Assembly: GCF_002934685.1 (NCBI RefSeq)
Contig: NZ_NKHL01000098.1
Location: 21,490-85,489 of the forward strand
DNA length: 64,000 bases
Source: Pseudomonas bohemica
Lineage (GTDB): Bacteria > Pseudomonadota > Gammaproteobacteria > Pseudomonadales > Pseudomonadaceae
Direction of reading: 5' to 3'
Positions 1 to 64,000 of this stretch are shown here, in pieces (the stretch's first letter is position 1; each line of letters starts with the position of its first letter). The notes under the pieces were generated by a model that was not told where the DNA came from, did no database searches, and saw nothing but the letters and a program-made list of their open reading frames with translations. The translations under genes were made by a program, and so were the position numbers.

Positions 1-1
1 C

Positions 2-622
2 ATGATCGGCGCCCGCACCAGTTTGTGGATCAGTCTGCTGACGGTGTTGCTGGCGATTACCGTCGGGACACTGTTTGGCTTGCTTGCTGGCTATCTACGT
101 GGTTGGGTCGACCGCTTGCTGATGATGGTCAACGATGCGTTGCTGGCATTTCCCGGGATGTTGCTGGCGCTGGGCTTGCTGGCGATCGTCGGCGCCAGCC
201 AGTACGGCATCGTGCTGGCACTGGGCATCGCCTATGTGCCTACCGTGGTGCGGGTAGTGCGCAGCACTGTCTTGTCGTTGCGCGAACGTGAGTTCATCGA
301 GGCATCGCGGGTGATTGGCAATTCCGAGATGTACACCATGTGGCGGCACATCGCGCCCAACTGCGTGGCGCCGCTGATCGTATTGGCCACCAGCATGTTC
401 GGCTGGGCGATTCTGTCCGAGAGCGCATTGAGTTTCCTCGGGCTTGGCGTACCGCCGCCCGCCGCGACGTGGGGCAACATGCTCGCCTCCAGCCGTCCGC
501 ATCTGGTCACGGCGCCGTGGCTGGGATTCTTTCCTGGCCTGATGATTGCCATCGCGCTGGTCGGCATCAATCTATTCGGCGACGCGCTGCGCGATCGTCT
601 CGACCCACGGATGAGCCGCTAA
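2..622 (+). CDS. ABC transporter permease, DppC/OppC type (5' truncated by window edge)
   Basis: Inner-membrane permease of a peptide/nickel/opine-type importer. The visible part has several hydrophobic helices and the EAA-type cytoplasmic loop that contacts the ATPase (residues near EASRVIGNSEMYTMWRHI, then the conserved proline-glycine-rich exit helix). Family members are about 280-300 residues and have an upstream segment ending in a conserved GTDxxGRD region. Here only 206 residues are seen and the first Met aligns to an internal position, so the true start lies before base 1. It overlaps the next gene by one base (TAATG), indicating a co-translated operon with the ATPase and binding protein downstream. 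The substrate cannot be told from sequence. Confidence 0.9.
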   Translation: MIGARTSLWISLLTVLLAITVGTLFGLLAGYLRGWVDRLLMMVNDALLAFPGMLLALGLLAIVGASQYGIVLALGIAYVPTVVRVVRSTVLSLREREFIEASRVIGNSEMYTMWRHIAPNCVAPLIVLATSMFGWAILSESALSFLGLGVPPPAATWGNMLASSRPHLVTAPWLGFFPGLMIAIALVGINLFGDALRDRLDPRMSR

Positions 623-2250
623 TGAATACCGTCAAGCCACTGCTTCGCGTCAGCAATCTGTGTATTCAGGTGGGCGATGAAGGCCCGCTCGCCGTCGATC
701 ACTTGAGCTTCGACATGGCCCCCGGTGAGATCGTCGCGCTGGTGGGTGAATCCGGCAGCGGCAAGACCATGGCAGCCCGCGCCGTTATCGGCCTGCTGCC
801 ACCGCCGATGCGTGTCTCGTCCGGTAGCCTGATGTTCGGCGACGATGATCTGTGTGCCCTCGATTACCACGGCCTGCGCCGGGTACGAGGGGCCCGGATC
901 GGCATGGTGTTCCAGGAGCCGATGGTGTCACTGAACCCCACCCTGACCATCGGCAGGCAAATGGCCGAGGGCATGCGCTTGCACACCGACCTGGACGACA
1001 AGACCATTCGTGCACGCTCGCTGGAGATGCTGCGGCGGATCGGCATCGACGACCCTGAGCGCTGTTTGAAAGCCTTCCCCCACGAGTTTTCCGGTGGCAT
1101 GCGCCAACGCATCATGCTCGCCTCGGTGATGCTGCTGCGACCGGCATTGTTGATCGCCGATGAACCGACCACGGCCCTGGACACGCTGGCACAGGCAGAC
1201 GTCATCGCGCTGATGCTGGAACTGACCAAGGAGGTGGGCACCGCCGTATTGTTCATCAGCCACGACCTTTCGCTGGTGGTTCGACACGCCCACAAGGTGG
1301 TGGTCATGCGTCAAGGCAAGGCAGTCGAAGCCGGGCCGACACAGCAGATCCTGCTCGGCCCCAAGGCAGACTACACCCGGCAGTTGCTCGACGCGCTGCC
1401 AACTCGTGGGCAGTTGACCGCGCCGCCATCGGCCTCGCCGCTGGTGGAGATGCGCAACGTCATCATCGACCACCCCGGCCGCCATGGTTTCCTGACCCGT
1501 GGCACCGCCAAGCGCGCCGTGGACGGGATCAATCTGCAGATCGGCGCAGGAGAAACTGTCGCGCTAGTGGGCGGCAGCGGTTCGGGCAAGACCACCCTGG
1601 GCCGGTCCGTTGTCGGCTTGATCAGGCCGGTGTCGGGTGAAATTCTCTTCGACGGCGTGGACATCCTCGAAGGCGTCAACCGCGAGCATCGCCTGCAATG
1701 CCAGATGATTTTCCAGGACCCGGTGTCGTCACTCGATCCTCGCGCCAGAATCGCCGACATCCTCGTTGAGCCATTGCGCCATGTATCGGGCCTCACAGCA
1801 GCAGATCGCGCCGAGCGGGTGAGGGTGACTCTTGAAGATGTCGGCCTGGGCGAGCAGTTCGCCAATCGCTTTGCCCACCAGTTGTCCGGTGGTCAGCGAC
1901 AGCGCGTGGCGATCGGTCGGGCGTTGATTCGCAAACCTCGTTTGGTGATCGCCGACGAGCCCATTTCCGCGCTCGACATGACGATCCAGAAACAGATTCT
2001 CGAATTATTCGAACGGCTGCAAAAGCAGTACGGCTTTGCCTGCCTGTTCATCTCCCATGACCTGGCCGCGGTGGAGCGCATTGCCCATCGGGTGGCGGTG
2101 ATGCAGCAAGGCCGGCTGGTGGAGGTCGGCACGACCGAGGATGTTTTCGACCGTCCGCAGCATGCATTCACCCGGCGGCTGCTCGCTGCCGCCAATCCGC
2201 TGCAGCGGCTGGCCGACGGCAGTTATCGACTGCGCGGCAATGGCATGTGA
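622..2250 (+). CDS. Fused double ATP-binding protein of a peptide-type ABC importer (DppD-DppF / GsiA-like)
   Basis: About 542 residues with two complete nucleotide-binding domains in one chain. The first has Walker A GESGSGKT, signature FSGGMRQR and Walker B LLIADEPTTALD. The second has GGSGSGKT, LSGGQRQR and LVIADEPISALD. Each is followed by the oligopeptide-transporter C-terminal extension. The start ATG overlaps the stop of the permease (TAATG at 620-624). The fusion replaces separate DppD and DppF subunits, as in GsiA and YejF. It energises uptake through the upstream permease pair using substrate delivered by the binding protein encoded next. The family assignment is clear and the substrate is unknown. 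Confidence 0.93.
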   Translation: MNTVKPLLRVSNLCIQVGDEGPLAVDHLSFDMAPGEIVALVGESGSGKTMAARAVIGLLPPPMRVSSGSLMFGDDDLCALDYHGLRRVRGARIGMVFQEPMVSLNPTLTIGRQMAEGMRLHTDLDDKTIRARSLEMLRRIGIDDPERCLKAFPHEFSGGMRQRIMLASVMLLRPALLIADEPTTALDTLAQADVIALMLELTKEVGTAVLFISHDLSLVVRHAHKVVVMRQGKAVEAGPTQQILLGPKADYTRQLLDALPTRGQLTAPPSASPLVEMRNVIIDHPGRHGFLTRGTAKRAVDGINLQIGAGETVALVGGSGSGKTTLGRSVVGLIRPVSGEILFDGVDILEGVNREHRLQCQMIFQDPVSSLDPRARIADILVEPLRHVSGLTAADRAERVRVTLEDVGLGEQFANRFAHQLSGGQRQRVAIGRALIRKPRLVIADEPISALDMTIQKQILELFERLQKQYGFACLFISHDLAAVERIAHRVAVMQQGRLVEVGTTEDVFDRPQHAFTRRLLAAANPLQRLADGSYRLRGNGM

Positions 2251-2312
2251 AGTGTTGGACTGCCGTTTCAATCGGAAGGCCCGAACGTTTTGTCTTGAAC
2301 AAGGAATCGCTG

Positions 2313-3866
2313 ATGAAAAGCTCTTTGAAAAACGCGCTGGCGCTCGGGCTCATCGCCTTGGTAGGCGCTGGTGCCGCGCAGGCGCAAACGCTACGCCTGG
2401 CATTGAACTCGGACATTCGTAGCCTCGACCCAGGCGTCAACCGCGACGACCGCACCGACGAGGTGCTGCTACACATGGTCGAGGGGCTGATGGCCTATGG
2501 CGAAAAGGGCGAGGTCAAGCCATTGCTGGCGCAAAAGGTCGATGTCTCCGCTGATGGCCTGACCTACACCTTCACCTTGCGTCAAGGCGTTACCTTCCAC
2601 AACGGCGAGCCGTTGACTTCGGCCGATGTGCTGTGGAGCTGGAACCGTGACATGGACCCGAAAACCCAGTGGCGTTGTCTGCCGGAGTTCGATGGCAGCG
2701 GCCTGAGCAAAGTGACCTCGGTCACCGCGCCTGATCCGCAAACCGTGGTGATGCAACTGGACAAACCCAGCGGGATGTTTCTCGCCACGCTGGCGCGTAC
2801 CGACTGCGGCGGCACGGCGGTGCTGCAAAAGGCCTCGGTCAATGCGCAGGGGGAGTTCGTCCAACCCATCGGCACCGGCCCCTACCAGATGGGCGAGTGG
2901 AAACGCGGGCAATACATCAGCCTGAACCGGTTCGACAAGTACCAGTCGCTGCCCGGCGCGCGTGACGGTTATGTGGGTGGCAAGCAGGCGCTGGTCGACG
3001 AAGTGCGTTTCGTGATCATTCCCGATCAGGCGACCGTCAAGGCAGCGTTGTTCTCTGGCGATCTGGACATGGCCGAGGTCACTGAAACCGATCTGCCGGA
3101 GGTCAAGGCTCACGCCAACCTGAAAGTCTCCACGGCGCCGAGCGCGACCATGAACGTGCTGATGTTCCAGACTCGCGACCCCTTGCTCAAAGACCCGCGC
3201 ATTCGTCAGGCGATCGCCGCAGCCATTGATATCGATCAGTTAGTGGCGACCACCAGCAACGGCTTCGGCGTTGCCAACAACTCGATCATCAGCGTGGCCT
3301 CCAATTACTACAGCGCCGCGGAAAAAGCCGGTTTCAAATACGACCCGGCCAAGGCCACCGAGCTGTTGAGGCAGGCAGGTTACAACGGCCAGCCTCTGAC
3401 CATCGTCGCCAATCGCCGTTCGATGGTGCCCAGTTACGACCTGGCCATCATCGCCCAAGCGATGCTGCAGGCAGTGGGCATGAATGTGAATGTCGAAGTG
3501 ATGGAATGGGGCACTCAGCTTGAGCGTTATCAGAGCGGTCGCTATCAGGCCATGTCGTTTACCTATTCAGCGCGCTTCGATCCGGCCCTCAGTTTCGAAC
3601 AGGTGACCGGCAATAAAGACAAAGAACCGCGCAAGGCCTGGGATGACCCACAAGCCACGGAATTGCTGGGGCAGGCATTGAGAGAGGGCGATGTGGCCAA
3701 GCGGCAGGCGATCTTCGACCAGTTGCACAAACGCTTCATCGATCAAGTACCGATGATCGTCATGTACAACGGCCTGGACATCATGGCGTTGAATCAGAAA
3801 GTCGAAGGTTACAACTCATGGATCGGTCAGAAGCCGCGCCTGTGGGGCGTCAGCATCAAGCCCTGA
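2313..3866 (+). CDS. Periplasmic solute-binding protein, SBP_bac_5 family (peptide/opine type)
   Basis: About 517 residues. The start chosen at 2313 has an AAGGAA ribosome site just upstream and begins a clean Sec signal peptide (MKSSLKN, hydrophobic core, cleavage after AQA). The mature protein shows the family hallmarks: an N-terminal LRLALNSDIRSLDPG-like strand, a segment resembling VTFHNGEPLTSADVLWSW, and GTGPYQMGEW in the middle. It captures the substrate in the periplasm for the preceding permease/ATPase. It lies 62 bases after the ATPase in the same direction, so all belong to one operon. Dipeptides, oligopeptides, glutathione or opines are all possible ligands. The neighbouring hydrolase may act on the imported compound. 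Confidence 0.92.
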   Translation: MKSSLKNALALGLIALVGAGAAQAQTLRLALNSDIRSLDPGVNRDDRTDEVLLHMVEGLMAYGEKGEVKPLLAQKVDVSADGLTYTFTLRQGVTFHNGEPLTSADVLWSWNRDMDPKTQWRCLPEFDGSGLSKVTSVTAPDPQTVVMQLDKPSGMFLATLARTDCGGTAVLQKASVNAQGEFVQPIGTGPYQMGEWKRGQYISLNRFDKYQSLPGARDGYVGGKQALVDEVRFVIIPDQATVKAALFSGDLDMAEVTETDLPEVKAHANLKVSTAPSATMNVLMFQTRDPLLKDPRIRQAIAAAIDIDQLVATTSNGFGVANNSIISVASNYYSAAEKAGFKYDPAKATELLRQAGYNGQPLTIVANRRSMVPSYDLAIIAQAMLQAVGMNVNVEVMEWGTQLERYQSGRYQAMSFTYSARFDPALSFEQVTGNKDKEPRKAWDDPQATELLGQALREGDVAKRQAIFDQLHKRFIDQVPMIVMYNGLDIMALNQKVEGYNSWIGQKPRLWGVSIKP

Positions 3867-3876
3867 GTGCGTCGTT

Positions 3877-4497
3877 TCAGTCGACCAGCGGCACCTGGCG
3901 GATGTGCGCGGCGATCAGCAGTTTGAGGCGCTCCATGTCTTGGTCGCGTAGGGCATCGAGCATCTGGAAATGCTCGCGGCTCGACTGCTGGGCGCGCAAA
4001 TGCGTGCGCCAGGTCCCGCCAGGCGAAGTGGGGGGACGGCTGCGCATTTCTTCGATGAACTCGATCAGCAGGCGGTTGGTGCATAGGTTATAGAGGGCGC
4101 GATGAAAATCCAGGTTGGCGTTGTAACACTCCAGCAGCGTGCCTTCTTGAAGCAGCGTGTGAAAGCGTTGTGCGGCGCTGTCAATGAGCAGCAGTTGCTC
4201 TTCGCTGACCACCATCTGGTTGACCGCTGCGCATTCGAGGGCGACACGGATTTCCCGCGCGTCCGACACCTGCGCCAGGTCCGGGGTATGAACGTAATAC
4301 CCCCGGTTTGGAATGTGTTCGACCATTCGTTTGAGTACCAGCTGATCCAGCGCACGACGCACCTCGAGTCGCGTACACCCGTAGCGGGCCTCCAGGTCGA
4401 TCTGCTTGAGCCAGCTGCCGGCCGGAAGAAGGCCGGCGTTGATGTCCTTGGACATCAAGAGCACCAACTGGCTGCGATCAGTAACGTTTTTCTTCAA
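3877..4497 (-). CDS. GntR-family transcriptional regulator (FadR/FCD subgroup)
   Basis: Winged-helix GntR domain at the N-terminus (region around LKQIDLEARYGCTRLEVRRALDQL and a wing ending NRGYYV), followed by an all-helical FCD effector domain containing the NLDFHRALY segment typical of the metal/ligand site. The open frame extends upstream to 4602 but has no good start there. I chose a TTG at 4497, which leaves the DNA-binding domain intact; the only in-frame ATG would cut into it. The gene converges on the binding-protein gene, with stops 10 bases apart, and diverges from the hydrolase. It therefore probably represses the hydrolase and/or importer in response to the imported molecule. Confidence 0.8.
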   Translation of the reverse strand: MKKNVTDRSQLVLLMSKDINAGLLPAGSWLKQIDLEARYGCTRLEVRRALDQLVLKRMVEHIPNRGYYVHTPDLAQVSDAREIRVALECAAVNQMVVSEEQLLLIDSAAQRFHTLLQEGTLLECYNANLDFHRALYNLCTNRLLIEFIEEMRSRPPTSPGGTWRTHLRAQQSSREHFQMLDALRDQDMERLKLLIAAHIRQVPLVD

Positions 4498-4614
4498 GAG
4501 AAATCCACAAAGCCCGAACAGGGCGTAATGACAGACAGCGAGAAACGTCGGCGAACCCCGCTTCTCGCTTACAACGGTTGCCAATAATGGCACAAATATC
4601 AACGAGGTTTAACG

Positions 4615-5454
4615 ATGTTGGCCAACCCTGAAGACTCTCCGCAAGCACGTCATCGCAAGATGTACTACCGCGGCAGCACCACCATTTTTTCCTGCCGCAA
4701 GGACCCGCGTTTTGCGTACTGCCTGTACGTGCCGCAAAGTTTTGACGAGTCGCCGGACGATCACCAGTTGTTGGTCGCGGTGCACGGCACCGGGCGGACG
4801 ATGGTCGAATACCGCGATGCGTTTGCCGAGTTCGGACGCTTTAACCGTTACATCATCCTTGCCCCGTTGTTTCCGGTCGGCCCGTTGGGTGACGGCAACC
4901 CGCACGGTTTCAAATATCTGAAAGAGGGTGATATTCGGTATGACGAGGTTCTGCTGGCGATGGTCGATGAAGTCGCCCAGACGCTTGGCACCGCGTTCGA
5001 CAGGTTCTCGCTGTTTGGCTATTCAGGCGGCGGCCACTTTGCCAACCGCTTCTATTATCTGCACCCCGAGCGTTTGCGCTCTGTGTCCATTGGCGCACCG
5101 GGCTCCGTGACATTGATCGACGAGAGCCGTGAGTGGTGGGTCGGCACTGGCGGGATTGAAGCCATCTTCGGCAAACGTCTGGACCTGGAGGCGTTGCGCC
5201 AGGTGGACGTGCAATTGCTGGTGGGGGCAGCGGATCTGGAAACGTGGGAAATCCACTATTCGCCGGATTCGGTGCAGTACAAAGAAGGTATCAACGACTC
5301 AGGCCGCACGCGTGTTGAACGCAATACGACACTTGCGCTCAATCTGCAACGCCACGACATTCGCGTGCAGCAGGACATAGTGCCCAACACCGCTCACGCC
5401 GGTATGTCGGTGGTGCCCTACGTCCAGGACTTCCTGTTGCAATTGCCTCGCTGA
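4615..5454 (+). CDS. Alpha/beta-hydrolase-fold protein
   Basis: 279 residues, cytoplasmic (no signal peptide). It carries the nucleophile elbow G-Y-S-G-G (around residue 140) after an LLVAVHGTG oxyanion strand near residue 55. A late His in NTAHAGM near the C-terminus is the likely catalytic histidine. The start has a GAGG ribosome site eight bases upstream. It is divergent from the GntR regulator and lies beside a peptide-type importer. An esterase or amidase acting on the transported compound is a reasonable inference. The exact substrate is unknown and I do not recognise a characterised orthologue. Confidence 0.82.
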   Translation: MLANPEDSPQARHRKMYYRGSTTIFSCRKDPRFAYCLYVPQSFDESPDDHQLLVAVHGTGRTMVEYRDAFAEFGRFNRYIILAPLFPVGPLGDGNPHGFKYLKEGDIRYDEVLLAMVDEVAQTLGTAFDRFSLFGYSGGGHFANRFYYLHPERLRSVSIGAPGSVTLIDESREWWVGTGGIEAIFGKRLDLEALRQVDVQLLVGAADLETWEIHYSPDSVQYKEGINDSGRTRVERNTTLALNLQRHDIRVQQDIVPNTAHAGMSVVPYVQDFLLQLPR

Positions 5455-5517
5455 AGCTGCTGCTGGAGCGCTCGCGGTGCGGTCGGCCGCGATGCTGCAG
5501 CAGCACTGATTGCAGGG
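5455..5517. terminator. Possible bidirectional terminator between convergent genes
   Basis: The 63 bases between the convergent hydrolase and LysR genes contain GCTGCTG near 5457 and CAGCAGC near 5498 as inverted arms, around a GC-rich centre. There is no clear T-tract, so this is only a plausible structured terminator. Confidence 0.3.
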
Positions 5518-6444
5518 TCAGCCCCCTTGCTTCGGCGCTACGAACGGCGCATCCAGTGGCGCAGTGTCGAAGGTCTGGACCAACTCGATGAGAATCTGCG
5601 TCGCAGGTCCCAGCGGTTTGTCCTTGCTCGCGTAAAGATAGAACGTCGGATTGCGGCTGCCACCCTTGTCCAGCGGTAATATCTTGAGCACCCCCTCTTT
5701 CATCTCGCGCTCGATCATGTGCCGTGGCAACCAGGCGAAGCCCAGGCCGCTGCTGACGAATTTGGCTGCGGTCGCCAAACTGCCCACGGTCCAGCGCTGT
5801 TCCGCGCCCAGCCAGCCGACATCACGGGGCTGGTTGCGACCGGAGTCGCGGATCACCACCTGCAGCTGGCTTTCCAGATCCTGGAAGGTCAACTCGCGGT
5901 GCATCTGATGCAGCGCGTGTTCGGGATGGGCAACGGCGACGAACTCCACGTTGCTCATCTCGGTGCCCAGATAGCCCGGAATGTTGAAGCCGCTGATGGC
6001 CAGGTCTGCCACGCCCTCCAGCAGGACCTCCTCGACGCCGGACAACACTTCTTCGCGCAAGCGCACACGACAGCCGCGGCTCTGCGGCATGAACGCCGTG
6101 AGCGCGCGGACCAGCCGGGCATTCGGATACGCGGCATCGACCACCAGACGCACCTCGGCCTCCCAGCCTTGTTCCATGTGATGGGCAAGGTCCTCCAGCT
6201 GGCTGGCATTCTTCACCAATTGCCGCGAACGGCGTAACAGTACCTCGCCCGCTTCGGTCAGCACGGCTTTGCGGCCATCGATGCGCAGCAGCGGCACGCC
6301 AAGCTGGTCCTGCATCCGGGCCACGGTATAGCTCACCGAAGACTGCGAGCGGTGCAGCGCTTCGGCGGCCTGGGCAAAACCACCATGATCGACCACGGCC
6401 TGCAGAGTGCGCCATTGATCAAGGGTCACGCGGGGCGCTTTCAT
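5518..6444 (-). CDS. LysR-family transcriptional regulator
   Basis: 308 residues. N-terminal helix-turn-helix (region ALHRSQSSVSYTVARMQDQL, residues 24-43) with the usual dimerisation helix, then a periplasmic-binding-protein-like effector domain. The AGGAG ribosome site six bases before the ATG supports the start. It is divergent from the small secreted-protein gene at 6495 with only 50 bases between, so it may control that gene. Close LysR relatives in Pseudomonas are common and the regulon cannot be inferred. Confidence 0.93.
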   Translation of the reverse strand: MKAPRVTLDQWRTLQAVVDHGGFAQAAEALHRSQSSVSYTVARMQDQLGVPLLRIDGRKAVLTEAGEVLLRRSRQLVKNASQLEDLAHHMEQGWEAEVRLVVDAAYPNARLVRALTAFMPQSRGCRVRLREEVLSGVEEVLLEGVADLAISGFNIPGYLGTEMSNVEFVAVAHPEHALHQMHRELTFQDLESQLQVVIRDSGRNQPRDVGWLGAEQRWTVGSLATAAKFVSSGLGFAWLPRHMIEREMKEGVLKILPLDKGGSRNPTFYLYASKDKPLGPATQILIELVQTFDTAPLDAPFVAPKQGG

Positions 6445-6494
6445 CTGTCGCTCCTATTGTCCTAAGCTGGCACCCCCTGAGTGGAGACTGCCGC

Positions 6495-6809
6495 ATGAAA
6501 AGATTCTGTTGTGTGCTGCTGACGATGTTGCCCCTGAGCGCCTTTGCCTACCCCATCGATGTGGAAAAACACATCAACGGCGTGCAAATCGACTACAACA
6601 GCCACGACACCGCTTACGACATCGGCAATATCACCGTGAACAACTACGGCGACGTGCCAGCCAAGTGCACCGCAGTGTTCAGCAACGGCCCTGAAGCGCC
6701 GCGCACACGCCGGGTGCAGATTGCGCCGAAAACCAGCAGCAACATAGCCGTCAAATTCAGCCGGGAAATCGTCAAATTGCGGATCAAGCTGAGCTGCGAT
6801 CCGCAATGA
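6495..6809 (+). CDS. Small secreted protein, conserved in Pseudomonas, function unknown
   Basis: 104 residues with a Sec signal peptide ending at SAFA. The mature part is about 85 residues and has two cysteines (in AKCTAVF and KLSCDP) likely to form a disulfide. The fold looks like a compact beta-rich periplasmic domain (alternating strands such as NITVNNYGDVP and KTSSNIAVKFS). It is divergent from the LysR regulator. I recognise no functional motif; any enzyme name attached to homologues would not be supported by this sequence. Confidence 0.8.
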   Translation: MKRFCCVLLTMLPLSAFAYPIDVEKHINGVQIDYNSHDTAYDIGNITVNNYGDVPAKCTAVFSNGPEAPRTRRVQIAPKTSSNIAVKFSREIVKLRIKLSCDPQ

Positions 6810-7323
6810 TCCGTAGCCTTCCGGCGCGAGAGCCTAGTGCGCTTCCTTCGAAGAAACAATTTATTAGATGTTTAGTAGCAGTTTTATGCGCTTTTTCATC
6901 GAGACAGCCACCTGCAGCCTCCAGCCCCCGAATTCAGCCGCACAGGCTCGCTGGCTGCATGGGGGGGCTTAATCACCAGTTAATGCCTGCAAGCGATCAT
7001 CCTCTCGTTCATCGAAACTCCTTTGGCACTTGAAATGCTCCTGAGTGCGTCGCCCGATAGACCCGCCTGATAGCGCCGGGTCATCGGGTTTTTTATTGCC
7101 CCGGGGTCGGCTGAGCCAAGCGGATGTGAAAGCGTGAAAACCACCGCCGATTCCCCGAAATAGTTGAACCGGACGCTTGCGCCTCCGACATCATTGCAAT
7201 TGATGTTTGATATCTCCACGCGTGGTTTTTCATGAACGAGCCAACCGAATAGATTGGCCCAACGAAACGACTTACCCACCCACTCAAACTCAACTTGCCA
7301 AACACTTACAGGAGATTCAGACC
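6810..7323. other. 514-base intergenic region, possible small RNA
   Basis: There is no convincing protein gene between the small secreted protein and the next gene. The stretch is AT-rich around 6855-6900 and contains a strong rightward intrinsic terminator at 7053-7094, about 240 bases past the nearest upstream stop codon. A small RNA transcribed rightward from about 6850 to 7094 would explain this, but I see no confident promoter. Confidence 0.3.
7053..7094 (+). terminator. Strong rho-independent terminator
   Basis: Two nested inverted arms, CCCGAT (7053) with ATCGGG and GACCCG (7060) with CGGGTC, form a long stem with an 11-base loop. They are followed directly by six T residues. The orientation is rightward. 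Confidence 0.8.
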
Positions 7324-7557
7324 ATGAAAAAATCCATCGCATTCGGCTTTGCACTTTCCATGCTGGCAGCAGGTTTTGCTGTTGCCAGCCCTGAAAAAGT
7401 TCATCAGCGCGCGCTCCTAGATGCCGCCAGCGCAATCGTCCGGGATAGCAAAGTGGCCAGCAAAGAAGCAGTGAAGCCCTTTGACGGAAAGGCCTCCGGC
7501 GCGGTAATCGTCGCCGACAACCGCAAAGAGTTCGGTTCGAGCTATCAGCGTTACTGA
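7324..7557 (+). CDS. Small secreted protein, function unknown
   Basis: 77 residues. The AGGAG site at 7310-7314 and the signal peptide MKKSIAFGF... cleaved after AVA (or AVAS) fix the start. The mature peptide is about 55 residues, basic-acidic and without cysteines, ending SSYQRY. It resembles the numerous small exported orphan proteins of Pseudomonas. No domain is recognised. It sits between a terminator and the retropepsin-like gene at the left side of the accessory block. Confidence 0.7.
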   Translation: MKKSIAFGFALSMLAAGFAVASPEKVHQRALLDAASAIVRDSKVASKEAVKPFDGKASGAVIVADNRKEFGSSYQRY

Positions 7558-7936
7558 ATAAAGGGCGAAGTTCAGCCTGATTTGAAAGGGTACGTTTGAT
7601 TCGCAGACCGCGGGCCTGCTGCATGCCGGACCAGCTCTTGACGATTCGGACATCAAACGCCACCACAAACCACTGTTGCCAGCAAGGTTTGAACAGCGTT
7701 ACGCAGCAAGCTTGCAGTGTGACTGGAAAAATCGGGGCGATTCAGCGTAGCCCTCGAAGGGGCGCAAAAGTTCCTCCAGAAACGGGCTCTGATTTGCAAG
7801 TCTGTATAAGGTTTTTATGATCCCGAAACCGCAAGAAATTGGTGGAGGTGAGGTAGCTTTTTAATTTGAAATTTCTCGGAAACCGTGGCCTTATGGCATA
7901 GGTGAGTTTACCTGTACACGCTCCGGGACATAGCTT
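7558..7936. other. 379-base intergenic region
   Basis: Lower-GC region with no protein-like reading frame and no clear terminator. It presumably contains the promoter of the gene at 7937. I see no recognisable operator. Confidence 0.4.
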
Positions 7937-8467
7937 ATGAAACGATTCGGCAAAGTAATAGTTGGTGTTGCTTTTTCGCTGTTATTGCCCCCTCTCTGTT
8001 ATTCCGCATCGCTCAATCAAATACTCGGATGGGAAGAAGAGGGCTCGCTTTTACCCGATCATACTTCGGTAAAAGTGGCACTTGATACGGGCTCCGAAAA
8101 TTCCAGTCTGGCGGCGGCGAATATAGTGCCTTTCGACAAGGGGGAGGAAAAGTGGGTGCGGTTCGCTTTGCAAATACCCAAGGGTCTTACTGGCTCTTTG
8201 GTCGACGTTCCTTTTGAACAAAAGATTGTGCGCACCGAAAAAGCCAAGGGAGCGATTGGCAGTAGTCACCGCCAAGTGGTCAAGATGAGCTTGTGTCTGG
8301 GTAACCAGATCTACCAGGAGGAGTTCAGCCTCAAACCCCCAGGCAAAAAAGGTTACAACGTAACCTTGGGCAGAAGCTCATTGCAGCACATCGCCGCCGT
8401 GGATGCTTCGCGTACCAATACGGTCAAGCCGGACTGCAGCAGTCCAGCCGCGAAGCCGGCGAGCTGA
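7937..8467 (+). CDS. Retropepsin-like (RloA/RimB-type, 'ATP-dependent zinc protease' family) secreted protein
   Basis: 176 residues with a signal peptide ending near CYSA. The mature protein matches the short Asp-protease-like family PF05618. It has an initial GWEEEGSLL strand, V-K-V-A-L-D-T-G-S (the retropepsin Asp-Thr-Gly, about residues 46-54), NIVPFDKGEEKWVRF, and a final YNVTLGRSSL segment corresponding to the family's LLGRxAL. The catalytic Asp-Thr-Gly triplet is intact. Relatives in Pseudomonas (RloA group) work with membrane partners in osmoadaptation; no such partner is adjacent here. Codon choice is visibly AT-richer than in the flanking core genes. Confidence 0.75.
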   Translation: MKRFGKVIVGVAFSLLLPPLCYSASLNQILGWEEEGSLLPDHTSVKVALDTGSENSSLAAANIVPFDKGEEKWVRFALQIPKGLTGSLVDVPFEQKIVRTEKAKGAIGSSHRQVVKMSLCLGNQIYQEEFSLKPPGKKGYNVTLGRSSLQHIAAVDASRTNTVKPDCSSPAAKPAS

Positions 8468-8540
8468 CGTTTCGTTGTCTTCTCCCTTTGCTTGTACCGG
8501 CAGAGGGTTGCGAATACTCGGCGAGCCGCGTTCCTCATGG

Positions 8541-9299
8541 TCAATGAAGGCCTTTCTCCCAGGCTTTGTGGTTCTTCCGGGCATCTTGAATGAAGGGCGA
8601 CCACTGGATCAGTTTGAGCACGCATTTATTGAGTGCATTGCCCACCCGGTCGAGGGGGCGGTGGACGTCCAGGAACAGCACAACACGCACGCCGTCGGTG
8701 TCGTTCCAGACCTGATGGCGATAGGTGTCATCAAACACCATCAGGTTACCCGGCTCCCAATGACGGATCTCGTCCCCCACCTGAATACGGCAATTGGCTT
8801 TCGGTTCCGGGATGATCAAACCCAGATGGGCACGCAGCAAACCGTTGTATGGGCCGCGATGCGGCGGTATGTGCTTGCCGGGACTCAAGATGGAAAAGAA
8901 CGCCGTAAACATGCCGGGGATAGACTCGACAATTTGTGCGGTCTGCGGGCATTTGGCGCAGTTGCCATCCATCCTGTAACCATATCCGTGCAGGAAAAAG
9001 GTCTTCCACCGGTCATCTTGCGTCAGGTTGACCTGGTCTTTGGAAATGTCCTGAAAGTTAGGAATGCCGTCATGGTTTTTCAGTACGGCATTCAACTCGT
9101 CGACAATCACAGGCCACTTGGACTCCAGCATCTGCGCCCATTCGAACAGTGTCGGATCGAAAAACGGAGTGTTGCCAACCGTGGAGTGCCGGCGAATGAA
9201 CCGCTCAAGCTTTTTGATGATCCACAAGCCGACTGCAACGCTGGGACGATGTTTACGTTTGCCTTTTTTTTGTGGGGCTTTTGACGGCTCTGTTTGCAT
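8541..9299 (-). CDS. LpxO-like aspartyl/asparaginyl beta-hydroxylase family dioxygenase
   Basis: 252 residues. I start at the ATG at 9299, which has an AGGA site seven bases away and a 32-base gap to the previous gene; a longer version from 9365 lacks a ribosome site. It has the double-stranded beta-helix iron/2-oxoglutarate core: PPHRGPYNGLLRAHLGL supplies the first His, and FDDTYRHQVWN followed by RVVLFLD the distal His and Arg. In LpxO this family hydroxylates the alpha carbon of a lipid A acyl chain. As last gene of the leftward sphingolipid operon, it probably 2-hydroxylates the ceramide acyl chain. A lysine-rich N-terminal segment and one hydrophobic stretch suggest membrane association. 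Confidence 0.85.
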   Translation of the reverse strand: MQTEPSKAPQKKGKRKHRPSVAVGLWIIKKLERFIRRHSTVGNTPFFDPTLFEWAQMLESKWPVIVDELNAVLKNHDGIPNFQDISKDQVNLTQDDRWKTFFLHGYGYRMDGNCAKCPQTAQIVESIPGMFTAFFSILSPGKHIPPHRGPYNGLLRAHLGLIIPEPKANCRIQVGDEIRHWEPGNLMVFDDTYRHQVWNDTDGVRVVLFLDVHRPLDRVGNALNKCVLKLIQWSPFIQDARKNHKAWEKGLH

Positions 9300-9331
9300 G
9301 TCTGATCCTGACGGCAAGGTGTTTGAAATAC

Positions 9332-10297
9332 TTAGCGAAGCTGACGGTTTTTCAATAACCGCCATAACAGCGGCCAACAGAAGATGAGTGGATAACGACG
9401 CAGGCGCGCACTGACGACCACAGGTTCGCCAAGGTGGCGTTCGAGCTTCCAGATGACGTAATCCAGGCCGTTCTCGAAGGTGTAAAACGACTTGATCAGT
9501 CGCAACACGTTGAGTACTCGACCGGCAATCCTTCTGCGTTGCCACCGAACGGCATGCGATCTTGCCCGCGCATCTGCGGGCGATTGGGCGTATCGGTCAT
9601 CCTGCCCCTCGACAGGAGATAGCCTTGGCACAGACTGCACTGCGGCGCGGGTGATACTCGCGTAGTAGCTGACATCGTGCCGGACGATCTCCGCCGGCCG
9701 ACTGGCGCGCTCCGGGCGCAGCTCGGTGCGATAAGTCAGCGTCAGTGCGCGCTCCCACACGGCGGCGCTTTCGAGTACGTCCTGGTGGTCGGTCAAGGCT
9801 TCGGACATCATTTTCACGACGGCGTTGGCCAGGGCCATATGCACGCGGGCGCTGATGGTTTCATCGCGAGAAAAGACGAGCCGGGAAGGTTGCGAGAACC
9901 GTCCCCACAGATAACCGTGGAACCACGATGAAGTGCCCCTTTCGAAGTCCGATAGCGTAATCAGCGCGCATTTGGCCCGAACAGGCAAACCGTCCGGGGC
10001 GAACACGTTGATCGAGAAAACGGTAGGGGGCAGCCAGGCGTCCATCAGCTCCTTGAACTTGCTTGTCCGAACGTTGGCGTAGCTGTCCACCAACACATAA
10101 AGGTCGACCAGACCTTCTGAAAAATTACTGCTGCGCAAACACGACCCATATAAAAGAATGGCGCTGACGGCTTCACCAAATCGCGAGAGCAACTCATCGG
10201 TCAATGCCTTCAATGGATCAGCAACGGGGCGCGCGCATTCCTTTGACACAAGGTCAATCAGCACGCTGGATGTTGAAGTGGGGCAGGCCTGGTTCAC
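9332..10297 (-). CDS. Nucleotidyltransferase-fold protein in sphingolipid operon
   Basis: 321 residues starting at GTG 10297, with an AGAGG site six bases upstream and 12 bases after the lipid-kinase gene. The motif LLYGSCLR followed by GLVDLYVLVD is the Pol-beta-type nucleotidyltransferase signature (G-S ... D-x-x-V-x-V-D). The wider pattern resembles Tam41-type phosphatidate cytidylyltransferases. A C-terminal hydrophobic stretch precedes the end. Placed directly after a ceramide-kinase-like gene, it may activate the phosphorylated ceramide or head-group precursor with a nucleotide. That role is inference. The third catalytic carboxylate cannot be assigned with confidence by eye. Confidence 0.7.
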   Translation of the reverse strand: MNQACPTSTSSVLIDLVSKECARPVADPLKALTDELLSRFGEAVSAILLYGSCLRSSNFSEGLVDLYVLVDSYANVRTSKFKELMDAWLPPTVFSINVFAPDGLPVRAKCALITLSDFERGTSSWFHGYLWGRFSQPSRLVFSRDETISARVHMALANAVVKMMSEALTDHQDVLESAAVWERALTLTYRTELRPERASRPAEIVRHDVSYYASITRAAVQSVPRLSPVEGQDDRYAQSPADARARSHAVRWQRRRIAGRVLNVLRLIKSFYTFENGLDYVIWKLERHLGEPVVVSARLRRYPLIFCWPLLWRLLKNRQLR

Positions 10298-10309
10298 ATG
10301 CGGCCTCTC

Positions 10310-11344
10310 TTAAAAAATCACAAAACGAATGGAGGCGGTCGCCGATAACTCAAGCGGCCCTTGCGTGGAGAAAATCTCGCCGTCCAGCAGGTACTCGGTC
10401 AACCCTTCGATGGTGGTTTTGTTCAGGTTATGGCTGACGTAAGCCTGATCCTGGGTGATGGCCGGAGCGGTTTTGCCGCGCAACACATAAAACAGGGATC
10501 GCACCAGCTTGGGCGCCCGGTCGCTGATCGCAGTGAAATGGATCGGCGCTTTTTCGGTGCCCCAGTAGGGCGTGCTTCTGAGTAGCAGCGTGTCCAGGGT
10601 GGTCGCGAGAATGACCATCCATCTGGCGTTCAGCGTGTGCTGGGGAAGGTTCAGTCTGGCGGTAGTCGCAGACGCGAAAGGCAGACTTCGTTTCCAGAAC
10701 AGCGACACCAGCATCCTGCCGAATGCAAGCGAGGGCCCCAGAGCGCCACGCACGCCTGTGCCACGGACGTGGCTGTGAAAGTACCGGACACCTTCGACCA
10801 CTGCGCCGGCTCCGAAAAACAGACCGCATTGAGACTGCAGCGAGCCTGGGTCCGATACCTGAAGCGCGCTGCGCAATCTCGATGCGGGGGCCGACCGCGC
10901 ACCGCGACGCCAGTCATGCAGCGCCTGGAGCACCTTCAGTGGACGTTGCCGCACGCCCAGATCACGCGCGCTCATGTTGGTGGTGCCTGCCGGGACAATG
11001 AGGACATTTGGCCAGGTGGTCGGCTGCAACTGGATCAGCGCCGTCAAGGCCGCCTGCAGACTGCCATCGCCTCCGACCACGACCAGCAGATCCTTCGGTT
11101 CGAGTGCGAAGGACACGATCGCTGCGCTGATTTGCGCCGGTGTTGAGGCTTCAACAATGCAGGCATCGGAAAGCTGGGCGACGAGGTGTCTGAATTTCGT
11201 CAGATGGCGACGCACGTATCCGCCCTTGGGATTGAGCACTACGCCAATTCTCTGCGCGGAAGCGGCTTGATCATCAATCATCGTTACGACGGCCTGCAAA
11301 GAATTCGGAGCAATGGCTTGGGGGTTGGAAAGAGCAATGGCCAT
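10310..11344 (-). CDS. Diacylglycerol-kinase-family lipid kinase, likely ceramide kinase (CpgB-like)
   Basis: 344 residues from ATG 11344, 7 bases after the LptG-like stop. It carries the hallmarks of the DAGK catalytic family: VLNPKGGYVRRH near the N-terminus, nucleotide-binding VVVGGDGSLQAA (usually GGDGT), the VPAGTTNMSARDLG loop, and a late LLDGEIF containing the conserved Asp-Gly-Glu. Bacterial and eukaryotic ceramide and sphingosine kinases belong to this family. In Caulobacter the homologous step makes ceramide 1-phosphate on the way to ceramide phosphoglycerate. The operon context points to ceramide rather than diacylglycerol as substrate. Confidence 0.82.
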   Translation of the reverse strand: MAIALSNPQAIAPNSLQAVVTMIDDQAASAQRIGVVLNPKGGYVRRHLTKFRHLVAQLSDACIVEASTPAQISAAIVSFALEPKDLLVVVGGDGSLQAALTALIQLQPTTWPNVLIVPAGTTNMSARDLGVRQRPLKVLQALHDWRRGARSAPASRLRSALQVSDPGSLQSQCGLFFGAGAVVEGVRYFHSHVRGTGVRGALGPSLAFGRMLVSLFWKRSLPFASATTARLNLPQHTLNARWMVILATTLDTLLLRSTPYWGTEKAPIHFTAISDRAPKLVRSLFYVLRGKTAPAITQDQAYVSHNLNKTTIEGLTEYLLDGEIFSTQGPLELSATASIRFVIF

Positions 11345-11351
11345 GTCAGTG

Positions 11352-12431
11352 TCACGCCGCTCGATCGAATCGGTAGACCAGCCACAAGGCGACAGCCAGG
11401 AGCACAAGCGAGGGAGCCAGCGTCGTGAGCATCACGTTGCCGTTGAGCAACAGGCCAAGATTGGCCACGATCTGATTGGTTACATAGATCAGAAGTCCCA
11501 CGACAGCGCCGATGGCCAGGCGGCCGCCCAGCCCCGGGGAGCGTTGCTGGACGAACGTGAAGGGCACCGCGAAGAGAATCATGGCCAGGGTCAGGATGGG
11601 CCTCCCCAGTTTCTGCCACATGGCCATTTCGTACTCGCCAGTGGGCTGGTCGGATCCATTGAGAAAGAGGATGTAGTGATGCAGTTGCTGGACAGAAAAA
11701 CTGTCGGTGGGCAGCGACAGATCTCTCAGGCGACGGTCAGAGAACACCGCGTCCCACACCATCTGATCCTGTTCGCGCACCGTCTCCTCGTCCTGGCCCC
11801 ACTCCTTGATCCGCGGGTGGTTGAGCAACCACGAGCCGTCGGGCCGCACTTCTGCGCTGTCCGCAAAAATATAGGAGGACAGGCGCAGGTCAGAGGTGAG
11901 CCGGAAGATTTCCACGTTGAGCGGGGTGTTGTGGCGTCCCATCGCGCCTATTCGTGCAACTTCATTGCCGCGACGCGCCCAGATGCTTCCGGTCGGTTTG
12001 GCGGCTTCGCCAGAAATGGCCAGCGCTGCGTTGCGGATCTGCACGCTGCGTTGCTGAAGCGGTGACGCAACCCACTCGTCGATGGCGCCCAGCGCGACCA
12101 CTACGATCAGGCCCGCCGCCATGGTCGTGATGGCAATGCGCAAAATGGAGACCCCCGCCGCACGCATTGCCGTCAGCTCTTGAGTCAACGCCAGTTGCCC
12201 GAGCCCGGTGATACCTCCTAGCAGGGCGATGAAAGGCCCCAGATCCACAGCGCGGCGGGGCAGCGTCATCACGACGACTTCGACAGCCTGAGTCCATCGA
12301 TAGCCTCCGGAGGTCACGTCATCGAGCTCCGCGATGAGATCGAATGTGGTGAACAGCGGCAGCAGCAACAACGCAGCTGCAGCGAATCCGACCAGCACAT
12401 TGCGTATCAGGTAGAAACTGATCCTTCTCAT
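11352..12431 (-). CDS. LptG-like permease (YjgP/YjgQ family), sphingolipid operon paralogue
   Basis: 359 residues, starting within ATGA shared with the LptF-like stop (4-base overlap 12428-12431). It has three N-terminal membrane helices with the conserved GGITGLGQLALTQELTAMRAAG coupling region, a periplasmic beta-jellyroll and three C-terminal helices, which is the full family length. LptF/LptG with LptB2 extract lipopolysaccharide from the inner membrane. This pair sits among lipid-synthesis genes with no lptA, lptB or lptC beside it, so it is probably a second, dedicated permease that sends the sphingolipid to the outer membrane using a shared or distant ATPase. Confidence 0.85.
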   Translation of the reverse strand: MRRISFYLIRNVLVGFAAAALLLLPLFTTFDLIAELDDVTSGGYRWTQAVEVVVMTLPRRAVDLGPFIALLGGITGLGQLALTQELTAMRAAGVSILRIAITTMAAGLIVVVALGAIDEWVASPLQQRSVQIRNAALAISGEAAKPTGSIWARRGNEVARIGAMGRHNTPLNVEIFRLTSDLRLSSYIFADSAEVRPDGSWLLNHPRIKEWGQDEETVREQDQMVWDAVFSDRRLRDLSLPTDSFSVQQLHHYILFLNGSDQPTGEYEMAMWQKLGRPILTLAMILFAVPFTFVQQRSPGLGGRLAIGAVVGLLIYVTNQIVANLGLLLNGNVMLTTLAPSLVLLAVALWLVYRFDRAA

Positions 12432-13504
12432 TTGAGACGCCGACGCAAAAGTGACAGGTCTCTGATCAGAAACGCCAGTAATGCAACGCTCATGACCAGC
12501 GGAATCAGCCACACGCCTGGAGTAAGAGGAATAACGGCGTTGCCGACCAGTGTTCTGCAAATGTTGCCGGCATAGAAGATCACCGCAAAAACCAGCGCGA
12601 CGGGGAGGAGCGTCGAAAAGCGCCCTTTGCGCGGCGCGGTTCTGCTAAGCGGTACCGCAAGCAGGGCGAGGAGCATTGCGCTGATACCACGCGTTTCACG
12701 CCACTGGAGTTCAGCCTTATCCTGAGGTTGCGCCGAAATACTCAGCATCGCTGTGGAGGTGGATTTTCGCTTGTTGTCAGGCTCCAGCTCCAAGGGCTTC
12801 AGTTGCAGCAGCAGCTTGTTGTTGAAGGTGTTCACGACGTCCCTGGAGTCCTGATGATCCAAGGTGTATGAGCTGCCTTGTGTAAGTTCAACCACCGGTG
12901 CGGCAGGATTGGCATCGATGACTTTCGCGGAATGAGCTCGAAAAATTCGGGATTTGCCCTCGGCCGGGTCGTAGATCAGGGTTTCACTGAGATCACCTGA
13001 TTGCTTGTTGATGGATTCGGCGAGGATCATCCGACCGTTGTCCGGGTTCAGGTTGAATCGTTGGGGAAGAAGGTGACTGACGTCCAGATCGGTTTTGGAC
13101 TGCTGTTCCAGTTGGTAGCTCTGCGTGTACGCCCAGGGGCGTCCGTAGACGGACAGTACCGTCACGGCGATGGCGACAGGCAGCGAGATCAGGGCAATTG
13201 CCTTATAAAGACGTGCAGGGCTGCTCCCCGAGGCGAAAATGGCGGTAATTTCCGAGTCGTGATAAAGCCTGCCCAATGCCATCGCCACGGATGTGTAGAG
13301 AGCGACGGGAACCAACATTTCGAGACCAATGATGACCTTGTACATCACCATGTCCGCCACGGACTGCAACGCGAGCGTGCCATTTGTGGCCTGTGTCAAA
13401 TAACGTTCTGCGGAGTAGCTTGCGAAAATGAAGGTCAGGATGCTGACCATGATGGTCACAGGGCGACGAATCTCGGCAATGATGTAACGTTCGATCAGAC
13501 CCAT
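12428..13504 (-). CDS. LptF-like permease (YjgP/YjgQ family), sphingolipid operon paralogue
   Basis: 358 residues. Start ATG 13504 has GGGA about eight bases upstream. The protein begins MGLIERYIIAEIRRP, the standard LptF amphipathic entry, then membrane helices flanking a YHDSEITAIFASG coupling loop, a large periplasmic domain with an FRAHSAKVI-type strand, and three C-terminal helices. It overlaps the LptG-like gene by four bases, as expected for a co-translated heterodimer. The housekeeping lptFG genes of Pseudomonas lie elsewhere next to a leucyl aminopeptidase, which is absent here, so this is a paralogous pair. Confidence 0.85.
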   Translation of the reverse strand: MGLIERYIIAEIRRPVTIMVSILTFIFASYSAERYLTQATNGTLALQSVADMVMYKVIIGLEMLVPVALYTSVAMALGRLYHDSEITAIFASGSSPARLYKAIALISLPVAIAVTVLSVYGRPWAYTQSYQLEQQSKTDLDVSHLLPQRFNLNPDNGRMILAESINKQSGDLSETLIYDPAEGKSRIFRAHSAKVIDANPAAPVVELTQGSSYTLDHQDSRDVVNTFNNKLLLQLKPLELEPDNKRKSTSTAMLSISAQPQDKAELQWRETRGISAMLLALLAVPLSRTAPRKGRFSTLLPVALVFAVIFYAGNICRTLVGNAVIPLTPGVWLIPLVMSVALLAFLIRDLSLLRRRLK

Positions 13505-13568
13505 TGCGTTGTTCCCGCAGGCTGGCGACTGCTCGTTGTTCTGGATGAATGCGCGAGCCTGGCGGTTT

Positions 13569-14411
13569 TCAAATGGATGCTCGCTGCCGGAGCGTTTTCT
13601 CGACAAGTATGAAGTCGTCAACGGTGTCGATATCAACGGCTGCGTCGGCAAACGGCATGATCACCGCGCCCACACGAACGCCCACTGCACGTGACATGCG
13701 TTGCATGGCCTGATCCAGGCTTAAGGTTCCGAGCAGATATCTGAGGGTTGAAGTAAAACCCAGCGCGCCCATGACGGTTCTTTTAGGATTTTTACGACGC
13801 TGCTCGATGTCTTTCCAAAAGTCGGCGACCTTTGCGCTTTCCTCCGTCATGAAGGCGAACAGGTTGCTGCCGCAGAAAGGCCCGCCTTTGAGTTTGATCG
13901 CTGTCCGTCTGTTGTCCGGGAATTTGGCCAATACGGTGGCAAGTGGCGTCAAGGCCACAGTCACGTCGCATCCGCTCATCTGGGAGCGTTCAAGAAAGTA
14001 ATCGACAATCTCCGATTGCAGCAGAGCGTGATCGGCAGTCGTTACGAGTACCGGGCGTGTTCGAATGTGCGTCAATCCGCGATAGGCGCTTTGACTCGGT
14101 GACGCCGCAGGCTCAAGCATCGACAGCGCCCCGCAAGCGATCATGTCGCGCATCGTCGAGTCACCATCAAGCATCCGGCTGCCTGGGCCGACCAGCGTAA
14201 TGTCCGATACATGCCTTGAGCCCTGTAATGCGCTCACTACCCGATAAAGCATCGGTAGGCCGTGTACGGGGGTCAACGCCTTGCAGCCCGCTTCACCCAA
14301 TGCGGCTACAGGGTCCCCCGGATGTCTGTCACCTGCAAGGATCAGCGCCGAGAATCGAGCCAGCTCAGATGTGCTTTTCATAGAGCCGGTACCGCTTATA
14401 GGCTTTAGCAC
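13569..14411 (-). CDS. MobA-like NTP transferase in sphingolipid operon
   Basis: 280 residues using the GTG at 14411, which has a GGAG site seven bases before it and lies inside the ceramide-synthase gene. An ATG at 14381 is the alternative. The nucleotide-binding start ALILAGDRHPGDP ... KALTPVHGLPMLYRV is the LAGG-x-G/K-x-L-x-P pattern of sugar and alcohol nucleotidyltransferases, with VLVTTADHALL as the metal-binding Asp region. It probably makes a CDP- or NDP-activated head group (glycerol, glycerate or sugar type) to be joined to ceramide phosphate. The Caulobacter ceramide phosphoglycerate locus also contains a nucleotidyltransferase. The substrate is inferred. Confidence 0.78.
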   Translation of the reverse strand: MLKPISGTGSMKSTSELARFSALILAGDRHPGDPVAALGEAGCKALTPVHGLPMLYRVVSALQGSRHVSDITLVGPGSRMLDGDSTMRDMIACGALSMLEPAASPSQSAYRGLTHIRTRPVLVTTADHALLQSEIVDYFLERSQMSGCDVTVALTPLATVLAKFPDNRRTAIKLKGGPFCGSNLFAFMTEESAKVADFWKDIEQRRKNPKRTVMGALGFTSTLRYLLGTLSLDQAMQRMSRAVGVRVGAVIMPFADAAVDIDTVDDFILVEKTLRQRASI

Positions 14412-15507
14412 CTATGCGCTCCAGAATCCCACGCATTCCGGCGTTCGTTTCGAGGATCCAGGACATTTCCAGGGCCTCAATATTGCGCCGGACAAAAGGG
14501 GCTTTCAGTGCTTCGATGAGCAGTAATGCCAGGACTGGGCCTTGTCGGCTGAACTGATATTGCTGCCTGACACCCATCAATGGCACGCGTGCGGTACGTG
14601 TTCCGGAAACTTTCAGCTTCCAGATCAAACGCAGCCAACCGAACGGCAGCAATCGTCCTTTCAGGGGAGCGATAGCCTCATGAATATTGGGCATGGCTAC
14701 GATGAATGCACACGGTTCGTCGTTGATTTCAGCAATATAAATAAGGTCACTTGGAACGAGAAACTTCAACTGCTTACCAAGCTCGGAAAATTCATGCTCG
14801 GTAAAAGGGACGTATCCCCAGTTATTGGCCCAGGCATCGTTGAATATCTGCCTCAGGATTTGCATTTCTGCGTCAAACTTACTCTTATCGATCGGCCGAA
14901 TCCGGATCACCGATCTTTCTCTGTCCATCATTTTTTTTAGCGGGGCCGGAAAATCGAGCTCTTCGGTACGCATCCAGTAAGCGATCAAATCCATCGCAGG
15001 TTCGTAGTTCGAACCCAACACGTGATTTTCATAATAGGGATGGTTGTGATTCATGAACGCGGACGGCGGTGTATCAAACCCGTCGATTAAAAGGCCGCTC
15101 TCTTGATTGATATTCAGAGTGAAAGGCCCCGTAATCCGCTTGGCTTCTTGATCCCTAAGCCAGTGCTCGGCAGTGGCAATCAACACGGCAAAGACTTCAG
15201 GCTCGTCGATGGCGTCGAGCATGCCGAAGTGACCCGTGTCGGCTCCGTGCAAGTCCCGATGTAGAGCGTCTACCTGGGCGAGGATGCGACCTATCACCGC
15301 ACCATCACGTCTTGCGAGCCAGGCTTGCCACTTGACATGCCCTGACGCAGGGTTCTTGTCTGAGAGGTGCTCTTGCCTTTCGACCCGCAGCGGTTCGATC
15401 CAATAGGGGTCGTTTTTATAGAGCATCCCGGGAAAGGTTATGAATTCGTTCAGCAACTGCCGATTTTCTACTGCCTCAATGGTAATCAGGTTGTTCGTGT
15501 TATTCAT
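14365..15507 (-). CDS. cerS: Bacterial ceramide synthase, GNAT-like N-acyltransferase (bCerS)
   Basis: 380 residues of the GNAT-superfamily proteins (sometimes annotated as N-acetyltransferase) shown in Caulobacter to N-acylate the sphingoid base. Visible features are two GNAT-like halves, a central NINQESGLLIDGFDTPP segment with HPYYE, and the FNDAWANNWGYVPFTEHEF block near residue 225 characteristic of this family. It ends ILERIGAKAYKRYRLYEKHI. It is the first gene of the leftward operon and directly faces the acyl-ligase operon across 371 bases. It condenses an acyl-CoA or acyl-ACP with 3-ketosphinganine or sphinganine. Recognition rests on family pattern plus context. Confidence 0.82.
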   Translation of the reverse strand: MNNTNNLITIEAVENRQLLNEFITFPGMLYKNDPYWIEPLRVERQEHLSDKNPASGHVKWQAWLARRDGAVIGRILAQVDALHRDLHGADTGHFGMLDAIDEPEVFAVLIATAEHWLRDQEAKRITGPFTLNINQESGLLIDGFDTPPSAFMNHNHPYYENHVLGSNYEPAMDLIAYWMRTEELDFPAPLKKMMDRERSVIRIRPIDKSKFDAEMQILRQIFNDAWANNWGYVPFTEHEFSELGKQLKFLVPSDLIYIAEINDEPCAFIVAMPNIHEAIAPLKGRLLPFGWLRLIWKLKVSGTRTARVPLMGVRQQYQFSRQGPVLALLLIEALKAPFVRRNIEALEMSWILETNAGMRGILERIGAKAYKRYRLYEKHI

Positions 15508-15878
15508 TGGCCTGCAGGTCTTCTAGGCAAAATGGTGAACGGTGAAGCCTGATTTCCAAATTTGAGCTAGGTATCCGGCGACGACCCCGGACTATCGCTG
15601 AAATATTTTGTTACGTCTACCCACCCTCATCAATGTGCAGTATCGATCAATTTGATAGTAACTCTCGATCTACAAGGCTGTAGTCTCTTGCGGAAGCTGT
15701 GGCAGCCTGTTTTTGAATATGGCTTGGGTTGGTGAGCCAATATTCTGCTCGAAATGATACCTGACCATGATCAGGCGTCCTTGATCCGGCTGTCCCTACG
15801 AACCTTGCCTTCCGCGTATACAGCAGCGTCTGCGCACCAAGCGCCAGTTGTCGTAGAACCTGATTAGAGTCCAACTTA
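15508..15878. promoter_or_regulatory. Divergent control region of the two sphingolipid operons
   Basis: 371 bases between the two opposing operons, with lower GC than the flanks and no convincing protein gene. It must hold the promoters for both operons. It contains an imperfect palindrome CCTGACCATGATCAGG near 15760-15776 and AT-rich stretches near 15595-15660 and 15710-15760. No regulator gene is encoded within the locus, so control is probably by a host regulator. The exact -10 and -35 boxes cannot be assigned by eye. Confidence 0.6.
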
Positions 15879-17630
15879 ATGACAGTTTTATATTTGTCCG
15901 AAACCAGCTCTGCTCACGAGCTGGTGCAGCGCCTCGCAGACTTCCCTTCTTTGACCGACGCGCTCGACTATGCAGCGTTGGGTCGTACCGGGATGAATTT
16001 CTACGATAGGCGCTGTCAGCTTACTGCAGTGCTTGAATACCGGGAGCTGAAGGTGAGGGCCCAGGGCGCTGCGAAAAGACTGCTGACTTTAGGTCTATCC
16101 AAAGGTGATCGTGTTGCGCTGATTGCGGACACGAAACCGTCATTCGTTGAGTTTTTCTTCGCGTGCCAGTACGCAGGTCTGGTCGCTGTTCCATTGCCGG
16201 TTCCTGCCGGCGTCGGGCAGCACCAATCATACGTTGAAAAGCTCCGTGGGCTGTTGGCAAGCTGCTCTCCGTCGGCGGTGCTGGGAGAGGAGGAATGGCT
16301 GCCATATGCGCGCGAAGCGCTGGATGCAACCGCTGTCAAGTTCATAGGCACGGATGACGAATTGGAGGCGCTTCCCTTGGGGCAGCCCACGTTCGTCGCC
16401 GCTCAACCTGATGACGTTGCCTACCTGCAATACACCTCCGGCAGTACTCGTTTTCCGCGCGGCGTCATGGTCACTCAGCGTTCGGTAATGGCCAATCTTC
16501 GAGGCATCAGCCTGGATGGGATCAGATTGCGTCCCGGTGATCGATGTATTTCCTGGTTGCCGTATTACCACGACATGGGCCTCGTAGGTTTTGTGCTGGC
16601 GCCCATGGCGACTCAGATTTCGGTCGATTACCTTCGCACTCAAGATTTCGCGATGCGCCCTAAGCAGTGGCTGAACTTGTTGAGTCGTAACAGAGGTACG
16701 GTTTCGGTTGCGCCGCCTTTCGGCTTTGATCTTTGCGTCCGTCGTTGCAGCCCTGCTGACGTCGACAGCCTGGATCTCTCGAACTGGCGAGTGGCAGGCG
16801 TGGGCGCGGAGCCGATTTCCATCGCTACACTCGATCGGTTTGCCGAGCACTTTGCGCTCGCTGGCTTCAAGGCTGATGCATTCATGCCGTGTTATGGGCT
16901 GGCGGAAAATACGCTGGCCGTGAGTTTCGCCCGAGCCGACACGGGTGCTCAGGTTGATCGCATCGACCGAGATATTCTGGAAACCGAGGGTAGGGCGGTC
17001 AGTGCTACCGAAAAATCGACAGCGGTCAGCGCTTTTGTCAATTGTGGCCGCCCACTGCCAGGGCACGAACTGCAGATCGTGGACGACTCTGACAACGTCT
17101 TGGCGGAGCGCAAGGTGGGCAGAATCGTGATCTCCGGCCCGAGCCTGATGACAGGCTATTTCGAAGATCCTGAGTCCATTCAAAAGCTGCGGGCAACACA
17201 GCGTCTCGATACCGGAGATCTTGGATATCTCTTTGATGGAAATCTTTACGTCACGGGGCGAAAAAAGGATCTCATCATCATCCGGGGACGCAACATCTGG
17301 CCTCAGGACATTGAGCTTATCGTCGAATCCGAGCCAGAAATCAGGCCGGGGGATGCGATCGTTTTCATTACCGATAAGGACGCCGAACCGTCGGTCGTGA
17401 TCCAGGTTCAATACCGCATCCTCGACGAAGAGAAGAGAGCGCGCTTGTCGCATACCCTATTCGCAAAGATCCACAGCGAGTTCGGCATATCTCCCACCAT
17501 CGACCTCGTACCGCCGCATAGTATCCCACGAACCTCGTCGGGCAAACCTGCGAGGGCTGAGGCCCGCAAGCGCTTTATGAGTCTTCGCGCAGCGCAGCGT
17601 GAGAGCTTTGCTGCTGCAGGACTTGCATGA
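15879..17630 (+). CDS. aasR: Fatty acyl-AMP ligase / acyl-ACP synthetase of sphingolipid pathway (AasR-like)
   Basis: 583 residues of the adenylate-forming superfamily. The ATP-binding motif YTSGSTRFPRGVMVT lies at about 186-199, the acyl pocket segment SWLPYYHDMGLVGFVL in the middle, and GDLGYL plus GRKKDLIIIRGRNIWPQDIE near the C-terminus. The YHDMGL and GRNIWPQD patterns are those of fatty acyl-AMP ligases rather than CoA ligases. The product likely activates a fatty acid and loads it onto the ACP encoded two genes later, feeding serine palmitoyltransferase, as established for the Caulobacter AasR/AcpR pair. Its stop overlaps the next start (ATGA at 17627-17630). The ribosome site is weak. 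Confidence 0.85.
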   Translation: MTVLYLSETSSAHELVQRLADFPSLTDALDYAALGRTGMNFYDRRCQLTAVLEYRELKVRAQGAAKRLLTLGLSKGDRVALIADTKPSFVEFFFACQYAGLVAVPLPVPAGVGQHQSYVEKLRGLLASCSPSAVLGEEEWLPYAREALDATAVKFIGTDDELEALPLGQPTFVAAQPDDVAYLQYTSGSTRFPRGVMVTQRSVMANLRGISLDGIRLRPGDRCISWLPYYHDMGLVGFVLAPMATQISVDYLRTQDFAMRPKQWLNLLSRNRGTVSVAPPFGFDLCVRRCSPADVDSLDLSNWRVAGVGAEPISIATLDRFAEHFALAGFKADAFMPCYGLAENTLAVSFARADTGAQVDRIDRDILETEGRAVSATEKSTAVSAFVNCGRPLPGHELQIVDDSDNVLAERKVGRIVISGPSLMTGYFEDPESIQKLRATQRLDTGDLGYLFDGNLYVTGRKKDLIIIRGRNIWPQDIELIVESEPEIRPGDAIVFITDKDAEPSVVIQVQYRILDEEKRARLSHTLFAKIHSEFGISPTIDLVPPHSIPRTSSGKPARAEARKRFMSLRAAQRESFAAAGLA

Positions 17631-18541
17631 CGCCGCTAACGATCGCCCTGACCGGAGGAAGCGGGTTTATCGGCGGTCAGATTGCAAGGATGCTCGTGGC
17701 TCGCGGCGCTCATGTGCGCGCACTTAGCAGGACTCAATCCGGGCTGGAGAACGGCATCCTGTGGATCAAAGGCACACTCGAGGACGAGGATTCGCTTGCA
17801 AGGCTGGTTGAAGGGGCGAGCATCGTCATTCACTGCGCGGGGGCGGTTCGAGGGCGAAGTGCCCGTAGTTTCCAGATTGCAAATGTGCAAGGCAGTCGTC
17901 GTGTCGCACAAGCGGCTTGCAATTCCGGCACCTGCGAGCGCTTTCTGTTGATGTCGTCGCTTGCAGCCCGCCATCCGGAGCTCTCCTGGTACGCAAAATC
18001 CAAGCATGATGCCGAGCAGGAAGTCCTCCGGGTAGCGGGAACCATGGGGATAACCATCTTCAGGCCTACTGCCGTCTATGGCCCCGGCGATCGTGAATTG
18101 CGGCCTCTGTTTACATGGTTGCTCAAGGGGCTTTTGGTCAGACTCGGCGCACGCGATTCGCATCTGAGTTTTGTGCATGTCTTTGACCTTGTAGCGGCAG
18201 TTGCCCACTGGTTGGGATCGCCGATTACAAAGTCGGCCATCTACGAGATCAGTGACGGCACGCTGGGCGGATACAGCTGGAAAGGTCTGGCAAAAATCGC
18301 GGCTGATATCCGTGCGGCTCCAGTTCGATCGCTTGCCATATCCACGACTGTTCTCAGAACGATTGCCTGCGCAAATTTCGCGATTTCTTACATGGTGCGC
18401 AGGGCTCCCATGCTGACTACCAGCAAAGTCAACGAACTCACACACCCTGACTGGACATGCAGCAACACTGCGATCACGGTCGCAACGGGTTGGATTCCTC
18501 AAATCAAGTTGCGGCGTGCTCTGCAGGAAGGTTTGTTTTGA
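17627..18541 (+). CDS. cerR: NAD(P)-dependent epimerase/dehydratase family ceramide reductase-like protein (CerR-like)
   Basis: 304 residues, extended short-chain dehydrogenase. The Rossmann motif is TGGSGFIGG at the N-terminus (residues 9-17), with a serine-containing SSLAARHPELSWYAKSK stretch giving the Tyr-x-x-x-Lys catalytic pair. Then comes a substrate strand FRPTAVYGPGD and HVFDLVAAV. In the Caulobacter pathway the equivalent CerR reduces the keto group of oxidised ceramide. Four-base overlap with the acyl-ligase gene and 34 bases to the ACP place it firmly in the operon. A homologous sugar epimerase would look similar; context decides. Confidence 0.82.
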   Translation: MTPLTIALTGGSGFIGGQIARMLVARGAHVRALSRTQSGLENGILWIKGTLEDEDSLARLVEGASIVIHCAGAVRGRSARSFQIANVQGSRRVAQAACNSGTCERFLLMSSLAARHPELSWYAKSKHDAEQEVLRVAGTMGITIFRPTAVYGPGDRELRPLFTWLLKGLLVRLGARDSHLSFVHVFDLVAAVAHWLGSPITKSAIYEISDGTLGGYSWKGLAKIAADIRAAPVRSLAISTTVLRTIACANFAISYMVRRAPMLTTSKVNELTHPDWTCSNTAITVATGWIPQIKLRRALQEGLF

Positions 18542-18575
18542 ACGTGTGCGAATTCGCGCGCTAACGAGGCTGAAT

Positions 18576-18836
18576 ATGTTTACGCAAGATGTGATTCTGG
18601 AAAATGTACTGGTGTGTCTTCGCGACATGATTCCGGGTGCAGAGACGGTAGGCCCGGATAGCGACATGGTCGACGACCTTGGCCTTGAGTCGGTCAAGAT
18701 GATGGACCTGTTGATGAAGCTTGAGGACGATTATGACCTGTCGATTCCGATCAACATCCTGATGGACGTTCGCACCCCGAGACAACTCGCTGCGTCTCTG
18801 ATTGGCTACCTGGAGAAACGTAATGGGCCTGTATGA
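18576..18836 (+). CDS. acpR: Dedicated acyl carrier protein for sphingolipid synthesis (AcpR-like)
   Basis: 86 residues. A four-helix ACP with the phosphopantetheine attachment motif DDLGLESVKMMDL; the Ser is at about residue 39. GAGG lies eight bases before the ATG. It overlaps the serine palmitoyltransferase gene by 14 bases. It differs from the housekeeping AcpP (no DSLDTVE sequence). Its position between the acyl ligase and the C-C-condensing enzyme implies that it carries the long-chain acyl group used to acylate serine. Confidence 0.88.
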   Translation: MFTQDVILENVLVCLRDMIPGAETVGPDSDMVDDLGLESVKMMDLLMKLEDDYDLSIPINILMDVRTPRQLAASLIGYLEKRNGPV

Positions 18837-20016
18837 CAAGTTTTCCCGCCTGGCAGCCGAACGCTCCAGCCTGCAGTCGCTTGACCCCAGTCCCTTTGGC
18901 ACTCGGATAGACGTCGTATACTCATCGACGCGCGGGCGCATTGGTGGAACCGATGTAATTCTGGCCGGCACCAATAACTACCTGGGCCTCACGTTCGATG
19001 AGGACGCTATCGAAGCCGCGCGGCACGCATTGACGGTAGAAGGTACGGGCACCACCGGTTCCCGCATGGCCAATGGCAGCTATGGTAGTCATTCGGCGCT
19101 TGAATCCGAGTTAGCCACATTCCTCAATCGACCATCGGTCATGGTTTTTTCAACCGGTTACGTGGCCAATCTGGGCATTATCGGAACGCTGGCCGGCCCG
19201 CGCGAAGTGGTGCTGCTCGACGCCGATTGTCACGCGAGTATCTATGATGCATGCACCTTGGGTGGGGCGGAAATCATCCGTTTTCACCACAACGATGCCA
19301 AAGATCTTGAGCGCCGCATGCTGCGTCTGGGCGATCGGGCCAAGGATGCACTGATCATCGTGGAGGGCATCTATAGCATGCTCGGCGACGTTGCTCCGCT
19401 AAAGGAAATCGTGGACGTAAAACGCCGTCTCGGTGGCTTCCTGCTCGTCGACGAGGCGCACTCGTTCGGTGTCATGGGGGCTAACGGGCGAGGGCTGGCA
19501 GAGGAGCAGGACGTAGAAGATGATGTGGATATCATCCTGGGAACCTTCAGCAAAAGCCTGGCAGCTATCGGTGGTTTTGCGGCGGGCCGCAGCAGTGAGA
19601 TGGAAGTGCTGCGCTACGCCAGCCGTCCCTATATTTTCACGGCGTCACCATCACCCTCTGTCGTGGCATCCGTAAGATCAGCGTTGAAGACCATTGCTGC
19701 TCGCCCACAACTGCGCGAGAAACTCTGGAGTAACGCACAAAGGTTGTATGACGGCCTGGCGGCGCTGGGCTATTCGATGGGGCCGCGTGTGAGTCCTGTT
19801 GTCCCGGTGATGGTAGGGAGCAAAGAGCAGGGAGTGAAGTTTTGGCGAGCGCTGATCGATCAGGGTGTGTACGTCAATCTGGTGCTTCCACCGGCCACGC
19901 CGTCGGGCGTCACGCTGGTTCGCTGCAGTGTCAGCGCAGCTCATACGTCCGTGCAAATTGATCAGATCATCGAAGCCTTCGCAGCTCTGCGACCATCGCT
20001 GAAGCTTACGGCCTGA
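18823..20016 (+). CDS. spt: Serine palmitoyltransferase-type alpha-oxoamine synthase
   Basis: 397 residues, PLP fold-type I. Visible are TNNYLGLTF at about 50-58, DCHASIYDA with the PLP-stacking His137, DEAHSFGVMG with Asp210 and His213, and TFSKSLAAIGGFAAG with the Schiff-base Lys244. AONS, KBL, ALAS and SPT share this fold. Neither a biotin operon nor a threonine dehydrogenase is nearby, while an acyl ligase, ACP, ceramide reductase and ceramide synthase are. It is therefore assigned as the enzyme condensing serine with acyl-ACP to make 3-ketosphinganine. The start at 18823 overlaps the ACP gene. Cytosolic, probably dimeric. Confidence 0.87.
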   Translation: MGLYDKFSRLAAERSSLQSLDPSPFGTRIDVVYSSTRGRIGGTDVILAGTNNYLGLTFDEDAIEAARHALTVEGTGTTGSRMANGSYGSHSALESELATFLNRPSVMVFSTGYVANLGIIGTLAGPREVVLLDADCHASIYDACTLGGAEIIRFHHNDAKDLERRMLRLGDRAKDALIIVEGIYSMLGDVAPLKEIVDVKRRLGGFLLVDEAHSFGVMGANGRGLAEEQDVEDDVDIILGTFSKSLAAIGGFAAGRSSEMEVLRYASRPYIFTASPSPSVVASVRSALKTIAARPQLREKLWSNAQRLYDGLAALGYSMGPRVSPVVPVMVGSKEQGVKFWRALIDQGVYVNLVLPPATPSGVTLVRCSVSAAHTSVQIDQIIEAFAALRPSLKLTA

Positions 20017-20095
20017 GGGTGTGGAGCGCAGACGGCGGTTGTAGCGCAGGGCCGTGCCTTGCGTTGCAGAGAACCTTGTATCCAATGTGAGTGTT

Positions 20096-21820
20096 ATGCG
20101 AATTATTTTTGCTTTTGGTCGTTCGTATCCAATACGAACGGCACTGATGCTGCTAAGCCTTGTTGTCGCGGGGCTGGTTGAGAGTGTCAGCCTGACGACC
20201 ATGCTGCCCTTGATGTCGGTGATGCTGGGCGACAACGCGCACTCTACGTTTGGCGCCCTTGTCGGTAACGTGCTTCAGTCTGCTGGGTTGGAACCCACGA
20301 TCATTACGCTGCTGATCATTATCGTCGTGGGCATGGCGATCAGCAGTCTTCTGATTCTGCTCGCCAACCGCCAGGTCGGCTATACCGTTGCGCATGTCGC
20401 GACCGACCTGCGGGTGGATTTGATCAATGCGACTTTGGGCAGTCGCTGGGAATACTATCTGCGTCAACCGGGTGGAGCGTTGGCTAACGCAGTAGCGACC
20501 GAAGCCTACCGAGCATCGACCGCTTATGAGCATGCCGCCAACATGGTTGCGCTGTCCATCCAGGCGATTGCCTATGGTGTCATTGCGCTGTTCGTCTCTT
20601 GGCAAGCTGCGTTGGTGTGCCTGTGCGTCGGCGTGGTAATCCTGTTCGCGCTCCGCGGACTGGTCAAAACGTCTCGCAAAGCGGGCAAAGGCCAGACAAG
20701 CCTGATGCGCGAGTTACTGATCAGCCTCAGCGATACGCTGGGGTCAGTCAAACCGTTGAAAGCAATGGCTCGGGAGGATATTGCCGATTCGTTGTTGCGC
20801 CATCAGGCCGCAGAACTTAATGGGGCGATGGAGAAAGAGGTTACCAGTCGCGAAACCCTGCGGGCGCTGCAGGAGCCTTTGCTGGCCATCCTCGCGGCGG
20901 CCGGTCTTTATGCAGGCCTGGTCATCTGGAAGCTGCCGCTGTCATCGGTCATGGTGCTCATCTTCATGGTGGTGCGAGTTCTGGGTCTCATGCATAAGGC
21001 GCAGCAGCGCTATCACCGCATGGCAGCTCAGGAGAGTGCATTCTGGGCATTGCGTGAAGCAGTCGTGACAGCCAAGGCCGAAGCCGAGCCCGTTGGCGGC
21101 ACCGTGCAACCAACCCTCAGCAACCGGATCGAGTTTCAGAACGTCACCTTTACCTACGGTGAGCGCAAAGTCCTGAACAACACCTCACTGGCCTTCGACG
21201 TCGGAACAATGACGACGCTCGTGGGGCCGTCCGGAGCGGGGAAAACCACAATCCTCGACCTGGTGTGTGCACTGCTGAACCCTCAACAAGGGCGAGTGCT
21301 CATTGATGGTGTCGCGCTTGCTGAGCTTGATCGCCGTAAGTGGCGTCGCATGATTGGTTATGTGACGCAAGAGACACTGCTGCTGCATGACACCGTGCTG
21401 GCGAATGTCACCTTGGGTGAGCCTGCCTTGACCGAAGCGGACGCCGAGCGCGCGTTGCGCCAGGCAGGTGCATGGGAGTTTGTCTCGCAACTCCCCCACG
21501 GCCTGCTGTCGGTCGTGGGCGAGCGGGGTGGCAAGCTGTCGGGCGGTCAGCGGCAACGAATAGTCATCGCGCGTGCACTGGCTCACCGGCCTCAACTGCT
21601 CATCCTCGATGAAGCGACCAGCGCGCTGGACCCGGAAGCCGAGAAAGGTATCTGTGAGTCGCTGAAGGCCCTGGCGCCGGAAATTACCATCATTGCCGTT
21701 TCGCATCGTCCAGGACTAATCGACATTGCTGACGAAATCATCGAGCTGAGGGACGGCGAAATCAGGCGACTGAAAAACCGTACTTACCTGGCGACCGACG
21801 TTTCAAATACGCAAGCCTGA
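20096..21820 (+). CDS. Type I ABC exporter, MsbA-like half-transporter
   Basis: About 574 residues. The N-terminal half has six membrane helices and the C-terminal ATPase has Walker A VGPSGAGKTT, signature LSGGQRQR and Walker B LLILDEATSALD. The start is chosen at ATG 20096; an upstream in-frame Met at 20054 is possible. This half-size architecture dimerises and often flips lipids, as MsbA does with lipid A. Its place after the sphingolipid synthesis genes suggests that it flips the finished phospho-sphingolipid across the inner membrane for handover to the LptF/G-like pair. Linker length and sequence are not those of the housekeeping MsbA. Confidence 0.85.
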   Translation: MRIIFAFGRSYPIRTALMLLSLVVAGLVESVSLTTMLPLMSVMLGDNAHSTFGALVGNVLQSAGLEPTIITLLIIIVVGMAISSLLILLANRQVGYTVAHVATDLRVDLINATLGSRWEYYLRQPGGALANAVATEAYRASTAYEHAANMVALSIQAIAYGVIALFVSWQAALVCLCVGVVILFALRGLVKTSRKAGKGQTSLMRELLISLSDTLGSVKPLKAMAREDIADSLLRHQAAELNGAMEKEVTSRETLRALQEPLLAILAAAGLYAGLVIWKLPLSSVMVLIFMVVRVLGLMHKAQQRYHRMAAQESAFWALREAVVTAKAEAEPVGGTVQPTLSNRIEFQNVTFTYGERKVLNNTSLAFDVGTMTTLVGPSGAGKTTILDLVCALLNPQQGRVLIDGVALAELDRRKWRRMIGYVTQETLLLHDTVLANVTLGEPALTEADAERALRQAGAWEFVSQLPHGLLSVVGERGGKLSGGQRQRIVIARALAHRPQLLILDEATSALDPEAEKGICESLKALAPEITIIAVSHRPGLIDIADEIIELRDGEIRRLKNRTYLATDVSNTQA

Positions 21821-21863
21821 CGCTGCAGCTCGTTTCTTCTCACTCGTACAAGATGGCCCGACG

Positions 21864-22670
21864 ATGTCCTCGACCTATACCAATCAGCAAGCACCTGCGC
21901 CGGATCATCGAATGGATCGATCCGTTGAAGCCCAGAATCTAGAACGCCCGCAGCGCTCGGACAGTCGAGGACAGAAACTTGGGCCGTTGATCGCCTTTGT
22001 GGGATGTGACGGCTCCGGCAAATCAACGGTGTCCGAGGCAATCCTCAACTGGCTGAGTGAATCGCAGGCGGTGCAAAGCTGCCATTTGGGCATTCAGTCG
22101 AAACAAATCGGTGAGAGATTGGTGAGGTTGCCGTTGGTAGGCAAGTCGATCGGTCGCCTGATCGCCGCCAATTCGCCACGCGGCAATAAGCAGCACGCGC
22201 AACAGACAAAAGGCCCGAGCACATTGGCGGCTCTGGCGATATTCCTGTTGTCGGTACGCCGTTATCGTCGCTACGAGAAGATGATGAAACTGCGACGCCA
22301 GGGGATCACGGTAATCGCCGATCGTTTTCCACAAATTGCGGTCGCCAATATGAAGATCGATGGCCCGGGGCTGCTGGCTGCCAAACACCGCAATGGGTTG
22401 ATTCGCTTTCTTGCCTGGCGCGAGAAAAAACTCTACGACTACATGATCAGCTACCGCCCGGTTCTGGTGGTTCGGTTGAACGTGGATGTGGAAACCGCTT
22501 TTGCGCGCAAACCTGATCATCGCTACGAATCGTTGGCGCTCAAGATCGCCAATGTCCCCAAGCTTGAATACCAGGGAGCGCCGATTCTGGATCTGGATAG
22601 CCGGTTGCCCCTCGAAGAGGTGATTGCGCAAGCCAAGGCCGCAGTGTCTCGCAGCCTTGCAGAACGGTAG
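21864..22670 (+). CDS. P-loop kinase, thymidylate-kinase-like (paralogue 1)
   Basis: 268 residues. P-loop GCDGSGKST at 47-55, an acceptor-side motif IADRFPQIAV around 152, and an arginine-rich LSVRRYRRYEKM helix that could be a lid. It belongs to the thymidylate-kinase-like superfamily, but the length and the long N-terminal extension rule out an ordinary Tmk. The next gene is a paralogue with the same motifs. In this operon a nucleotide, sugar or lipid head-group kinase role is conceivable. The substrate is unknown and I know no characterised counterpart. Confidence 0.7.
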   Translation: MSSTYTNQQAPAPDHRMDRSVEAQNLERPQRSDSRGQKLGPLIAFVGCDGSGKSTVSEAILNWLSESQAVQSCHLGIQSKQIGERLVRLPLVGKSIGRLIAANSPRGNKQHAQQTKGPSTLAALAIFLLSVRRYRRYEKMMKLRRQGITVIADRFPQIAVANMKIDGPGLLAAKHRNGLIRFLAWREKKLYDYMISYRPVLVVRLNVDVETAFARKPDHRYESLALKIANVPKLEYQGAPILDLDSRLPLEEVIAQAKAAVSRSLAER

Positions 22671-22677
22671 GGGATGG

Positions 22678-23445
22678 ATGGCTAACGTGCGCTCCCTGTT
22701 CGGCACTCAGTCCGCGAGAGCCAAGCGTTCTCTGGCGCCACTTGTGGCCATTATTGGGTCCGACGGCGCTGGAAAAACCACAGTGGCCGAGCACTTATGC
22801 TCGGCTTGGGCAAGCGAGGGCGCTGCCTATGCATACCTGGGATTGGGCACTGGGGCCATAGGGCTGAAAATTCAGGCCTGGCCGTTGATTGGGCCCGCCG
22901 TCAGTCGAAGATTGGCGGCCAAGGCGACGCAGGCTCGTACCAAAGGCGAGAAAATCCCCGGGGTCTTCACGGCGTTGATCATCTACGGCTTCTCGCTGCT
23001 GCGTGTCCGTCGTTTCAATCAGATGCAAGCTCTACGTAACGGGGCCTCAGTCGTCATTTGCGACAGGTATCCCCAGGTAGATGTGCCGGGGTTCTACGAT
23101 GGCCCCGGTCTCAATGCATCAACACCTTCCGGCCGCGTTACGGCATGGCTGGCGAAGCGGGAGTTTGCCCTTTACCAGCAGATGGTCAGCCATCTGCCGA
23201 CGCTGGTCATTCGATTGAACATCGACACTGAAACGGCATTTTCCCGTAAGCCCGACCACAACCTTTCATTGCTGCGACAGAAGGTACAAGCGACATCTTC
23301 GCTACGTTTCAATAACGCGAAAATCATCGACGTGGATGCCAGCCAGCCGCTAGAGCGTGTGCAGGCCATATGCGCCCAACTGATACGTCAGTTGCTCACC
23401 AATCAGCAAAGCGATCTCACCCAAACGCCAAAGCACAATATTTGA
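22678..23445 (+). CDS. P-loop kinase, thymidylate-kinase-like (paralogue 2)
   Basis: 255 residues starting 8 bases after the previous stop, with GGGGA as ribosome site. P-loop GSDGAGKTT at 27-35, VICDRYPQVDVPG in place of the DR motif, then DGPGLNAS, LAKREFALYQQM and VIRLNIDTETAFSRKPDH, each paralleled in the preceding protein (DGPGLLAA, LAWREKKLYDYM, VVRLNVDVETAFARKPDH). The two are clearly tandem duplicates that diverged. They may act as a heterodimer or on two substrates. Function is unknown; the link to sphingolipids is by operon only. Confidence 0.7.
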   Translation: MANVRSLFGTQSARAKRSLAPLVAIIGSDGAGKTTVAEHLCSAWASEGAAYAYLGLGTGAIGLKIQAWPLIGPAVSRRLAAKATQARTKGEKIPGVFTALIIYGFSLLRVRRFNQMQALRNGASVVICDRYPQVDVPGFYDGPGLNASTPSGRVTAWLAKREFALYQQMVSHLPTLVIRLNIDTETAFSRKPDHNLSLLRQKVQATSSLRFNNAKIIDVDASQPLERVQAICAQLIRQLLTNQQSDLTQTPKHNI

Positions 23446-23550
23446 AGCGTTCAGACGCGCTTTATCTCAATGACCCCGCGTCGTTGCATCACAGGGTTCG
23501 GTGCCTGAAGGTCTGCCGCGCTCACGCAGAGCGTTTTAATCGAGGATGTT

Positions 23551-25299
23551 ATGAAAGCTAAAGTCTCGCCACCTGCTACACCGAACCGAACAGGTTGGGC
23601 GCACCTGGGCTGGGCCTACCTGTTTTTTTGGTATTTCTCGGGGGTCACACAGCTTCTCATCATTCGAGCCGGCGTTGCAGGCTGGAAGGGGATGATCCAG
23701 GCGTCGATGGTCACGCTACTGTGGCTGGTTCCCCTGATCCTGTTTCCGGCCCGTGCGAGGATCCTGTCGGGTGTAATCGGTCTTGTTCTCTGGGCGTCCT
23801 CATTGACGGGGCTGGGTTATTTCCTGATCTACGGGCAGGAGTTTTCTCAAAGCGTGATTTTCATCATGTTCGACTCGAACATGCAGGAGTCGACCGAGTA
23901 CCTGGGGCATTATTTTTCCTGGTCGATCGTGGCAGCGATCGTTGCGTACAGCTTGGGCGGCCTGCTGTTGTGGACGCGGGTCAAGCCGGTGTATTTGCCC
24001 CGCAAGGCGCTTGTTACATGCTGCGTTCTGTTCATCGCTGTGGGTGTTGCCTTCAATGCGATCAATCAATACCGCAAGCGTGCGACCATTCAGCTGGCTG
24101 CGGCAAAATTCGAAGAAAACATCGAAGCAGCGGCTCTTTGGCAGATGGTGGTCGGCTATCACCAGTATCGTCAGCAACTCGCCGAAATGTCGAAGATGAT
24201 GGCGACCCAGGCGCAAATACCTCCGCTGAAAAACCTCACCGATGTCCATGCGGGACAGCGCTCCACACTGGTATTGGTTATTGGCGAATCAACGAACCGG
24301 GAGCGTATGAGTCTCTACGGTTACGATCGCCCAACGACGCCGAATCTGGATCAACTGCGTGGCCAGTTGCAGGTATTCAACCAAGTCGTAGCGCCGCGTC
24401 CCTACACGATCGAGACGCTCCAGCAACTGCTGACATTTGCAGACGAAGAGCATCCGGATCGCTACCTGAGTACCCCAACGTTGATCAGCGTGATGAAGCA
24501 GGCCGGTTACAAGACGTTCTGGATTACCAACCAGCAGACCATGACCAAGCGCAACACGATGCTGACGCTATTTTCCCAGCAGGCGGATGAGCAGACATAT
24601 CTGAACAATAACCGCGATCAGAACGAAACCAGTCAGTACGATGGGGATGTGCTCGATCCGTTCTCCAAAGTGCTGGAGGACGACGCGCCACGCAAACTGA
24701 TCGTGGTTCACCTGTTGGGCACGCACATGAGCTACAAGTATCGCTATCCGCCGACTTACGATTACTTCAAGGATCGTGTTGGTGTGCCAGCAAATGTCAC
24801 TGAAGGCCAGCTGGCTGTCTATAACAGCTACGACAACGCGGTGCGTTACAACGACTATGTCGTCTCTTCGCTGATCAAGCGTTTTAGCGACACGGATCCC
24901 AACGGTTTCCTGCTCTACCTTTCCGATCACGGCGAATCGGTATACGACCCAGTAGCACCGCAGGTGTTGGGGCGTAATGAGGCAGCGCCCACCCGGCCGA
25001 TGTACACGGTGCCCTTCATCGTTTGGAAGTCACCCAGCTGGAAAGCAGCACAGGGGACGACCCTTGAGCCAGCAGACTATCTGGCACGCCCCTACAGTAC
25101 ATCGCATTTCATTCACACCTGGACTGATCTGGCAGGGTTACGTTTTGATGAGTTCGAGCCAAATAGAAGCATCGCTAATGCAGGATATAAGCCTGAACCT
25201 CTGTTGATCGGCAATCCGCACAGTCCTGGCAGTCTGAGGGACTTCAGTCAGCTTCCTGCCACACCCGTGCAAAGCGTCGTTGCACAAGGCGTACAGTAG
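23551..25299 (+). CDS. Phosphoethanolamine-transferase-like (EptA/CptA superfamily) membrane enzyme
   Basis: 582 residues. Five N-terminal hydrophobic helices fall within the first 170 residues. A periplasmic alkaline-phosphatase-superfamily domain follows, with the nucleophile motif IGESTNRERMSLYGYDR around 244-260, a central HLLGTHMSY and a late LSDHGESVYD metal-binding segment. These match CptA-type transferases that move phosphoethanolamine from phosphatidylethanolamine to envelope glycolipids. It is the last gene of the rightward operon, 105 bases after the kinases, so the acceptor may be the exported sphingolipid head group. Lipid A or core sugar are alternatives. Confidence 0.8.
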   Translation: MKAKVSPPATPNRTGWAHLGWAYLFFWYFSGVTQLLIIRAGVAGWKGMIQASMVTLLWLVPLILFPARARILSGVIGLVLWASSLTGLGYFLIYGQEFSQSVIFIMFDSNMQESTEYLGHYFSWSIVAAIVAYSLGGLLLWTRVKPVYLPRKALVTCCVLFIAVGVAFNAINQYRKRATIQLAAAKFEENIEAAALWQMVVGYHQYRQQLAEMSKMMATQAQIPPLKNLTDVHAGQRSTLVLVIGESTNRERMSLYGYDRPTTPNLDQLRGQLQVFNQVVAPRPYTIETLQQLLTFADEEHPDRYLSTPTLISVMKQAGYKTFWITNQQTMTKRNTMLTLFSQQADEQTYLNNNRDQNETSQYDGDVLDPFSKVLEDDAPRKLIVVHLLGTHMSYKYRYPPTYDYFKDRVGVPANVTEGQLAVYNSYDNAVRYNDYVVSSLIKRFSDTDPNGFLLYLSDHGESVYDPVAPQVLGRNEAAPTRPMYTVPFIVWKSPSWKAAQGTTLEPADYLARPYSTSHFIHTWTDLAGLRFDEFEPNRSIANAGYKPEPLLIGNPHSPGSLRDFSQLPATPVQSVVAQGVQ

Positions 25300-25690
25300 G
25301 AGAGATGAGAGGTTCTCGGCACTGAATCTGACGGTAGAGAAGACAGCGCTGCTGTGGCGCAGTCACTCTTCTAAAAGCGTTTGCAGCATCCAGCATAGGA
25401 TGAGCAGAGTGCCGACTGCAGCAACAGGATTCTTCAGAGGGGGTCGCTGCGTCATCCCGCGAGCAGTCGCCCATAGTTCCTGGAAGCGCAGCCAGAGGGA
25501 TGAAGTGTCCAAGAGCGCAAGATGTCCTGAAGAAAAAAGCGGGCGCGATTGGAGCATTGTCAGGTTGCCCAGGGCACTAGCGGGAAAATCCATAACAAAA
25601 TAGGCCCTTTGAGGTAAAGAAACTCGGCGAATGCGGCTTAAACCGGTAACCTATGCGACTGTTTTTTTGTATTCCGCCGAGGTAACACCC
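25300..25690. other. 391-base intergenic region, right border of accessory block
   Basis: No clear terminator follows the rightward operon. The region holds one weak leftward reading frame (described separately) and the upstream region of the helicase gene. No integrase, tRNA or direct repeat marks the border. Confidence 0.4.
25363..25593 (-). CDS. Possible small single-pass membrane protein (uncertain)
   Basis: 76 codons reading leftward. The C-terminal part looks protein-like: a soluble stretch with SSLWLRFQELWATARGM, then a hydrophobic helix VAAVGTLLILCWML ending at LLEE. There is no good ribosome site before either Met. It would be divergent from the helicase. It may be a real small protein or chance. 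Confidence 0.3.
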   Translation of the reverse strand: MDFPASALGNLTMLQSRPLFSSGHLALLDTSSLWLRFQELWATARGMTQRPPLKNPVAAVGTLLILCWMLQTLLEE

Positions 25691-27034
25691 GTGTTCTCCC
25701 AATTCGCCCTGCACGAACGCCTGCTCAAAGCCGTGGCCGAACTCAATTTCGTCGAGCCTACGCCTGTGCAAACAGCGGCCATTCCGCTGGCGCTGGAAGG
25801 ACGCGATCTGCGGGTGACGGCGCAAACCGGCAGTGGCAAGACCGCCGCTTTCGTACTCCCGATGCTCAATCGCCTGATCGGCCCGGCCAAGGTTCGTGTC
25901 GATATTCGTGCGCTGATCCTGCTGCCGACCCGCGAGCTGGCGCAGCAGACCCTCAAGGAAGTCGAGCGCTTTTCCCAGTTCACTTTCATCAAGGCCGGCC
26001 TGATCACTGGCGGCGAGGACTTCAAGGTTCAAGCCGCCATGCTGCGCAAGGTGCCGGATATCCTGATCGGCACGCCGGGTCGTCTGCTGGAGCAGCTGAA
26101 CGCCGGCAACCTGGACCTCAAGCACGTTGAACTGCTGGTGCTCGACGAAGCCGACCGCATGTTGGACATGGGCTTTGCCGAAGACGTCGAGCGTCTGGCC
26201 AACGAGTGCGCCAATCGTCAGCAGACCATGCTGTTCTCTGCGACCACCGGTGGTTCGGGCTTGCGCGAGATGATCGGCAAAGTGCTGAAAGACCCGCAGC
26301 ACCTGCAGGTCAACAGCGTCAGCGAGCTGGCCGAAGGCACGCGTCAGCAGATCATCACTGCCGACCACAACGTGCATAAGGAGCAGGTCCTGCATTGGCT
26401 GCTGGCCAACGAAACCTACAAGAAAGCCATTATCTTCACCAACACCCGCGCCATGGCCGACCGTATCTATGGCCGTCTGGTGGCGCTGGAATACAAGACG
26501 TTCGTGCTGCATGGCGAGAAGGATCAGAAGGATCGCAAGCTGGCGATCGATCGTTTGAAGCAGGGCGGGGTGAAAATTCTGGTGGCGACCGATGTCGCGG
26601 CTCGCGGTCTTGACGTTGATGGCCTGGACATGGTCATCAACTTCGACATGCCACGCACCGGCGACGATTACGTCCACCGCATCGGTCGCACTGGCCGTGC
26701 CGGCGCCGAGGGCTTGGCGATCTCGCTGATCACCCACGGCGACTGGAACCTGATGTCGAGCATCGAGCGTTACCTGAAGCAGAAGTTCGAACGCCGCACC
26801 ATCAAGGAAGTGAAGGGCACCTATACCGGGCCGAAGAAGGTCAAGGCCTCGGGCAAGGCGGTTGGCGTGAAGAAGAAAAAGTCCGACGCCAAGGGTGTCG
26901 ACAAGAAGAAAACCGCCGCCAAAGGCCCGACCAAGCGCAAGACGGTGAACCGTCCGAAGGCTGAGTCGCTGGTGAGCCAGGATGGTTTGGCGCCGCTGAA
27001 GAAGCGCGTTACTCGGCCTCCAGTCTCTGAGTAG
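25691..27034 (+). CDS. DEAD-box ATP-dependent RNA helicase
   Basis: 447 residues from the GTG at 25691, which has GAGG about nine bases upstream and gives the usual Pseudomonas N-terminus MFSQFALHERLL. Motifs in order: Q-motif region FVEPTPVQTAAIP, AQTGSGKT, LPTRELAQQ, GTPGRLLEQ, VLDEADRMLDMGF (DEAD), SATTGGS (usually SAT followed by a variable residue), and HRIGRTGRAG. A lysine-rich tail of about 70 residues likely binds RNA nonspecifically. Family roles are ribosome assembly, cold adaptation and RNA decay. It sits outside the sphingolipid operon and looks like core genome. Confidence 0.92.
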   Translation: MFSQFALHERLLKAVAELNFVEPTPVQTAAIPLALEGRDLRVTAQTGSGKTAAFVLPMLNRLIGPAKVRVDIRALILLPTRELAQQTLKEVERFSQFTFIKAGLITGGEDFKVQAAMLRKVPDILIGTPGRLLEQLNAGNLDLKHVELLVLDEADRMLDMGFAEDVERLANECANRQQTMLFSATTGGSGLREMIGKVLKDPQHLQVNSVSELAEGTRQQIITADHNVHKEQVLHWLLANETYKKAIIFTNTRAMADRIYGRLVALEYKTFVLHGEKDQKDRKLAIDRLKQGGVKILVATDVAARGLDVDGLDMVINFDMPRTGDDYVHRIGRTGRAGAEGLAISLITHGDWNLMSSIERYLKQKFERRTIKEVKGTYTGPKKVKASGKAVGVKKKKSDAKGVDKKKTAAKGPTKRKTVNRPKAESLVSQDGLAPLKKRVTRPPVSE

Positions 27035-27045
27035 ACAGCAATCTT

Positions 27046-27125
27046 TGGAGGAGCGCGCTTGAGGTCCGTCAGGTCAATATTTCGCAACTGACAGAATGCA
27101 ATCGCGGGCCAGCGCGCTCCTACAT
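27046..27125. repeat. REP-type inverted pair
   Basis: GGAGGAGCGCGCTT on the left and GCGGGCCAGCGCGCTCCTAC on the right are inverted arms of the Pseudomonas REP consensus, placed between convergent genes. Confidence 0.7.
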
Positions 27126-27137
27126 AGCTACATCCGG

Positions 27138-27413
27138 TTACTCCTGCGCATTCTTCGCCGCCTCATCCATCTCCTTCATACGCTGATCGATCAACTGGCA
27201 TTTGTCGGGCACGTCCTTGGCAGCCGTTTCCAGCTGCATGTCTTTTATCTCCTGATTCAATTCCTTGGCCTTGGCCGGATTCTGCTGCGTCAGCTTTTGC
27301 ACTTCCTGGGCGAGCTGCTCGCGTTTGGCTTCGGCCTCTTCGGGCGTGCAACCCCAGGCGGACATAGCGGCGAGCAGCGTCAGCGCGGCAGTGATGCTCA
27401 TCAGGGTTTTCAT
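27138..27413 (-). CDS. Small exported protein, conserved in Pseudomonas, coiled-coil
   Basis: 91 residues from the ATG at 27413 with GAGG five bases upstream. The signal peptide runs MKTLMS to about AMSAWG. The mature part is almost wholly helical and charged (EAEAKREQLAQEVQKLTQQ and following) with two cysteines, one just after the signal (GCTPEE) and one in DKCQLID. The first cysteine could be a lipobox-like site, but the preceding SAWG is a poor match. Function is unknown. Confidence 0.75.
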   Translation of the reverse strand: MKTLMSITAALTLLAAMSAWGCTPEEAEAKREQLAQEVQKLTQQNPAKAKELNQEIKDMQLETAAKDVPDKCQLIDQRMKEMDEAAKNAQE

Positions 27414-27606
27414 GGTTGCCTCTGTTTTCATTTGCGGGCTTGTTGAAATGGAGGGGCAGGTGTCGGCAAAAGTTCAGCATTCGACCACTGGGCCAGCGGG
27501 CTGAACGGCTAACGGCGCGGCCGGTCACACCTGATGAGCACCAGGCCCGACGACCGGACGTCGCGGGTTGCAATCCCCACTTCGCCCCGCTGCTGGAGGT
27601 AGGAAT

Positions 27607-28014
27607 ATGTCGAACAAATATGATTGGGACCTGATCGAGCGTCTGCTACACGAAGTACAGAACGGCGCCGATAAAACGTTCGCCCCACGTAAATACGCCG
27701 AAGAACATGCGGCGACCAAAGCACAGGCCGGAGAAAGCGTCGAAAGTCTGGATGCGCTGAAAATGAGTGCGGCCGATCTGGAAGCGCTGCTGCTCAAACG
27801 CGGCTTCATCGAGTCGCGGCCGGAAGAAGAAGGCGGCAATGGCGAGAATTTCATTCTGACCCCGCGCGGGTCGAGCCTGCTGGCGATGATCGACAGCAGC
27901 ATTCCTGGTAATGCTCCGCCGCGTCAGGTGCTGGACGATCAGACCGATGCGCTGGATCCGAATACCTTCGATACGGTGTCGTCCAAGGCGCAGGTGGCTC
28001 CAGGCGCCATCTGA
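27607..28014 (+). CDS. Conserved hypothetical protein, possible DUF2513-like winged helix
   Basis: 135 residues, start ATG 27607 after GGTAGGAAT. The N-terminal segment DWDLIERLLHEVQNG followed by a helix-rich core and an FILTPRGSSLLAMID strand-helix resembles small winged-helix proteins that begin with a 'DLIRxIL' helix. The C-terminus is polar and probably disordered. It is cytoplasmic, with no operon partners. DNA binding is inference. Confidence 0.65.
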   Translation: MSNKYDWDLIERLLHEVQNGADKTFAPRKYAEEHAATKAQAGESVESLDALKMSAADLEALLLKRGFIESRPEEEGGNGENFILTPRGSSLLAMIDSSIPGNAPPRQVLDDQTDALDPNTFDTVSSKAQVAPGAI

Positions 28015-28033
28015 TCCCGGTGTCATTTGAATG

Positions 28034-28118
28034 GTAGGAGCGCGCCCGCGAAGGCGGTTGATCAAACACATTCATATCAACCGATCTGCCGCATTCGCGG
28101 GCAAGCGCGCTCTTACAA
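28034..28118. repeat. REP-type inverted pair
   Basis: GTAGGAGCGCGCCCGCGAA and TTCGCGGGCAAGCGCGCTCTTAC are inverted REP arms about 45 bases apart, between convergent genes. Confidence 0.75.
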
Positions 28119-28152
28119 AGACGCGTGTTCCCGGCTGGCTTTCAACGGCGTT

Positions 28153-29025
28153 TCAAGGCGCCTTCTTTACCCCTTTCAGACAACTCAAGTTCGTAAAGTC
28201 CTGACGCACATCCGCGATCTTCTCCAACAATTTCTGCCGCTGCTCAAGCGAGCTCTGCGCCATCAAGTCAGTGATCAGCGAAATCGCCGCCTGTTCGGTA
28301 TGGTCGTACGCCTGGCGATATTCCGGGGTCCAGAAGGTCTGCCGGTCCTGTAGCAACTTCGTGATTTTCTGATCGAATTCCGGCGCCTGCCGCTGCTTGA
28401 CGGCGCTGAGCAACAGCGCCTGCCAGTGCGCGCGGTTGTCGATCCATAGACGGTTCTGTTCGCCCAGCGATGTCGACCATTGCATCACACGCTCTTTCTG
28501 TGTCGGACTGAGTTTGCCGATCCACGGGTTCAGGCGCTTTTCCATGCGTTGAGCGCGGTCCTTGATCTGCCGATCCAGTGGCTGGTCGACGAAATCCGAT
28601 TCGTGCTCGCTCATGTCCTTGGCAAACGCGGCTTGCATCTCCGCCACTTGCCGATCATCGAGCTGGCGTAGCAACTGGACCGCGGAGGGGGTGATTTCCC
28701 GGGAGATGGTGGCGATGGCCTGACGGGCTTCGGCGGTGCGCGCCTTGAGTTGGGTTTCATTGACCTGATTAGTTTCGACCATGCCCTGCAGCCGATCGAG
28801 CCAGCTCAAATAGCTGGGGATCTGCGTCGTGCAATGCCAGCTCAAATGCTCCTTGAGACGCTCATCCAGCCAATCCTTCTGCGAGGCGTTCATGTCCAGA
28901 TAGTCGCCGAGCGACCAGGGAATGATCAAATCCAGATGCCGGTAAGTCAGACCAATCTGGCTGCAACCTGTCAGCAACATCAGGCTCAGCCACAGTGAAG
29001 TGCAGGTCCTTAACACAATACCCAT
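28153..29025 (-). CDS. DUF6279-family lipoprotein
   Basis: 290 residues. A lipoprotein signal with lipobox LLTGC places the acylated Cys at residue 21. The mature protein is predominantly helical with YRHLDLIIPWSLGDYLDMNASQ at its start, typical of this Pseudomonas lipoprotein family. No Asp follows the Cys, so outer-membrane sorting is expected. The function of the family is unknown. It lies 63 bases downstream of the TorF-like porin gene in the same direction, so the two may be co-transcribed. Confidence 0.85.
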   Translation of the reverse strand: MGIVLRTCTSLWLSLMLLTGCSQIGLTYRHLDLIIPWSLGDYLDMNASQKDWLDERLKEHLSWHCTTQIPSYLSWLDRLQGMVETNQVNETQLKARTAEARQAIATISREITPSAVQLLRQLDDRQVAEMQAAFAKDMSEHESDFVDQPLDRQIKDRAQRMEKRLNPWIGKLSPTQKERVMQWSTSLGEQNRLWIDNRAHWQALLLSAVKQRQAPEFDQKITKLLQDRQTFWTPEYRQAYDHTEQAAISLITDLMAQSSLEQRQKLLEKIADVRQDFTNLSCLKGVKKAP

Positions 29026-29088
29026 GACAGCTCCTTGCCGGTTCGTCTCCCAGGTATAGAGCGAGCCAGGTCAAGGCGGTTCAGCCGA

Positions 29089-29841
29089 TCAGAAGAACGA
29101 GCGCACGATCTTCAGCGTCACGGCGCTTTCGCACTGGGTGTTGTGCCCGCTGTAGGCACTGCAATCGGCACCGGTAAGGCTCGAGCCGCTGTACATCAGG
29201 TTCATGTCCATGCCCAGCCACGGGCGCGAGATATTGAACGACCAGTCGTTGTAGGCGCTGACCACGCCGCCGCCGTCGATGACTGACGGTGTTTCGAGCT
29301 GGTGATTGCCGTATTGCATGCGCAGGTCCAGCCCCAGCGGAACGAGGCCACCGAGACCGCCCAGATCGAGAAACAACGTGCTGTCCTGACGTCCTGCGTC
29401 GGTGCTGACCGCTGTGCCGATGCGGCTGTCGAAGATGCGAAAACCGGCGTACAGCTCATGGCTGTCGATCTGATTGGTGTTGGGGTAGCTGTAGCGAATA
29501 ACCCCCAGCTCATAGCCCAGGGTCTTGTCGAACGGCTTCTTGAAGCCCAGGTAGGAATCGACTTCGAGCGAGGTGTCCGGCGCAAGCCCGGCGCTGGGCG
29601 ACCATTGCCCGAAATAGAAACCGCTCTCATGGGTAAGGTCCAGCCCGCCGTGGAAGTTGGTATCGCCACTGCTTGGCGTCACCAGGCCCTGGGCCATGGT
29701 ACGGCTCGGCGTGGTGCTGACCTTGAGACTGAAGTCCCCCAACTCCCGCTCCAGAACCTGAGCGCTGGCGGATTGGTACACGAGCATCGCGCCGATCAGC
29801 AGCGCGCCGGAACAGCGTGTAAAACAGCGAGCATTAGGCAT
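29089..29841 (-). CDS. TorF-family putative outer-membrane porin
   Basis: 250 residues with a signal peptide ending SASA. The mature protein is an amphipathic beta-strand series containing TMAQGLVTPSSGDTNFHGGLDL and GFYFGQWSPSAG, the family signature region. It ends in a terminal phenylalanine (KIVRSFF), as expected for a BAM-assembled barrel. Two cysteines near the C-terminus may pair. Substrate specificity is unknown. A perfect palindrome lies about 110 bases upstream of its start. Confidence 0.83.
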   Translation of the reverse strand: MPNARCFTRCSGALLIGAMLVYQSASAQVLERELGDFSLKVSTTPSRTMAQGLVTPSSGDTNFHGGLDLTHESGFYFGQWSPSAGLAPDTSLEVDSYLGFKKPFDKTLGYELGVIRYSYPNTNQIDSHELYAGFRIFDSRIGTAVSTDAGRQDSTLFLDLGGLGGLVPLGLDLRMQYGNHQLETPSVIDGGGVVSAYNDWSFNISRPWLGMDMNLMYSGSSLTGADCSAYSGHNTQCESAVTLKIVRSFF

Positions 29842-29953
29842 GCTTCACTCCTTTCAGATTCAGAGGAGTGGATCGAAGGTGTCATATCGAAATGCCAAAA
29901 GGCTCGATAGGAACCGCGAGCTAGAGCCTCGCAAGCATACCGGCGAATGCCGT

Positions 29954-29980
29954 CATGAATCGACCGCTGGTCGATTCATG
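29954..29980. promoter_or_regulatory. Perfect 12-base inverted repeat upstream of TorF-like gene
   Basis: Arms CATGAATCGACC and GGTCGATTCATG separated by three bases (GCT) form a 27-base perfect palindrome. There is no T-tract on either side, so an operator or processing hairpin is more likely than a terminator. Confidence 0.5.
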
Positions 29981-30002
29981 GCAGAAAAATTGAACTTCGC
30001 GA

Positions 30003-30488
30003 TCAGTTGTTCTGCGAAATCAACTTGTTGACGACAATCAGCGCTTGAGAAAACGACGGGTAGCCGCTCCGGGCGACGTCAAGTTCATCGTATTTGGCAC
30101 GGTATGCCCGGGCCTGTTCCTGATCCACCGGGCCCGACAATTGCGCGAGCAAAGCGATGGCCAGCGGGTATCTGTGATCGGCCGACTCCTGCAGCAGGTC
30201 GTGCACCCTGGAGCCTTCCGTATTCAGACGCAGCAACAGCACGGCTTGGTAGAACTGGGCCTCGCCGGTCTGATCATGTTGTGCGGCGCGGGTCAGCAAA
30301 GCGCTCGCCAGCTCATAGCTCTCCTGGCGACGCTCGTTGATGATCCATTTGGCTTGCAGCATGTCGTTCTGATAGAGCAGGTAATCGGTCCGACAGCTAC
30401 TGCCTGGTGTCGAGGTGTCGCAGCCGTGCGTCGCACAACCACCCAGGCCAAGGCAGAGCAGGGCGCCGAAAAACATCCATTTGTTCAT
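30003..30488 (-). CDS. Lipoprotein of unknown function (Sel1-like helical repeats possible)
   Basis: 161 residues. Lipobox LGGC gives the acylated Cys at residue 18. Two further cysteines lie close by (HGCDTS and SSCRTD). The rest is helical with TPR/Sel1-like spacing, for example SALLTRAAQHDQTGEAQFYQAVLLLR and then YPLAIALLAQLSG. It probably sits in the outer membrane and may mediate protein contacts. It is upstream of the TorF-like gene in the same direction, separated by a palindrome. Confidence 0.7.
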   Translation of the reverse strand: MNKWMFFGALLCLGLGGCATHGCDTSTPGSSCRTDYLLYQNDMLQAKWIINERRQESYELASALLTRAAQHDQTGEAQFYQAVLLLRLNTEGSRVHDLLQESADHRYPLAIALLAQLSGPVDQEQARAYRAKYDELDVARSGYPSFSQALIVVNKLISQNN

Positions 30489-30686
30489 ATCGGGTTTCCG
30501 CAGAGACGTCTGGTCATTCAGGGCATCGTCCGGTCTGTCGCGTGTCGCAGCCCATTCAGGACGAGCGGCTATGTCGAGACAGTAAAGCAGAGGTTTGCAG
30601 AAGCGGGCTTAATGAGTCAGGGAGCGATGGACCTGGCGCCTTGTGATCAAAGCGCCTGGGATGTCGACCGCGGAGGCGGGGAAAAA

Positions 30687-30866
30687 TTACTTTTTACCGA
30701 GGGAGATCTGTTTCGAGGCGCCAAAGGTCTGACCGCTTACGCCTTTGGCGATCTGCTGGATCTCGCCGCCGGATTTCAGGAAAGCTGCAATTTGTACGTT
30801 GATCGAATCGCTGGTCTCAACGGCTGGAGCTGGCTTGGCTTTCGAGTTGGATGCTTTTACGCGCAT
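30687..30866 (-). CDS. Small conserved Pseudomonas protein
   Basis: 59 residues starting MRVKASNSKAK and ending GASKQISLGKK. It is basic with a central helix-like DSINVQIAAFLKSGGEIQQI and a conserved-looking Gly-rich SGQTFG turn. No signal peptide or membrane segment. The pattern resembles a short protein found widely in Pseudomonas; function is unknown. The ribosome site is weak. Confidence 0.6.
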   Translation of the reverse strand: MRVKASNSKAKPAPAVETSDSINVQIAAFLKSGGEIQQIAKGVSGQTFGASKQISLGKK

Positions 30867-31266
30867 GGCTGCTATTAACCTATATAAAATTAATACGGCC
30901 GGCCATCTTATCGGAATTCGTGGGAAATTGCTTGGCAATCATCCGAGCGGTTCGCTAATTATCCATTCGACACCGCAGGCCGATTAATCCCTGCGACGCA
31001 AAGCCTTTCGCGCGGATATCGGCTAAATGCCTGTTTTAATTGCCAAGTCCCGCGCCGATTGTGGCGTAATTTCTTCAGGAATATCCTTCGGCGTCTCCCT
31101 GTTCACCTGACGAATGGCGCTGATGTCGCCTGCGTCTGGCAGGCTGCCATCGCCAAAAGCCTGATTTTCAAGGCTTGCACGCAAGCCACGCCACGCCTCC
31201 ACGCGCGACCGGCAATGAGCGCGCAAACTCGGGTAGAATGCCGCCCACGCAATGAGGGAATTGGAC
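30867..31266. other. 400-base intergenic region between divergent genes
   Basis: It holds the promoters of the small leftward gene and of the S1-type gene at 31267. One leftward frame of 81 codons (31023-31268) ends in a plausible NRETPKDIPEEITPQSA tail, but it would begin inside the ribosome site of cvfB and has no supporting features, so I do not call it. Confidence 0.4.
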
Positions 31267-32103
31267 ATGGCTTTAGTCGGGCGCTACAACAGTTTGCAAG
31301 TGGTGAAACACACTAACTTCGGTTTATATCTTGACGGCGCTCAGGACGGCGAAATATTGCTGCCCAATCGTTATATTCCCAAAGATATTCCCAGTGAAGA
31401 TGAAGACTGGTTGAACGTCTTTATTTATCTGGACAGCGATGACAAGTTAATCGCCACCACTGAAAAACCAAAAGTTCAGGTCGGTGAGTTCGCAAGTCTG
31501 AAAGTGGTCGAGGTCAACAGCATCGGCATCTTCCTGGATTGGGGGCTGCCCAAGGATTTGCTGCTGCCTTACTCCGAGGAAAAGCGTACGCTGAAGGCTG
31601 GCGACTACTGCGTGGTGCACGTCTATCTCGACAAGCACACTCGCCGCATCACCGCCACCACCCGGCTGGACCGCTACCTGGACAAGGTGCCGGCCAACTA
31701 TGCAGTGGGGCAGCAAGTCGACCTGCTGGTTGCCGAAGAAACCGCGATGGGATTCAAGGCGATCATCAACAACAAGCATTGGGGGCTGATTCATAAGAAC
31801 GAAGTCTTCAAGTTCCTGCGTTCGGGCAAACAGGAAAAAGGCTTTATCAAGGAAGTGCGCAGCGACGGCAATATCAGCCTGAGTCTGCAACCGGTGGGCG
31901 AGCAGCTGGCCAGCAGTCTCAATGCCAAGATCCTCGAGAAGTTGCGCCAGAACAACGGCGTGCTGCCGGTCAGCGACAAGAGCGACCCGGCGCTCATCAG
32001 CAACTTGTTCGGGGTCAGCAAGGGCAACTTCAAGAAGGCCATCGGCGCTCTGTACAAGCAGGGCCAGATCGTGATTCATGCCGATCGTATCGAACTGGCT
32101 TGA
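31267..32103 (+). CDS. cvfB: S1-like RNA-binding protein, CvfB/YitL family
   Basis: 278 residues from ATG 31267 with GAGG upstream. It has three tandem S1-type beta-barrels: the first with NFGLYLDGAQDGEILLP, the second with SIGIFLDWGLPKDLLLP and the third with MGFKAIINNKHWGLIH. A C-terminal winged helix follows (NLFGVSKGNFKKAIGALYKQGQI). This is the full CvfB layout. The protein binds RNA and influences expression of virulence or stress genes in other bacteria. Single gene, followed by a REP pair. Confidence 0.92.
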   Translation: MALVGRYNSLQVVKHTNFGLYLDGAQDGEILLPNRYIPKDIPSEDEDWLNVFIYLDSDDKLIATTEKPKVQVGEFASLKVVEVNSIGIFLDWGLPKDLLLPYSEEKRTLKAGDYCVVHVYLDKHTRRITATTRLDRYLDKVPANYAVGQQVDLLVAEETAMGFKAIINNKHWGLIHKNEVFKFLRSGKQEKGFIKEVRSDGNISLSLQPVGEQLASSLNAKILEKLRQNNGVLPVSDKSDPALISNLFGVSKGNFKKAIGALYKQGQIVIHADRIELA

Positions 32104-32179
32104 TGCGTACCGCACGCGCGTCTGATTGACCAGGAGGCAGCGTGCGTTTGCGTCAGATGTAGCGGTTGACGAATGCCTT

Positions 32180-32268
32180 ACAGGAGCGCGCCTGCCGGCG
32201 ATGGCTGTTCGTCTGTGCCGTAATGGGTGACTGATACAGCCAATCGCAGGCAAGCACCTGCACACTCC
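32180..32268. repeat. REP-type inverted pair
   Basis: CAGGAGCGCGCCTGCCGGCGATGGC and the inverted GCCAATCGCAGGCAAGCACCTGC lie between convergent genes; the right arm is somewhat degenerate. Confidence 0.6.
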
Positions 32269-32276
32269 GCTGACAG

Positions 32277-32657
32277 CTACTTCTGCACAAACCCCAGAAA
32301 ACTCAGATTCGCCCCATTCGGACGCATGTCCTTGAGGTAGGAATCCTTGTCCGCCGACAGCTCGAGGCTCACGGTTGACTTGCGTTTGCCTTCGTTGCGA
32401 ACCACCACGCCTTCCTTGTGCTCGCGCAGGAATTTGGTCGTGACTTTCAGGTGAATCAATTCATCGGTGCTCGGCGTGTGCAGCAGCAGGTGCAGCCATT
32501 CGTACTGGCCGACCGCAAGGCGGCTTACCGGAAGGTCGAACCACCAGATGTTGCGCTTGGGGTCCAGGACGGCGAAATGGGTGTTGTTGGTGCCCAGCAC
32601 GGCGCCGCCCAGTTGCTCATTGCGGCGCGCGATGGCCTGCTGTTTGTCGAGTTTCAT
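32277..32657 (-). CDS. Conserved hypothetical protein
   Basis: 126 residues from ATG 32657 with AGGAACG as ribosome site. The sequence is beta-rich: NTHFAVLDPKRNIWWFDLP, YEWLHLLLHTP and VSLELSADKDSYL. There is no signal peptide, so it is cytoplasmic. It looks like a compact Pseudomonas-specific domain; I recognise no family with known function. It reads toward the S1-type gene, with a REP pair between. Confidence 0.7.
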   Translation of the reverse strand: MKLDKQQAIARRNEQLGGAVLGTNNTHFAVLDPKRNIWWFDLPVSRLAVGQYEWLHLLLHTPSTDELIHLKVTTKFLREHKEGVVVRNEGKRKSTVSLELSADKDSYLKDMRPNGANLSFLGFVQK

Positions 32658-32909
32658 AACGTTCCTGTGGATCTCTATCTCGTGAGCCTGAGTGTGTATC
32701 CGCTGACAGAGCAGGATAGCCACCCGGTTCGGCCGCGCATTCTCCGGGGTTGTAGGCTAAACATAAAGGCGAAATTGGTGCCGGCGATGAAAAGCGCGGT
32801 TGCGTTTGCGAAAAAACCGCCTGGAAAATATTTGAAACTCTGGTGAACAGGGGCCGGTCAACCCCTATGTCGAGGTTATGACACCTGTTCTTACCGAGGA
32901 GAAACAACG

Positions 32910-33101
32910 ATGAGCAGCACTGGCGATAAGATCAAAGGCACCGCGAACGAAGCAGCCGGTAATATCAAGCAAGGCGTGGGCAAAGTTACCGGCGATGACA
33001 AACTGCGTGCAGAAGGCAAGGCGCAGGAAGTCAAAGGCGACGTGCAGAAAAAAGTGGGCGATGCCAAAGACGCCGTTAAGAAAGGCGTTGATAAGGCCTG
33101 A
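32910..33101 (+). CDS. CsbD-family general stress protein
   Basis: 63 residues with a strong GAGGAGAAACAACG leader. The repeated [21 protein letters not shown] / [13 protein letters not shown] pattern is diagnostic of CsbD. Lys- and Gly-rich, hydrophilic and predicted flexible. In other bacteria it is a general-stress protein whose molecular role is unclear. It is followed by a hairpin terminator. Confidence 0.92.
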
Positions 33102-33156
33102 CGGCCCGCGCGCTTCGGGTGCACATACCTCAAGCGAACCAAAGAGTCATCCCTAG

Positions 33157-33185
33157 CGGCCATCAATTGATGGCCGTTATTGTGT
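33157..33185 (+). terminator. Intrinsic terminator after CsbD gene
   Basis: Perfect palindrome CGGCCATCAATTGATGGCCG at 33157-33176, followed by TTATTGTGT. Confidence 0.6.
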
Positions 33186-33357
33186 CCGGTCCAGGATTTG
33201 CTGATCGTGATTCGTTGAAACGTATCGAACATGGCAAAAGTGCTTAACTGGATGTAAAAAGTCCGCCCGCTATGCGGGCTTACGGAATTTCAAAGCGTTT
33301 GCCCGCTCGTATAGGTAAATGTGCTTCAGATACGTCTACGTCGCGAAAGGAGACGCC

Positions 33358-34368
33358 ATGATATTCCCGGATTTGCGCCGGCTACGTGTAACAACGGTGT
33401 TGGTCAGAACGGTCAAAGAGTTTCTCGATGACGAGATGTCGACGTACGCCTCTGCACTGGCTTACCAGATGTTGTTTTCGCTGTTTCCGTTCCTGCTGTT
33501 CCTGATCGCCCTGATCGGCTTTCTGCATTTGCCCGATTTCTTCAGTTGGCTGCGTCTGCAATCCGAACTGGTGTTACCGCCGCAAGCGCTGGATCAGGTC
33601 AATCCGGTGATCGATCAGTTGCAAGAGTCCAAAGGCGGCTTGCTCTCGATCGGTATCGTTATCGCGCTGTGGAGTGCTTCGGCGGGCGTGCGATTGATGA
33701 TGAGCGCCATGAACGCCGCTTACGACGTGGTCGAAGAGCGCCCGGTGTGGAAACGTATTCCCTTGTCCGTGCTGTACACCATTGGTTTTGCGGGTATGTT
33801 GCTGGCCGCAGCGGCCCTGATGGTCACAGGACCTGTCGTCATGAACTGGCTGGCGGCGCAGATCGGCATGGAAGACTTCATCGTCACCTTGTGGACCATC
33901 CTGCGCTGGCCGCTGATCATCCTGCTGCTGATGGTTTCGGTGGCGATGATGTATTACGTCATGCCCGACGTTAAACAGGAGTTCCGCTTCATCTCGCCTG
34001 GCTCGGTGCTGGCGGTCGTGGTCTGGATTCTCGCTTCCCTGGGTTTTGCCTATTACGTAAAAACCTTCGCCAACTACGATGCCATGTACGGCAGTATCGG
34101 TGCGATCATCGTGTTGCTCCTGTACTTCTATATTTCCGCTTCGGTGTTGCTGTTGGGAGCGGAGATGAATGCGGTGATCGAGCACATGTCGGAAGAAGGC
34201 AAGGACAAGGGCGAGAAAACCCCTGGCGACGACGGCGTGGATGCCGACCCTGAGACCGCGCATGAAAAGCAGCATGTCTCAGGGCTGGGCCGTGATCACC
34301 GTCACGACCAAGACCATGACCACGATTATGAGCAGTCGCTCCAGGTGCTCAAAATCGACAAACCGTGA
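33358..34368 (+). CDS. YihY/BrkB-family inner membrane protein with His-rich tail
   Basis: 336 residues, ATG after AAAGGAGACGCC. It has six predicted membrane helices and the family blocks ASALAYQMLFSLFPFLLFLIA, ALWSASAGVRLMMSAMNAAYD and YGSIGAIIVLLLYFYISA. Despite the old 'ribonuclease BN' label, this family are membrane proteins of uncertain function. The cytoplasmic C-terminal tail (about 50 residues) is very acidic and His/Asp-rich (DHRHDQDHDHDYE), which might bind metal ions. It lies 60 bases ahead of the deformylase gene. Confidence 0.9.
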   Translation: MIFPDLRRLRVTTVLVRTVKEFLDDEMSTYASALAYQMLFSLFPFLLFLIALIGFLHLPDFFSWLRLQSELVLPPQALDQVNPVIDQLQESKGGLLSIGIVIALWSASAGVRLMMSAMNAAYDVVEERPVWKRIPLSVLYTIGFAGMLLAAAALMVTGPVVMNWLAAQIGMEDFIVTLWTILRWPLIILLLMVSVAMMYYVMPDVKQEFRFISPGSVLAVVVWILASLGFAYYVKTFANYDAMYGSIGAIIVLLLYFYISASVLLLGAEMNAVIEHMSEEGKDKGEKTPGDDGVDADPETAHEKQHVSGLGRDHRHDQDHDHDYEQSLQVLKIDKP

Positions 34369-34428
34369 CCAATCCTGTGTCAGGATGCGCTTCTGTGCGG
34401 CGCATCCGCCGTTGCCAAAGGTTCTTCC

Positions 34429-34968
34429 ATGATTCGTGAAATCCTGAAAATGGGTGACGAGCGTCTGCTGCGCATCGCGCCACCCGTCCCCGAATCGATG
34501 TTCGGCTCCAGCGAACTGAAAACGCTGATCGACGACATGTTCGAAACCATGCGCAGCGTCGGTGGCGTGGGCCTTGCCGCGCCACAGATTGGCGTCGATC
34601 TGCAATTGGTGATTTTCGGTTTCGAGCGCAGCGAGCGCTATCCGGATGCCGAAGCCGTGCCGCAGACCATACTGCTCAACCCGCTGATCACGCCGCTCGA
34701 ACCCACGATGGAAGAGGGCTGGGAAGGTTGCCTGTCGGTGCCAGGATTGCGTGGGGTGGTGGAGCGCTACGAGCACATCCGCTATGAAGGCTTCGACCCC
34801 GATGGCAATAGCCTCCAGCGTGTAGCTCGCGGATTCCATGCGCGGGTGGTGCAGCATGAGTGCGACCACCTGATCGGGCGCCTGTACCCGTCTCGGGTCA
34901 AGGACTTCACCCGCTTCGGCTTCACCGAAGTGCTGTTCCCGGACATGGACCCGAATGCGGACGATTGA
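34429..34968 (+). CDS. def: Peptide deformylase (secondary copy)
   Basis: 179 residues with all three PDF motifs: [10 protein letters not shown] (46-55), EGCLSVPG (99-106; Cys ligand) and QHECDHLIG (HExxH, 142-150). The metal-binding set is complete, so it should be active and remove N-formyl groups from nascent proteins. It is not next to fmt, which marks it as an additional paralogue rather than the housekeeping def of the fmt operon. Possibly co-transcribed with the BrkB-type gene. Confidence 0.93.
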
Positions 34969-35091
34969 GAGCCGTGGAAAGATTCCATGCAGGTGCGCGG
35001 CTCGCCGACGATTGCAGTGTATCGGTGAATCGACAGGCGGCTGACACACCGCTCCGCCGGCAAGTCTTGCAGCTACAGGGCAAAGACCGGA

Positions 35092-35922
<831 letters not shown>

Positions 35923-36078
35923 GTGCGTCCCGTTTCAACGGCAGGAGGTGATGAGCGAGGCTAGCACGCGGGCTTCGCAGGCGATTGGCACATTTGGTTT
36001 GGTCGCGATAACCAATCGATCTACAAGATTGTGCGGCGCCGATGCACAAACAGGTATCAGCCAAGTGCAGGAGCGGCA

Positions 36079-37020
36079 ATGCCCAATTATCTCGACAGCG
36101 CCCAGCGTGAAGACATCGTCCGTCTGCGCGAGAGTTTTATCGGCCGCACCGAATGGCCGACGTGGCTGTTGCTGATCGGCGTATATGCCGCGTGGTTTGC
36201 GCTGTTGCTGCTCAGCCCGCGGCTGGGCGTGTGGCCGACCACTGCGTTGATGATCCCGCTGACTGTGCTGTGGATGTCCTTGCAGCACGAACTGCTGCAC
36301 GGCCATCCGACTCGCTGGCTGTGGGTGAACAAGGTGCTGGGCTACGCGCCGTTCGCGGTGTGGTATCCGTACACGCTGTACCGCGACACGCACCTGCAGC
36401 ACCATCGCGATGAAGACCTGACCGTTCCGGGCCTGGACCCTGAAAGCCGCTACCTCAGCCAGTTGAACTGGCAGCGTACGGGCCCGCTCATGCGCCTGTT
36501 GCGCTGGCTCGACAAAACGCCGCCGGGGCGACTGGTGTTCGGTGTGCCTTTAGCGCTGGCCGGTCTGATCCGCGGGGAATCCGCCCGGCTGCTGCGGGGC
36601 GAGCGTCAGGCCTGGGCGATGTGGGTGACCCACGGGTTTTTCCTGGTGCTGATGTTCGTCTTTATCGAGCGCTGCAGCGCCCTGTCGAGCCTGCATTACC
36701 TGCTGCTGGTCAGCGTGCCGGCCCTGGCGATTTCGATGGTGCGCTCCTACTACGAGCATCGTCCTGCCGAGCATGCCCATCAGCGCACGGTGATCAACGA
36801 GGCTTCATGGCCGTGGCGCTGGCTGTTTCTCAATCTGAATCTGCATCTGGTGCATCACGACTTGCCGGGCCTGGCCTGGTATCACATTCCAAAGGTCTAT
36901 CACGACCGCCGCGAGCAATGGCTGGCACGCAGCGGTGGTTTTCTGTTGCCCGGATATGCTGAACTGTTTCGCCGTCACAGTTTCAATCCTATCGACAGTC
37001 CTCAACATCCATACGTCTAG
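36079..37020 (+). CDS. Membrane fatty acid desaturase family protein
   Basis: 313 residues, ATG preceded by AGGAG. It has four or more hydrophobic helices and the three di-iron histidine boxes: HELLHGH (70-76), HLQHH (105-109) and HLVHH (256-260). The order and spacing fit the integral-membrane desaturase/hydroxylase superfamily. Substrate may be fatty acyl chains, carotenoids or another lipid. It is 15 bases ahead of a phosphonate-binding-type protein gene, so both are likely one transcript, an unexplained pairing. Confidence 0.85.
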   Translation: MPNYLDSAQREDIVRLRESFIGRTEWPTWLLLIGVYAAWFALLLLSPRLGVWPTTALMIPLTVLWMSLQHELLHGHPTRWLWVNKVLGYAPFAVWYPYTLYRDTHLQHHRDEDLTVPGLDPESRYLSQLNWQRTGPLMRLLRWLDKTPPGRLVFGVPLALAGLIRGESARLLRGERQAWAMWVTHGFFLVLMFVFIERCSALSSLHYLLLVSVPALAISMVRSYYEHRPAEHAHQRTVINEASWPWRWLFLNLNLHLVHHDLPGLAWYHIPKVYHDRREQWLARSGGFLLPGYAELFRRHSFNPIDSPQHPYV

Positions 37021-37035
37021 GTCCGGTATTCGCAC

Positions 37036-37815
37036 ATGGCTCAGGGTTTGGCTGAATTACTGATGTACCTCGCCCCCGAGCGAGTGCGTGTGGCCCAGGA
37101 GCAATGGCTCGGCCGCGTGCTTGAACTGCTCGGCGCAGAGCGTCTGGATGCGCAACCGCCGGACCTTGAACGGCTATGGCTCTCCCCAAGGCTGCTGCTG
37201 ACTCAGACGTGCGGCTATCCGCTGATGACGCTGCTGCGCGGCAAGGTGCAGGTAGTCGGGCGTCCGGTCTATCAGTTGCCCAACAGCGCGCACGGCAATC
37301 ATTGCAGCGTGCTGGTGGCGCGGGCCGACGACCCGCGTCAACAGCTTGAAGACTTTCGTGGCAGCCACGGCCTGCTCAACTCTCAGGATTCCAATTCCGG
37401 CATGAACCTGTTTCGTCATGCGCTGGCGCCTTTGCAGCGGAACGGACGTTTCTTTGCGCAGGTGTCGCTGACCGGCGGGCATCGCAATAGCCTGGCGGCG
37501 CTCAAGAAAGGGCGAGGGGATCTGGCGGCGATCGACAGCGTGACCTTCGATTATCTGGCACGGGACCACGGTGATGAGGTGGCCGGGTTGAAGGTGATTG
37601 GCCGCACGGCGAACGGGCCGTGTCTGCCGTATATCACGCGATTGGGCGCAGACGGGGAGCGTATTCGTCAAGCGATGAATCAGGCCCTGAAGGAGTTGCC
37701 GGAGGTCGCGCAAGTGCTCGCCATTGGCGAGGTGTTGCCAGCGAGCGAGGAGGATTATCAGGTTTTGCTGGATTACCAGGCTCAAGCACAGGAGTTGGGT
37801 TTAGCAATATTGTAG
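37036..37815 (+). CDS. PhnD-like phosphate/phosphonate-binding fold protein without signal peptide
   Basis: 259 residues matching the PhnD-type periplasmic-binding fold (PF12974): LTQTCGYPLMTLLRGKVQVVG, NSQDSNSGMNLFRHALAP and SLAALKKGRGDLAAIDSVTFDYL. No Sec signal or lipobox precedes the fold, so it appears cytoplasmic, and no permease or ATPase is adjacent. It may be a ligand sensor or enzyme-like derivative. It follows the desaturase by 15 bases. Confidence 0.8.
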   Translation: MAQGLAELLMYLAPERVRVAQEQWLGRVLELLGAERLDAQPPDLERLWLSPRLLLTQTCGYPLMTLLRGKVQVVGRPVYQLPNSAHGNHCSVLVARADDPRQQLEDFRGSHGLLNSQDSNSGMNLFRHALAPLQRNGRFFAQVSLTGGHRNSLAALKKGRGDLAAIDSVTFDYLARDHGDEVAGLKVIGRTANGPCLPYITRLGADGERIRQAMNQALKELPEVAQVLAIGEVLPASEEDYQVLLDYQAQAQELGLAIL

Positions 37816-37900
37816 GCGCGCCCTTGCCCGCGATGGCTGGTTGTCCGTGCTGTGATTGTTGACTGATACGCCCAATCGCGAGCAAGCGCGCGCCTATGCC
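37811..37900. repeat. REP-type inverted pair
   Basis: TGTAGGCGCGCCCTTGCCCGCGATGGC and GCCCAATCGCGAGCAAGCGCGCGCCTA are inverted REP arms starting at the stop of the preceding gene. Confidence 0.75.
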
Positions 37901-38029
37901 GAAATCTTCCTATATTCTTTAAAGGTTTATAAAAATCACTTTTAAGTATTATTAATGCATAAAAACCCTTGTTAGCATGGTGCTACCCACTCACCGGGCA
38001 GAACAATAATTCATGCCAAGGGAATTCTT

Positions 38030-38539
38030 ATGTCTGGCGTCGATCTGTCCCATCGCCAATACCTCAGCGAGCTTTTCCAGCGCCATTACGCTTGGCTGTG
38101 TGACCGCCTGCGGCGTCATCTGGATGGGCCGGAAAGTGCCGAAGACATTGCCTCGGAAACCTTTGTGCAACTGCTGTCCTCACCCAATGTGGTGCCGATT
38201 CGCGAGCCCCGAGCGTTGCTGACGACCATCGCGCAGCGGCTGATCTACCAGCGCTGGCGTCGCCGGGACCGGGAGCGGGATTATCTGGACGGGCTGATAT
38301 TCGAAGAGGACGCCCACGTGCCCTCCCCGGAAAGCCTTGCCGCCACCCTGCAGACCCTGGACCGCATCGATCACCGTCTCAATCGCCTGCCGCCCAAGGT
38401 CAAAACGACCTTCATGCTGTCGCGCAGCGCCGGTCTGACCTATCCCGAAATCGCCACCCAACTGGGCATCTCCTCGCGCTCGGTCAGTGACTACATGGAA
38501 AAAGCCGAAACCTGTTGCCTGCGCGCTTGTCTGGAATGA
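38030..38539 (+). CDS. ECF sigma factor, FecI-like
   Basis: 169 residues with regions sigma-2 (FQRHYAWLCDRLRRHLDGPESAEDIASETFVQ, split across the helix) and sigma-4 (LPPKVKTTFMLSRSAGLTYPEIATQLGISSRSVSDYM). This pattern is of the FecI/FpvI iron-starvation type. No FecR-like anti-sigma or TonB receptor follows; the next gene is a betaine-binding protein. It is thus orphaned. The 110 bases upstream are very AT-rich (37915-37980), unlike the surroundings, and could hold a Fur-type operator, though no clean 19-base Fur box is visible. Confidence 0.9.
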   Translation: MSGVDLSHRQYLSELFQRHYAWLCDRLRRHLDGPESAEDIASETFVQLLSSPNVVPIREPRALLTTIAQRLIYQRWRRRDRERDYLDGLIFEEDAHVPSPESLAATLQTLDRIDHRLNRLPPKVKTTFMLSRSAGLTYPEIATQLGISSRSVSDYMEKAETCCLRACLE

Positions 38540-38606
38540 AGCGTGTGCTGTGCTAAACCCTACTGAGCCGTATCTATTCCCGAGCCGACAACTGCGAGAG
38601 ACAACA

Positions 38607-39620
38607 ATGACATCGATCAAACACCTGCTGGGCGGCTCGCTGCTGGCGCTGGCGGTACTGACTCAGTCTGCCCACAGCGCGGAAAAGACCGCGCCGATCC
38701 ATTTTGGTGACATCACCTGGGAAAGCGGCAGCCTGATCACCGAAATCCTGCGCACCATCGTCGAGAAGGGCTACGGCTATCCGACCGACAAACTGCCGGG
38801 CAGCACGGTGAGCCTCGAGGCGGCGCTGGCCAAGAATGACATTCAAGTGATCGGTGAAGAGTGGGCCGGACGCAGCCCGGCGTGGGTCAAGGCGCAAGCC
38901 GAGGGCAAGGTTTATGGCCTGGGCGACATCGTCAAAGGCGCGACCGAAGGCTGGTGGGTACCGGAATTCGTGATCAAGGGTGATCCGGAGAAAGGCATCA
39001 AGCCGCTGGCGCCGGACCTGAAGTCGGTGTCCGACCTGCCCAAATACAAAGACGTGTTCAAGGATCCGGAGTCCCCTGACAAAGGTCGCTTCCTCAATAG
39101 CCCGACCGGCTGGACGTCCGAAATCGTCAACACGCAAAAGCTCAAGGCCTACAAGCTCAACGACAGTTATGTGAATTTCCGCACCGGCTCCGGCGCTGCG
39201 CTGGACGCGGAAGTGGCTTCGTCTATCCGTCGCGGCAAGCCGGTGTTGTTCTACTACTGGTCGCCAACGCCGTTACTGGGTCGTTTCAAACTGATCAAAC
39301 TCGAAGAACCGCCATTCAACGAAGCGGCCTGGAAAACGCTTGCCGATGCCAATAACCCTAACCCCATCGGTTCCAGCTCGCTGGCGGCACACCTGGCCAT
39401 CGGTGTGTCCGAGCCTTTCCATAAGCAGTACCCGGACCTGGTGAGCTTCTTCGAGAAGGTCGACCTGCCGATCGATCAACTGAACCAGACGCTGGGTGAG
39501 ATGAGCGAAAAACGCCTGGAGCCCGATGCCGTTGCCAAAACATTCCTCAAGAATCATCCCGAAGTCTGGACGCCGTGGGTGCCAGCCGAGGTGGCGAAGA
39601 AGGTGACGGCGGGTCTTTGA
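38607..39620 (+). CDS. Glycine betaine/choline-type ABC transporter substrate-binding protein
   Basis: 337 residues, start at 38607. Signal peptide ends SAHSA. OpuAC-type fold: IHFGDITWESGSLITEILRTI, then GTGxx-like VSLEAALAKNDIQVIGEEWAG, and SPTGWTSEIVN. Aromatic residues such as W96-equivalents in EGWWVPEF and YYWSPTPLL could form the betaine cation cage. No permease or ATPase gene is adjacent, so it either serves a distant system or is an orphan. It begins 67 bases after the sigma-factor stop and may be on the same transcript. Confidence 0.85.
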   Translation: MTSIKHLLGGSLLALAVLTQSAHSAEKTAPIHFGDITWESGSLITEILRTIVEKGYGYPTDKLPGSTVSLEAALAKNDIQVIGEEWAGRSPAWVKAQAEGKVYGLGDIVKGATEGWWVPEFVIKGDPEKGIKPLAPDLKSVSDLPKYKDVFKDPESPDKGRFLNSPTGWTSEIVNTQKLKAYKLNDSYVNFRTGSGAALDAEVASSIRRGKPVLFYYWSPTPLLGRFKLIKLEEPPFNEAAWKTLADANNPNPIGSSSLAAHLAIGVSEPFHKQYPDLVSFFEKVDLPIDQLNQTLGEMSEKRLEPDAVAKTFLKNHPEVWTPWVPAEVAKKVTAGL

Positions 39621-39923
39621 GCCAGGCTCGAACATTGACCGCTGATCCCTCGTAGCAGCCCGGCTTGCCGGCAGCGGCGGTCTTGAAGCCGCTGCCGCGG
39701 ATTAGCCGCGCTGCTACAGAGTGAGACGTACTTATCCTGTGAGAATTATTCCGCTTCCCTCCCGCGCTACCCCCACTGCACCTCAACCTTGCCCGGATTC
39801 CGCGGTCTGAATCCTGAACGCCGGGTTGACGCCGCGTTGACGTGAGTCTGGCCGGCTGGCAAACCATTGCTTGGCTGCCAGCGTCACCGTTGATCACACA
39901 CATAAAAGTCGCCGGGAGAGGAC
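39621..39923. other. 303-base intergenic region with a REP element
   Basis: It contains a second-family REP hairpin (39651-39719) and otherwise no reading frame of note. The promoter for the gene at 39924 should be in the right half. Confidence 0.5.
39651..39719. repeat. REP element, second family (CGTAGCAGCCCGGCTTGCC type)
   Basis: Left arm GTAGCAGCCCGGCTTGCCGGC and right arm TTAGCCGCGCTGCTAC bracket a GCGGCGGTCTTGAAGCCGCTGCCGC inner hairpin. It follows the betaine-binding gene and may act as transcript stabiliser or attenuator. Confidence 0.7.
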
Positions 39924-40448
39924 ATGGGATATAGCAGATCAACTGCCTTGACGATTCTAGGTAAGGTCGCCCTGTTGGGGCTGTTGATTCAAGCGCCTAA
40001 TGTTGCGCTGGCGGGGGAATCGGCACCTGCAACGACTCCGTTGCACTCCGCCCCGTCCAGTGCGCTGGCTTTCGTGCAGGACCGGCATCTGGGTGAGGGT
40101 CTCGGCTGGCTGGGGTATCAGGTGGCATCGCGCACTGTGACCTTCGCCACCATTGTCGAAACGGTGGGGCGCACCAAGGCCCAGGAAATCGTGCAGGACG
40201 AATTGCAATATCTGCAGCCGCAGTACCAGCAAGAGTGGGATCGAAACCTCGCTGCCGCCTATGCGGCGTCGTTCTCACCCGAAGAGCTGACGGCCCTCGA
40301 CGTCGGCGACCCACCGCCGGACATCGCCAATAAATTCCGCGCCAAGCAACGCGATGTCGGCCTGGACATGAAAGGCCGCTCCAGCGAGTTGCTGAAGGTT
40401 TATGTGTCGACCGCGCTGGACAACGCGCTGAAAAAAGCCAAGCCTTGA
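39924..40448 (+). CDS. Exported hypothetical protein
   Basis: 174 residues with GGGAGAGGAC before the ATG. A signal peptide or anchor runs to about ALAG. The mature domain is helical; LQPQYQQEWDRNLAAAYAASFSPEELTAL resembles the C-terminal half of DUF2059 proteins, though the match is partial. No cysteines in the mature part. Function is unknown; possible co-transcription with the deaminase gene 67 bases downstream. Confidence 0.7.
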   Translation: MGYSRSTALTILGKVALLGLLIQAPNVALAGESAPATTPLHSAPSSALAFVQDRHLGEGLGWLGYQVASRTVTFATIVETVGRTKAQEIVQDELQYLQPQYQQEWDRNLAAAYAASFSPEELTALDVGDPPPDIANKFRAKQRDVGLDMKGRSSELLKVYVSTALDNALKKAKP

Positions 40449-40515
40449 GCTTTCGGGCCTTTTGCGAAAAAAGGCCTGGCGCATTCTTTTTGATTCAGAC
40501 GGGGAAGGGATAAAC

Positions 40516-40953
40516 ATGGACTCATTCATGCAGGCGGCCATCGACGAGGCGCAAAAGGGGCTGGAGGAGGGCGGTATTCCGATCGGCTCGGTGATCGTCC
40601 ACGACGGCAAGATCATCGGCCGCGGCCATAACCGCCGAGTTCAGGAAGGTAGCGCGATCAAGCATGGCGAGATGGACGCCTTCGAAAACGCCGGACGTCA
40701 ACCTGCCAGGGTTTATCGCGAGGCTACGCTCTACACCACCTTGTCGCCCTGCGCGATGTGCAGCGGGGCGATCCTGCTGTATGGCATTGGTAAAGTGATC
40801 GTCGGCGAAAACCAGACGTTCATGGGCGAAGAAGAACTTCTGCGCTCCCGTGGCGTGCAGGTGGACGTGGTGCACAACGCAACCTGTGTCGGGCTGATGA
40901 AGCAGTTCATTGCCGACAAGCCTGAGCTATGGAATGAGGATATCGGCGAGTAG
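40516..40953 (+). CDS. Cytosine-deaminase-like nucleoside deaminase (yeast Fcy1 type)
   Basis: 145 residues, GGGAAGGGA ribosome site. Zinc-binding cytidine-deaminase fold: HGEMDAFEN (His50, catalytic Glu52), TLSPCAMCSGAILLYGI (Cys79, Cys82), and an ending LMKQFIADKPELWNEDIGE. The C-terminus and the ILLYGIGKVIVGEN segment are those of the small yeast-type cytosine deaminase rather than of the large bacterial CodA or tRNA-specific TadA. It probably deaminates cytosine or a related pyrimidine. The substrate needs biochemical confirmation; no pyrimidine pathway gene is nearby. Confidence 0.83.
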   Translation: MDSFMQAAIDEAQKGLEEGGIPIGSVIVHDGKIIGRGHNRRVQEGSAIKHGEMDAFENAGRQPARVYREATLYTTLSPCAMCSGAILLYGIGKVIVGENQTFMGEEELLRSRGVQVDVVHNATCVGLMKQFIADKPELWNEDIGE

Positions 40954-40960
40954 GTTTCTT

Positions 40961-41042
40961 AGGCCGCACGCAACTTCCAGCGGTATGGCGTGCCGGCGGT
41001 GGCGTCCTCGAAGCGCTAGCGCCGGCAAGCCGTGCGGCTACA
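40961..41042. repeat. REP element, second family
   Basis: AGGCCGCACGCAACTTCCAGCGG, GGCGTGCCGGCGGTGGCG and the inverted CGCTAGCGCCGGCAAGCCGTGCGGCTAC form nested hairpins between convergent genes. Confidence 0.7.
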
Positions 41043-41074
41043 CATCACATTGCCAGATGCCACCGGTCAGCAAT

Positions 41075-42394
41075 TCAATCGAGCCGCAACGTCGAATTGA
41101 ACTGGCTGATCGCATCCACCACATGGCGCGAGCCTTGTTGAATCTCCAGAATCACTTCCCCGGCCTCGTTGGCCAGTTCTACCCCGGTACCCGTTCGGCT
41201 CAGGCTCGATTGCATGCTCGACACCGCACTTTTGGCCAATTCGTTGTTCTGCCTCACCACATCGACGATCTCGATCGTCGCCTGGCTGGTCCTCGCCGCC
41301 AGGCCCCGGACCTCATCGGCTACCACCGCAAATCCGCGCCCATGTTCTCCTGCGCGCGCCGCTTCGATCGCTGCGTTGAGAGCCAGCAGGTTGGTCTGAT
41401 CGGCAATCCCGCGAATGGTCTGGACGATGGTGGCGATGATTTCCGACTGCTTGTTCACCGCATCGATGCTGTGGGCCGCTTCGTTGAGGTCATGGGAGAT
41501 CTGCTCGATCACCTCCACCGTCTGCTGCACCACGGCCGAGCCCTTCTGCGCACAGGCGTCGGTACGCACCGACGTGTCATGAGCGGTGGTGGCGGCATTG
41601 CGTTGCACGGTGACTTGCTCGGTGATGTCGCTGGCGAATTTCACCACTTTATAGAGCCTACCCTTGGCGTCGAACAGCGGGTTGTAGGTGGCTTCCAGAT
41701 AGACCGTCTGACCGTGCTTGTTCACCCGCTCGAAGCGGTGAGAGTGATATTCGCCGCGATTGAGCGAGCTCCAGAACGCCTTGTACGCCGGGGATTCCAC
41801 CTCGGCGTGGGTGCAGAACATGCTGTGGTGTTGGCCCACAACCTCGGCAAGCGAGTAATGCATGGTCTTGAGAAAATTTTCGTTGGCGTCGATGACGCGA
41901 CCGTCAGGGGAGAACTCGATCATCGCCATGGAGCGGCTGATGGCGCGGAGCATGCTCTGGTTCTCATGGTCCTTGTGCGCGCGTTCAGTGATGTCGGCAG
42001 CGACCTTGATCACGCTCTGGACCCTGCCTTCGGTGTCATAAACCGGCATGTAACTCGCTTCCAGCCATATTTCGCGGCCGGATTTGTCCAGACGCACGAA
42101 CGTGCCGCACAGCGGTTCGCCACGGGCCAGGTCGCGCCACAACTTGCTGTAGGCTTCACTGTCGCAGAATGTCTTTTCGCAGAAGATCCGGTGATGCTTG
42201 CCCACCAAATCCCCAGGTTGATAGCCCATGGTCAGGCAGAAGTTCTCATTGGCGTCGAGAATGATGCCTTCCGGCGTGAATTCGATTATCGCCATGGAGC
42301 GACCGATCGCCGCCAGTTTGGCGTTCGACTGGCACAGCGCAGCGGTGGATATCTGCAACTCGGCCTCGACGGCCTTGCGGACTGAATTGAACAT
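41075..42394 (-). CDS. Cytoplasmic PAS-PAS methyl-accepting chemotaxis protein, BdlA-like
   Basis: 439 residues from ATG 42394 with AGGTGG upstream. Two PAS domains in tandem: [20 protein letters not shown] and then [20 protein letters not shown], each with a 'KVAADITE' or 'KFASDITE' exit strand. A methyl-accepting signalling domain follows with the invariant hairpin tip [20 protein letters not shown]. There are no membrane helices and the signalling domain is short. This architecture equals BdlA, the Pseudomonas factor controlling biofilm dispersal in response to nutrients and redox. Other Aer-like PAS receptors are the alternative. Stop lies 32 bases from a REP element. Confidence 0.85.
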
Positions 42395-42844
42395 TTGCCA
42401 CCTACCTCGAATAAATACGAGACCGGTCACCGTGACCGTTTTCCATGATTGGCTGAAACGACAATCGACCTGAGAAACCGTAGCATGAGTCATGGCTGTA
42501 TGACATCATTGGGCGGTGAGCGGTATAGAAAGTGGCTGAAAGGTGCCGGATAGAGAGAGTCCAGGGCGTTGAAACAGATGTAGGCCGGTCGTCTGATGAC
42601 GATCGAACCGATCAACGGTTGCAGGTTTGCAGGATAAGCGGGGGGGCGCTCCCTATTCGGTGCCGGACGTCCATGCTCGATGACTGATGCAGCCCGCGGC
42701 TGGGCTGCTTAACGCGTAACTTCAGAGCGTAGCCAAGGGCAGGACGGATGCAATCCATATCGTGGCAATTTCATATTCGAGTGCGTGGAATCTCACAGAT
42801 CGCCCCGGGTGACCCGCTCTGCCTTCGGCGAAGACTGCTGCGCC
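42395..42844. other. 450-base intergenic region
   Basis: It includes the leader of the chemoreceptor gene and the 3' flank of the DapF-like gene. I see no reading frame that looks real, no REP consensus and no strong terminator. Confidence 0.4.
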
Positions 42845-43846
42845 TCAGCGCCGAAGGCGGGCCTGGCCGAATAGCTGGACCTGCTTGAGCTGGCCCTCTT
42901 GCTCGATCAGGCGCACCGGAGCGGTGCCGCCTGGCATGACCACTTCCACTGTGCCAGCCTCGACCCAGCCGCAGAGCCAGGCGGCTGAAGCGACGGCACT
43001 GGCGCTTGTGCCGGAAGAAGCGGTGGGCCCCTCGCCGCGTTCGAATACCCGTGCCATGATCCTGTTCGGTGCGACTCGCGCAGCCCATTGCAGGTTGATG
43101 CCGGCCGGGCAAGGGTCGCCTTCACCGAACTCGCCGGCGGCAAAGGCGATGCGAGTCAGCGCCTCGTTGAGGGGAGTTTCGTGCAGTTCTTCGAAACCCG
43201 GTAGTGAAGCGGCGTCGGCCACCAGCGTGACGCAGTGCGGATTGCCGACCCTGACAAACACGCTGGTCTGCCAGTCGGGATGCAACTCGGCCAGGCGCGC
43301 GACCCGATTGGCCGGAGTGTCATTGATGACTGCCTCGCCAAGCCCCGCGCCCTTCGCGCCGACCGCCACCGCGCCGAAACCCGGTGTGCCGATGTCCAGC
43401 CAGAATCCTGAAACACAGTCGATTACCGCAGGCAGCACTTCGGTGGGCGAGGGGCTGGCCGAATCTTCATGATCGTGATGCACATTCAGCACAAAGACCC
43501 CGTCTTTCGGCGTGCGACCGGTGTCAGCCAGCGACTGCGAAAAGATCGTCAGTCCGTTGCCACTGCGTTCGGCCAGGGTGCCGTCGGTGTTGACGATCAG
43601 CACGTCGAACGGCGCCGCTTGCTGAAAAGGGCCCACCAGCAAACCATCCGAGCGGTGCGGCTTGCTGCCCGCGGGACGCTCGCCCTCGGGCCAGCCGCAG
43701 ATCTGGGCGACCGCTCGAGGGGCCCAGCTGCGACGAGCGAGCGCAGCATCGGCAGCGGATTGCGGCACGTTCACACCCAGCGCACGCAGGGCGTCAGGGG
43801 ACATCACGGCGTAGATATTGCCGCGCGCATCGTAGAAAGGGGGCAT
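42845..43846 (-). CDS. DapF-fold (diaminopimelate-epimerase-like) protein lacking both catalytic cysteines
   Basis: 333 residues, longer than DapF (about 275). The two-domain epimerase fold is recognisable from NTDGTLAERSGNGL (DapF: N-A-D-G-S-x-x-E-x-C-G-N-G), VGNPHCV and GEGPTASSGTSASA (DapF: G-x-G-E-T-x-x-C-G-T-G). Both catalytic Cys are Ser here: Ser95 and Ser278. Ordinary two-cysteine racemisation is therefore unlikely; it may be an isomerase with altered chemistry, a binding protein, or inactive. It is last in a leftward group with a LysE-type exporter 38 bases upstream and an AraC regulator, hinting at an amino-acid derivative as substrate. Confidence 0.8.
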   Translation of the reverse strand: MPPFYDARGNIYAVMSPDALRALGVNVPQSAADAALARRSWAPRAVAQICGWPEGERPAGSKPHRSDGLLVGPFQQAAPFDVLIVNTDGTLAERSGNGLTIFSQSLADTGRTPKDGVFVLNVHHDHEDSASPSPTEVLPAVIDCVSGFWLDIGTPGFGAVAVGAKGAGLGEAVINDTPANRVARLAELHPDWQTSVFVRVGNPHCVTLVADAASLPGFEELHETPLNEALTRIAFAAGEFGEGDPCPAGINLQWAARVAPNRIMARVFERGEGPTASSGTSASAVASAAWLCGWVEAGTVEVVMPGGTAPVRLIEQEGQLKQVQLFGQARLRR

Positions 43847-43884
43847 GGCAGTGTCCGGGGGCGGCGTTGGAAAACGGCATTAAA

Positions 43885-44487
43885 TCACACCACCAACGTC
43901 AACCACGCCGAGATTACCAACAACAGCGCCATCGCTTGATTGAACCGCTTCATGCTCTGCGCCGAACGGCAGAACCTGGCCGCACTGACACCCAGCCAGG
44001 CCCAGGCGCTCATGCACGGGATCGACACCAGAAAGAACGCCAGCGACAACCACATCACCCGCAGCATGCGATCGCCGTCAGTGCCGGCAAACACACTGAC
44101 CACGGCCAGCGCCATCATCCAGGTTTTCGGATTGACCAGTTGCAGGCCTGCCGCGCCCCACAGCCCCAGGCGCGGCCCGCTGGCGGTTTTTTCCGCGTCC
44201 ATGGCTTCGGCAGGGGCACTGAATATCTGCCACCCCAGCCAGGTCAACCAGGCGATGCCGACCCAGCCCATCACCGCCTGCACTTGCAGGTGCCGAGCCA
44301 GTACATCGCCCAGGCCAGTGCCGACCATCAGCACCAGCGACGCCGCACCTGCACAGGCGCCCAGCACGATCGGCAAGGTGCGCAGCAGGCCATGGCGGGA
44401 GCTGTTGGTCAGTACCAGAATGTTGGTCGGGCCGGGGGTGATGGAGGCAACGAAGGCGAACAAAAGAAAGGGCAATAAGGTTTCCAT
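43885..44487 (-). CDS. LysE/RhtB-family amino-acid exporter
   Basis: 200 residues, six hydrophobic helices. The N-terminal motif ASITPGPTNILVLTNSSRHG is the family signature. A central QLVNPKTWMMALAVVSVFAG segment is also typical. Inner-membrane exporter of amino acids or derivatives. Between an AraC regulator and the DapF-like gene, it may export the product or substrate of the latter. Confidence 0.9.
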   Translation of the reverse strand: METLLPFLLFAFVASITPGPTNILVLTNSSRHGLLRTLPIVLGACAGAASLVLMVGTGLGDVLARHLQVQAVMGWVGIAWLTWLGWQIFSAPAEAMDAEKTASGPRLGLWGAAGLQLVNPKTWMMALAVVSVFAGTDGDRMLRVMWLSLAFFLVSIPCMSAWAWLGVSAARFCRSAQSMKRFNQAMALLLVISAWLTLVV

Positions 44488-44540
44488 GGGACAACTCGGC
44501 AGCGATTGATCAAGCAGCGATCATCGCGGGACGCGGGCTG

Positions 44541-45377
44541 TCAGTCTGGAAGATTTGAGCAACGCCGGCGGTAGTCGGCGGGCGTCATGCGGTAGGCGCG
44601 TTGAAACCACCGGCCCAGATGGCTCTGATCGGCAAAACCCAACGCGGCGGCGACGCTGACCGGCAGTTCGCCGCGGGCCAACAGGCGACGGGCGCGGGTC
44701 AGGCGCAATTGGATCAGGTAAGCGTGGGGCGCCAAGCCAAAGGCGGCCTTGAACGCCCGGCTCAACCGGAAGCGATCGACACCGGTGACCCTGGCCAGAT
44801 CGTCGAGACCGATGTCCTGATGCAGGTGACTATGCAGATAGTCGCGCGCCCGTTGCGCCACCAGCGGCAGGCGAGGATCGGGATTGATCAGTGCGCGCCA
44901 GTGCAAATGGCTAGTCAGGCTCGAGAGCAGATTGTCCAGCGCGGTCTGGCGCACGATGCGGATCTCGTCGCTGTGCATGGCTTCGAAAGCACTGGCGGTG
45001 GCGATGGCGAGCCGAGTGTCATCGGCCAACGTGGCGGCGAAACTCAGCTGCGCGTTGTCCGGCGCTTCTTCGAACTGCGCGCGTAATTCACGCTCCATCC
45101 AGTGCGGGTCCAGATACAGCGTGCGATAGGTAAAGCCTCCCGCTTCCGGGGCGTGGCCGTCGTGGATGTCACCGGGCTCGAGCAGGAACACCTTGCCCGG
45201 CGTGCTGTTGTATCGCTGACGGCGGCAGTTGAATTGCTGCACACCCTGTTCAGTGATGCCCACCAGATAGCTGTCGTGCCAATGCGGATCGTACGCATGC
45301 CCCTCAAAATGTGCGCGCATCGTCTCGATGCCGGACGCAGCGTCCTGCTTGAGATCGATCCAGTTGCGTTCGGGCAT
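44541..45377 (-). CDS. AraC-family transcriptional regulator
   Basis: 278 residues from ATG 45377 with AGGAG five bases upstream. N-terminal cupin sensor domain (AHFEGHAYDPHWHDSYLVGITEQG, and FLLEPGDIHDGHAP), C-terminal double helix-turn-helix (DIGLDDLARVTGVDRFRLSRAFKAAFG; SVAAALGFADQSHLGRWFQRAYRMTPADYRR). This class commonly controls the adjacent LysE-type exporter gene, here 53 bases downstream in the same direction. Probable activator of the exporter and DapF-like genes. Confidence 0.92.
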   Translation of the reverse strand: MPERNWIDLKQDAASGIETMRAHFEGHAYDPHWHDSYLVGITEQGVQQFNCRRQRYNSTPGKVFLLEPGDIHDGHAPEAGGFTYRTLYLDPHWMERELRAQFEEAPDNAQLSFAATLADDTRLAIATASAFEAMHSDEIRIVRQTALDNLLSSLTSHLHWRALINPDPRLPLVAQRARDYLHSHLHQDIGLDDLARVTGVDRFRLSRAFKAAFGLAPHAYLIQLRLTRARRLLARGELPVSVAAALGFADQSHLGRWFQRAYRMTPADYRRRCSNLPD

Positions 45378-45762
45378 GAGGGCTCCTGATGTGAGGGTGC
45401 GGCAGGGTCGCATCGATATCTGCAGGCATCTATTCGTAGTAGCGGCTTGCAGGCAGCAGCGATTTCAGGACCCCATTGCGCAAGCTGTGCTATGGCCATT
45501 CCACTATCGAACTCTGCTTAGCGTATCGACAGGCTAACGCAAGGTCTGGAAGATTTGTGCAGCAGGCGACCGGGCGCCTTCGGTCGTTCGTCCGCAATCA
45601 AGAAATCTGCGGTGATGATCTCCGCCGCAGCACGCTTGACCATCCTTGTAACAAAGTGAACGGTCCTACGCGTTGCTCATCCATCCTCGCCGCGAACCTA
45701 CGCGCTCCGTCGCCATCAAACACCGGAATCGTCACTCATTCATACCCATCTCCATGAGGTAA
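45378..45762. other. 385-base intergenic region between divergent genes
   Basis: It holds the promoters of the AraC gene and of the small exported-protein gene. A fragment GTAGTAGCGGCTTGCAGGCAGCAGCG near 45436-45462 resembles a degenerate REP half-site. Nothing else is recognised. Confidence 0.4.
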
Positions 45763-46107
45763 ATGATGAACAGCTTTCTGCGACGTCTTGCACTGTTTTC
45801 CCTGTCCGGCCTGTTGACTACAAGCCTGGCTCAAGCGGGCGACAGCGCCGCGCAATCCCCGCAGCAACTGGCCGCGGCCAGCGCTGCCAACCGCAGCAAC
45901 AACAATTCCGATAACGGCGCCATCCGCCGCGCCAACCCCAATAGCCGCCAAGGCACGCAATCGATCTCGCCCACCCCGCGCGGGCCAAACCTGAACCCAG
46001 CGCCGCAACGCTCGCCGACCCTGGAAAACGGCGGCATCGGCAACGGCTACCCTACACGTCAGTCAGCTCCGCGACCCTCCAGCGGCAACGAACGCGGAAG
46101 CAATTGA
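45763..46107 (+). CDS. Small exported low-complexity protein, Asn/Ser/Pro-rich
   Basis: 114 residues (a second Met one codon later is equally possible). Signal peptide ends SLAQA. The mature 90 residues lack cysteines and hydrophobic core and are rich in Asn, Ser, Arg, Pro and Gly (ANRSNNNSDNGAIRRANPNSRQ; PTPRGPNLNPAPQRSP), so probably disordered. Role unknown. The PQQ sugar dehydrogenase gene follows after 97 bases, so it may be co-transcribed. Confidence 0.65.
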   Translation: MMNSFLRRLALFSLSGLLTTSLAQAGDSAAQSPQQLAAASAANRSNNNSDNGAIRRANPNSRQGTQSISPTPRGPNLNPAPQRSPTLENGGIGNGYPTRQSAPRPSSGNERGSN

Positions 46108-46204
46108 ATTGGCAACACACGCTTATCGATAGCCCCATTCAGCTCTTCGGGTCAGATCGCCAGGCCAGCTGTCGAAGCCAACTTTCCAGCAAAAGGAATC
46201 GCTT

Positions 46205-47365
46205 ATGTTGCGTAAAAGCATGATCCGCAAGACCTTGATCGCGACCTTCTGTGCAAGCGCATTTTTCAGCGTTTCGCTTCACGCGTCCGCCGCCACCTAC
46301 AAGAGCGAGGAGGGCACGCTGACGGTGGATGAAGTTGTGGGCGGTCTGCAGCATCCCTGGGCAGTGGCGTTTTTGCCGGAGGGCCACGGCATGCTGGTGA
46401 CCGAGCGCACCGGCAATCTGCGCCTGATCAACGGTGACGGCAAACTCTTGCTGCCGATCTCCGGCGTTCCGAAAGTCTGGGTGCAGGGGCAGGGCGGACT
46501 GCTCGATGTCGAGCTGTCGCCGGATTTTGCCAAGGACAGAATGGTCTACCTGACCTACGCCGAGGCGGCGGCTGATGGCAAGACCGGCGGCACCGCCGCG
46601 GGGCGTGGGCGGCTCTCGGAGGACATGACCAAACTCGAAGGCTTCACCCGGATCTTCCAGCAGCAACCGAAACTGTCGGTCGGCAACCACTTCGGCTCGC
46701 GCATCGTCTTCGACCGCGACGGTTTTCTGTTCATCGCTCTGGGCGAAAACAACAACAGGCCCACCGCACAGGATCTGGACAAACTGCAAGGCAAAATCGT
46801 GCGTCTGTACCCCGACGGATCGATCCCCAACGACAATCCCTTCGTCGGGCAGAAAAACGTTCGCCCGGAAATCTGGAGCTATGGCCATCGCAATCAGCAA
46901 GGCGCCGCACTCAACCCCTGGACCGGCACCCTGTGGACCAACGAACACGGCCCGATGGGCGGGGATGAGATCAACATCATCGAACGCGGGGCCAACTACG
47001 GCTGGCCGATTTCCACGTTCGGCATCGACTACAACGGCCAGCCGATCTCCGAATCCAAGGGCGAAATCGTCGAAGGCGTGACCAATCCGTTCCACGTCTG
47101 GAAGAAATCCCCCGCCATCAGCGGCATGGCGTTCTACAACTCCGACAAGTTCAAGCAGTGGGACCACAACATCTTCATCGGCGCGCTGGCAGCGCAGGTG
47201 CTGATCCGTCTGGAACTCAAGGACGACAAGGTGGTGCATGAAGAGCGCCTGCTCGGCGATCTCAACTCGCGCATTCGCGATGTGCGCCAGGGGCCGGATG
47301 GTTACCTGTATGTGCTGACGGATGAAGATGACGGCAAATTGCTGAAAGTAGGGTTGGCGCAGTAG
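46205..47365 (+). CDS. PQQ-dependent periplasmic aldose sugar dehydrogenase (Asd/YliI type)
   Basis: 386 residues with a signal peptide ending HASAA. Six-bladed beta-propeller of the soluble glucose dehydrogenase family: GLQHPWAVAFLPEGHGMLVTERTG, VGNHFGSRIVFDRDGFLFIALGE, YGHRNQQGAALNP, NEHGPMGGDEINII and NYGWPIS. These include the His and Arg residues (SYGHRNQQG) that normally bind PQQ and the Gly/Pro calcium loop. Oxidises aldoses in the periplasm and passes electrons to a quinone or cytochrome. Stop followed by a REP pair. Confidence 0.9.
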   Translation: MLRKSMIRKTLIATFCASAFFSVSLHASAATYKSEEGTLTVDEVVGGLQHPWAVAFLPEGHGMLVTERTGNLRLINGDGKLLLPISGVPKVWVQGQGGLLDVELSPDFAKDRMVYLTYAEAAADGKTGGTAAGRGRLSEDMTKLEGFTRIFQQQPKLSVGNHFGSRIVFDRDGFLFIALGENNNRPTAQDLDKLQGKIVRLYPDGSIPNDNPFVGQKNVRPEIWSYGHRNQQGAALNPWTGTLWTNEHGPMGGDEINIIERGANYGWPISTFGIDYNGQPISESKGEIVEGVTNPFHVWKKSPAISGMAFYNSDKFKQWDHNIFIGALAAQVLIRLELKDDKVVHEERLLGDLNSRIRDVRQGPDGYLYVLTDEDDGKLLKVGLAQ

Positions 47366-47387
47366 GGCGTTGGCGCATAAACCCTTT

Positions 47388-47475
47388 ACAGCAGCGCGCT
47401 TGCCCGCGAATGCATTCTGTCAATTACCGCAACTGGACCTGACAGGAGGTTTTCGCGGGCAAGCGCGCTCCCGCA
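47388..47475. repeat. REP-type inverted pair
   Basis: ACAGCAGCGCGCTTGCCCGCGAATGC and TTTTCGCGGGCAAGCGCGCTCCCGC form an inverted pair with about 35 bases between, in the 3' region of convergent genes. Confidence 0.8.
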
Positions 47476-47497
47476 ATTGTCTTTGAGGCACGGGATA

Positions 47498-47956
47498 TCA
47501 GCCGGACACGCCCTCCCGCGCCGACACGGGTGCATCGAACACCCGATCAAACGCCCACTGAAACACCAGCGCATAAAAGAAGAAAAACACGAACAATCCC
47601 AGATCGGTGACCAGCGCGGCCCACCACGAGATGCTCAGCCACCACGCCACCAGCGGCACCAATAACAGCACCAGCCCGCCTTCGAACCCCAATGAATGCA
47701 GCAGTCGGCGACGCAGGGTTCGCATGCGCTGCGCCTGCCGCGCCTCCCAGTATTCAAATACGTAGTTGTAGAGCATGTTCCAGACCAGGGCGCTGGCGGA
47801 AAGCATCAGCGACAGCGCGCCCGCGTGGGCCAGTTCATCGTCGTAGATCAGCGAAAGGGTCGGTGACAGCACCGCGATGGCGATGACTTCGTAAAGGATG
47901 GCTTGAACCAGTTTGCGTCTGTGGCCTTGAAGGCTGGTTTGCGAGGTGCCTTGCAT
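47498..47956 (-). CDS. PACE-family multidrug efflux transporter (BTP domain)
   Basis: 152 residues from ATG 47956 with GGAAATCATC before it. Four membrane helices in two bacterial transmembrane pair repeats: KLVQAILYEVIAIAVLSPTLSLI, SASALVWNMLYNYVFEYWEAR, RRRLLHSLGFEGGLVLLLVPLVAWW and LFVFFFFYALVFQWAFDRVF, where Trp-Asn and Glu-Trp-type motifs are characteristic of AceI relatives. Exports biocides or natural polyamines. It is divergent from a LysR regulator that likely controls it, the usual arrangement for PACE genes. Confidence 0.9.
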   Translation of the reverse strand: MQGTSQTSLQGHRRKLVQAILYEVIAIAVLSPTLSLIYDDELAHAGALSLMLSASALVWNMLYNYVFEYWEARQAQRMRTLRRRLLHSLGFEGGLVLLLVPLVAWWLSISWWAALVTDLGLFVFFFFYALVFQWAFDRVFDAPVSAREGVSG

Positions 47957-48071
47957 GATGATTTCCGTGAGGGTGGCAGGACGAATGTCGGTCACGCTAC
48001 CGGGCCGTCTGATCGCTGAAAAATGAGATAAATTGTCCCCGCGTCAATTCAATTCATGCAGGGAGTTGCCC

Positions 48072-48998
48072 GTGTTTTCCAATCTTCCGCTCACCGCGGT
48101 GCGCACCTTCGAAGCGGCGGCCCGGTTGGGCAGTTTCAAGTTGGCGGCTGAGGAATTGTCAGTGACGCCGGCGGCCATTTCCCATCAGGTCAAAACCCTG
48201 GAAGCCTGGCTCGGCGCGATGCTGTTCGAGCGTTCCGGCCAGGGTGTGGTGCTGACGCAAGAGGGTGAGCGGTTGTATCGCCAAACCCATCGCGCGCTGA
48301 TGGAGATCAGCCACAGCCTGGAGAGTTTCTGCCCGCAAACTGCTTCACAGACGCTGACCCTGTCGACCACGCCAGGCTTGGCGGCGACCTGGTTGATTCC
48401 TCGGTTGGCTGGGTTTTATCGGGCATATCCGCAGTTCAATGTGCGGGTCGACACGCGCAACGAACGGGTCGATCTGCTGCGCGATTCCAGCATCGATCTG
48501 GCGATTCGTACCGTCAGTCGCGATGATCCGAGTCTGTTTCGGCAAGACCTGATGAACGAGCGTTTCGGCGTTTACGCAGCGCCAGGTCTGGTGGAGTCGC
48601 TGGACAGTACAAGCGTCGAACTGATCGACCTGCGCTGGCAGATTCCCGGTGCGTTTCCAATCAATTGGAAAAGCTGGTGTAAGGCAGCAGGTTGTGAAGG
48701 CTGGCTTGAGACAGCGCGCATGCGGGAGTTCGACGATGAGCATTACGCCCTGGGTGCGGCCGTGGCAGGCCATGGGCTGGTGCTGGCGAGCAATGTGCTG
48801 GTGGCGGACAGCGTGCAGCGCGCAGAACTGGTGGCCTACAGGCCCGAAATCAGCCTGCCCGGCCCGTGTTATGTGGCGGTGTGCGTGCCGGGAAGGGAGC
48901 GCCAGGCTCAGGTCAAGGCGTTTCTGGCATGGCTGGGCGAGGAAGTGGCAGCACAACGCCGCGTTGACGTATGCAATGACGGGTTGGCACGCGAATGA
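48072..48998 (+). CDS. LysR-family regulator, divergent from PACE gene (GcvA-like)
   Basis: 308 residues starting at GTG 48072 with GGAG eight bases upstream; this gives the standard N-terminus MFSNLPLTAVRTFEAAARLG. HTH at SFKLAAEELSVTPAAISHQVKTLE. Effector domain includes LSTTPGLAATWLIPRL and IDLAIRTVSRDD. The 115-base gap between it and the PACE transporter gene should hold both promoters. Presumed activator of the efflux gene in response to its substrate. Confidence 0.9.
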   Translation: MFSNLPLTAVRTFEAAARLGSFKLAAEELSVTPAAISHQVKTLEAWLGAMLFERSGQGVVLTQEGERLYRQTHRALMEISHSLESFCPQTASQTLTLSTTPGLAATWLIPRLAGFYRAYPQFNVRVDTRNERVDLLRDSSIDLAIRTVSRDDPSLFRQDLMNERFGVYAAPGLVESLDSTSVELIDLRWQIPGAFPINWKSWCKAAGCEGWLETARMREFDDEHYALGAAVAGHGLVLASNVLVADSVQRAELVAYRPEISLPGPCYVAVCVPGRERQAQVKAFLAWLGEEVAAQRRVDVCNDGLARE

Positions 48999-49008
48999 GG
49001 AAGGCATC

Positions 49009-49556
49009 GGTTCTGGTTGCACGAATACCTGTTGAAATGAGCTTGCTCACGAAGAGGCCGGTACATCCGCATTTAGGTGCATGGCCTGAAAGTCAGCCTT
49101 TGAGATAAGGCACTGGTTCTGGTTACGCACGAATACCCGTGGGAGTGAGCTTGCTCACGACGAGGCCGGTACATCCGCATTTAGGTACATGGCCTGAAAG
49201 TCAGCCTTTGAGATAAGGCGCTGGTTCTGGTTACGCACGAATACCTGTGGGAGTGAGCTCGCTCACGAAGAGGCCGGTACATCCGCATTTAGGTGCATGG
49301 TCTGAAAGTCAGTCCTTGAGATAAGGCACTGGTTCTGGTTACGCACGAATACCTGTGGGAGTGAGCTTGCTCACGAAGAGGTCGGTACATCCGCATTTAG
49401 GTACATGACCTGAAAGTCAGCCTTTGAGAAAAGGCACCGGTTCTGGTTACGCACGAATACCTGTGGGAGTGAGCTTGCTCACGACGAGGCCGGTACATGC
49501 GCATTTAAGTGCATGGTCTGAAAGTCAGCCTTCGTGAGCAAGCGCACCCCCACAGG
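49009..49556. repeat. Tandem array of five ~108-base units carrying a REP palindrome
   Basis: Units begin with GGTTCTGGTTACGCACGAAT at about 49009, 49115, 49223, 49331 and 49439. Each contains a CCTGTGGGAGTGAGCTTGCTCACGA segment (REP-like palindrome GTGAGCTTGCTCAC), then GAGGCCGGTACATCCGCATTTAGGTxCATG and CTGAAAGTCAGCC. Spacing is 106, 108, 108 and 108 bases. The array ends at 49531-49556 with an inverted, mildly diverged copy of the REP arm (TTCGTGAGCAAGCGCACCCC). Unit sequences differ at only a few positions, indicating recent expansion. Confidence 0.92.
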
Positions 49557-49591
49557 TTGTCGCCGGTCTCGAAATCGAGTCGTTACACACA

Positions 49592-50230
49592 TCAGGACCT
49601 GCGCGGCAACAGCCCCGGCACCGCATGCATCAGCGCATTGATCGCAAAATCGATGAACATCACCCCGCACAGGCGTGTGATGGTCAGTTCGTGACGTTGG
49701 TACACCGCACGCACATGGCGGGCACCGACCACGCCGACGATGATGCCGTAGGCCACGATCCCGCCCAGGGTGCTGACCAGAATCAGCAGCGGCAGCATCG
49801 ACCAGTTGAGCATGTCGGCACGGCTGGACAGCAGCGCGGTGAAGGTTGCGATTGCCACGGGATAGGCCTTGGGGTTGGTCAGACCGAACATGATGCCGTG
49901 CCAGAAAGGATGGCGACCCGGCGCCTTGGGCTCATCGCCATTGCTGCGTTTGGCGCGAATCGCGCGCCAGCCGAGCCAGAACAGGAACAGCCCGCTGATG
50001 ACGCCCAGCACGTCGAATGCCGTGGTGCCAATGACCCTGGCGCCGATGATCGCCGCCAGTGCTGTGCTGCACCAAATCACGTCTCCCAGCAGATGCCCGC
50101 AGAGAAAGGCCGCCCCGGCACGACGCCCCTTCGATGCGCCGATGCCGAACACCGCGAGCACGCCGGGGCCGGGTGAAATGGCATAGATAAAGCCTGAGGC
50201 GAGTACGGCGAGCAGCAACGATGGCGTCAT
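49592..50230 (-). CDS. LysE-family exporter
   Basis: 212 residues with six hydrophobic helices. Signature ASGFIYAISPGPGVLAVFGIGASKG near the N-terminus and GIMFGLTNPKAYPVAIATFTALL centrally. Unlike its neighbours at 43885 and 61527, the helix after the loop has WCSTALAAIIGARV. Predicted exporter of amino acids or analogues. The gene reads toward the REP array, its stop lies 36 bases from it. Confidence 0.88.
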   Translation of the reverse strand: MTPSLLLAVLASGFIYAISPGPGVLAVFGIGASKGRRAGAAFLCGHLLGDVIWCSTALAAIIGARVIGTTAFDVLGVISGLFLFWLGWRAIRAKRSNGDEPKAPGRHPFWHGIMFGLTNPKAYPVAIATFTALLSSRADMLNWSMLPLLILVSTLGGIVAYGIIVGVVGARHVRAVYQRHELTITRLCGVMFIDFAINALMHAVPGLLPRRS

Positions 50231-50403
50231 GACAGGCTTTCCCGGTTAAGAGCTGGCAACGTGAACGCTCGAGTGTAGATGAGCGCATGACTCACTTTCG
50301 AGCGCTTTCATACGTTTATAGAGGATGTATCGAGGTTGTAAAAAATTGGCGCAGAACGTAAAAGATGCGCCGACAAGAAATCCCCCCTGGAGCTTCATTT
50401 TCG

Positions 50404-52575
50404 ATGATCACCCCACACCGACCCGCAGCAGGCTTCACACGCCGCCTGTTGCCGTTGAGTATTGCGTTTGCCTCGCCGTGGCTGGCCGCACAGGAAGCCG
50501 AGCCACTTACGCTGGATGCGGTGAAGGTGTCGGGTGAACGGGCCTCGGTCTACCAGGCCGAAAGCGCCTCGGTCGGGAGCTTCAACGAAACCCCATTGCG
50601 CGATACCCCCGCGTCGATTTCGGTGTTCAGCGAGCAGATGCTCAAGAACCAGCAGGCCAAACTGCTCAGCGACGTGCTGCGCAACGACGCCTCGGTGGGC
50701 GACAGCTACGCGCCGGTCGGTTACTACGAAAACTTCGTGGTGCGCGGTTTTTCCCTGAATGCCGGCAACAGTTATCGCATCAATGGTCGCAGCATCACCG
50801 GCGAGCAGAACGTGGCGCTGGAAAACAAGGAACAGGTCGAGTTGCTCAAGGGCTTGTCCGGGCTGCAGAGCGGTGTATCGGAGCCTGCAGGCGTGATCAA
50901 TTACAAGACCAAACGCCCGGAAGACGTGCGCTCGGTCACGGTCTCGACCAATGAGCATGGCGAACGCTACATCGCCACTGACGTCGGTGGCTGGTTCGGC
51001 AGCGAAAAACAGTTCGGCCTGCGTGCCAACTTCGCTCACGAAGACATTCGCTCCTATGTCGACCACGCCGACGGCCAGCGGGATTTTGCCTCCCTGGCGT
51101 TCGACTGGAACATCAACGATCAATCGACCCTGCAACTGGACCTCGAGTACCAGACCAAAGAGCAGCGCTCGGTGCCGGGCTATCAGCTGATCGGCGGCAC
51201 TGAATTGCCCCATGACGCCTCGCCGCGCAAGTTGCTCGGCTATCAGAGCGGGTCCAACCCAGTGGGCATCGACTCGCTGAACATGAACGGTCGCTATGAA
51301 TACCGTTTCAGCGACGACTGGAAAGCCAGCCTCAGCGCCTCGCGCAGTCGCGTGGTAATCGATGACTACAGCGCCTTCGCCTATGGTTGCTATTACCAGA
51401 GCGATTGCTCGAGCACGCCGGTGACCGGTCATTTCAACAGCGATGGCGGCTACGACATCTACGACTTCCGCAGCCCCGACGATACGCGGCGCAACGATGA
51501 AATCGAGGCCGCGATGACCGGCCTGTTCAACACCGGCTGGCTCAAACACGAGTTGACCTTCGGCACCAGCGCGCTGCGCCGTACCGTCGACACGCGGCCT
51601 TATTTCAGCGAATACGTGGGTTCGGGCAACATCAATCGGGCGCCGGACACCTTCGCGCCTTCCGATCTGCCCGTGGGCCATACCGAGCGCCGCCTGGACA
51701 GTCGTCAGTACGGCCTGTTCGCCACCGATCGCATCAGCTTCGACGAGCATTGGCAAACCGTGCTCGGCGGCCGGCAGGTGCGCCTCGACGAAAAAGCCTA
51801 CAACGAAGACGGCAGCGATAATCGCCACACACAGCGCTCGATCTTCCTGCCCCAGGCGGCGTTGATCTACAAGCCGGTCGATAACGTTTCGCTGTACACC
51901 AGCTACAGCAAGGGCCTGTCGCTGGGCGGCACGGCGTCGGTGTTCGACACCAACGTCGGGGAAATTCTGGCGCCGACGATCTCGCGCCAGCTCGAGGCCG
52001 GGGTCAAGTACGACTGGCGGCGCATGAGCTTCACGGCCGCCGTATTTCAGACCCGCCAGGCGTATCAATACTCCAGACCCAACGACGATGGCAGCCTCAC
52101 GTTCGTGCAGCAGGGCCAGCAGAAGAACACCGGGCTTGAGCTGAGCGCCAACGGCTGGTTGACCTCGCAACTGCAGATTGCCGCCAGCGTCGCAGCGATC
52201 AAGGCGCGGGTGGAGGACAGCGGCACAGCGGCTTACGAAGATCATCAGGCGATCAACGTGCCGAAATTGCGCGCTAGCCTGTCGGCCGATTACAGCCTGC
52301 CAATTCCGGGGCTCGCGTTGCTCGGTGGCATGCAATACAGCTCAAGCAAATACGCCAACCGCGAGGGATCGGTGAAGGTCGCTGACTACGCGGTCTTCAA
52401 CGCCGGCAGTCGCTACAGCACCAAACTCGAGGGTTACGACACCGTGTTCCGATTGACCGTCGACAACCTGTTCGACAAACGCTACTGGCGCGATGTCGGC
52501 GAATACCTGGGCGACGATTACCTGTTCCTCGGCGCGCCACGGACAGCGCGGCTGTCGGCGACGGTGAGTTTTTGA
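50404..52575 (+). CDS. TonB-dependent siderophore-type receptor
   Basis: About 723 residues from ATG 50404; an in-frame ATG at 50365 is an alternative. Signal peptide ends WLAAQ. No secretin/TonB-short-N domain, so no sigma-factor signalling. TonB box region LTLDAVKVSG, plug domain with DTPASISVFSEQML, NFVVRGFSL and SGVSEPAGVINYKTKRP, then a 22-strand barrel ending TARLSATVSF with terminal Phe. Four cysteines are few, two of them in YGCYYQSDCSS, an extracellular loop. Imports a ferric siderophore or another bulky ligand. No siderophore genes nearby. Confidence 0.9.
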   Translation: MITPHRPAAGFTRRLLPLSIAFASPWLAAQEAEPLTLDAVKVSGERASVYQAESASVGSFNETPLRDTPASISVFSEQMLKNQQAKLLSDVLRNDASVGDSYAPVGYYENFVVRGFSLNAGNSYRINGRSITGEQNVALENKEQVELLKGLSGLQSGVSEPAGVINYKTKRPEDVRSVTVSTNEHGERYIATDVGGWFGSEKQFGLRANFAHEDIRSYVDHADGQRDFASLAFDWNINDQSTLQLDLEYQTKEQRSVPGYQLIGGTELPHDASPRKLLGYQSGSNPVGIDSLNMNGRYEYRFSDDWKASLSASRSRVVIDDYSAFAYGCYYQSDCSSTPVTGHFNSDGGYDIYDFRSPDDTRRNDEIEAAMTGLFNTGWLKHELTFGTSALRRTVDTRPYFSEYVGSGNINRAPDTFAPSDLPVGHTERRLDSRQYGLFATDRISFDEHWQTVLGGRQVRLDEKAYNEDGSDNRHTQRSIFLPQAALIYKPVDNVSLYTSYSKGLSLGGTASVFDTNVGEILAPTISRQLEAGVKYDWRRMSFTAAVFQTRQAYQYSRPNDDGSLTFVQQGQQKNTGLELSANGWLTSQLQIAASVAAIKARVEDSGTAAYEDHQAINVPKLRASLSADYSLPIPGLALLGGMQYSSSKYANREGSVKVADYAVFNAGSRYSTKLEGYDTVFRLTVDNLFDKRYWRDVGEYLGDDYLFLGAPRTARLSATVSF

Positions 52576-52597
52576 GAAGAATGCACGCTCATCTTTT

Positions 52598-52665
52598 GTA
52601 ACAGCACGGCTTGCCAGCGGTGGCGGCCGTGGAATCGTCACCGCCGGCAGACCGCACTGCTACAC
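52598..52665. repeat. REP element, second family
   Basis: GTAACAGCACGGCTTGCCAGCGGTGGCG and the inverted CACCGCCGGCAGACCGCACTGCTAC form a hairpin between convergent genes; same family as those at 39651 and 40961. Confidence 0.7.
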
Positions 52666-52693
52666 GAGAATGAAGTTGCGTTAAAGTGTAGCG

Positions 52694-54862
52694 TCAGCCC
52701 GCTCGCGCGACTTTCTGCTCGTTCGCGCTTACCTGGAACTGCCCCACCAGTTTCTGCAGCTTGTTCGCATTGAGCCGCACGTTTTCCGCGCTGCTCTGCA
52801 ATATGCCGACGGTCTGCTGCATTTCTGCCGAGGCCACGTCCACGCGCTCGATAGTCCGTCCGTAATCGCGACTGCGCTCGCTCAGCTTGCCGATGATACC
52901 GATCATGCTCTCGACTTCCTGATGCAGTTGGGCGTTTTGCGAGGCGCTATCGACGCTGGTGCGCAGATGATTGTCGACGTCCTGCACGCCGCTTTCCATG
53001 AACGCCACGGCCTGCTGGGTTTCGCCTTGCAGCCCCTCGACCATTTGCCGGATGTCTTCGGCGGCACTGGCCGTGCGCACCGCCAGCGAGCGCACTTCAT
53101 CGGCGACCACGGCAAACCCACGACCATGTTCACCGGCGCGCGCCGCCTCGATTGCAGCGTTCAGCGCCAGCAGGTTGGTCTGGTTGGTGATGTTGGTGAT
53201 CAGGCCGACGATGGTGCTGATCTGCGCCATTTTCGCGTCCAGCGATTGCACGCTCGACGCCGAGCGCTCCACCACGTCACGGATCGATTGGGTGCCGATC
53301 CTGGCATTCTCGAACTGCTCGCGGGCGCGGGAAACCACGTCATCCATCGCCAGTTTCATCTGTTCGGCGGTGTAGGACGCCTGCTGGATCTCCCCCAGTT
53401 GCCCCTCGACGATCAGCATCATGCGGTTCACCGCCTCGGTGACCTGCGCCGACGTCATGCCTGCTTCCTGACTGCTGCCGAGCATCAGCTCATTGGTCTT
53501 GCCCATTGTCCGCGACGCGTGAATCACATGGCCGACCACTGCGTCGAGGTTGTCGATGAAGCTATTGATCCAGCGTCCCAGATCACCGGTTTCATCGTTG
53601 ACCATGGTGCTGGTGTCCAGGCGCTGGCGCAGGTTGCCTTCACCCTCGGCAATGGTGCGAATGACTTCGGTCATGCCGCTCATGCGCTCGGCCAGACGCA
53701 CCGGGCCCAGCCTGGAGAACACCCAGGCGGTGGCCGCCATGCTCAGGATCTGAATCCCGTCGCTGGCCAGTTGACCGAGCCCGCTGTAATGCTGAATCAC
53801 ATAATTACAGCCATACAGACCGCCCATGGTTCCAAGATAGGGCTTCATCAGGCCATAGCTCAGCGAACGGCGGCGATAGACCTCTTCAAGATCCGCCTCG
53901 CACATCATGCCCCAGCGATCCGGCGAGCCTGGCAGTTGAAGGGTCACGCCCTTGCCGATGACCGGGATATGCCGGTAGTCCGAGTAGCCCGGATAGGTCA
54001 CGAACAAGTTGGCGCCGCTGCGAATGGTCTCGCGTACGCCGGGGTGCAGTTCCTGGGTCGCCGGGTCGATGAAGCGCAGTTCCAACTCGGTATGACGGCG
54101 AATGCGTACCGGGCCCCAAGCCGTGTTTACCCCGGACTTGAGGTTTTCGCCGTGGGTGAAGGCGTTGTCTTCGAAGCGCGAGCGCGACAGGGCGATGCCC
54201 GGAAGCAGTGTCGGGTCGAAGGTCGAGCGGACCATGAACAAGTAGTTGTCGCCGGATTCGGGATATACATGGCCGGCTTCACGCTGAATCAGATCCCCGA
54301 GCACATCGTTGGGTACACGACCACACAGGCAGCCGATGATCAGGCCCTCAGCAAACAGCGGCTGATAAAACATCAGCGTGACTTCGTCGTGAAAGCGCGA
54401 GGTCGACGGGCCGATCTTCAACGTCAGCGGGTCACTGTAAGGACCGTGCAGAAAAGGTTTCTTCAGCCCCTCGGCGAGGGCCCTGGGGTTGAGGTCTTGC
54501 TGATTGCAATGCTCGGCCCAAGTCGAGGCGAGCACCTTGCCGTGTGCATCGACCACGAATAATTCAGAGAAGTCTGACGCCTGTTTACGCTTTTCCTGAA
54601 GCTGGCGAGGGTTGATGTGCGCAAACTCCTTCTCTACGCTGCTGGCCAGTTCACCCAAGTGATCCCAATACTCCTGCGCCCAGTGCTGCAGCAGACGCAC
54701 ACGGGTGTCGGCAATGGATTCGAAGGTCCGTTCGATCACAGGATAAATGGCCCGGTTAAGACGACAGGAACGGGCCATGGCGAATTTTCCGGTTTTGCCA
54801 AACCACGGTAACCAGCGCTTTTCGGCGGGGGAGAGCTGCATTGAATCACTGCGCAGGGTCAT
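52694..54862 (-). CDS. Methyl-accepting chemotaxis protein with Cache-type sensor
   Basis: 722 residues. An N-terminal region of about 380 residues contains an extracellular-type sensor fold ([34 protein letters not shown]). A HAMP-like segment follows ([31 protein letters not shown]), then a full signalling domain with tip [26 protein letters not shown]. Only weak hydrophobic helices flank the sensor, so membrane topology is uncertain, and an entirely cytoplasmic receptor is possible. Ligand unknown. AAGG lies seven bases before the chosen start. Confidence 0.85.
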
Positions 54863-55456
54863 GCAATTACCTTCATGCCGGACATCAAAGAGCCATCAGC
54901 AAGGCAAGGACTGCGCCATTGGCAAAAGCTGACCGATTGGATAGATCGCGGTTCAGACCGTTTGGTCAGTCGCCTGACCTCTTAAGGCAGCAATCTCTCC
55001 GGTGTGAAGGTGGCGATTGTTCTGGGGCGTAGCGTTGTTGTATATCCTCCACGACCGTTTGTCGGAATAGCGCCTCTACAGGTTCAGGTGCTCGTTTTGG
55101 GAACCAATGGATTGATAGGGTCTATGGCTAAATTAGATCCCGAAGACCCTCTTTATGCATTTCGTTGGCGCGCTTTTTTGCTCTGGCGCTGCGTTGTGGT
55201 GCAAAAAATGTTAAGCAGGGCGCAAGAAATATCCATAGACGTCGCTTTTCAGAACGCAAAAAATCGCGTGCCTTTTTGATGTTAGAAATCGCACCAAAAA
55301 AACGCATTGAATCTTCCCCGTCGACCTGGGCAGCGCCGTTTGCTGACGCTAGTGATTGCAAGGTCCTGAGGCTTCGAATCGGCTGGACATTTGCGCTGGC
55401 GTTGTGCCCCTCTGGCTTGTTACCGTCGGGTGGTCACTCAACAGGGAAATCGGGCC
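54863..55456. other. 594-base intergenic region, no gene recognised
   Basis: Between divergent genes. AT-rich around 55120-55320. Rightward frame 55004-55279 and a leftward frame 55128-55361 exist but neither looks like protein, and they overlap. No REP element seen. Confidence 0.4.
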
Positions 55457-56227
55457 ATGCCAGCACAGTACCCGTTGCAACGCCGTATCCAGGACGGACG
55501 AGCGCTGCTGATCAATGCGCAGCCCTTGCAGGCGAGCAGCGATGACGTGCTGCACCGTTACCGCGAAGGGCAGTTATGGGCGGTCAGGCATGGCGTGATC
55601 ACGGCTGAACTGGACGCTGGCAGTTGGGTGGTTCCCTCCCGCCACATCGGCTGGATTCCGCCGGGCGTGGCCCATGCGGCGCGGGTGCATGAAGCCGCCA
55701 AGGGGATGATGATCTACCTGCGTCCGGACCTGTGTCCGCTGTTTCCCACCACGCCAACGGTGTTCGACATGACCCCGCTGTCCAGCGCTTTGCTTGAGCG
55801 CATCGGCACTTGGGACAGTGGCGCGGCGGAGCTCAGTGCCCCTGTGCATCGCCAGCTCGACGTGCTGTTCGACGAACTGAAGATTTCCCCCGCCAATGCT
55901 TTGTTCCTGCCGATGCCCAGCAGTCCGCATCTGGTTGGCATGACACTGACCATCGTCGCCGACCCCGCCAACAAGCTGAGCCTGGACGATTGGGCGCGGC
56001 GGGTAGGCATGTCCCGCCGCGGGCTGACCCGGCACTTTCGTGCAGAAACCGGCATGTCGCTGATGCAATGGCGCATCGTCGCGCGAATGAAACGTGCGCT
56101 GGAGTTGCTGGCCCGCGGCGACAACGTCAATCGCGTGGCCCAGCGTCTGGGATACGACAGTGTCAGCACCTTCATCAATGCGTTCAGCGCGCAGTTCGGC
56201 ATGACCCCCGGCGTATATGCCCTGTGA
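55457..56227 (+). CDS. AraC-family regulator
   Basis: 256 residues from ATG 55457. N-terminal cupin sensor (VITAELDAGSWVVPSRHIGWIPPGVAHAARVHEAAKGMMIYLRP) with the usual glycine/proline turn and a C-terminal double HTH (LSLDDWARRVGMSRRGLTRHFRAETGMSLMQWR; GDNVNRVAQRLGYDSVSTFINAFSAQFGMTPG). This subgroup typically regulates an adjacent transporter; here the MFS gene starts 110 bases downstream on the same strand. Confidence 0.9.
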   Translation: MPAQYPLQRRIQDGRALLINAQPLQASSDDVLHRYREGQLWAVRHGVITAELDAGSWVVPSRHIGWIPPGVAHAARVHEAAKGMMIYLRPDLCPLFPTTPTVFDMTPLSSALLERIGTWDSGAAELSAPVHRQLDVLFDELKISPANALFLPMPSSPHLVGMTLTIVADPANKLSLDDWARRVGMSRRGLTRHFRAETGMSLMQWRIVARMKRALELLARGDNVNRVAQRLGYDSVSTFINAFSAQFGMTPGVYAL

Positions 56228-56337
56228 TGTGACGCAAGTCCGGTTGTCTGTCAGGCGCCCTGATTGCGCCAGCTTTGTTATCCTGCGCGCCTTTGTCGCA
56301 CTTAACTGCCGTTTAAACCTGCCAAATGGGGTCTTCC

Positions 56338-57657
56338 ATGACAGCCATTCTTCGACCACGTCCACAACCGATCAGCCGGGGCGACTATAAGACCCTGGGC
56401 CTGGCGGCACTGGGCGGGGCGCTGGAAATTTACGATTTCATCATCTTCGTGTTTTTCGCGCTGACCCTCAGCCAACTGTTCTTCCCGCCGCAAATGCCCG
56501 AGTGGCTGCGATTGCTGCAGAGCTTCGGAATCTTCGTCACCGGGTATCTGGCGCGGCCCCTGGGCGGCATTCTCATGGCCCACTTCGCCGACAAACTCGG
56601 TCGCAAACGGGTGTTCAGCCTCAGCATCCTGATGATGGCCTTGCCGTGTCTGCTGATTGGCGTCATGCCGACCTACGCCGACATCGGCTACTGGGCACCG
56701 CTGATCCTGCTGGCCCTGCGCATCCTGCAAGGCGCTGCGGTGGGTGGCGAAGTGCCGAGCGCCTGGGTGTTCGTCGCCGAGCACGCGCCCAAAGGCCATC
56801 GCGGCTATACGCTCGGGGTGCTGCAGGCCGGGCTGACCTTTGGCTACTTGATTGGCGCCTTGACCGCGACCTGGCTGGCCAAGGTCTACAGCCATGCCGA
56901 GATTCTCGACTTTGCCTGGCGTATCCCCTTTCTACTGGGCGGCGTATTTGGCGTGATCGGTGTCTGGCTGCGTCGCTGGTTGAGCGAGACGCCAGTGTTC
57001 ATGGCGCTCCACGCGCAACGTGAAAGCATGACCGAGTTGCCGCTGCGCGCCGTCATGCGGGAACATCGCCAGTCGTTGCTGCCAGCCGCCTTGCTGACCT
57101 GCGTGCTGACCTCCGCAGTCGTGACGTTGGTGGTGATCACCCCGACCGTAATGCAACAGCGGTTCGGCATGACCCCCAGCGACACCTTCGCCTTGAGCAG
57201 CGTTGGCATCGTCTTTCTCAACATCGGTTGCGTGCTGGCCGGCATGCTGGTCGACCGCATTGGCGCCTGGCGAGGGGTGGTGCTGTACAGCCTGCTGCTG
57301 CCGCTGGGCGTCGGCCTGTTGTACGCCAGTCTGGTCATCCAGTGGCTGCCGGTAGGCCTGGCGTATGCGGTGGCGGGTTTGGCCTGCGGCATCGTTGGGG
57401 TGGTGCCTTCGGTGATGGTCGGGCTATTCCCGGCGAACATTCGCGTGTCGGGCATCTCCCTGACCTACAACATCAGTTATGCGCTATGGGCGAGTACCAC
57501 GCCGCTGGCGCTGATCGCACTGATGCCGTGGAGTCCTTGGGTGTGCGTCGGCTATTGCGTGATCATGGGCGCTGTGGGCCTGTTGACCGCAATGTTCTTC
57601 GGCCTGCGCAAGGGCATGCAGGTCGACGACGTACTGCCAGCGCGCTGCGGCCGCTGA
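56338..57657 (+). CDS. MFS transporter, metabolite:H+ symporter (MHS/ProP-like) family
   Basis: 439 residues from ATG 56338 (an earlier in-frame ATG at 56326 is less likely). Twelve hydrophobic helices. GALEIYDFIIFVFFA in helix 1 and the loop HFADKLGRKRVF plus RPLGGILMAHFAD between helices 2 and 3 are MHS-type signatures (citrate, alpha-ketoglutarate, proline/betaine carriers). Inner-membrane proton symporter of a carboxylate or compatible solute. Likely controlled by the upstream AraC protein. Confidence 0.87.
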   Translation: MTAILRPRPQPISRGDYKTLGLAALGGALEIYDFIIFVFFALTLSQLFFPPQMPEWLRLLQSFGIFVTGYLARPLGGILMAHFADKLGRKRVFSLSILMMALPCLLIGVMPTYADIGYWAPLILLALRILQGAAVGGEVPSAWVFVAEHAPKGHRGYTLGVLQAGLTFGYLIGALTATWLAKVYSHAEILDFAWRIPFLLGGVFGVIGVWLRRWLSETPVFMALHAQRESMTELPLRAVMREHRQSLLPAALLTCVLTSAVVTLVVITPTVMQQRFGMTPSDTFALSSVGIVFLNIGCVLAGMLVDRIGAWRGVVLYSLLLPLGVGLLYASLVIQWLPVGLAYAVAGLACGIVGVVPSVMVGLFPANIRVSGISLTYNISYALWASTTPLALIALMPWSPWVCVGYCVIMGAVGLLTAMFFGLRKGMQVDDVLPARCGR

Positions 57658-58085
57658 ATGATGGGGGCGTCCTGGCAGCACGCCCCTGACACCGACCACT
57701 GTCCTGTGGGTTGCTTGAGCAAGCGTTGTCTTGATATCTCGTAAGGCATTTCCTTCCTGAGCGTCGGCGACTTGCGCTTCTTCAAGTGCAGGTCGTGCGC
57801 ATGTCTGTAAGACGCAGTACCCAGCCCTAATACGCTCGGTCAGTTCATTTGTAACCAATGATTGTATTTATAAAGTGCTGCGTTTATTGTCCCCGTCTAT
57901 ACAACTGACCTGTCCGATTCATGCACTAGCATTCTGTCTGCGCATGCGCCATTTTATGTGCGGTCCATATGAGTAAAACTTGGTCAGGAAATTATCGTCA
58001 AAGCTTGTAGGAATAATTACCGTTGCGGGTACTAATCATCAACCTTGATGAGAATGCTGTATCAAAGTGCAGAAATTTGAAAATT
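57658..58085. other. 428-base intergenic region, AT-rich
   Basis: After the MFS gene there is a stretch with no gene, unusually AT-rich from about 57850 to 58085 compared with neighbouring core genes. It presumably carries the promoter of the LuxR-type gene. Confidence 0.4.
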
Positions 58086-58430
58086 ATGCTCAATAAAAAC
58101 CTGTCATCGCCGATGGGTAGTTTAATGCCAGGGAAGGCGGTCAACAGAGGTCACTGCAAGTCGATGCAGGAAACAGAGCATAAGCGCAAACGAGCGAGCC
58201 GCACGACCCCGCGTGAGTCGGAAGTGCTGAGGCTGGTGCTGCTGGGCTACACCAACAAGGATATCGCCCAGCACCTGGGGATCAGTGATTACACGGCCCG
58301 CGACCACGTATCAGCGCTCTTGAAGAAGAATGAAGTGAAGAACCGCGCGCAACTCGTGGCATTGCACGTTGCATTGCCGCGCAAGAGAAAACCGCGATTA
58401 CCCCCTACATCTGACGGATTGTATCGTTGA
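58086..58430 (+). CDS. LuxR-type helix-turn-helix protein, short
   Basis: About 115 residues from the ATG at 58086; other starts (TTG 58023, ATG 58125) are possible. The C-terminal half is a LuxR/NarL HTH: TTPRESEVLRLVLLGYTNKDIAQHLGISDYTARDHVSALL with NRAQLVA after it, matching the family's 'TxRExEVLxLxAxGxxNKxIAxxLxIS' pattern. No receiver domain precedes it. It is a stand-alone DNA-binding regulator in a poorly conserved region. Confidence 0.75.
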   Translation: MLNKNLSSPMGSLMPGKAVNRGHCKSMQETEHKRKRASRTTPRESEVLRLVLLGYTNKDIAQHLGISDYTARDHVSALLKKNEVKNRAQLVALHVALPRKRKPRLPPTSDGLYR

Positions 58431-58580
58431 TTCACAGGCGGATAATGGCAACGTCTTTATCTTTGTGGCTTTCGGTTTAAAGGTCGTTCGGAAGTTCTCT
58501 CCGGGCGTGCCTTGGCAGGTGCAGGAAACGATGGCGAACAATAAGAACAAATCTGGCAGGGCTATTAACAGGGAAAGGTT

Positions 58581-58975
58581 ATGGGCGATACATCACAGGA
58601 TCGTTTGTCAACGTTGTTCGAATCGCGGAGTGTCAGTCAGCACTATGTTCGGGGGCAGCTCCGAGTATGCGTAATAGATACTGTCGACTTCACTTTCTAT
58701 TGCGGCGGCACCGCGATCGTCGGCTCACCTTGGCAACGTGACCGTCAGGGAGCGGCCCCAATTCGGCCTGTCCCAGGCAGCGCACGCCTTAGTCGCGACT
58801 GAGTACGCAGCTGGACGGACGTGTGGTGAACGTACAGGTGCCTCGGCAGTTGCTCAATGACCTCAAGCGTCGGGCCGAAAGCCTCCCCAGCGGTGGCGCT
58901 CAGAGACGATTGAGCCAATTGCAACGAAACGGCCACAGACCAAACATTCAACAACAAGAAGGAACTACTCAATGA
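58581..58975 (+). pseudogene. Possible frameshifted gene upstream of the 58972 gene
   Basis: From ATG 58581 a frame runs to 58802 (ending ARLSRD). A second frame from about 58793 continues with protein-like sequence TQLDGRVVNVQVPRQLLNDLKRR up to the stop at 58973-58975, which overlaps the next start (ATGA). The two pieces could be one gene joined by a one-base frameshift, translationally coupled to its neighbour. Alternatively the second part is a short gene with GTG start near 58823. No family recognised. Confidence 0.35.
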
Positions 58976-59691
58976 CTGGATGCAACTCAAGCGACCGCGA
59001 CCCTGTGCCGAAAGGGCCAGTGATGCTCGTCGATCAGGACGGCCACCCGGACCTGACCCGCTTTCATGAACTGGTGAATGAGCAGGCCGCTTTCAGCAAA
59101 GAGCACCTGTATACGTTGCACACGCAATGGTTCGGCCCGCGCGGCATGTTTGCGTTGGTCGGCGAAGAAATCGAACAATTGGGCCGGCAGGCGCCAGTGC
59201 TCGATGGCGTCAGAAAACTCCAGACGGCCCAACGTCTGCAGGAGGCGGAACAGGCAGTGACCTACGCCCTGGCGCAGAGCAATCGCCGAGGCGCGGCGGT
59301 CAACCCGTTCAAGGGCCGAAGTCGCGAAGCGCTGTGCTGCGTGGTCTTCGACGAATCGGGCGGCTACACGCTGGTTGAGCGATACGCCGCTTACGAGGCG
59401 ATACGTCAATGCGATGCGAATTTTTTCATCAAGCTGATCGCCACCACGCGCGGGGTGGTGGAACGGCGCATCGTCTTTCGCGGTTTACTGGAACATTACG
59501 ACCGTTTGCTGCCCATCGAGAAAAGCATCTATCCCGACGGTTACCGTGCCGCGCAGCAAGCTCATCTGGATCGGGAGGAACAACTCTACGGCGCCCTGAC
59601 CCTCGACGATGACGTGGTGACGCTGCTGGAAACGCTGTCGCCGGTCGATCTGCTCGAGCGGGTTCAGCGCCCGGCAGATCCGGTGTCATGA
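58972..59691 (+). CDS. Hypothetical protein, no family recognised
   Basis: 239 residues. Soluble and helical, with two notable regions: LTRFHELVNEQAAFSKEHLYTLHTQWFGPRGMFALVGEEI near the N-terminus and a central VVFDESGGYTLVERYAAYEA. Two Cys are in LCCVVFD. No signal peptide or membrane helix. The start overlaps the preceding reading frame's stop, suggesting an operon. I cannot assign a function. Confidence 0.65.
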   Translation: MTGCNSSDRDPVPKGPVMLVDQDGHPDLTRFHELVNEQAAFSKEHLYTLHTQWFGPRGMFALVGEEIEQLGRQAPVLDGVRKLQTAQRLQEAEQAVTYALAQSNRRGAAVNPFKGRSREALCCVVFDESGGYTLVERYAAYEAIRQCDANFFIKLIATTRGVVERRIVFRGLLEHYDRLLPIEKSIYPDGYRAAQQAHLDREEQLYGALTLDDDVVTLLETLSPVDLLERVQRPADPVS

Positions 59692-60171
59692 ACGAGATGC
59701 GCCGAGCCTGTGCCTCGGCCATCGCCCGCGCAGATCGGCAGCCTCGATCCGCGCGTCTGCTGGCTATGCCCGACCGTTGATGTTGTTCAGCGTCATGTCG
59801 ATCGAACAGGCCCGCAGCGACGCCGGCCCGGAACCCACTCTGTCTGCGCCGAGCATGGCTCGCCCGGCGGCGTGCAAATTTTCTGACGTGGGTTCAGAAG
59901 CTGCTGAGCTCGGCGCTCGTTTTTCTCATTTCGAACGGCGGCAGAAAAATTACATTAAGCGTGTTTTGGCAGAGGGGTACGACCTCTCTATGCACCCATT
60001 ACGGGGCAGTGGGCCGACGCCTGAGGAAGCAAAAACGCCGAGAAATCCAATCCCGCCGAGATCAACGCTCCCCGGGATCACCCGACGACCCTGCGCGGCA
60101 TCATCAACGAACACCTGCAAAAATCCGGCATCCTAACGCTCTTTGAAACCCCATGCGCATGGGCCGCTAGC
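59692..60171. other. 480-base region of uncertain content, possible gene remnants
   Basis: One rightward frame (59777-60136, 119 codons) has an uneven, Pro-rich tail and is unconvincing as a whole. In another frame, 60047-60165 reads NPAEINAPRDHPTTLRGII and onwards like a real protein C-terminus without a start. This looks like decayed coding sequence. A palindrome CCCATGCGCATGGG lies at 60150-60163. Confidence 0.35.
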
Positions 60172-61251
60172 TTACTCAACCGCCGCACTCAATGATTCAC
60201 ACGCTTTCAAGCCGGGCATCGCCCAGGCCACTCGGTTTCGCCCGGTGCTTTTTGCGGCGTAAAGCGCCATGTCTGCTTCGTGCAGCCATGCGCCAGCGTC
60301 GTCGAGGTGCGGGCCGTAGGCGGCGATGCCGATGCTCAGGCTGAGTTTTAGGTCGGGGAAAGTAGCGTGAGTGTGCGCGTGCACGGTACGGCGCAGGCGT
60401 TCGAGGATGTCGGTCGCTTGGGCGACGGTGGTATCGGGCAGGATCACGCAGAATTCGTCACCGCCGTAGCGCCCCGCCAGATCGGTTTCCCGAAGGCTGG
60501 CGGAAAGGATACCGCTCAGTTGCTTGAGCACGTTGTCGCCGATGATATGGCCGTACGTGTCGTTGATGGTCTTGAAGTGATCGATGTCAATCAGCGCCGC
60601 GCTGTTCTGCCGATTGAACGTGCGGCAATTGTTGAATTCCGTTGCCAGCAGGTCTTTCCAGGCACCGTGGTTCATCAGGCCGGTAAGGCTGTCGGTGGTA
60701 CTGAGTTTTTCGAGCGCTTTCTTGCTTCGGGAGAGCTGCAACGCTACGCGATAGCTCAGCAGGCCGATCGCAAGCGGATAGATCACCAGCGTCGGCAGGC
60801 ATGCATAAACCTGCAGTTGAGTGAGCACCGGAAACAGTTGCGGCAAAAAGATCCAGTAAGCCGCCAACGCGGCAACCCCCTGCGCCAGGCTGCCCAGCGC
60901 GAACAGCCGTGGGCCGCCTGCGGCGATATTGTTCATGGCGATCATCGCCAGGGCCGTGACGGTGGGCAAGGGATTGAATCCCATCGCACCCGCCCAGAAT
61001 CCCCCGGCCAGCGAGTCGTAGATCAGATTCCGGCGCTCGGCAGCGTAGGGTTGTTTCGAGGATCTGGCCATTAACCAGGCGATATGCGGCCAGCCGTAGC
61101 CGTGCAGGACCATCGCGACCCATACCCACACAGGCGGGTGCGAAGGATATACAGCGGCAGCTACAACAAAAAAGCCGACACCCAGCCCGACGCTGCGCGG
61201 CACATGCATACGCCTGGCAAACGAAAGGCCTTTGCGAGGTAAGGTGTTCAT
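60172..61251 (-). CDS. MASE2-GGDEF diguanylate cyclase
   Basis: 359 residues. About 180 N-terminal residues form a multi-helix MASE2-type membrane sensor (GLGVGFFVVAAAVYPSHPPVW). A GGDEF domain follows with DSLTGLMNHGAWKDLLATEF, GRYGGDEFCVILPD (intact GGDEF), and an upstream RETD that is a complete I-site for product inhibition. It should synthesise cyclic-di-GMP. The layout equals E. coli AdrA/DgcC, which promotes exopolysaccharide production. The stop lies next to a gene-poor region; divergent from a LysE-type exporter. Confidence 0.92.
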   Translation of the reverse strand: MNTLPRKGLSFARRMHVPRSVGLGVGFFVVAAAVYPSHPPVWVWVAMVLHGYGWPHIAWLMARSSKQPYAAERRNLIYDSLAGGFWAGAMGFNPLPTVTALAMIAMNNIAAGGPRLFALGSLAQGVAALAAYWIFLPQLFPVLTQLQVYACLPTLVIYPLAIGLLSYRVALQLSRSKKALEKLSTTDSLTGLMNHGAWKDLLATEFNNCRTFNRQNSAALIDIDHFKTINDTYGHIIGDNVLKQLSGILSASLRETDLAGRYGGDEFCVILPDTTVAQATDILERLRRTVHAHTHATFPDLKLSLSIGIAAYGPHLDDAGAWLHEADMALYAAKSTGRNRVAWAMPGLKACESLSAAVE

Positions 61252-61526
61252 AGCTCTTCACCGGGTTATGACGCAGTATCCCGACTGCAACATCGGCCAC
61301 GACGAACGACGTAGAGTGTCGCTCGCCCGTCGGGCGCTGGGAAGAGCCAATTGCCACTATTGATCCATTAAACCACACCGGCTGTCGCCAGGCGTCGCAT
61401 CTGTCCCGGTCCCTTTTCCCCGAATCTGTCTATAGACGCCGCGGAAGCTAATTGGCTGAAATGGATTCAGCCCCGCTTCATAGCTATCGAGCGGGCCACT
61501 TCCGTCATTCCCAGCCAGGAACTCCG

Positions 61527-62162
61527 ATGCCAGAGCTCTCGAATCTAGTCGCCTTTGCCCTTATCTCACTGGGCATGGTTCTGACCCCTGGGCCGAACAT
61601 GATGTACGTGATTTCGCGATCTATCTCACAAGGTCGCAAGGCCGGGCTGATCTCCCTCGGCGGCGTGGGCATCGGGTTCCTCTTCTACATGCTCTGCGCG
61701 GCATTCGGCATCACCGGGCTGGTCATGGCCGTACCATACGCCTACGACACGCTGCGCATTGCGGGTGCCATATACCTGCTTTACCTCGCTTGGCAAGCCG
61801 TCAAACCGGGCGGCCGCTCGCCGTTTCAAATCAAGGAACTGCCTCAGGACAGCAACCGTCAATTGTTCCTGATGGGCCTGCTGACCAACCTGTTCAATCC
61901 TAAAGTTGCGGTGCTTTATCTCTCGCTGCTGCCGCAGTTCATCACCCTCCACAACGGCGCCAGCGTGCTTGGCCAGTCGCTGGTGCTGGGCAGCGTGCAG
62001 ATCGGCGTCAGCCTCACCGTCAACGCAATGGTCGCCATGGCCGCAGGATCGATTGCCGTTTTCCTGGCCACCAAACCGACTTGGGCCAACGTCCAGCGCT
62101 GGTTGATGGGCACGGTGTTGTTGGGCTTTGCAGTGCGTATGGCGGTGGAGGGCAGAAAGTAA
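61527..62162 (+). CDS. LysE/RhtB-family exporter
   Basis: 211 residues from ATG 61527 with AGGA upstream. Six hydrophobic helices. Signature LISLGMVLTPGPNMMYVISRSISQG and central GLLTNLFNPKVAVLYLSLLPQFIT. Amino-acid or homoserine-lactone type exporter. It is divergent from the diguanylate cyclase gene with 275 bases between. Confidence 0.92.
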   Translation: MPELSNLVAFALISLGMVLTPGPNMMYVISRSISQGRKAGLISLGGVGIGFLFYMLCAAFGITGLVMAVPYAYDTLRIAGAIYLLYLAWQAVKPGGRSPFQIKELPQDSNRQLFLMGLLTNLFNPKVAVLYLSLLPQFITLHNGASVLGQSLVLGSVQIGVSLTVNAMVAMAAGSIAVFLATKPTWANVQRWLMGTVLLGFAVRMAVEGRK

Positions 62163-62467
62163 ATGCTACAAGGTGCAATTGACGACGTGAAGGTACCTAC
62201 ACCGAAGCCGACTGCGATTGCACCGACAAATCGGTCTGGGACTTCCCGTCCTGATATTTCACCGAAAGACATATCTGGGTCGGCCCATACTTCGTCCGCG
62301 TCATGCGCGCCTGCGAAGGCCCCGAATGGTCAGTGGTGCCGTACAGTGCGATCAACGCACATTCGGGAGGGGTCAAGGTGCAACTGCAGGAGTGATGACG
62401 TTGTTTCGATGAGTCTTGATAACTGCTGCTTTTAGGGCGGCGATCGCAGCCAAAAAAGCAGCACTCA
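62163..62467. pseudogene. Decayed gene fragment between LysE and hypothetical gene
   Basis: The stretch contains two out-of-frame pieces that read like protein: EGTYTEADCDCTDKSVWDF near 62193-62250 and, in another frame, HIWVGPYFVRVMRACEGPEW onward up to stop 62393-62395. The break lies around 62250-62265. The pieces look like one small gene that has lost frame; no start survives. No family recognised. Confidence 0.4.
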
Positions 62468-63103
62468 TTACTTGCTTCCCGTCACGCCCTTCACCACCGC
62501 CGCATGCGCCTTGGCATCCTTGGCAAGAGAGATCACGTTGACCATCGCAGTGCGTGTACCGGAGGCCGCGGTGATGGTGGTGCTCAGCACCTTGCCGCCA
62601 TCCACGCTGCCGGACACGTCCAGTTGGCGCAGTCCGAGGCCCTTTCTGACGATCTTCTTCTCGCCGAGCTTGTTGAAATCCTTGTAGCTGGACTGCTGCT
62701 GGACGAGGGTTTCGGCAATGATGTTATCCAGCGTTTCGGTGTCGTTGGATGGGACTTTCTTGCCGTCCGGGAGTGGTGTTTCGGTGATGATCACGACGCG
62801 CTTGGCGGGTTTGTTCATGTACAGCGAACCTGTGACGCCAGCGGCCTTGGCTTTGTCATCGATCTCCTCCATCGGCCCTTTGACGTAGTCCTTGGGCAAG
62901 GTAAACACGAACTTGCCGCCAAGCATCGAGACTTTCTGCCCCGTGGGTTTAGCGTGCGCCGCTTTTGAAGATTTGGAGGAGTGAGCGGTTTTGGACGACT
63001 TGGCAGGGTGCTTGGTGTCCGTTGCAGCGTGCGCACCCGTAATGCTCAGCCCAAAGGCCAGCGCAGTGCAAATCAAGGCGGTTTTCAAAGTGAACAAGCG
63101 CAT
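62468..63103 (-). CDS. Exported hypothetical protein with Ser/Lys-rich linker
   Basis: 211 residues. Signal peptide ends AHAA. A 30-residue low-complexity linker of Lys, Ser, Thr and His (KHPAKSSKTAHSSKSSKAAH) leads to a folded alpha/beta domain with VSMLGGKFVFTLPKDYVKGP and RVVIITETPLPDGK. The domain faintly recalls DcrB-type periplasmic proteins, but I would not name it. Periplasmic or cell-wall associated. The linker may be a spacer or bind polyanions. Confidence 0.7.
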   Translation of the reverse strand: MRLFTLKTALICTALAFGLSITGAHAATDTKHPAKSSKTAHSSKSSKAAHAKPTGQKVSMLGGKFVFTLPKDYVKGPMEEIDDKAKAAGVTGSLYMNKPAKRVVIITETPLPDGKKVPSNDTETLDNIIAETLVQQQSSYKDFNKLGEKKIVRKGLGLRQLDVSGSVDGGKVLSTTITAASGTRTAMVNVISLAKDAKAHAAVVKGVTGSK

Positions 63104-63463
63104 TCCTACCCCATTTAGAGCTGATTCCTACAGAGGGTTGGCAGTTTGCCTGAGCGACGTGGTGTGTAGATAGACACATGCAGCGCGTTCGGACGCAACG
63201 CACCTATGTCGCAGTCCGGCTTGCCGGCGATGGCGTCGCTGAAATCAGCACTCCCGTAAGCGAGCTTTGTTTGAACTGCATGCCGTTGTTATCCGAATAC
63301 CAAACTAGTCTGAATACGCCTTCACTTTTCGCAGGCAAAAAAAAGCCGCTAGGGAAAGCGGCTGAAGTTTGGAGCTTTGAGGCCCCACGTCGGGAGCAAC
63401 GATGCGGAGAGTTACAACAACAAGAACACAACAAAGAACGACAGCGCTAAAGCAACGTACGGG
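63104..63463. other. 360-base intergenic region with leftward terminator
   Basis: It contains an intrinsic terminator for the leftward gene at 63464 and otherwise no reading frame that I can support. Confidence 0.5.
63337..63363 (-). terminator. Leftward rho-independent terminator
   Basis: On the minus strand an AGCCGCT/AGCGGCT stem with a six-base loop is followed by eight T residues (AAAAAAAA at 63337-63344 on the plus strand). It lies about 100 bases past the stop of the small exported-protein gene. Confidence 0.85.
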
Positions 63464-63688
63464 TCAGGTGTGTTTGGCATTCTCCATTTGAGGGTTATAG
63501 GTCGAGGCTTGCTGAGTCTTGTCCTGCTCCTTGGCCTTGGCGGCAAGGGCTTCCTCGTGCTGCTCGAAGTTCGCATGCATGGCTTCATTACGAGCCACGA
63601 ACGCTGACGATTCTTCAGCCATTGCAAAAGGCGCCGCCAACAAGGAAGAAACAATAAGAGCGCTGGCAATAACGATGGATTTGAACAT
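63464..63688 (-). CDS. Small exported protein, charged helical
   Basis: 74 residues from ATG 63688. Signal peptide MFKSIVIASALIVSSLLAAPFAMA. The mature ~50 residues are charged and helical (NFEQHEEALAAKAKEQDKTQ) and lack cysteines. Resembles small periplasmic orphan proteins of Pseudomonas that respond to stress. A strong terminator follows. Function unknown. Confidence 0.65.
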   Translation of the reverse strand: MFKSIVIASALIVSSLLAAPFAMAEESSAFVARNEAMHANFEQHEEALAAKAKEQDKTQQASTYNPQMENAKHT

Positions 63689-63852
63689 TTGAAACAAACC
63701 TTCTTGCGTGTGCAAGTTCGATTAGGTGAGGCCACTGTAAGAATCCAGTGCCCCAGGATCAAATGAAACCGGAGTAAATATTCTTTAGGGAAATTCTGAA
63801 AAAGACTTCCTGATTTGGCAAAATCCCGGAACACCAATCGCCGAGCTTTTCG

Positions 63853-63921
63853 ATGATGAAGCAAATGACCTTCGCCGACGCCGAGTACGCCGGTAAGCGC
63901 AAGCAGACCCGTAAGGAACTG
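63853..63921 (+). pseudogene. IS5-family transposase, 5' fragment only
   Basis: The frame from ATG 63853 reads MMKQMTFADAEYAGKRKQ, the standard N-terminus of Pseudomonas IS5-family transposases. After RKEL it stops abruptly because a second element begins at 63922. The rest of the transposase is not in the window. The upstream bases from about 63782 (GGGAAATTCTGAAAAAGACTTCCT) probably belong to the left end of the same element. Confidence 0.8.
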
Positions 63922-64000
63922 TGAATCGCCCCGGATTTTCTAGACACTCTCCAAGCTCAGGAAATAGCGTTTCTCATACTCTACTGGAGACAGCTGCATA
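63922..64000 (-). mobile_element. IS3-family element, one end, running off the window
   Basis: It begins TGAATCGCCCCGGATTTTCT, a typical IS3-family terminal inverted repeat starting with TG, at the precise point where the IS5 transposase frame ends. Minus-strand coding then follows. Confidence 0.75.
63940..64000 (-). CDS. IS3-family transposase OrfB, C-terminal end (partial)
   Basis: On the minus strand the last visible codons read MQLSPVEYEKRYFLSLESV and stop. The LSPVEYE segment is the conserved C-terminal motif of the IS3-family DDE transposase. The gene continues beyond base 64000. Confidence 0.75.
   Translation of the reverse strand, partial: MQLSPVEYEKRYFLSLESV

Follow-up and report, generated by a model that had tools for sequence, protein, structure and literature searches.

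A sphingolipid locus was found in the window, the whole stretch of 64,000 nucleotides of Pseudomonas bohemica DNA that was analysed. Its novelty is the mix of head-group genes, in which Caulobacter-type genes stand beside E. coli-type kinases, rather than the presence of such a cluster in Pseudomonas, and a kinase and phosphoethanolamine-transferase cassette distinguishes it from its relatives. The interpretation modestly favoured here is a complete sphingolipid island, by which ceramide would be built, phosphorylated, activated, provided with a (phospho)glycerate head group, capped with phosphoethanolamine and transferred to the outer membrane.

The locus consists of two divergent runs of genes (Table 1). 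The minus-strand run (15507 to 8541) comprises bCerS, a MobA/CofC-like nucleotidyltransferase, LptF, LptG, a DAGK-type kinase, a second nucleotidyltransferase and an LpxO/OlsC-like hydroxylase. The plus-strand run (15879 to 25299) comprises a fatty acyl-AMP ligase, an SDR, an ACP, SPT, an ABC exporter, two P-loop kinases and a CptA-like phosphoethanolamine transferase. Genes are tightly packed in both runs, and the likely start codons of LptG (12431), AcpR (18576), SPT (18823) and kinase B (22678) are internal to long ORFs. All genes named in the initial annotation were recovered as uninterrupted frames, their families being assigned by Pfam or NCBIfam profiles or by homology. Chance assembly is excluded, because the identical gene order was found again in many genomes. 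The neighbouring retropepsin-like gene matches NF052264 at 143 bits (below the cut-off of 210) and also PF05618, and has homologues at three other Pseudomonas spt loci (L024, L025 and L029).

Table 1. Features of the sphingolipid locus, in window coordinates.
Feature	Position	Strand	Basis
Retropepsin-like protease, RloA3/Zn_protease family; locus membership uncertain	7937..8467	+	NF052264, PF05618
LpxO/OlsC-like hydroxylase, aspartyl/asparaginyl beta-hydroxylase family; predicted N-acyl-chain hydroxylase	8541..9365	-	PF05118
CpgC-like nucleotidyltransferase (CC_1161 type), predicted CDP-ceramide synthase	9332..10297	-	predicted Tam41 fold, neighbourhood
CpgB-like ceramide kinase, DAGK_cat, GGDGS motif	10310..11344	-	family profile, motif, neighbourhood
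LptG2, second LptG copy	11352..12431	-	TIGR04408
LptF2, second LptF copy	12428..13504	-	TIGR04407
MobA/CofC-like nucleotidyltransferase (CC_1153 type)	13569..14381	-	PF12804; adjoins cerS in other loci
bCerS, bacterial ceramide synthase (YghO-like N-acyltransferase)	14365..15507	-	identity to YghO
Divergent intergenic region between both runs	15508..15878	.	ORF positions
AasR, acyl-AcpR synthetase of fatty acyl-AMP ligase type	15879..17630	+	NF006624, YTSGST motif
CerR, SDR-type ceramide reductase	17627..18541	+	PF01370
AcpR, dedicated acyl carrier protein	18576..18836	+	PF00550
SPT, serine palmitoyltransferase	18823..20016	+	NF047599, PDB matches, tree, TFSKS motif
ABC exporter, predicted lipid flippase	20096..21820	+	PF00005, PF00664
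Kinase A, YghR/S/T family, thymidylate-kinase fold	21864..22670	+	family relatives
Kinase B, YghR/S/T family	22678..23445	+	identity to YghR/S/T, tree
CptA-like phosphoethanolamine transferase, locus-specific copy	23551..25299	+	NF007933

All five Caulobacter-type ceramide genes are present, namely spt, acpR, aasR, cerR and cerS, the last assigned from its 63% identity with E. coli YghO. SPT scored 622 bits against NF047599, a curated equivalog of the Rhodobacteria type (cut-off 500), and acpR and aasR lie near spt, as expected for this type. The matching AONS, KBL and ALAS models in the NCBIfam profile search all remained under their own cut-offs, and the top PDB matches are known SPTs. In a tree built by a quick method without bootstrap, computed without frames shorter than 330 residues and without L024 and L028, which nearly duplicate L029 and E. 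coli, the protein fell in an SPT clade of 95 rows (SH-aLRT 100, branch 2.09) with E. coli Kbl and BioF outside. An AONS or KBL identity is ruled out by the model scores and the tree placement; clustering with these enzymes was the result that the initial annotation had named as contradicting an SPT, and the assignment stands. AasR scored 819 bits against NF006624 (cut-off 600). CerR is 50–69% identical to its counterparts at gamma-proteobacterial loci and 32% to that of Roseomonas. bCerS gave no match in Pfam or NCBIfam profile searches, and its identity to the counterpart on plasmid pBYT5-2 is 74%. The proposed Caulobacter-type ceramide and phosphosphingolipid locus is thus backed by gene content and the SPT tree.

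The locus is uncommon in the genus, SPT being above cut-off in two of 59 same-genus genomes, its own included. The earlier view that it is unexpected in Pseudomonas is not supported: the available part of PMC11324152 describes contiguous clusters for both Azotobacter vinelandii and Pseudomonas luteola, with horizontal transfer as the proposed origin. The island was likely acquired horizontally. Third-position GC is 0.58–0.69 in 15 of the 16 frames and 0.749 in LptG, which overlaps the core range of 0.72–0.82, and both codon fit and third-position GC of the locus genes are below those of the neighbours. No exact 11-mers, direct or inverted, are common to the island edges (6401–8560 versus 25241–25700). 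These compositional values, together with the rarity in the genus, would also fit a cluster that, once transferred, has begun to decay or lies silent and yields no lipid. This appears highly improbable, as all 16 frames checked across the locus (including the neighbour at 7937) are free of internal stops, the expected motifs are present, the packing is tight and homologues at the pBYT5-2 locus are 57–83% identical.

The head-group genes retain the CpgB, CpgC and CC_1153 types. CpgB and CpgC were assigned as homologues in the expected neighbourhood via alpha-proteobacterial loci that are 25–33% alike, not via the Caulobacter proteins themselves. The CpgC-like protein has no Pfam or NCBIfam match and none in a PDB sequence search up to E 1; its predicted fold is that of a Tam41-type CDP-DAG synthase. 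PMC12275187 and PMC13228409 describe the mechanism of CpgC as unidentified, and CDP-ceramide formation is suggested in the available part of PMC11324152; among the matches listed from open-licence PMC papers, no further report of CDP-ceramide made by CpgC was found.

A query for CpgA, a CDP-alcohol phosphotransferase, gave no hit in this genome at E 1e-3. The query matches 12 of the 20 genome-level entries compared (three of them plasmid-only records), the own genome being among the eight without a match. For CpgD, the phosphoglycerate cytidylyltransferase, the best own-genome match reached only 35% identity over 114 of 262 residues (E 2.7e-12), versus 49–74% for counterparts in other spt loci. 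Its family marks this query as CpgD-like, and its PDB matches include 4JD0, named as a CpgD homologue in PMC12275187. Since CpgA is missing and no CpgD is convincing, this organism is not expected to add the second phosphoglycerate found in Caulobacter CPG2. The phosphosphingolipid reading of the initial annotation was supported for the CpgB and CpgC types but overlooked these two absences. One observation speaks against the explanation favoured here: the CC_1153-type gene, required for CPG2 in Caulobacter according to the part of PMC11324152 available, is kept despite the absent CpgA and lack of a convincing CpgD.

Kinase B is 41–42% identical to E. coli K-12 YghR/S/T, and its family placement also comes from a kinase tree (computed without L026, L028, L062, L064, L070, L071, L074 and L081). 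The two kinases had been noticed before, but not their kinship to YghR/S/T. In the available part of PMC9278758, YghR/S/T are listed as uncharacterized E. coli ATP-binding proteins, only among screened mutants; the matches listed from open-licence PMC papers included no report of a kinase/CptA variant or of YghR/S/T function. The transferase scored 840 bits against NF007933 (cut-off 404) and 846 bits against the CptA domain model NF012179, below the cut-off of 900, and its counterparts in four other genomes are 75–82% identical. A second CptA elsewhere in the genome is 58% identical to the locus copy and 77–78% to the CptA of four named Pseudomonas, in indirect agreement with the genus. Joint retention of both kinases and the transferase was seen in G037, G486 and G487; in G485, where a contig break intervenes, it is very likely.

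The retained CpgB-, CpgC- and CC_1153-type genes could also reflect an ordinary CPG/CPG2 locus like that of P. luteola, with unrelated enzymes elsewhere performing the CpgA and CpgD steps and the kinase and transferase genes hitch-hiking or acting on LPS. The genome encodes four CDP-alcohol phosphatidyltransferase family proteins, and the CptA family is described for the LPS core. The missing CpgA match, the second CptA already in the genome and the joint occurrence of kinases and transferase make this alternative unlikely.

A total of 91 spt loci were compared, 80 of which show at most 10 kb on each side; association counts ignore shared ancestry. Confinement of such loci to relatives of the window was rejected. 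Absolute mutual exclusion of kinases and CpgA is true for the 91 loci as seen but fails in genomes, three of 20 having both. Replacement of CpgA by the kinase cassette is not absolute, because CpgA is also encoded in G486 (a MAG with a window-type locus, CpgA being at a contig end), in Azotobacter beijerinckii G495 beside relatives of kinase A and the transferase (68% each), and in the Pseudomonadaceae MAG G494 beside both kinases. At L047 the kinase A end is present and the two nucleotidyltransferases (nt1/nt2) are absent in the stretch seen.

Head-group phosphorylation by kinases A and B is a prediction, and the fold alone does not reveal the substrate. Either kinase might instead be a second ceramide or ceramide-1-phosphate kinase, forming for example a pyrophosphate. 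The predicted thymidylate-kinase fold phosphorylates phosphates, and enterobacterial loci have YghR/S/T without CpgC- and CC_1153-type genes. In E. coli, whose locus is devoid of CpgB- and CpgC-like genes, YghR/S/T might have to act on ceramide itself. For the window this is doubtful: a CpgB-type kinase is retained beside kinases A and B, and a small DgkA-type gene found in 16 of the 91 loci (many enterobacterial, one a beta-proteobacterial MAG) could supply ceramide-1-phosphate.

Among the export genes, the ABC exporter is 82% identical to its pBYT5-2 counterpart, and LptG2 and LptF2 scored 291.7 bits against TIGR04408 (cut-off 240) and 283.1 bits against TIGR04407 (cut-off 230). A separate LptF/LptG pair lies on contig C106 of the genome, to which the locus pair is 27–29% identical. 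Lysines of E. coli LptG such as K34 were taken to be basic cavity residues marking LPS handling; K34 is not conserved even in the genome's other LptG, so the marker is uninformative here. At LptF position 30, both LPS copies have K or R and all 15 second copies have S or T. The hydroxylase scored 183 bits against PF05118 and 267 bits against the OlsC model, below its cut-off of 450, and has homologues in eight of the 91 loci, the window included.

The Caulobacter crescentus CPG2 locus (CC_1168–CC_1152; PMC11324152, PMC12275187 and PMC10331486, in the parts available) likewise has SPT, AcpR, AasR, CerR, bCerS, CpgB-, CpgC- and CC_1153-type genes and LptF2/LptG2. The window locus differs in having no CpgA-, CpgD- or CC_1158-type gene and in adding the YghR/S/T-type kinases, CptA-like transferase, ABC exporter and LpxO/OlsC-like hydroxylase. 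With P. luteola (L052) and Azotobacter (A. vinelandii in the available part of PMC11324152; A. beijerinckii, L082) it shares a contiguous cluster, divergent core order, ABC exporter and proposed horizontal origin. Over the stretch seen, however, L052 and L082 encode CpgA and CpgD types and are without the kinase/CptA cassette. The E. coli ygh–spt locus (BL21, PMC9386255, available part; strain D8, L023) has a ceramide set 51–71% alike, an LptF/G pair and YghR/S/T-family kinases. Unlike the window, it has a YghQ flippase, a YtfJ-family gene and three kinases, and lacks the CpgB-, CpgC-, CC_1153- and CptA-like genes, all four of which the window has. The closest SPT in the tree (83%) is that of the Pseudomonas plasmids pBYT5-2 and pPNP1, whose left arm is as in the window (nt1, DAGK, LptG/F, nt2, hydroxylase and RloA-like gene). 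Both plasmids carry CpgA, and a CpgD-like gene was seen in pBYT5-2; the plasmids are without the window's kinases and phosphoethanolamine transferase. P. fluorescens MYb115 also makes sphingolipids, but by a polyketide-synthase route from a distinct two-gene cluster, SgaAB (PMC12134224, available part).

From gene content, families, the predicted folds of two proteins, phylogeny and the missing CpgA match, we infer for this organism all catalytic reactions, their order and the final lipid as follows. AasR would load a fatty acid onto AcpR, SPT would couple it with serine, and N-acylation by bCerS and reduction by CerR would yield (dihydro)ceramide, with the LpxO/OlsC-like enzyme hydroxylating an acyl chain. 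The CpgB-like kinase would form ceramide-1-phosphate, which the CpgC-like Tam41-fold protein likely converts to CDP-ceramide; joining of glycerate would give ceramide phosphoglycerate (CPG). In place of a second phosphoglycerate, kinases A and B may phosphorylate the CPG head group in the cytoplasm. Once the ABC exporter has flipped the lipid, the CptA-like enzyme would likely cap the new phosphate with phosphoethanolamine on the periplasmic side; LptF2/LptG2 would then pass the lipid into an Lpt bridge, likely moving it to the outer membrane. Tentatively, the locus may represent a third, hybrid class of proteobacterial sphingolipids, with Tam41-fold CDP-ceramide formation, YghR/S/T-family kinases, a cap from a dedicated CptA paralogue, and export through an ABC flippase and a second Lpt permease of its own.

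In bacterial sphingolipid loci, the head-group genes seem to behave as exchangeable cassettes, and this reading offers testable functions for CpgC and YghR/S/T. Such a hybrid class, if true, would link the Caulobacter CPG2 locus to the E. coli ygh genes and make YghR/S/T sphingolipid head-group kinases. If an outer-membrane lipid that is otherwise anionic carries a phosphoethanolamine cap, this would matter for envelope charge and for the binding of polymyxin-type peptides.

Family assignment with Pfam and NCBIfam bears out the sphingolipid gene set recognized by the initial annotation: 15 genes, all uninterrupted, in two divergent runs. The chemistry proposed there for the locus is plausible. 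The SPT scored 622 bits against a curated cut-off of 500, the AONS, KBL and ALAS models that matched it all stayed below their own cut-offs, and the top-ranking PDB entries for it are serine palmitoyltransferases. The suggested check against AONS and KBL relatives also supports an SPT; in a 116-row tree built by a quick method, the protein falls inside a long-stemmed, 95-row SPT clade (SH-aLRT 100), with E. coli Kbl and BioF outside. Second, divergent alpha-oxoamine-synthase-like proteins encoded a few kb from spt in two Nitrospiraceae loci group outside this clade in the same tree. Because a further LptF/LptG pair is encoded on contig C106 of the genome (27–29% alike to that of the locus), the LptF/LptG of the locus are an extra copy; excerpts of PMC11324152 propose such copies as phosphosphingolipid carriers. 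The genus was checked indirectly, through the second CptA of the genome, which is 77–78% identical to the CptA of P. umsongensis, P. serbica and strains Root562 and KK4.

Features of the locus and of compared loci (L-numbers, spt loci)
Feature	Position	Remark
Sphingolipid genes	window:8541-25299	two divergent runs
Retropepsin-like (RloA3/Zn_protease) gene	window:7937-8467	homologues beside three other Pseudomonas sphingolipid loci
Retropepsin-like counterpart	L024:5134-5667	accompanies Pseudomonas sphingolipid locus
Retropepsin-like counterpart	L029:6057-6590	accompanies Pseudomonas sphingolipid locus
Retropepsin-like counterpart	L025:4184-4690	accompanies Pseudomonas sphingolipid locus
Extra YghT-like kinase	L025:19096-19791	P. 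veronii plasmid; highly divergent
Gene adjoining it	L025:19799-20647	32% relative of an 825-bp hypothetical gene, E. coli ygh locus
Alpha-oxoamine-synthase-like protein	L089:13967	Nitrospiraceae
Alpha-oxoamine-synthase-like protein	L105:4998	Nitrospiraceae
K-12 MG1655 ygh region	MG1655 3129043-3134823 (L021)	yghO, yghQ, yghR, yghS, yghT

The locus had been called unexpected in Pseudomonas, and the surprise is smaller than claimed. Excerpts of PMC11324152 already show clusters in Pseudomonas luteola and Azotobacter vinelandii, for which they propose horizontal transfer, and named Pseudomonas carry them here. A search of genome contigs with the SPT alignment gave 584 relative-encoding stretches, which may include non-SPT proteins; the best 80 include P. 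mandelii, P. asuensis, P. luteola, P. serbica, P. umsongensis, strains Root562 and KK4 and two MAGs, making twelve Pseudomonas once three plasmid records are added. The spt locus is still uncommon in the genus, with an SPT above the cut-off in 2 of 59 same-genus genomes, our own one counted. As excerpted, PMC12134224 assigns P. fluorescens MYb115 sphingolipids to a different, polyketide route, and PMC9386255 describes the genes of E. coli BL21 together with a test of the BL21 SPT. The window spt finds a DNA match in 4056 of 5426 complete E. coli genomes (at least 80% covered in 4039 of them), and the ten matches listed all carry an spt annotation, with identities of about 70%. Eight plasmid-collection records, two chromosome-sized, match at 60% protein identity or more. 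Plasmid-borne loci occur in Pseudomonas (L024, L029, L025), Klebsiella and Rahnella (L026, L027) and Roseomonas mucosa (L030); the L026 and L029 plasmids were typed as conjugative.

When 32 query proteins were mapped onto 91 spt loci, four locus types stood out. Type 1, the CPG2 type (P. luteola, A. beijerinckii, pBYT5-2 and others), has CpgA- and/or CpgD-like genes. Type 2, the enterobacterial type, has YghQ, YghR, YghS, YghT and a YtfJ-family gene, often with a small DgkA. Type 3, that of the P. veronii plasmid, has YghR/S/T-like kinases and a DAGK-type kinase without the nucleotidyltransferase genes nt1 and nt2. Type 4, that of the window, has nt1, DAGK and nt2 followed by the two kinases, A and B, and by a CptA-like phosphoethanolamine transferase; its members are the window, genome G037, MAG UBA8181 (L048) and P. 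mandelii 6A1 (L049), the only 4 of 91 loci with the kinases plus both nt1 and nt2. L047 (genome G485) is a mosaic. Its left side resembles type 3 in having YghR/S and lacking nt1/nt2, and its right side carries kinase A, very likely followed by kinase B and the transferase beyond a contig break.

Several genes appear to replace one another across the 91 loci; the p values given for this disregard shared ancestry and truncated flanks. The kinases and CpgA/CpgD-type genes never co-occur (33 loci have the kinases alone, 27 have CpgA/CpgD-type genes alone and 31 have neither; p 4e-7), nor do the ABC exporter and a MOP-type flippase (35, 30 and 26; p 7e-9) or the CpgB-type kinase and small DgkA (19, 16 and 56; p 0.02). 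LpxO/OlsC-like and sterol-desaturase-type hydroxylases are likewise never together, not significantly (8, 11 and 72; p 0.59). Among 20 whole genomes or records picked from this set (three being plasmid records only), the kinase–CpgA swap is strong, though with exceptions: CpgA is found in 12, the kinases in 11, including all 8 that lack CpgA, and both in G486, G494 and G495 (p 0.0014). G495, Azotobacter beijerinckii, carries kinase relatives and a 68% phosphoethanolamine-transferase relative on contigs C129 and C49, and CpgA on C126. The small DgkA-type gene (L026, L027, L050, L056, L057, L059–L063, L067, L068, L070, L073, L107, also L076) mostly adjoins cerS, in loci where the CpgB-type kinase was not seen, and is possibly a second, unrelated ceramide kinase.

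In 8 relatives examined, out of 18 same-genus relatives having the helicase, the LysR gene, the small gene (6495) and the helicase (25631) stand in the same order as in the window, and the small gene-to-helicase interval is 2.1–7.1 kb versus 18.8 kb in the window. GC is 56.4% in the locus versus 59.3% in the remaining window; third-position GC is 0.58–0.69 in 15 of 16 genes (LptG, 0.75) and 0.72–0.82 in 13 neighbours. No 11-mer common to both island edges was found, nor were the window's flanking genes found around other Pseudomonas loci within the stretches compared. L055 has a 56% relative of the window gene at 41075. In the quick 116-row tree, the enterobacterial SPTs nest beside those of Pseudomonas, the P. 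veronii plasmid copy being their sister. This nesting fits a model in which head-group genes were exchanged step by step as loci passed between the enterobacterial and Pseudomonas groups; the direction of transfer is inferred.

The ygh region of K-12 MG1655 looks like a deletion remnant of a sphingolipid locus, since the IS5 between yghO and yghQ stands where E. coli D8 (L023) has acyl ligase, SDR, ACP, spt, lptG/lptF and YtfJ-type genes. The real interest of the window locus is its hybrid head-group cassette and the clues that it gives to CpgC and YghR/S/T.
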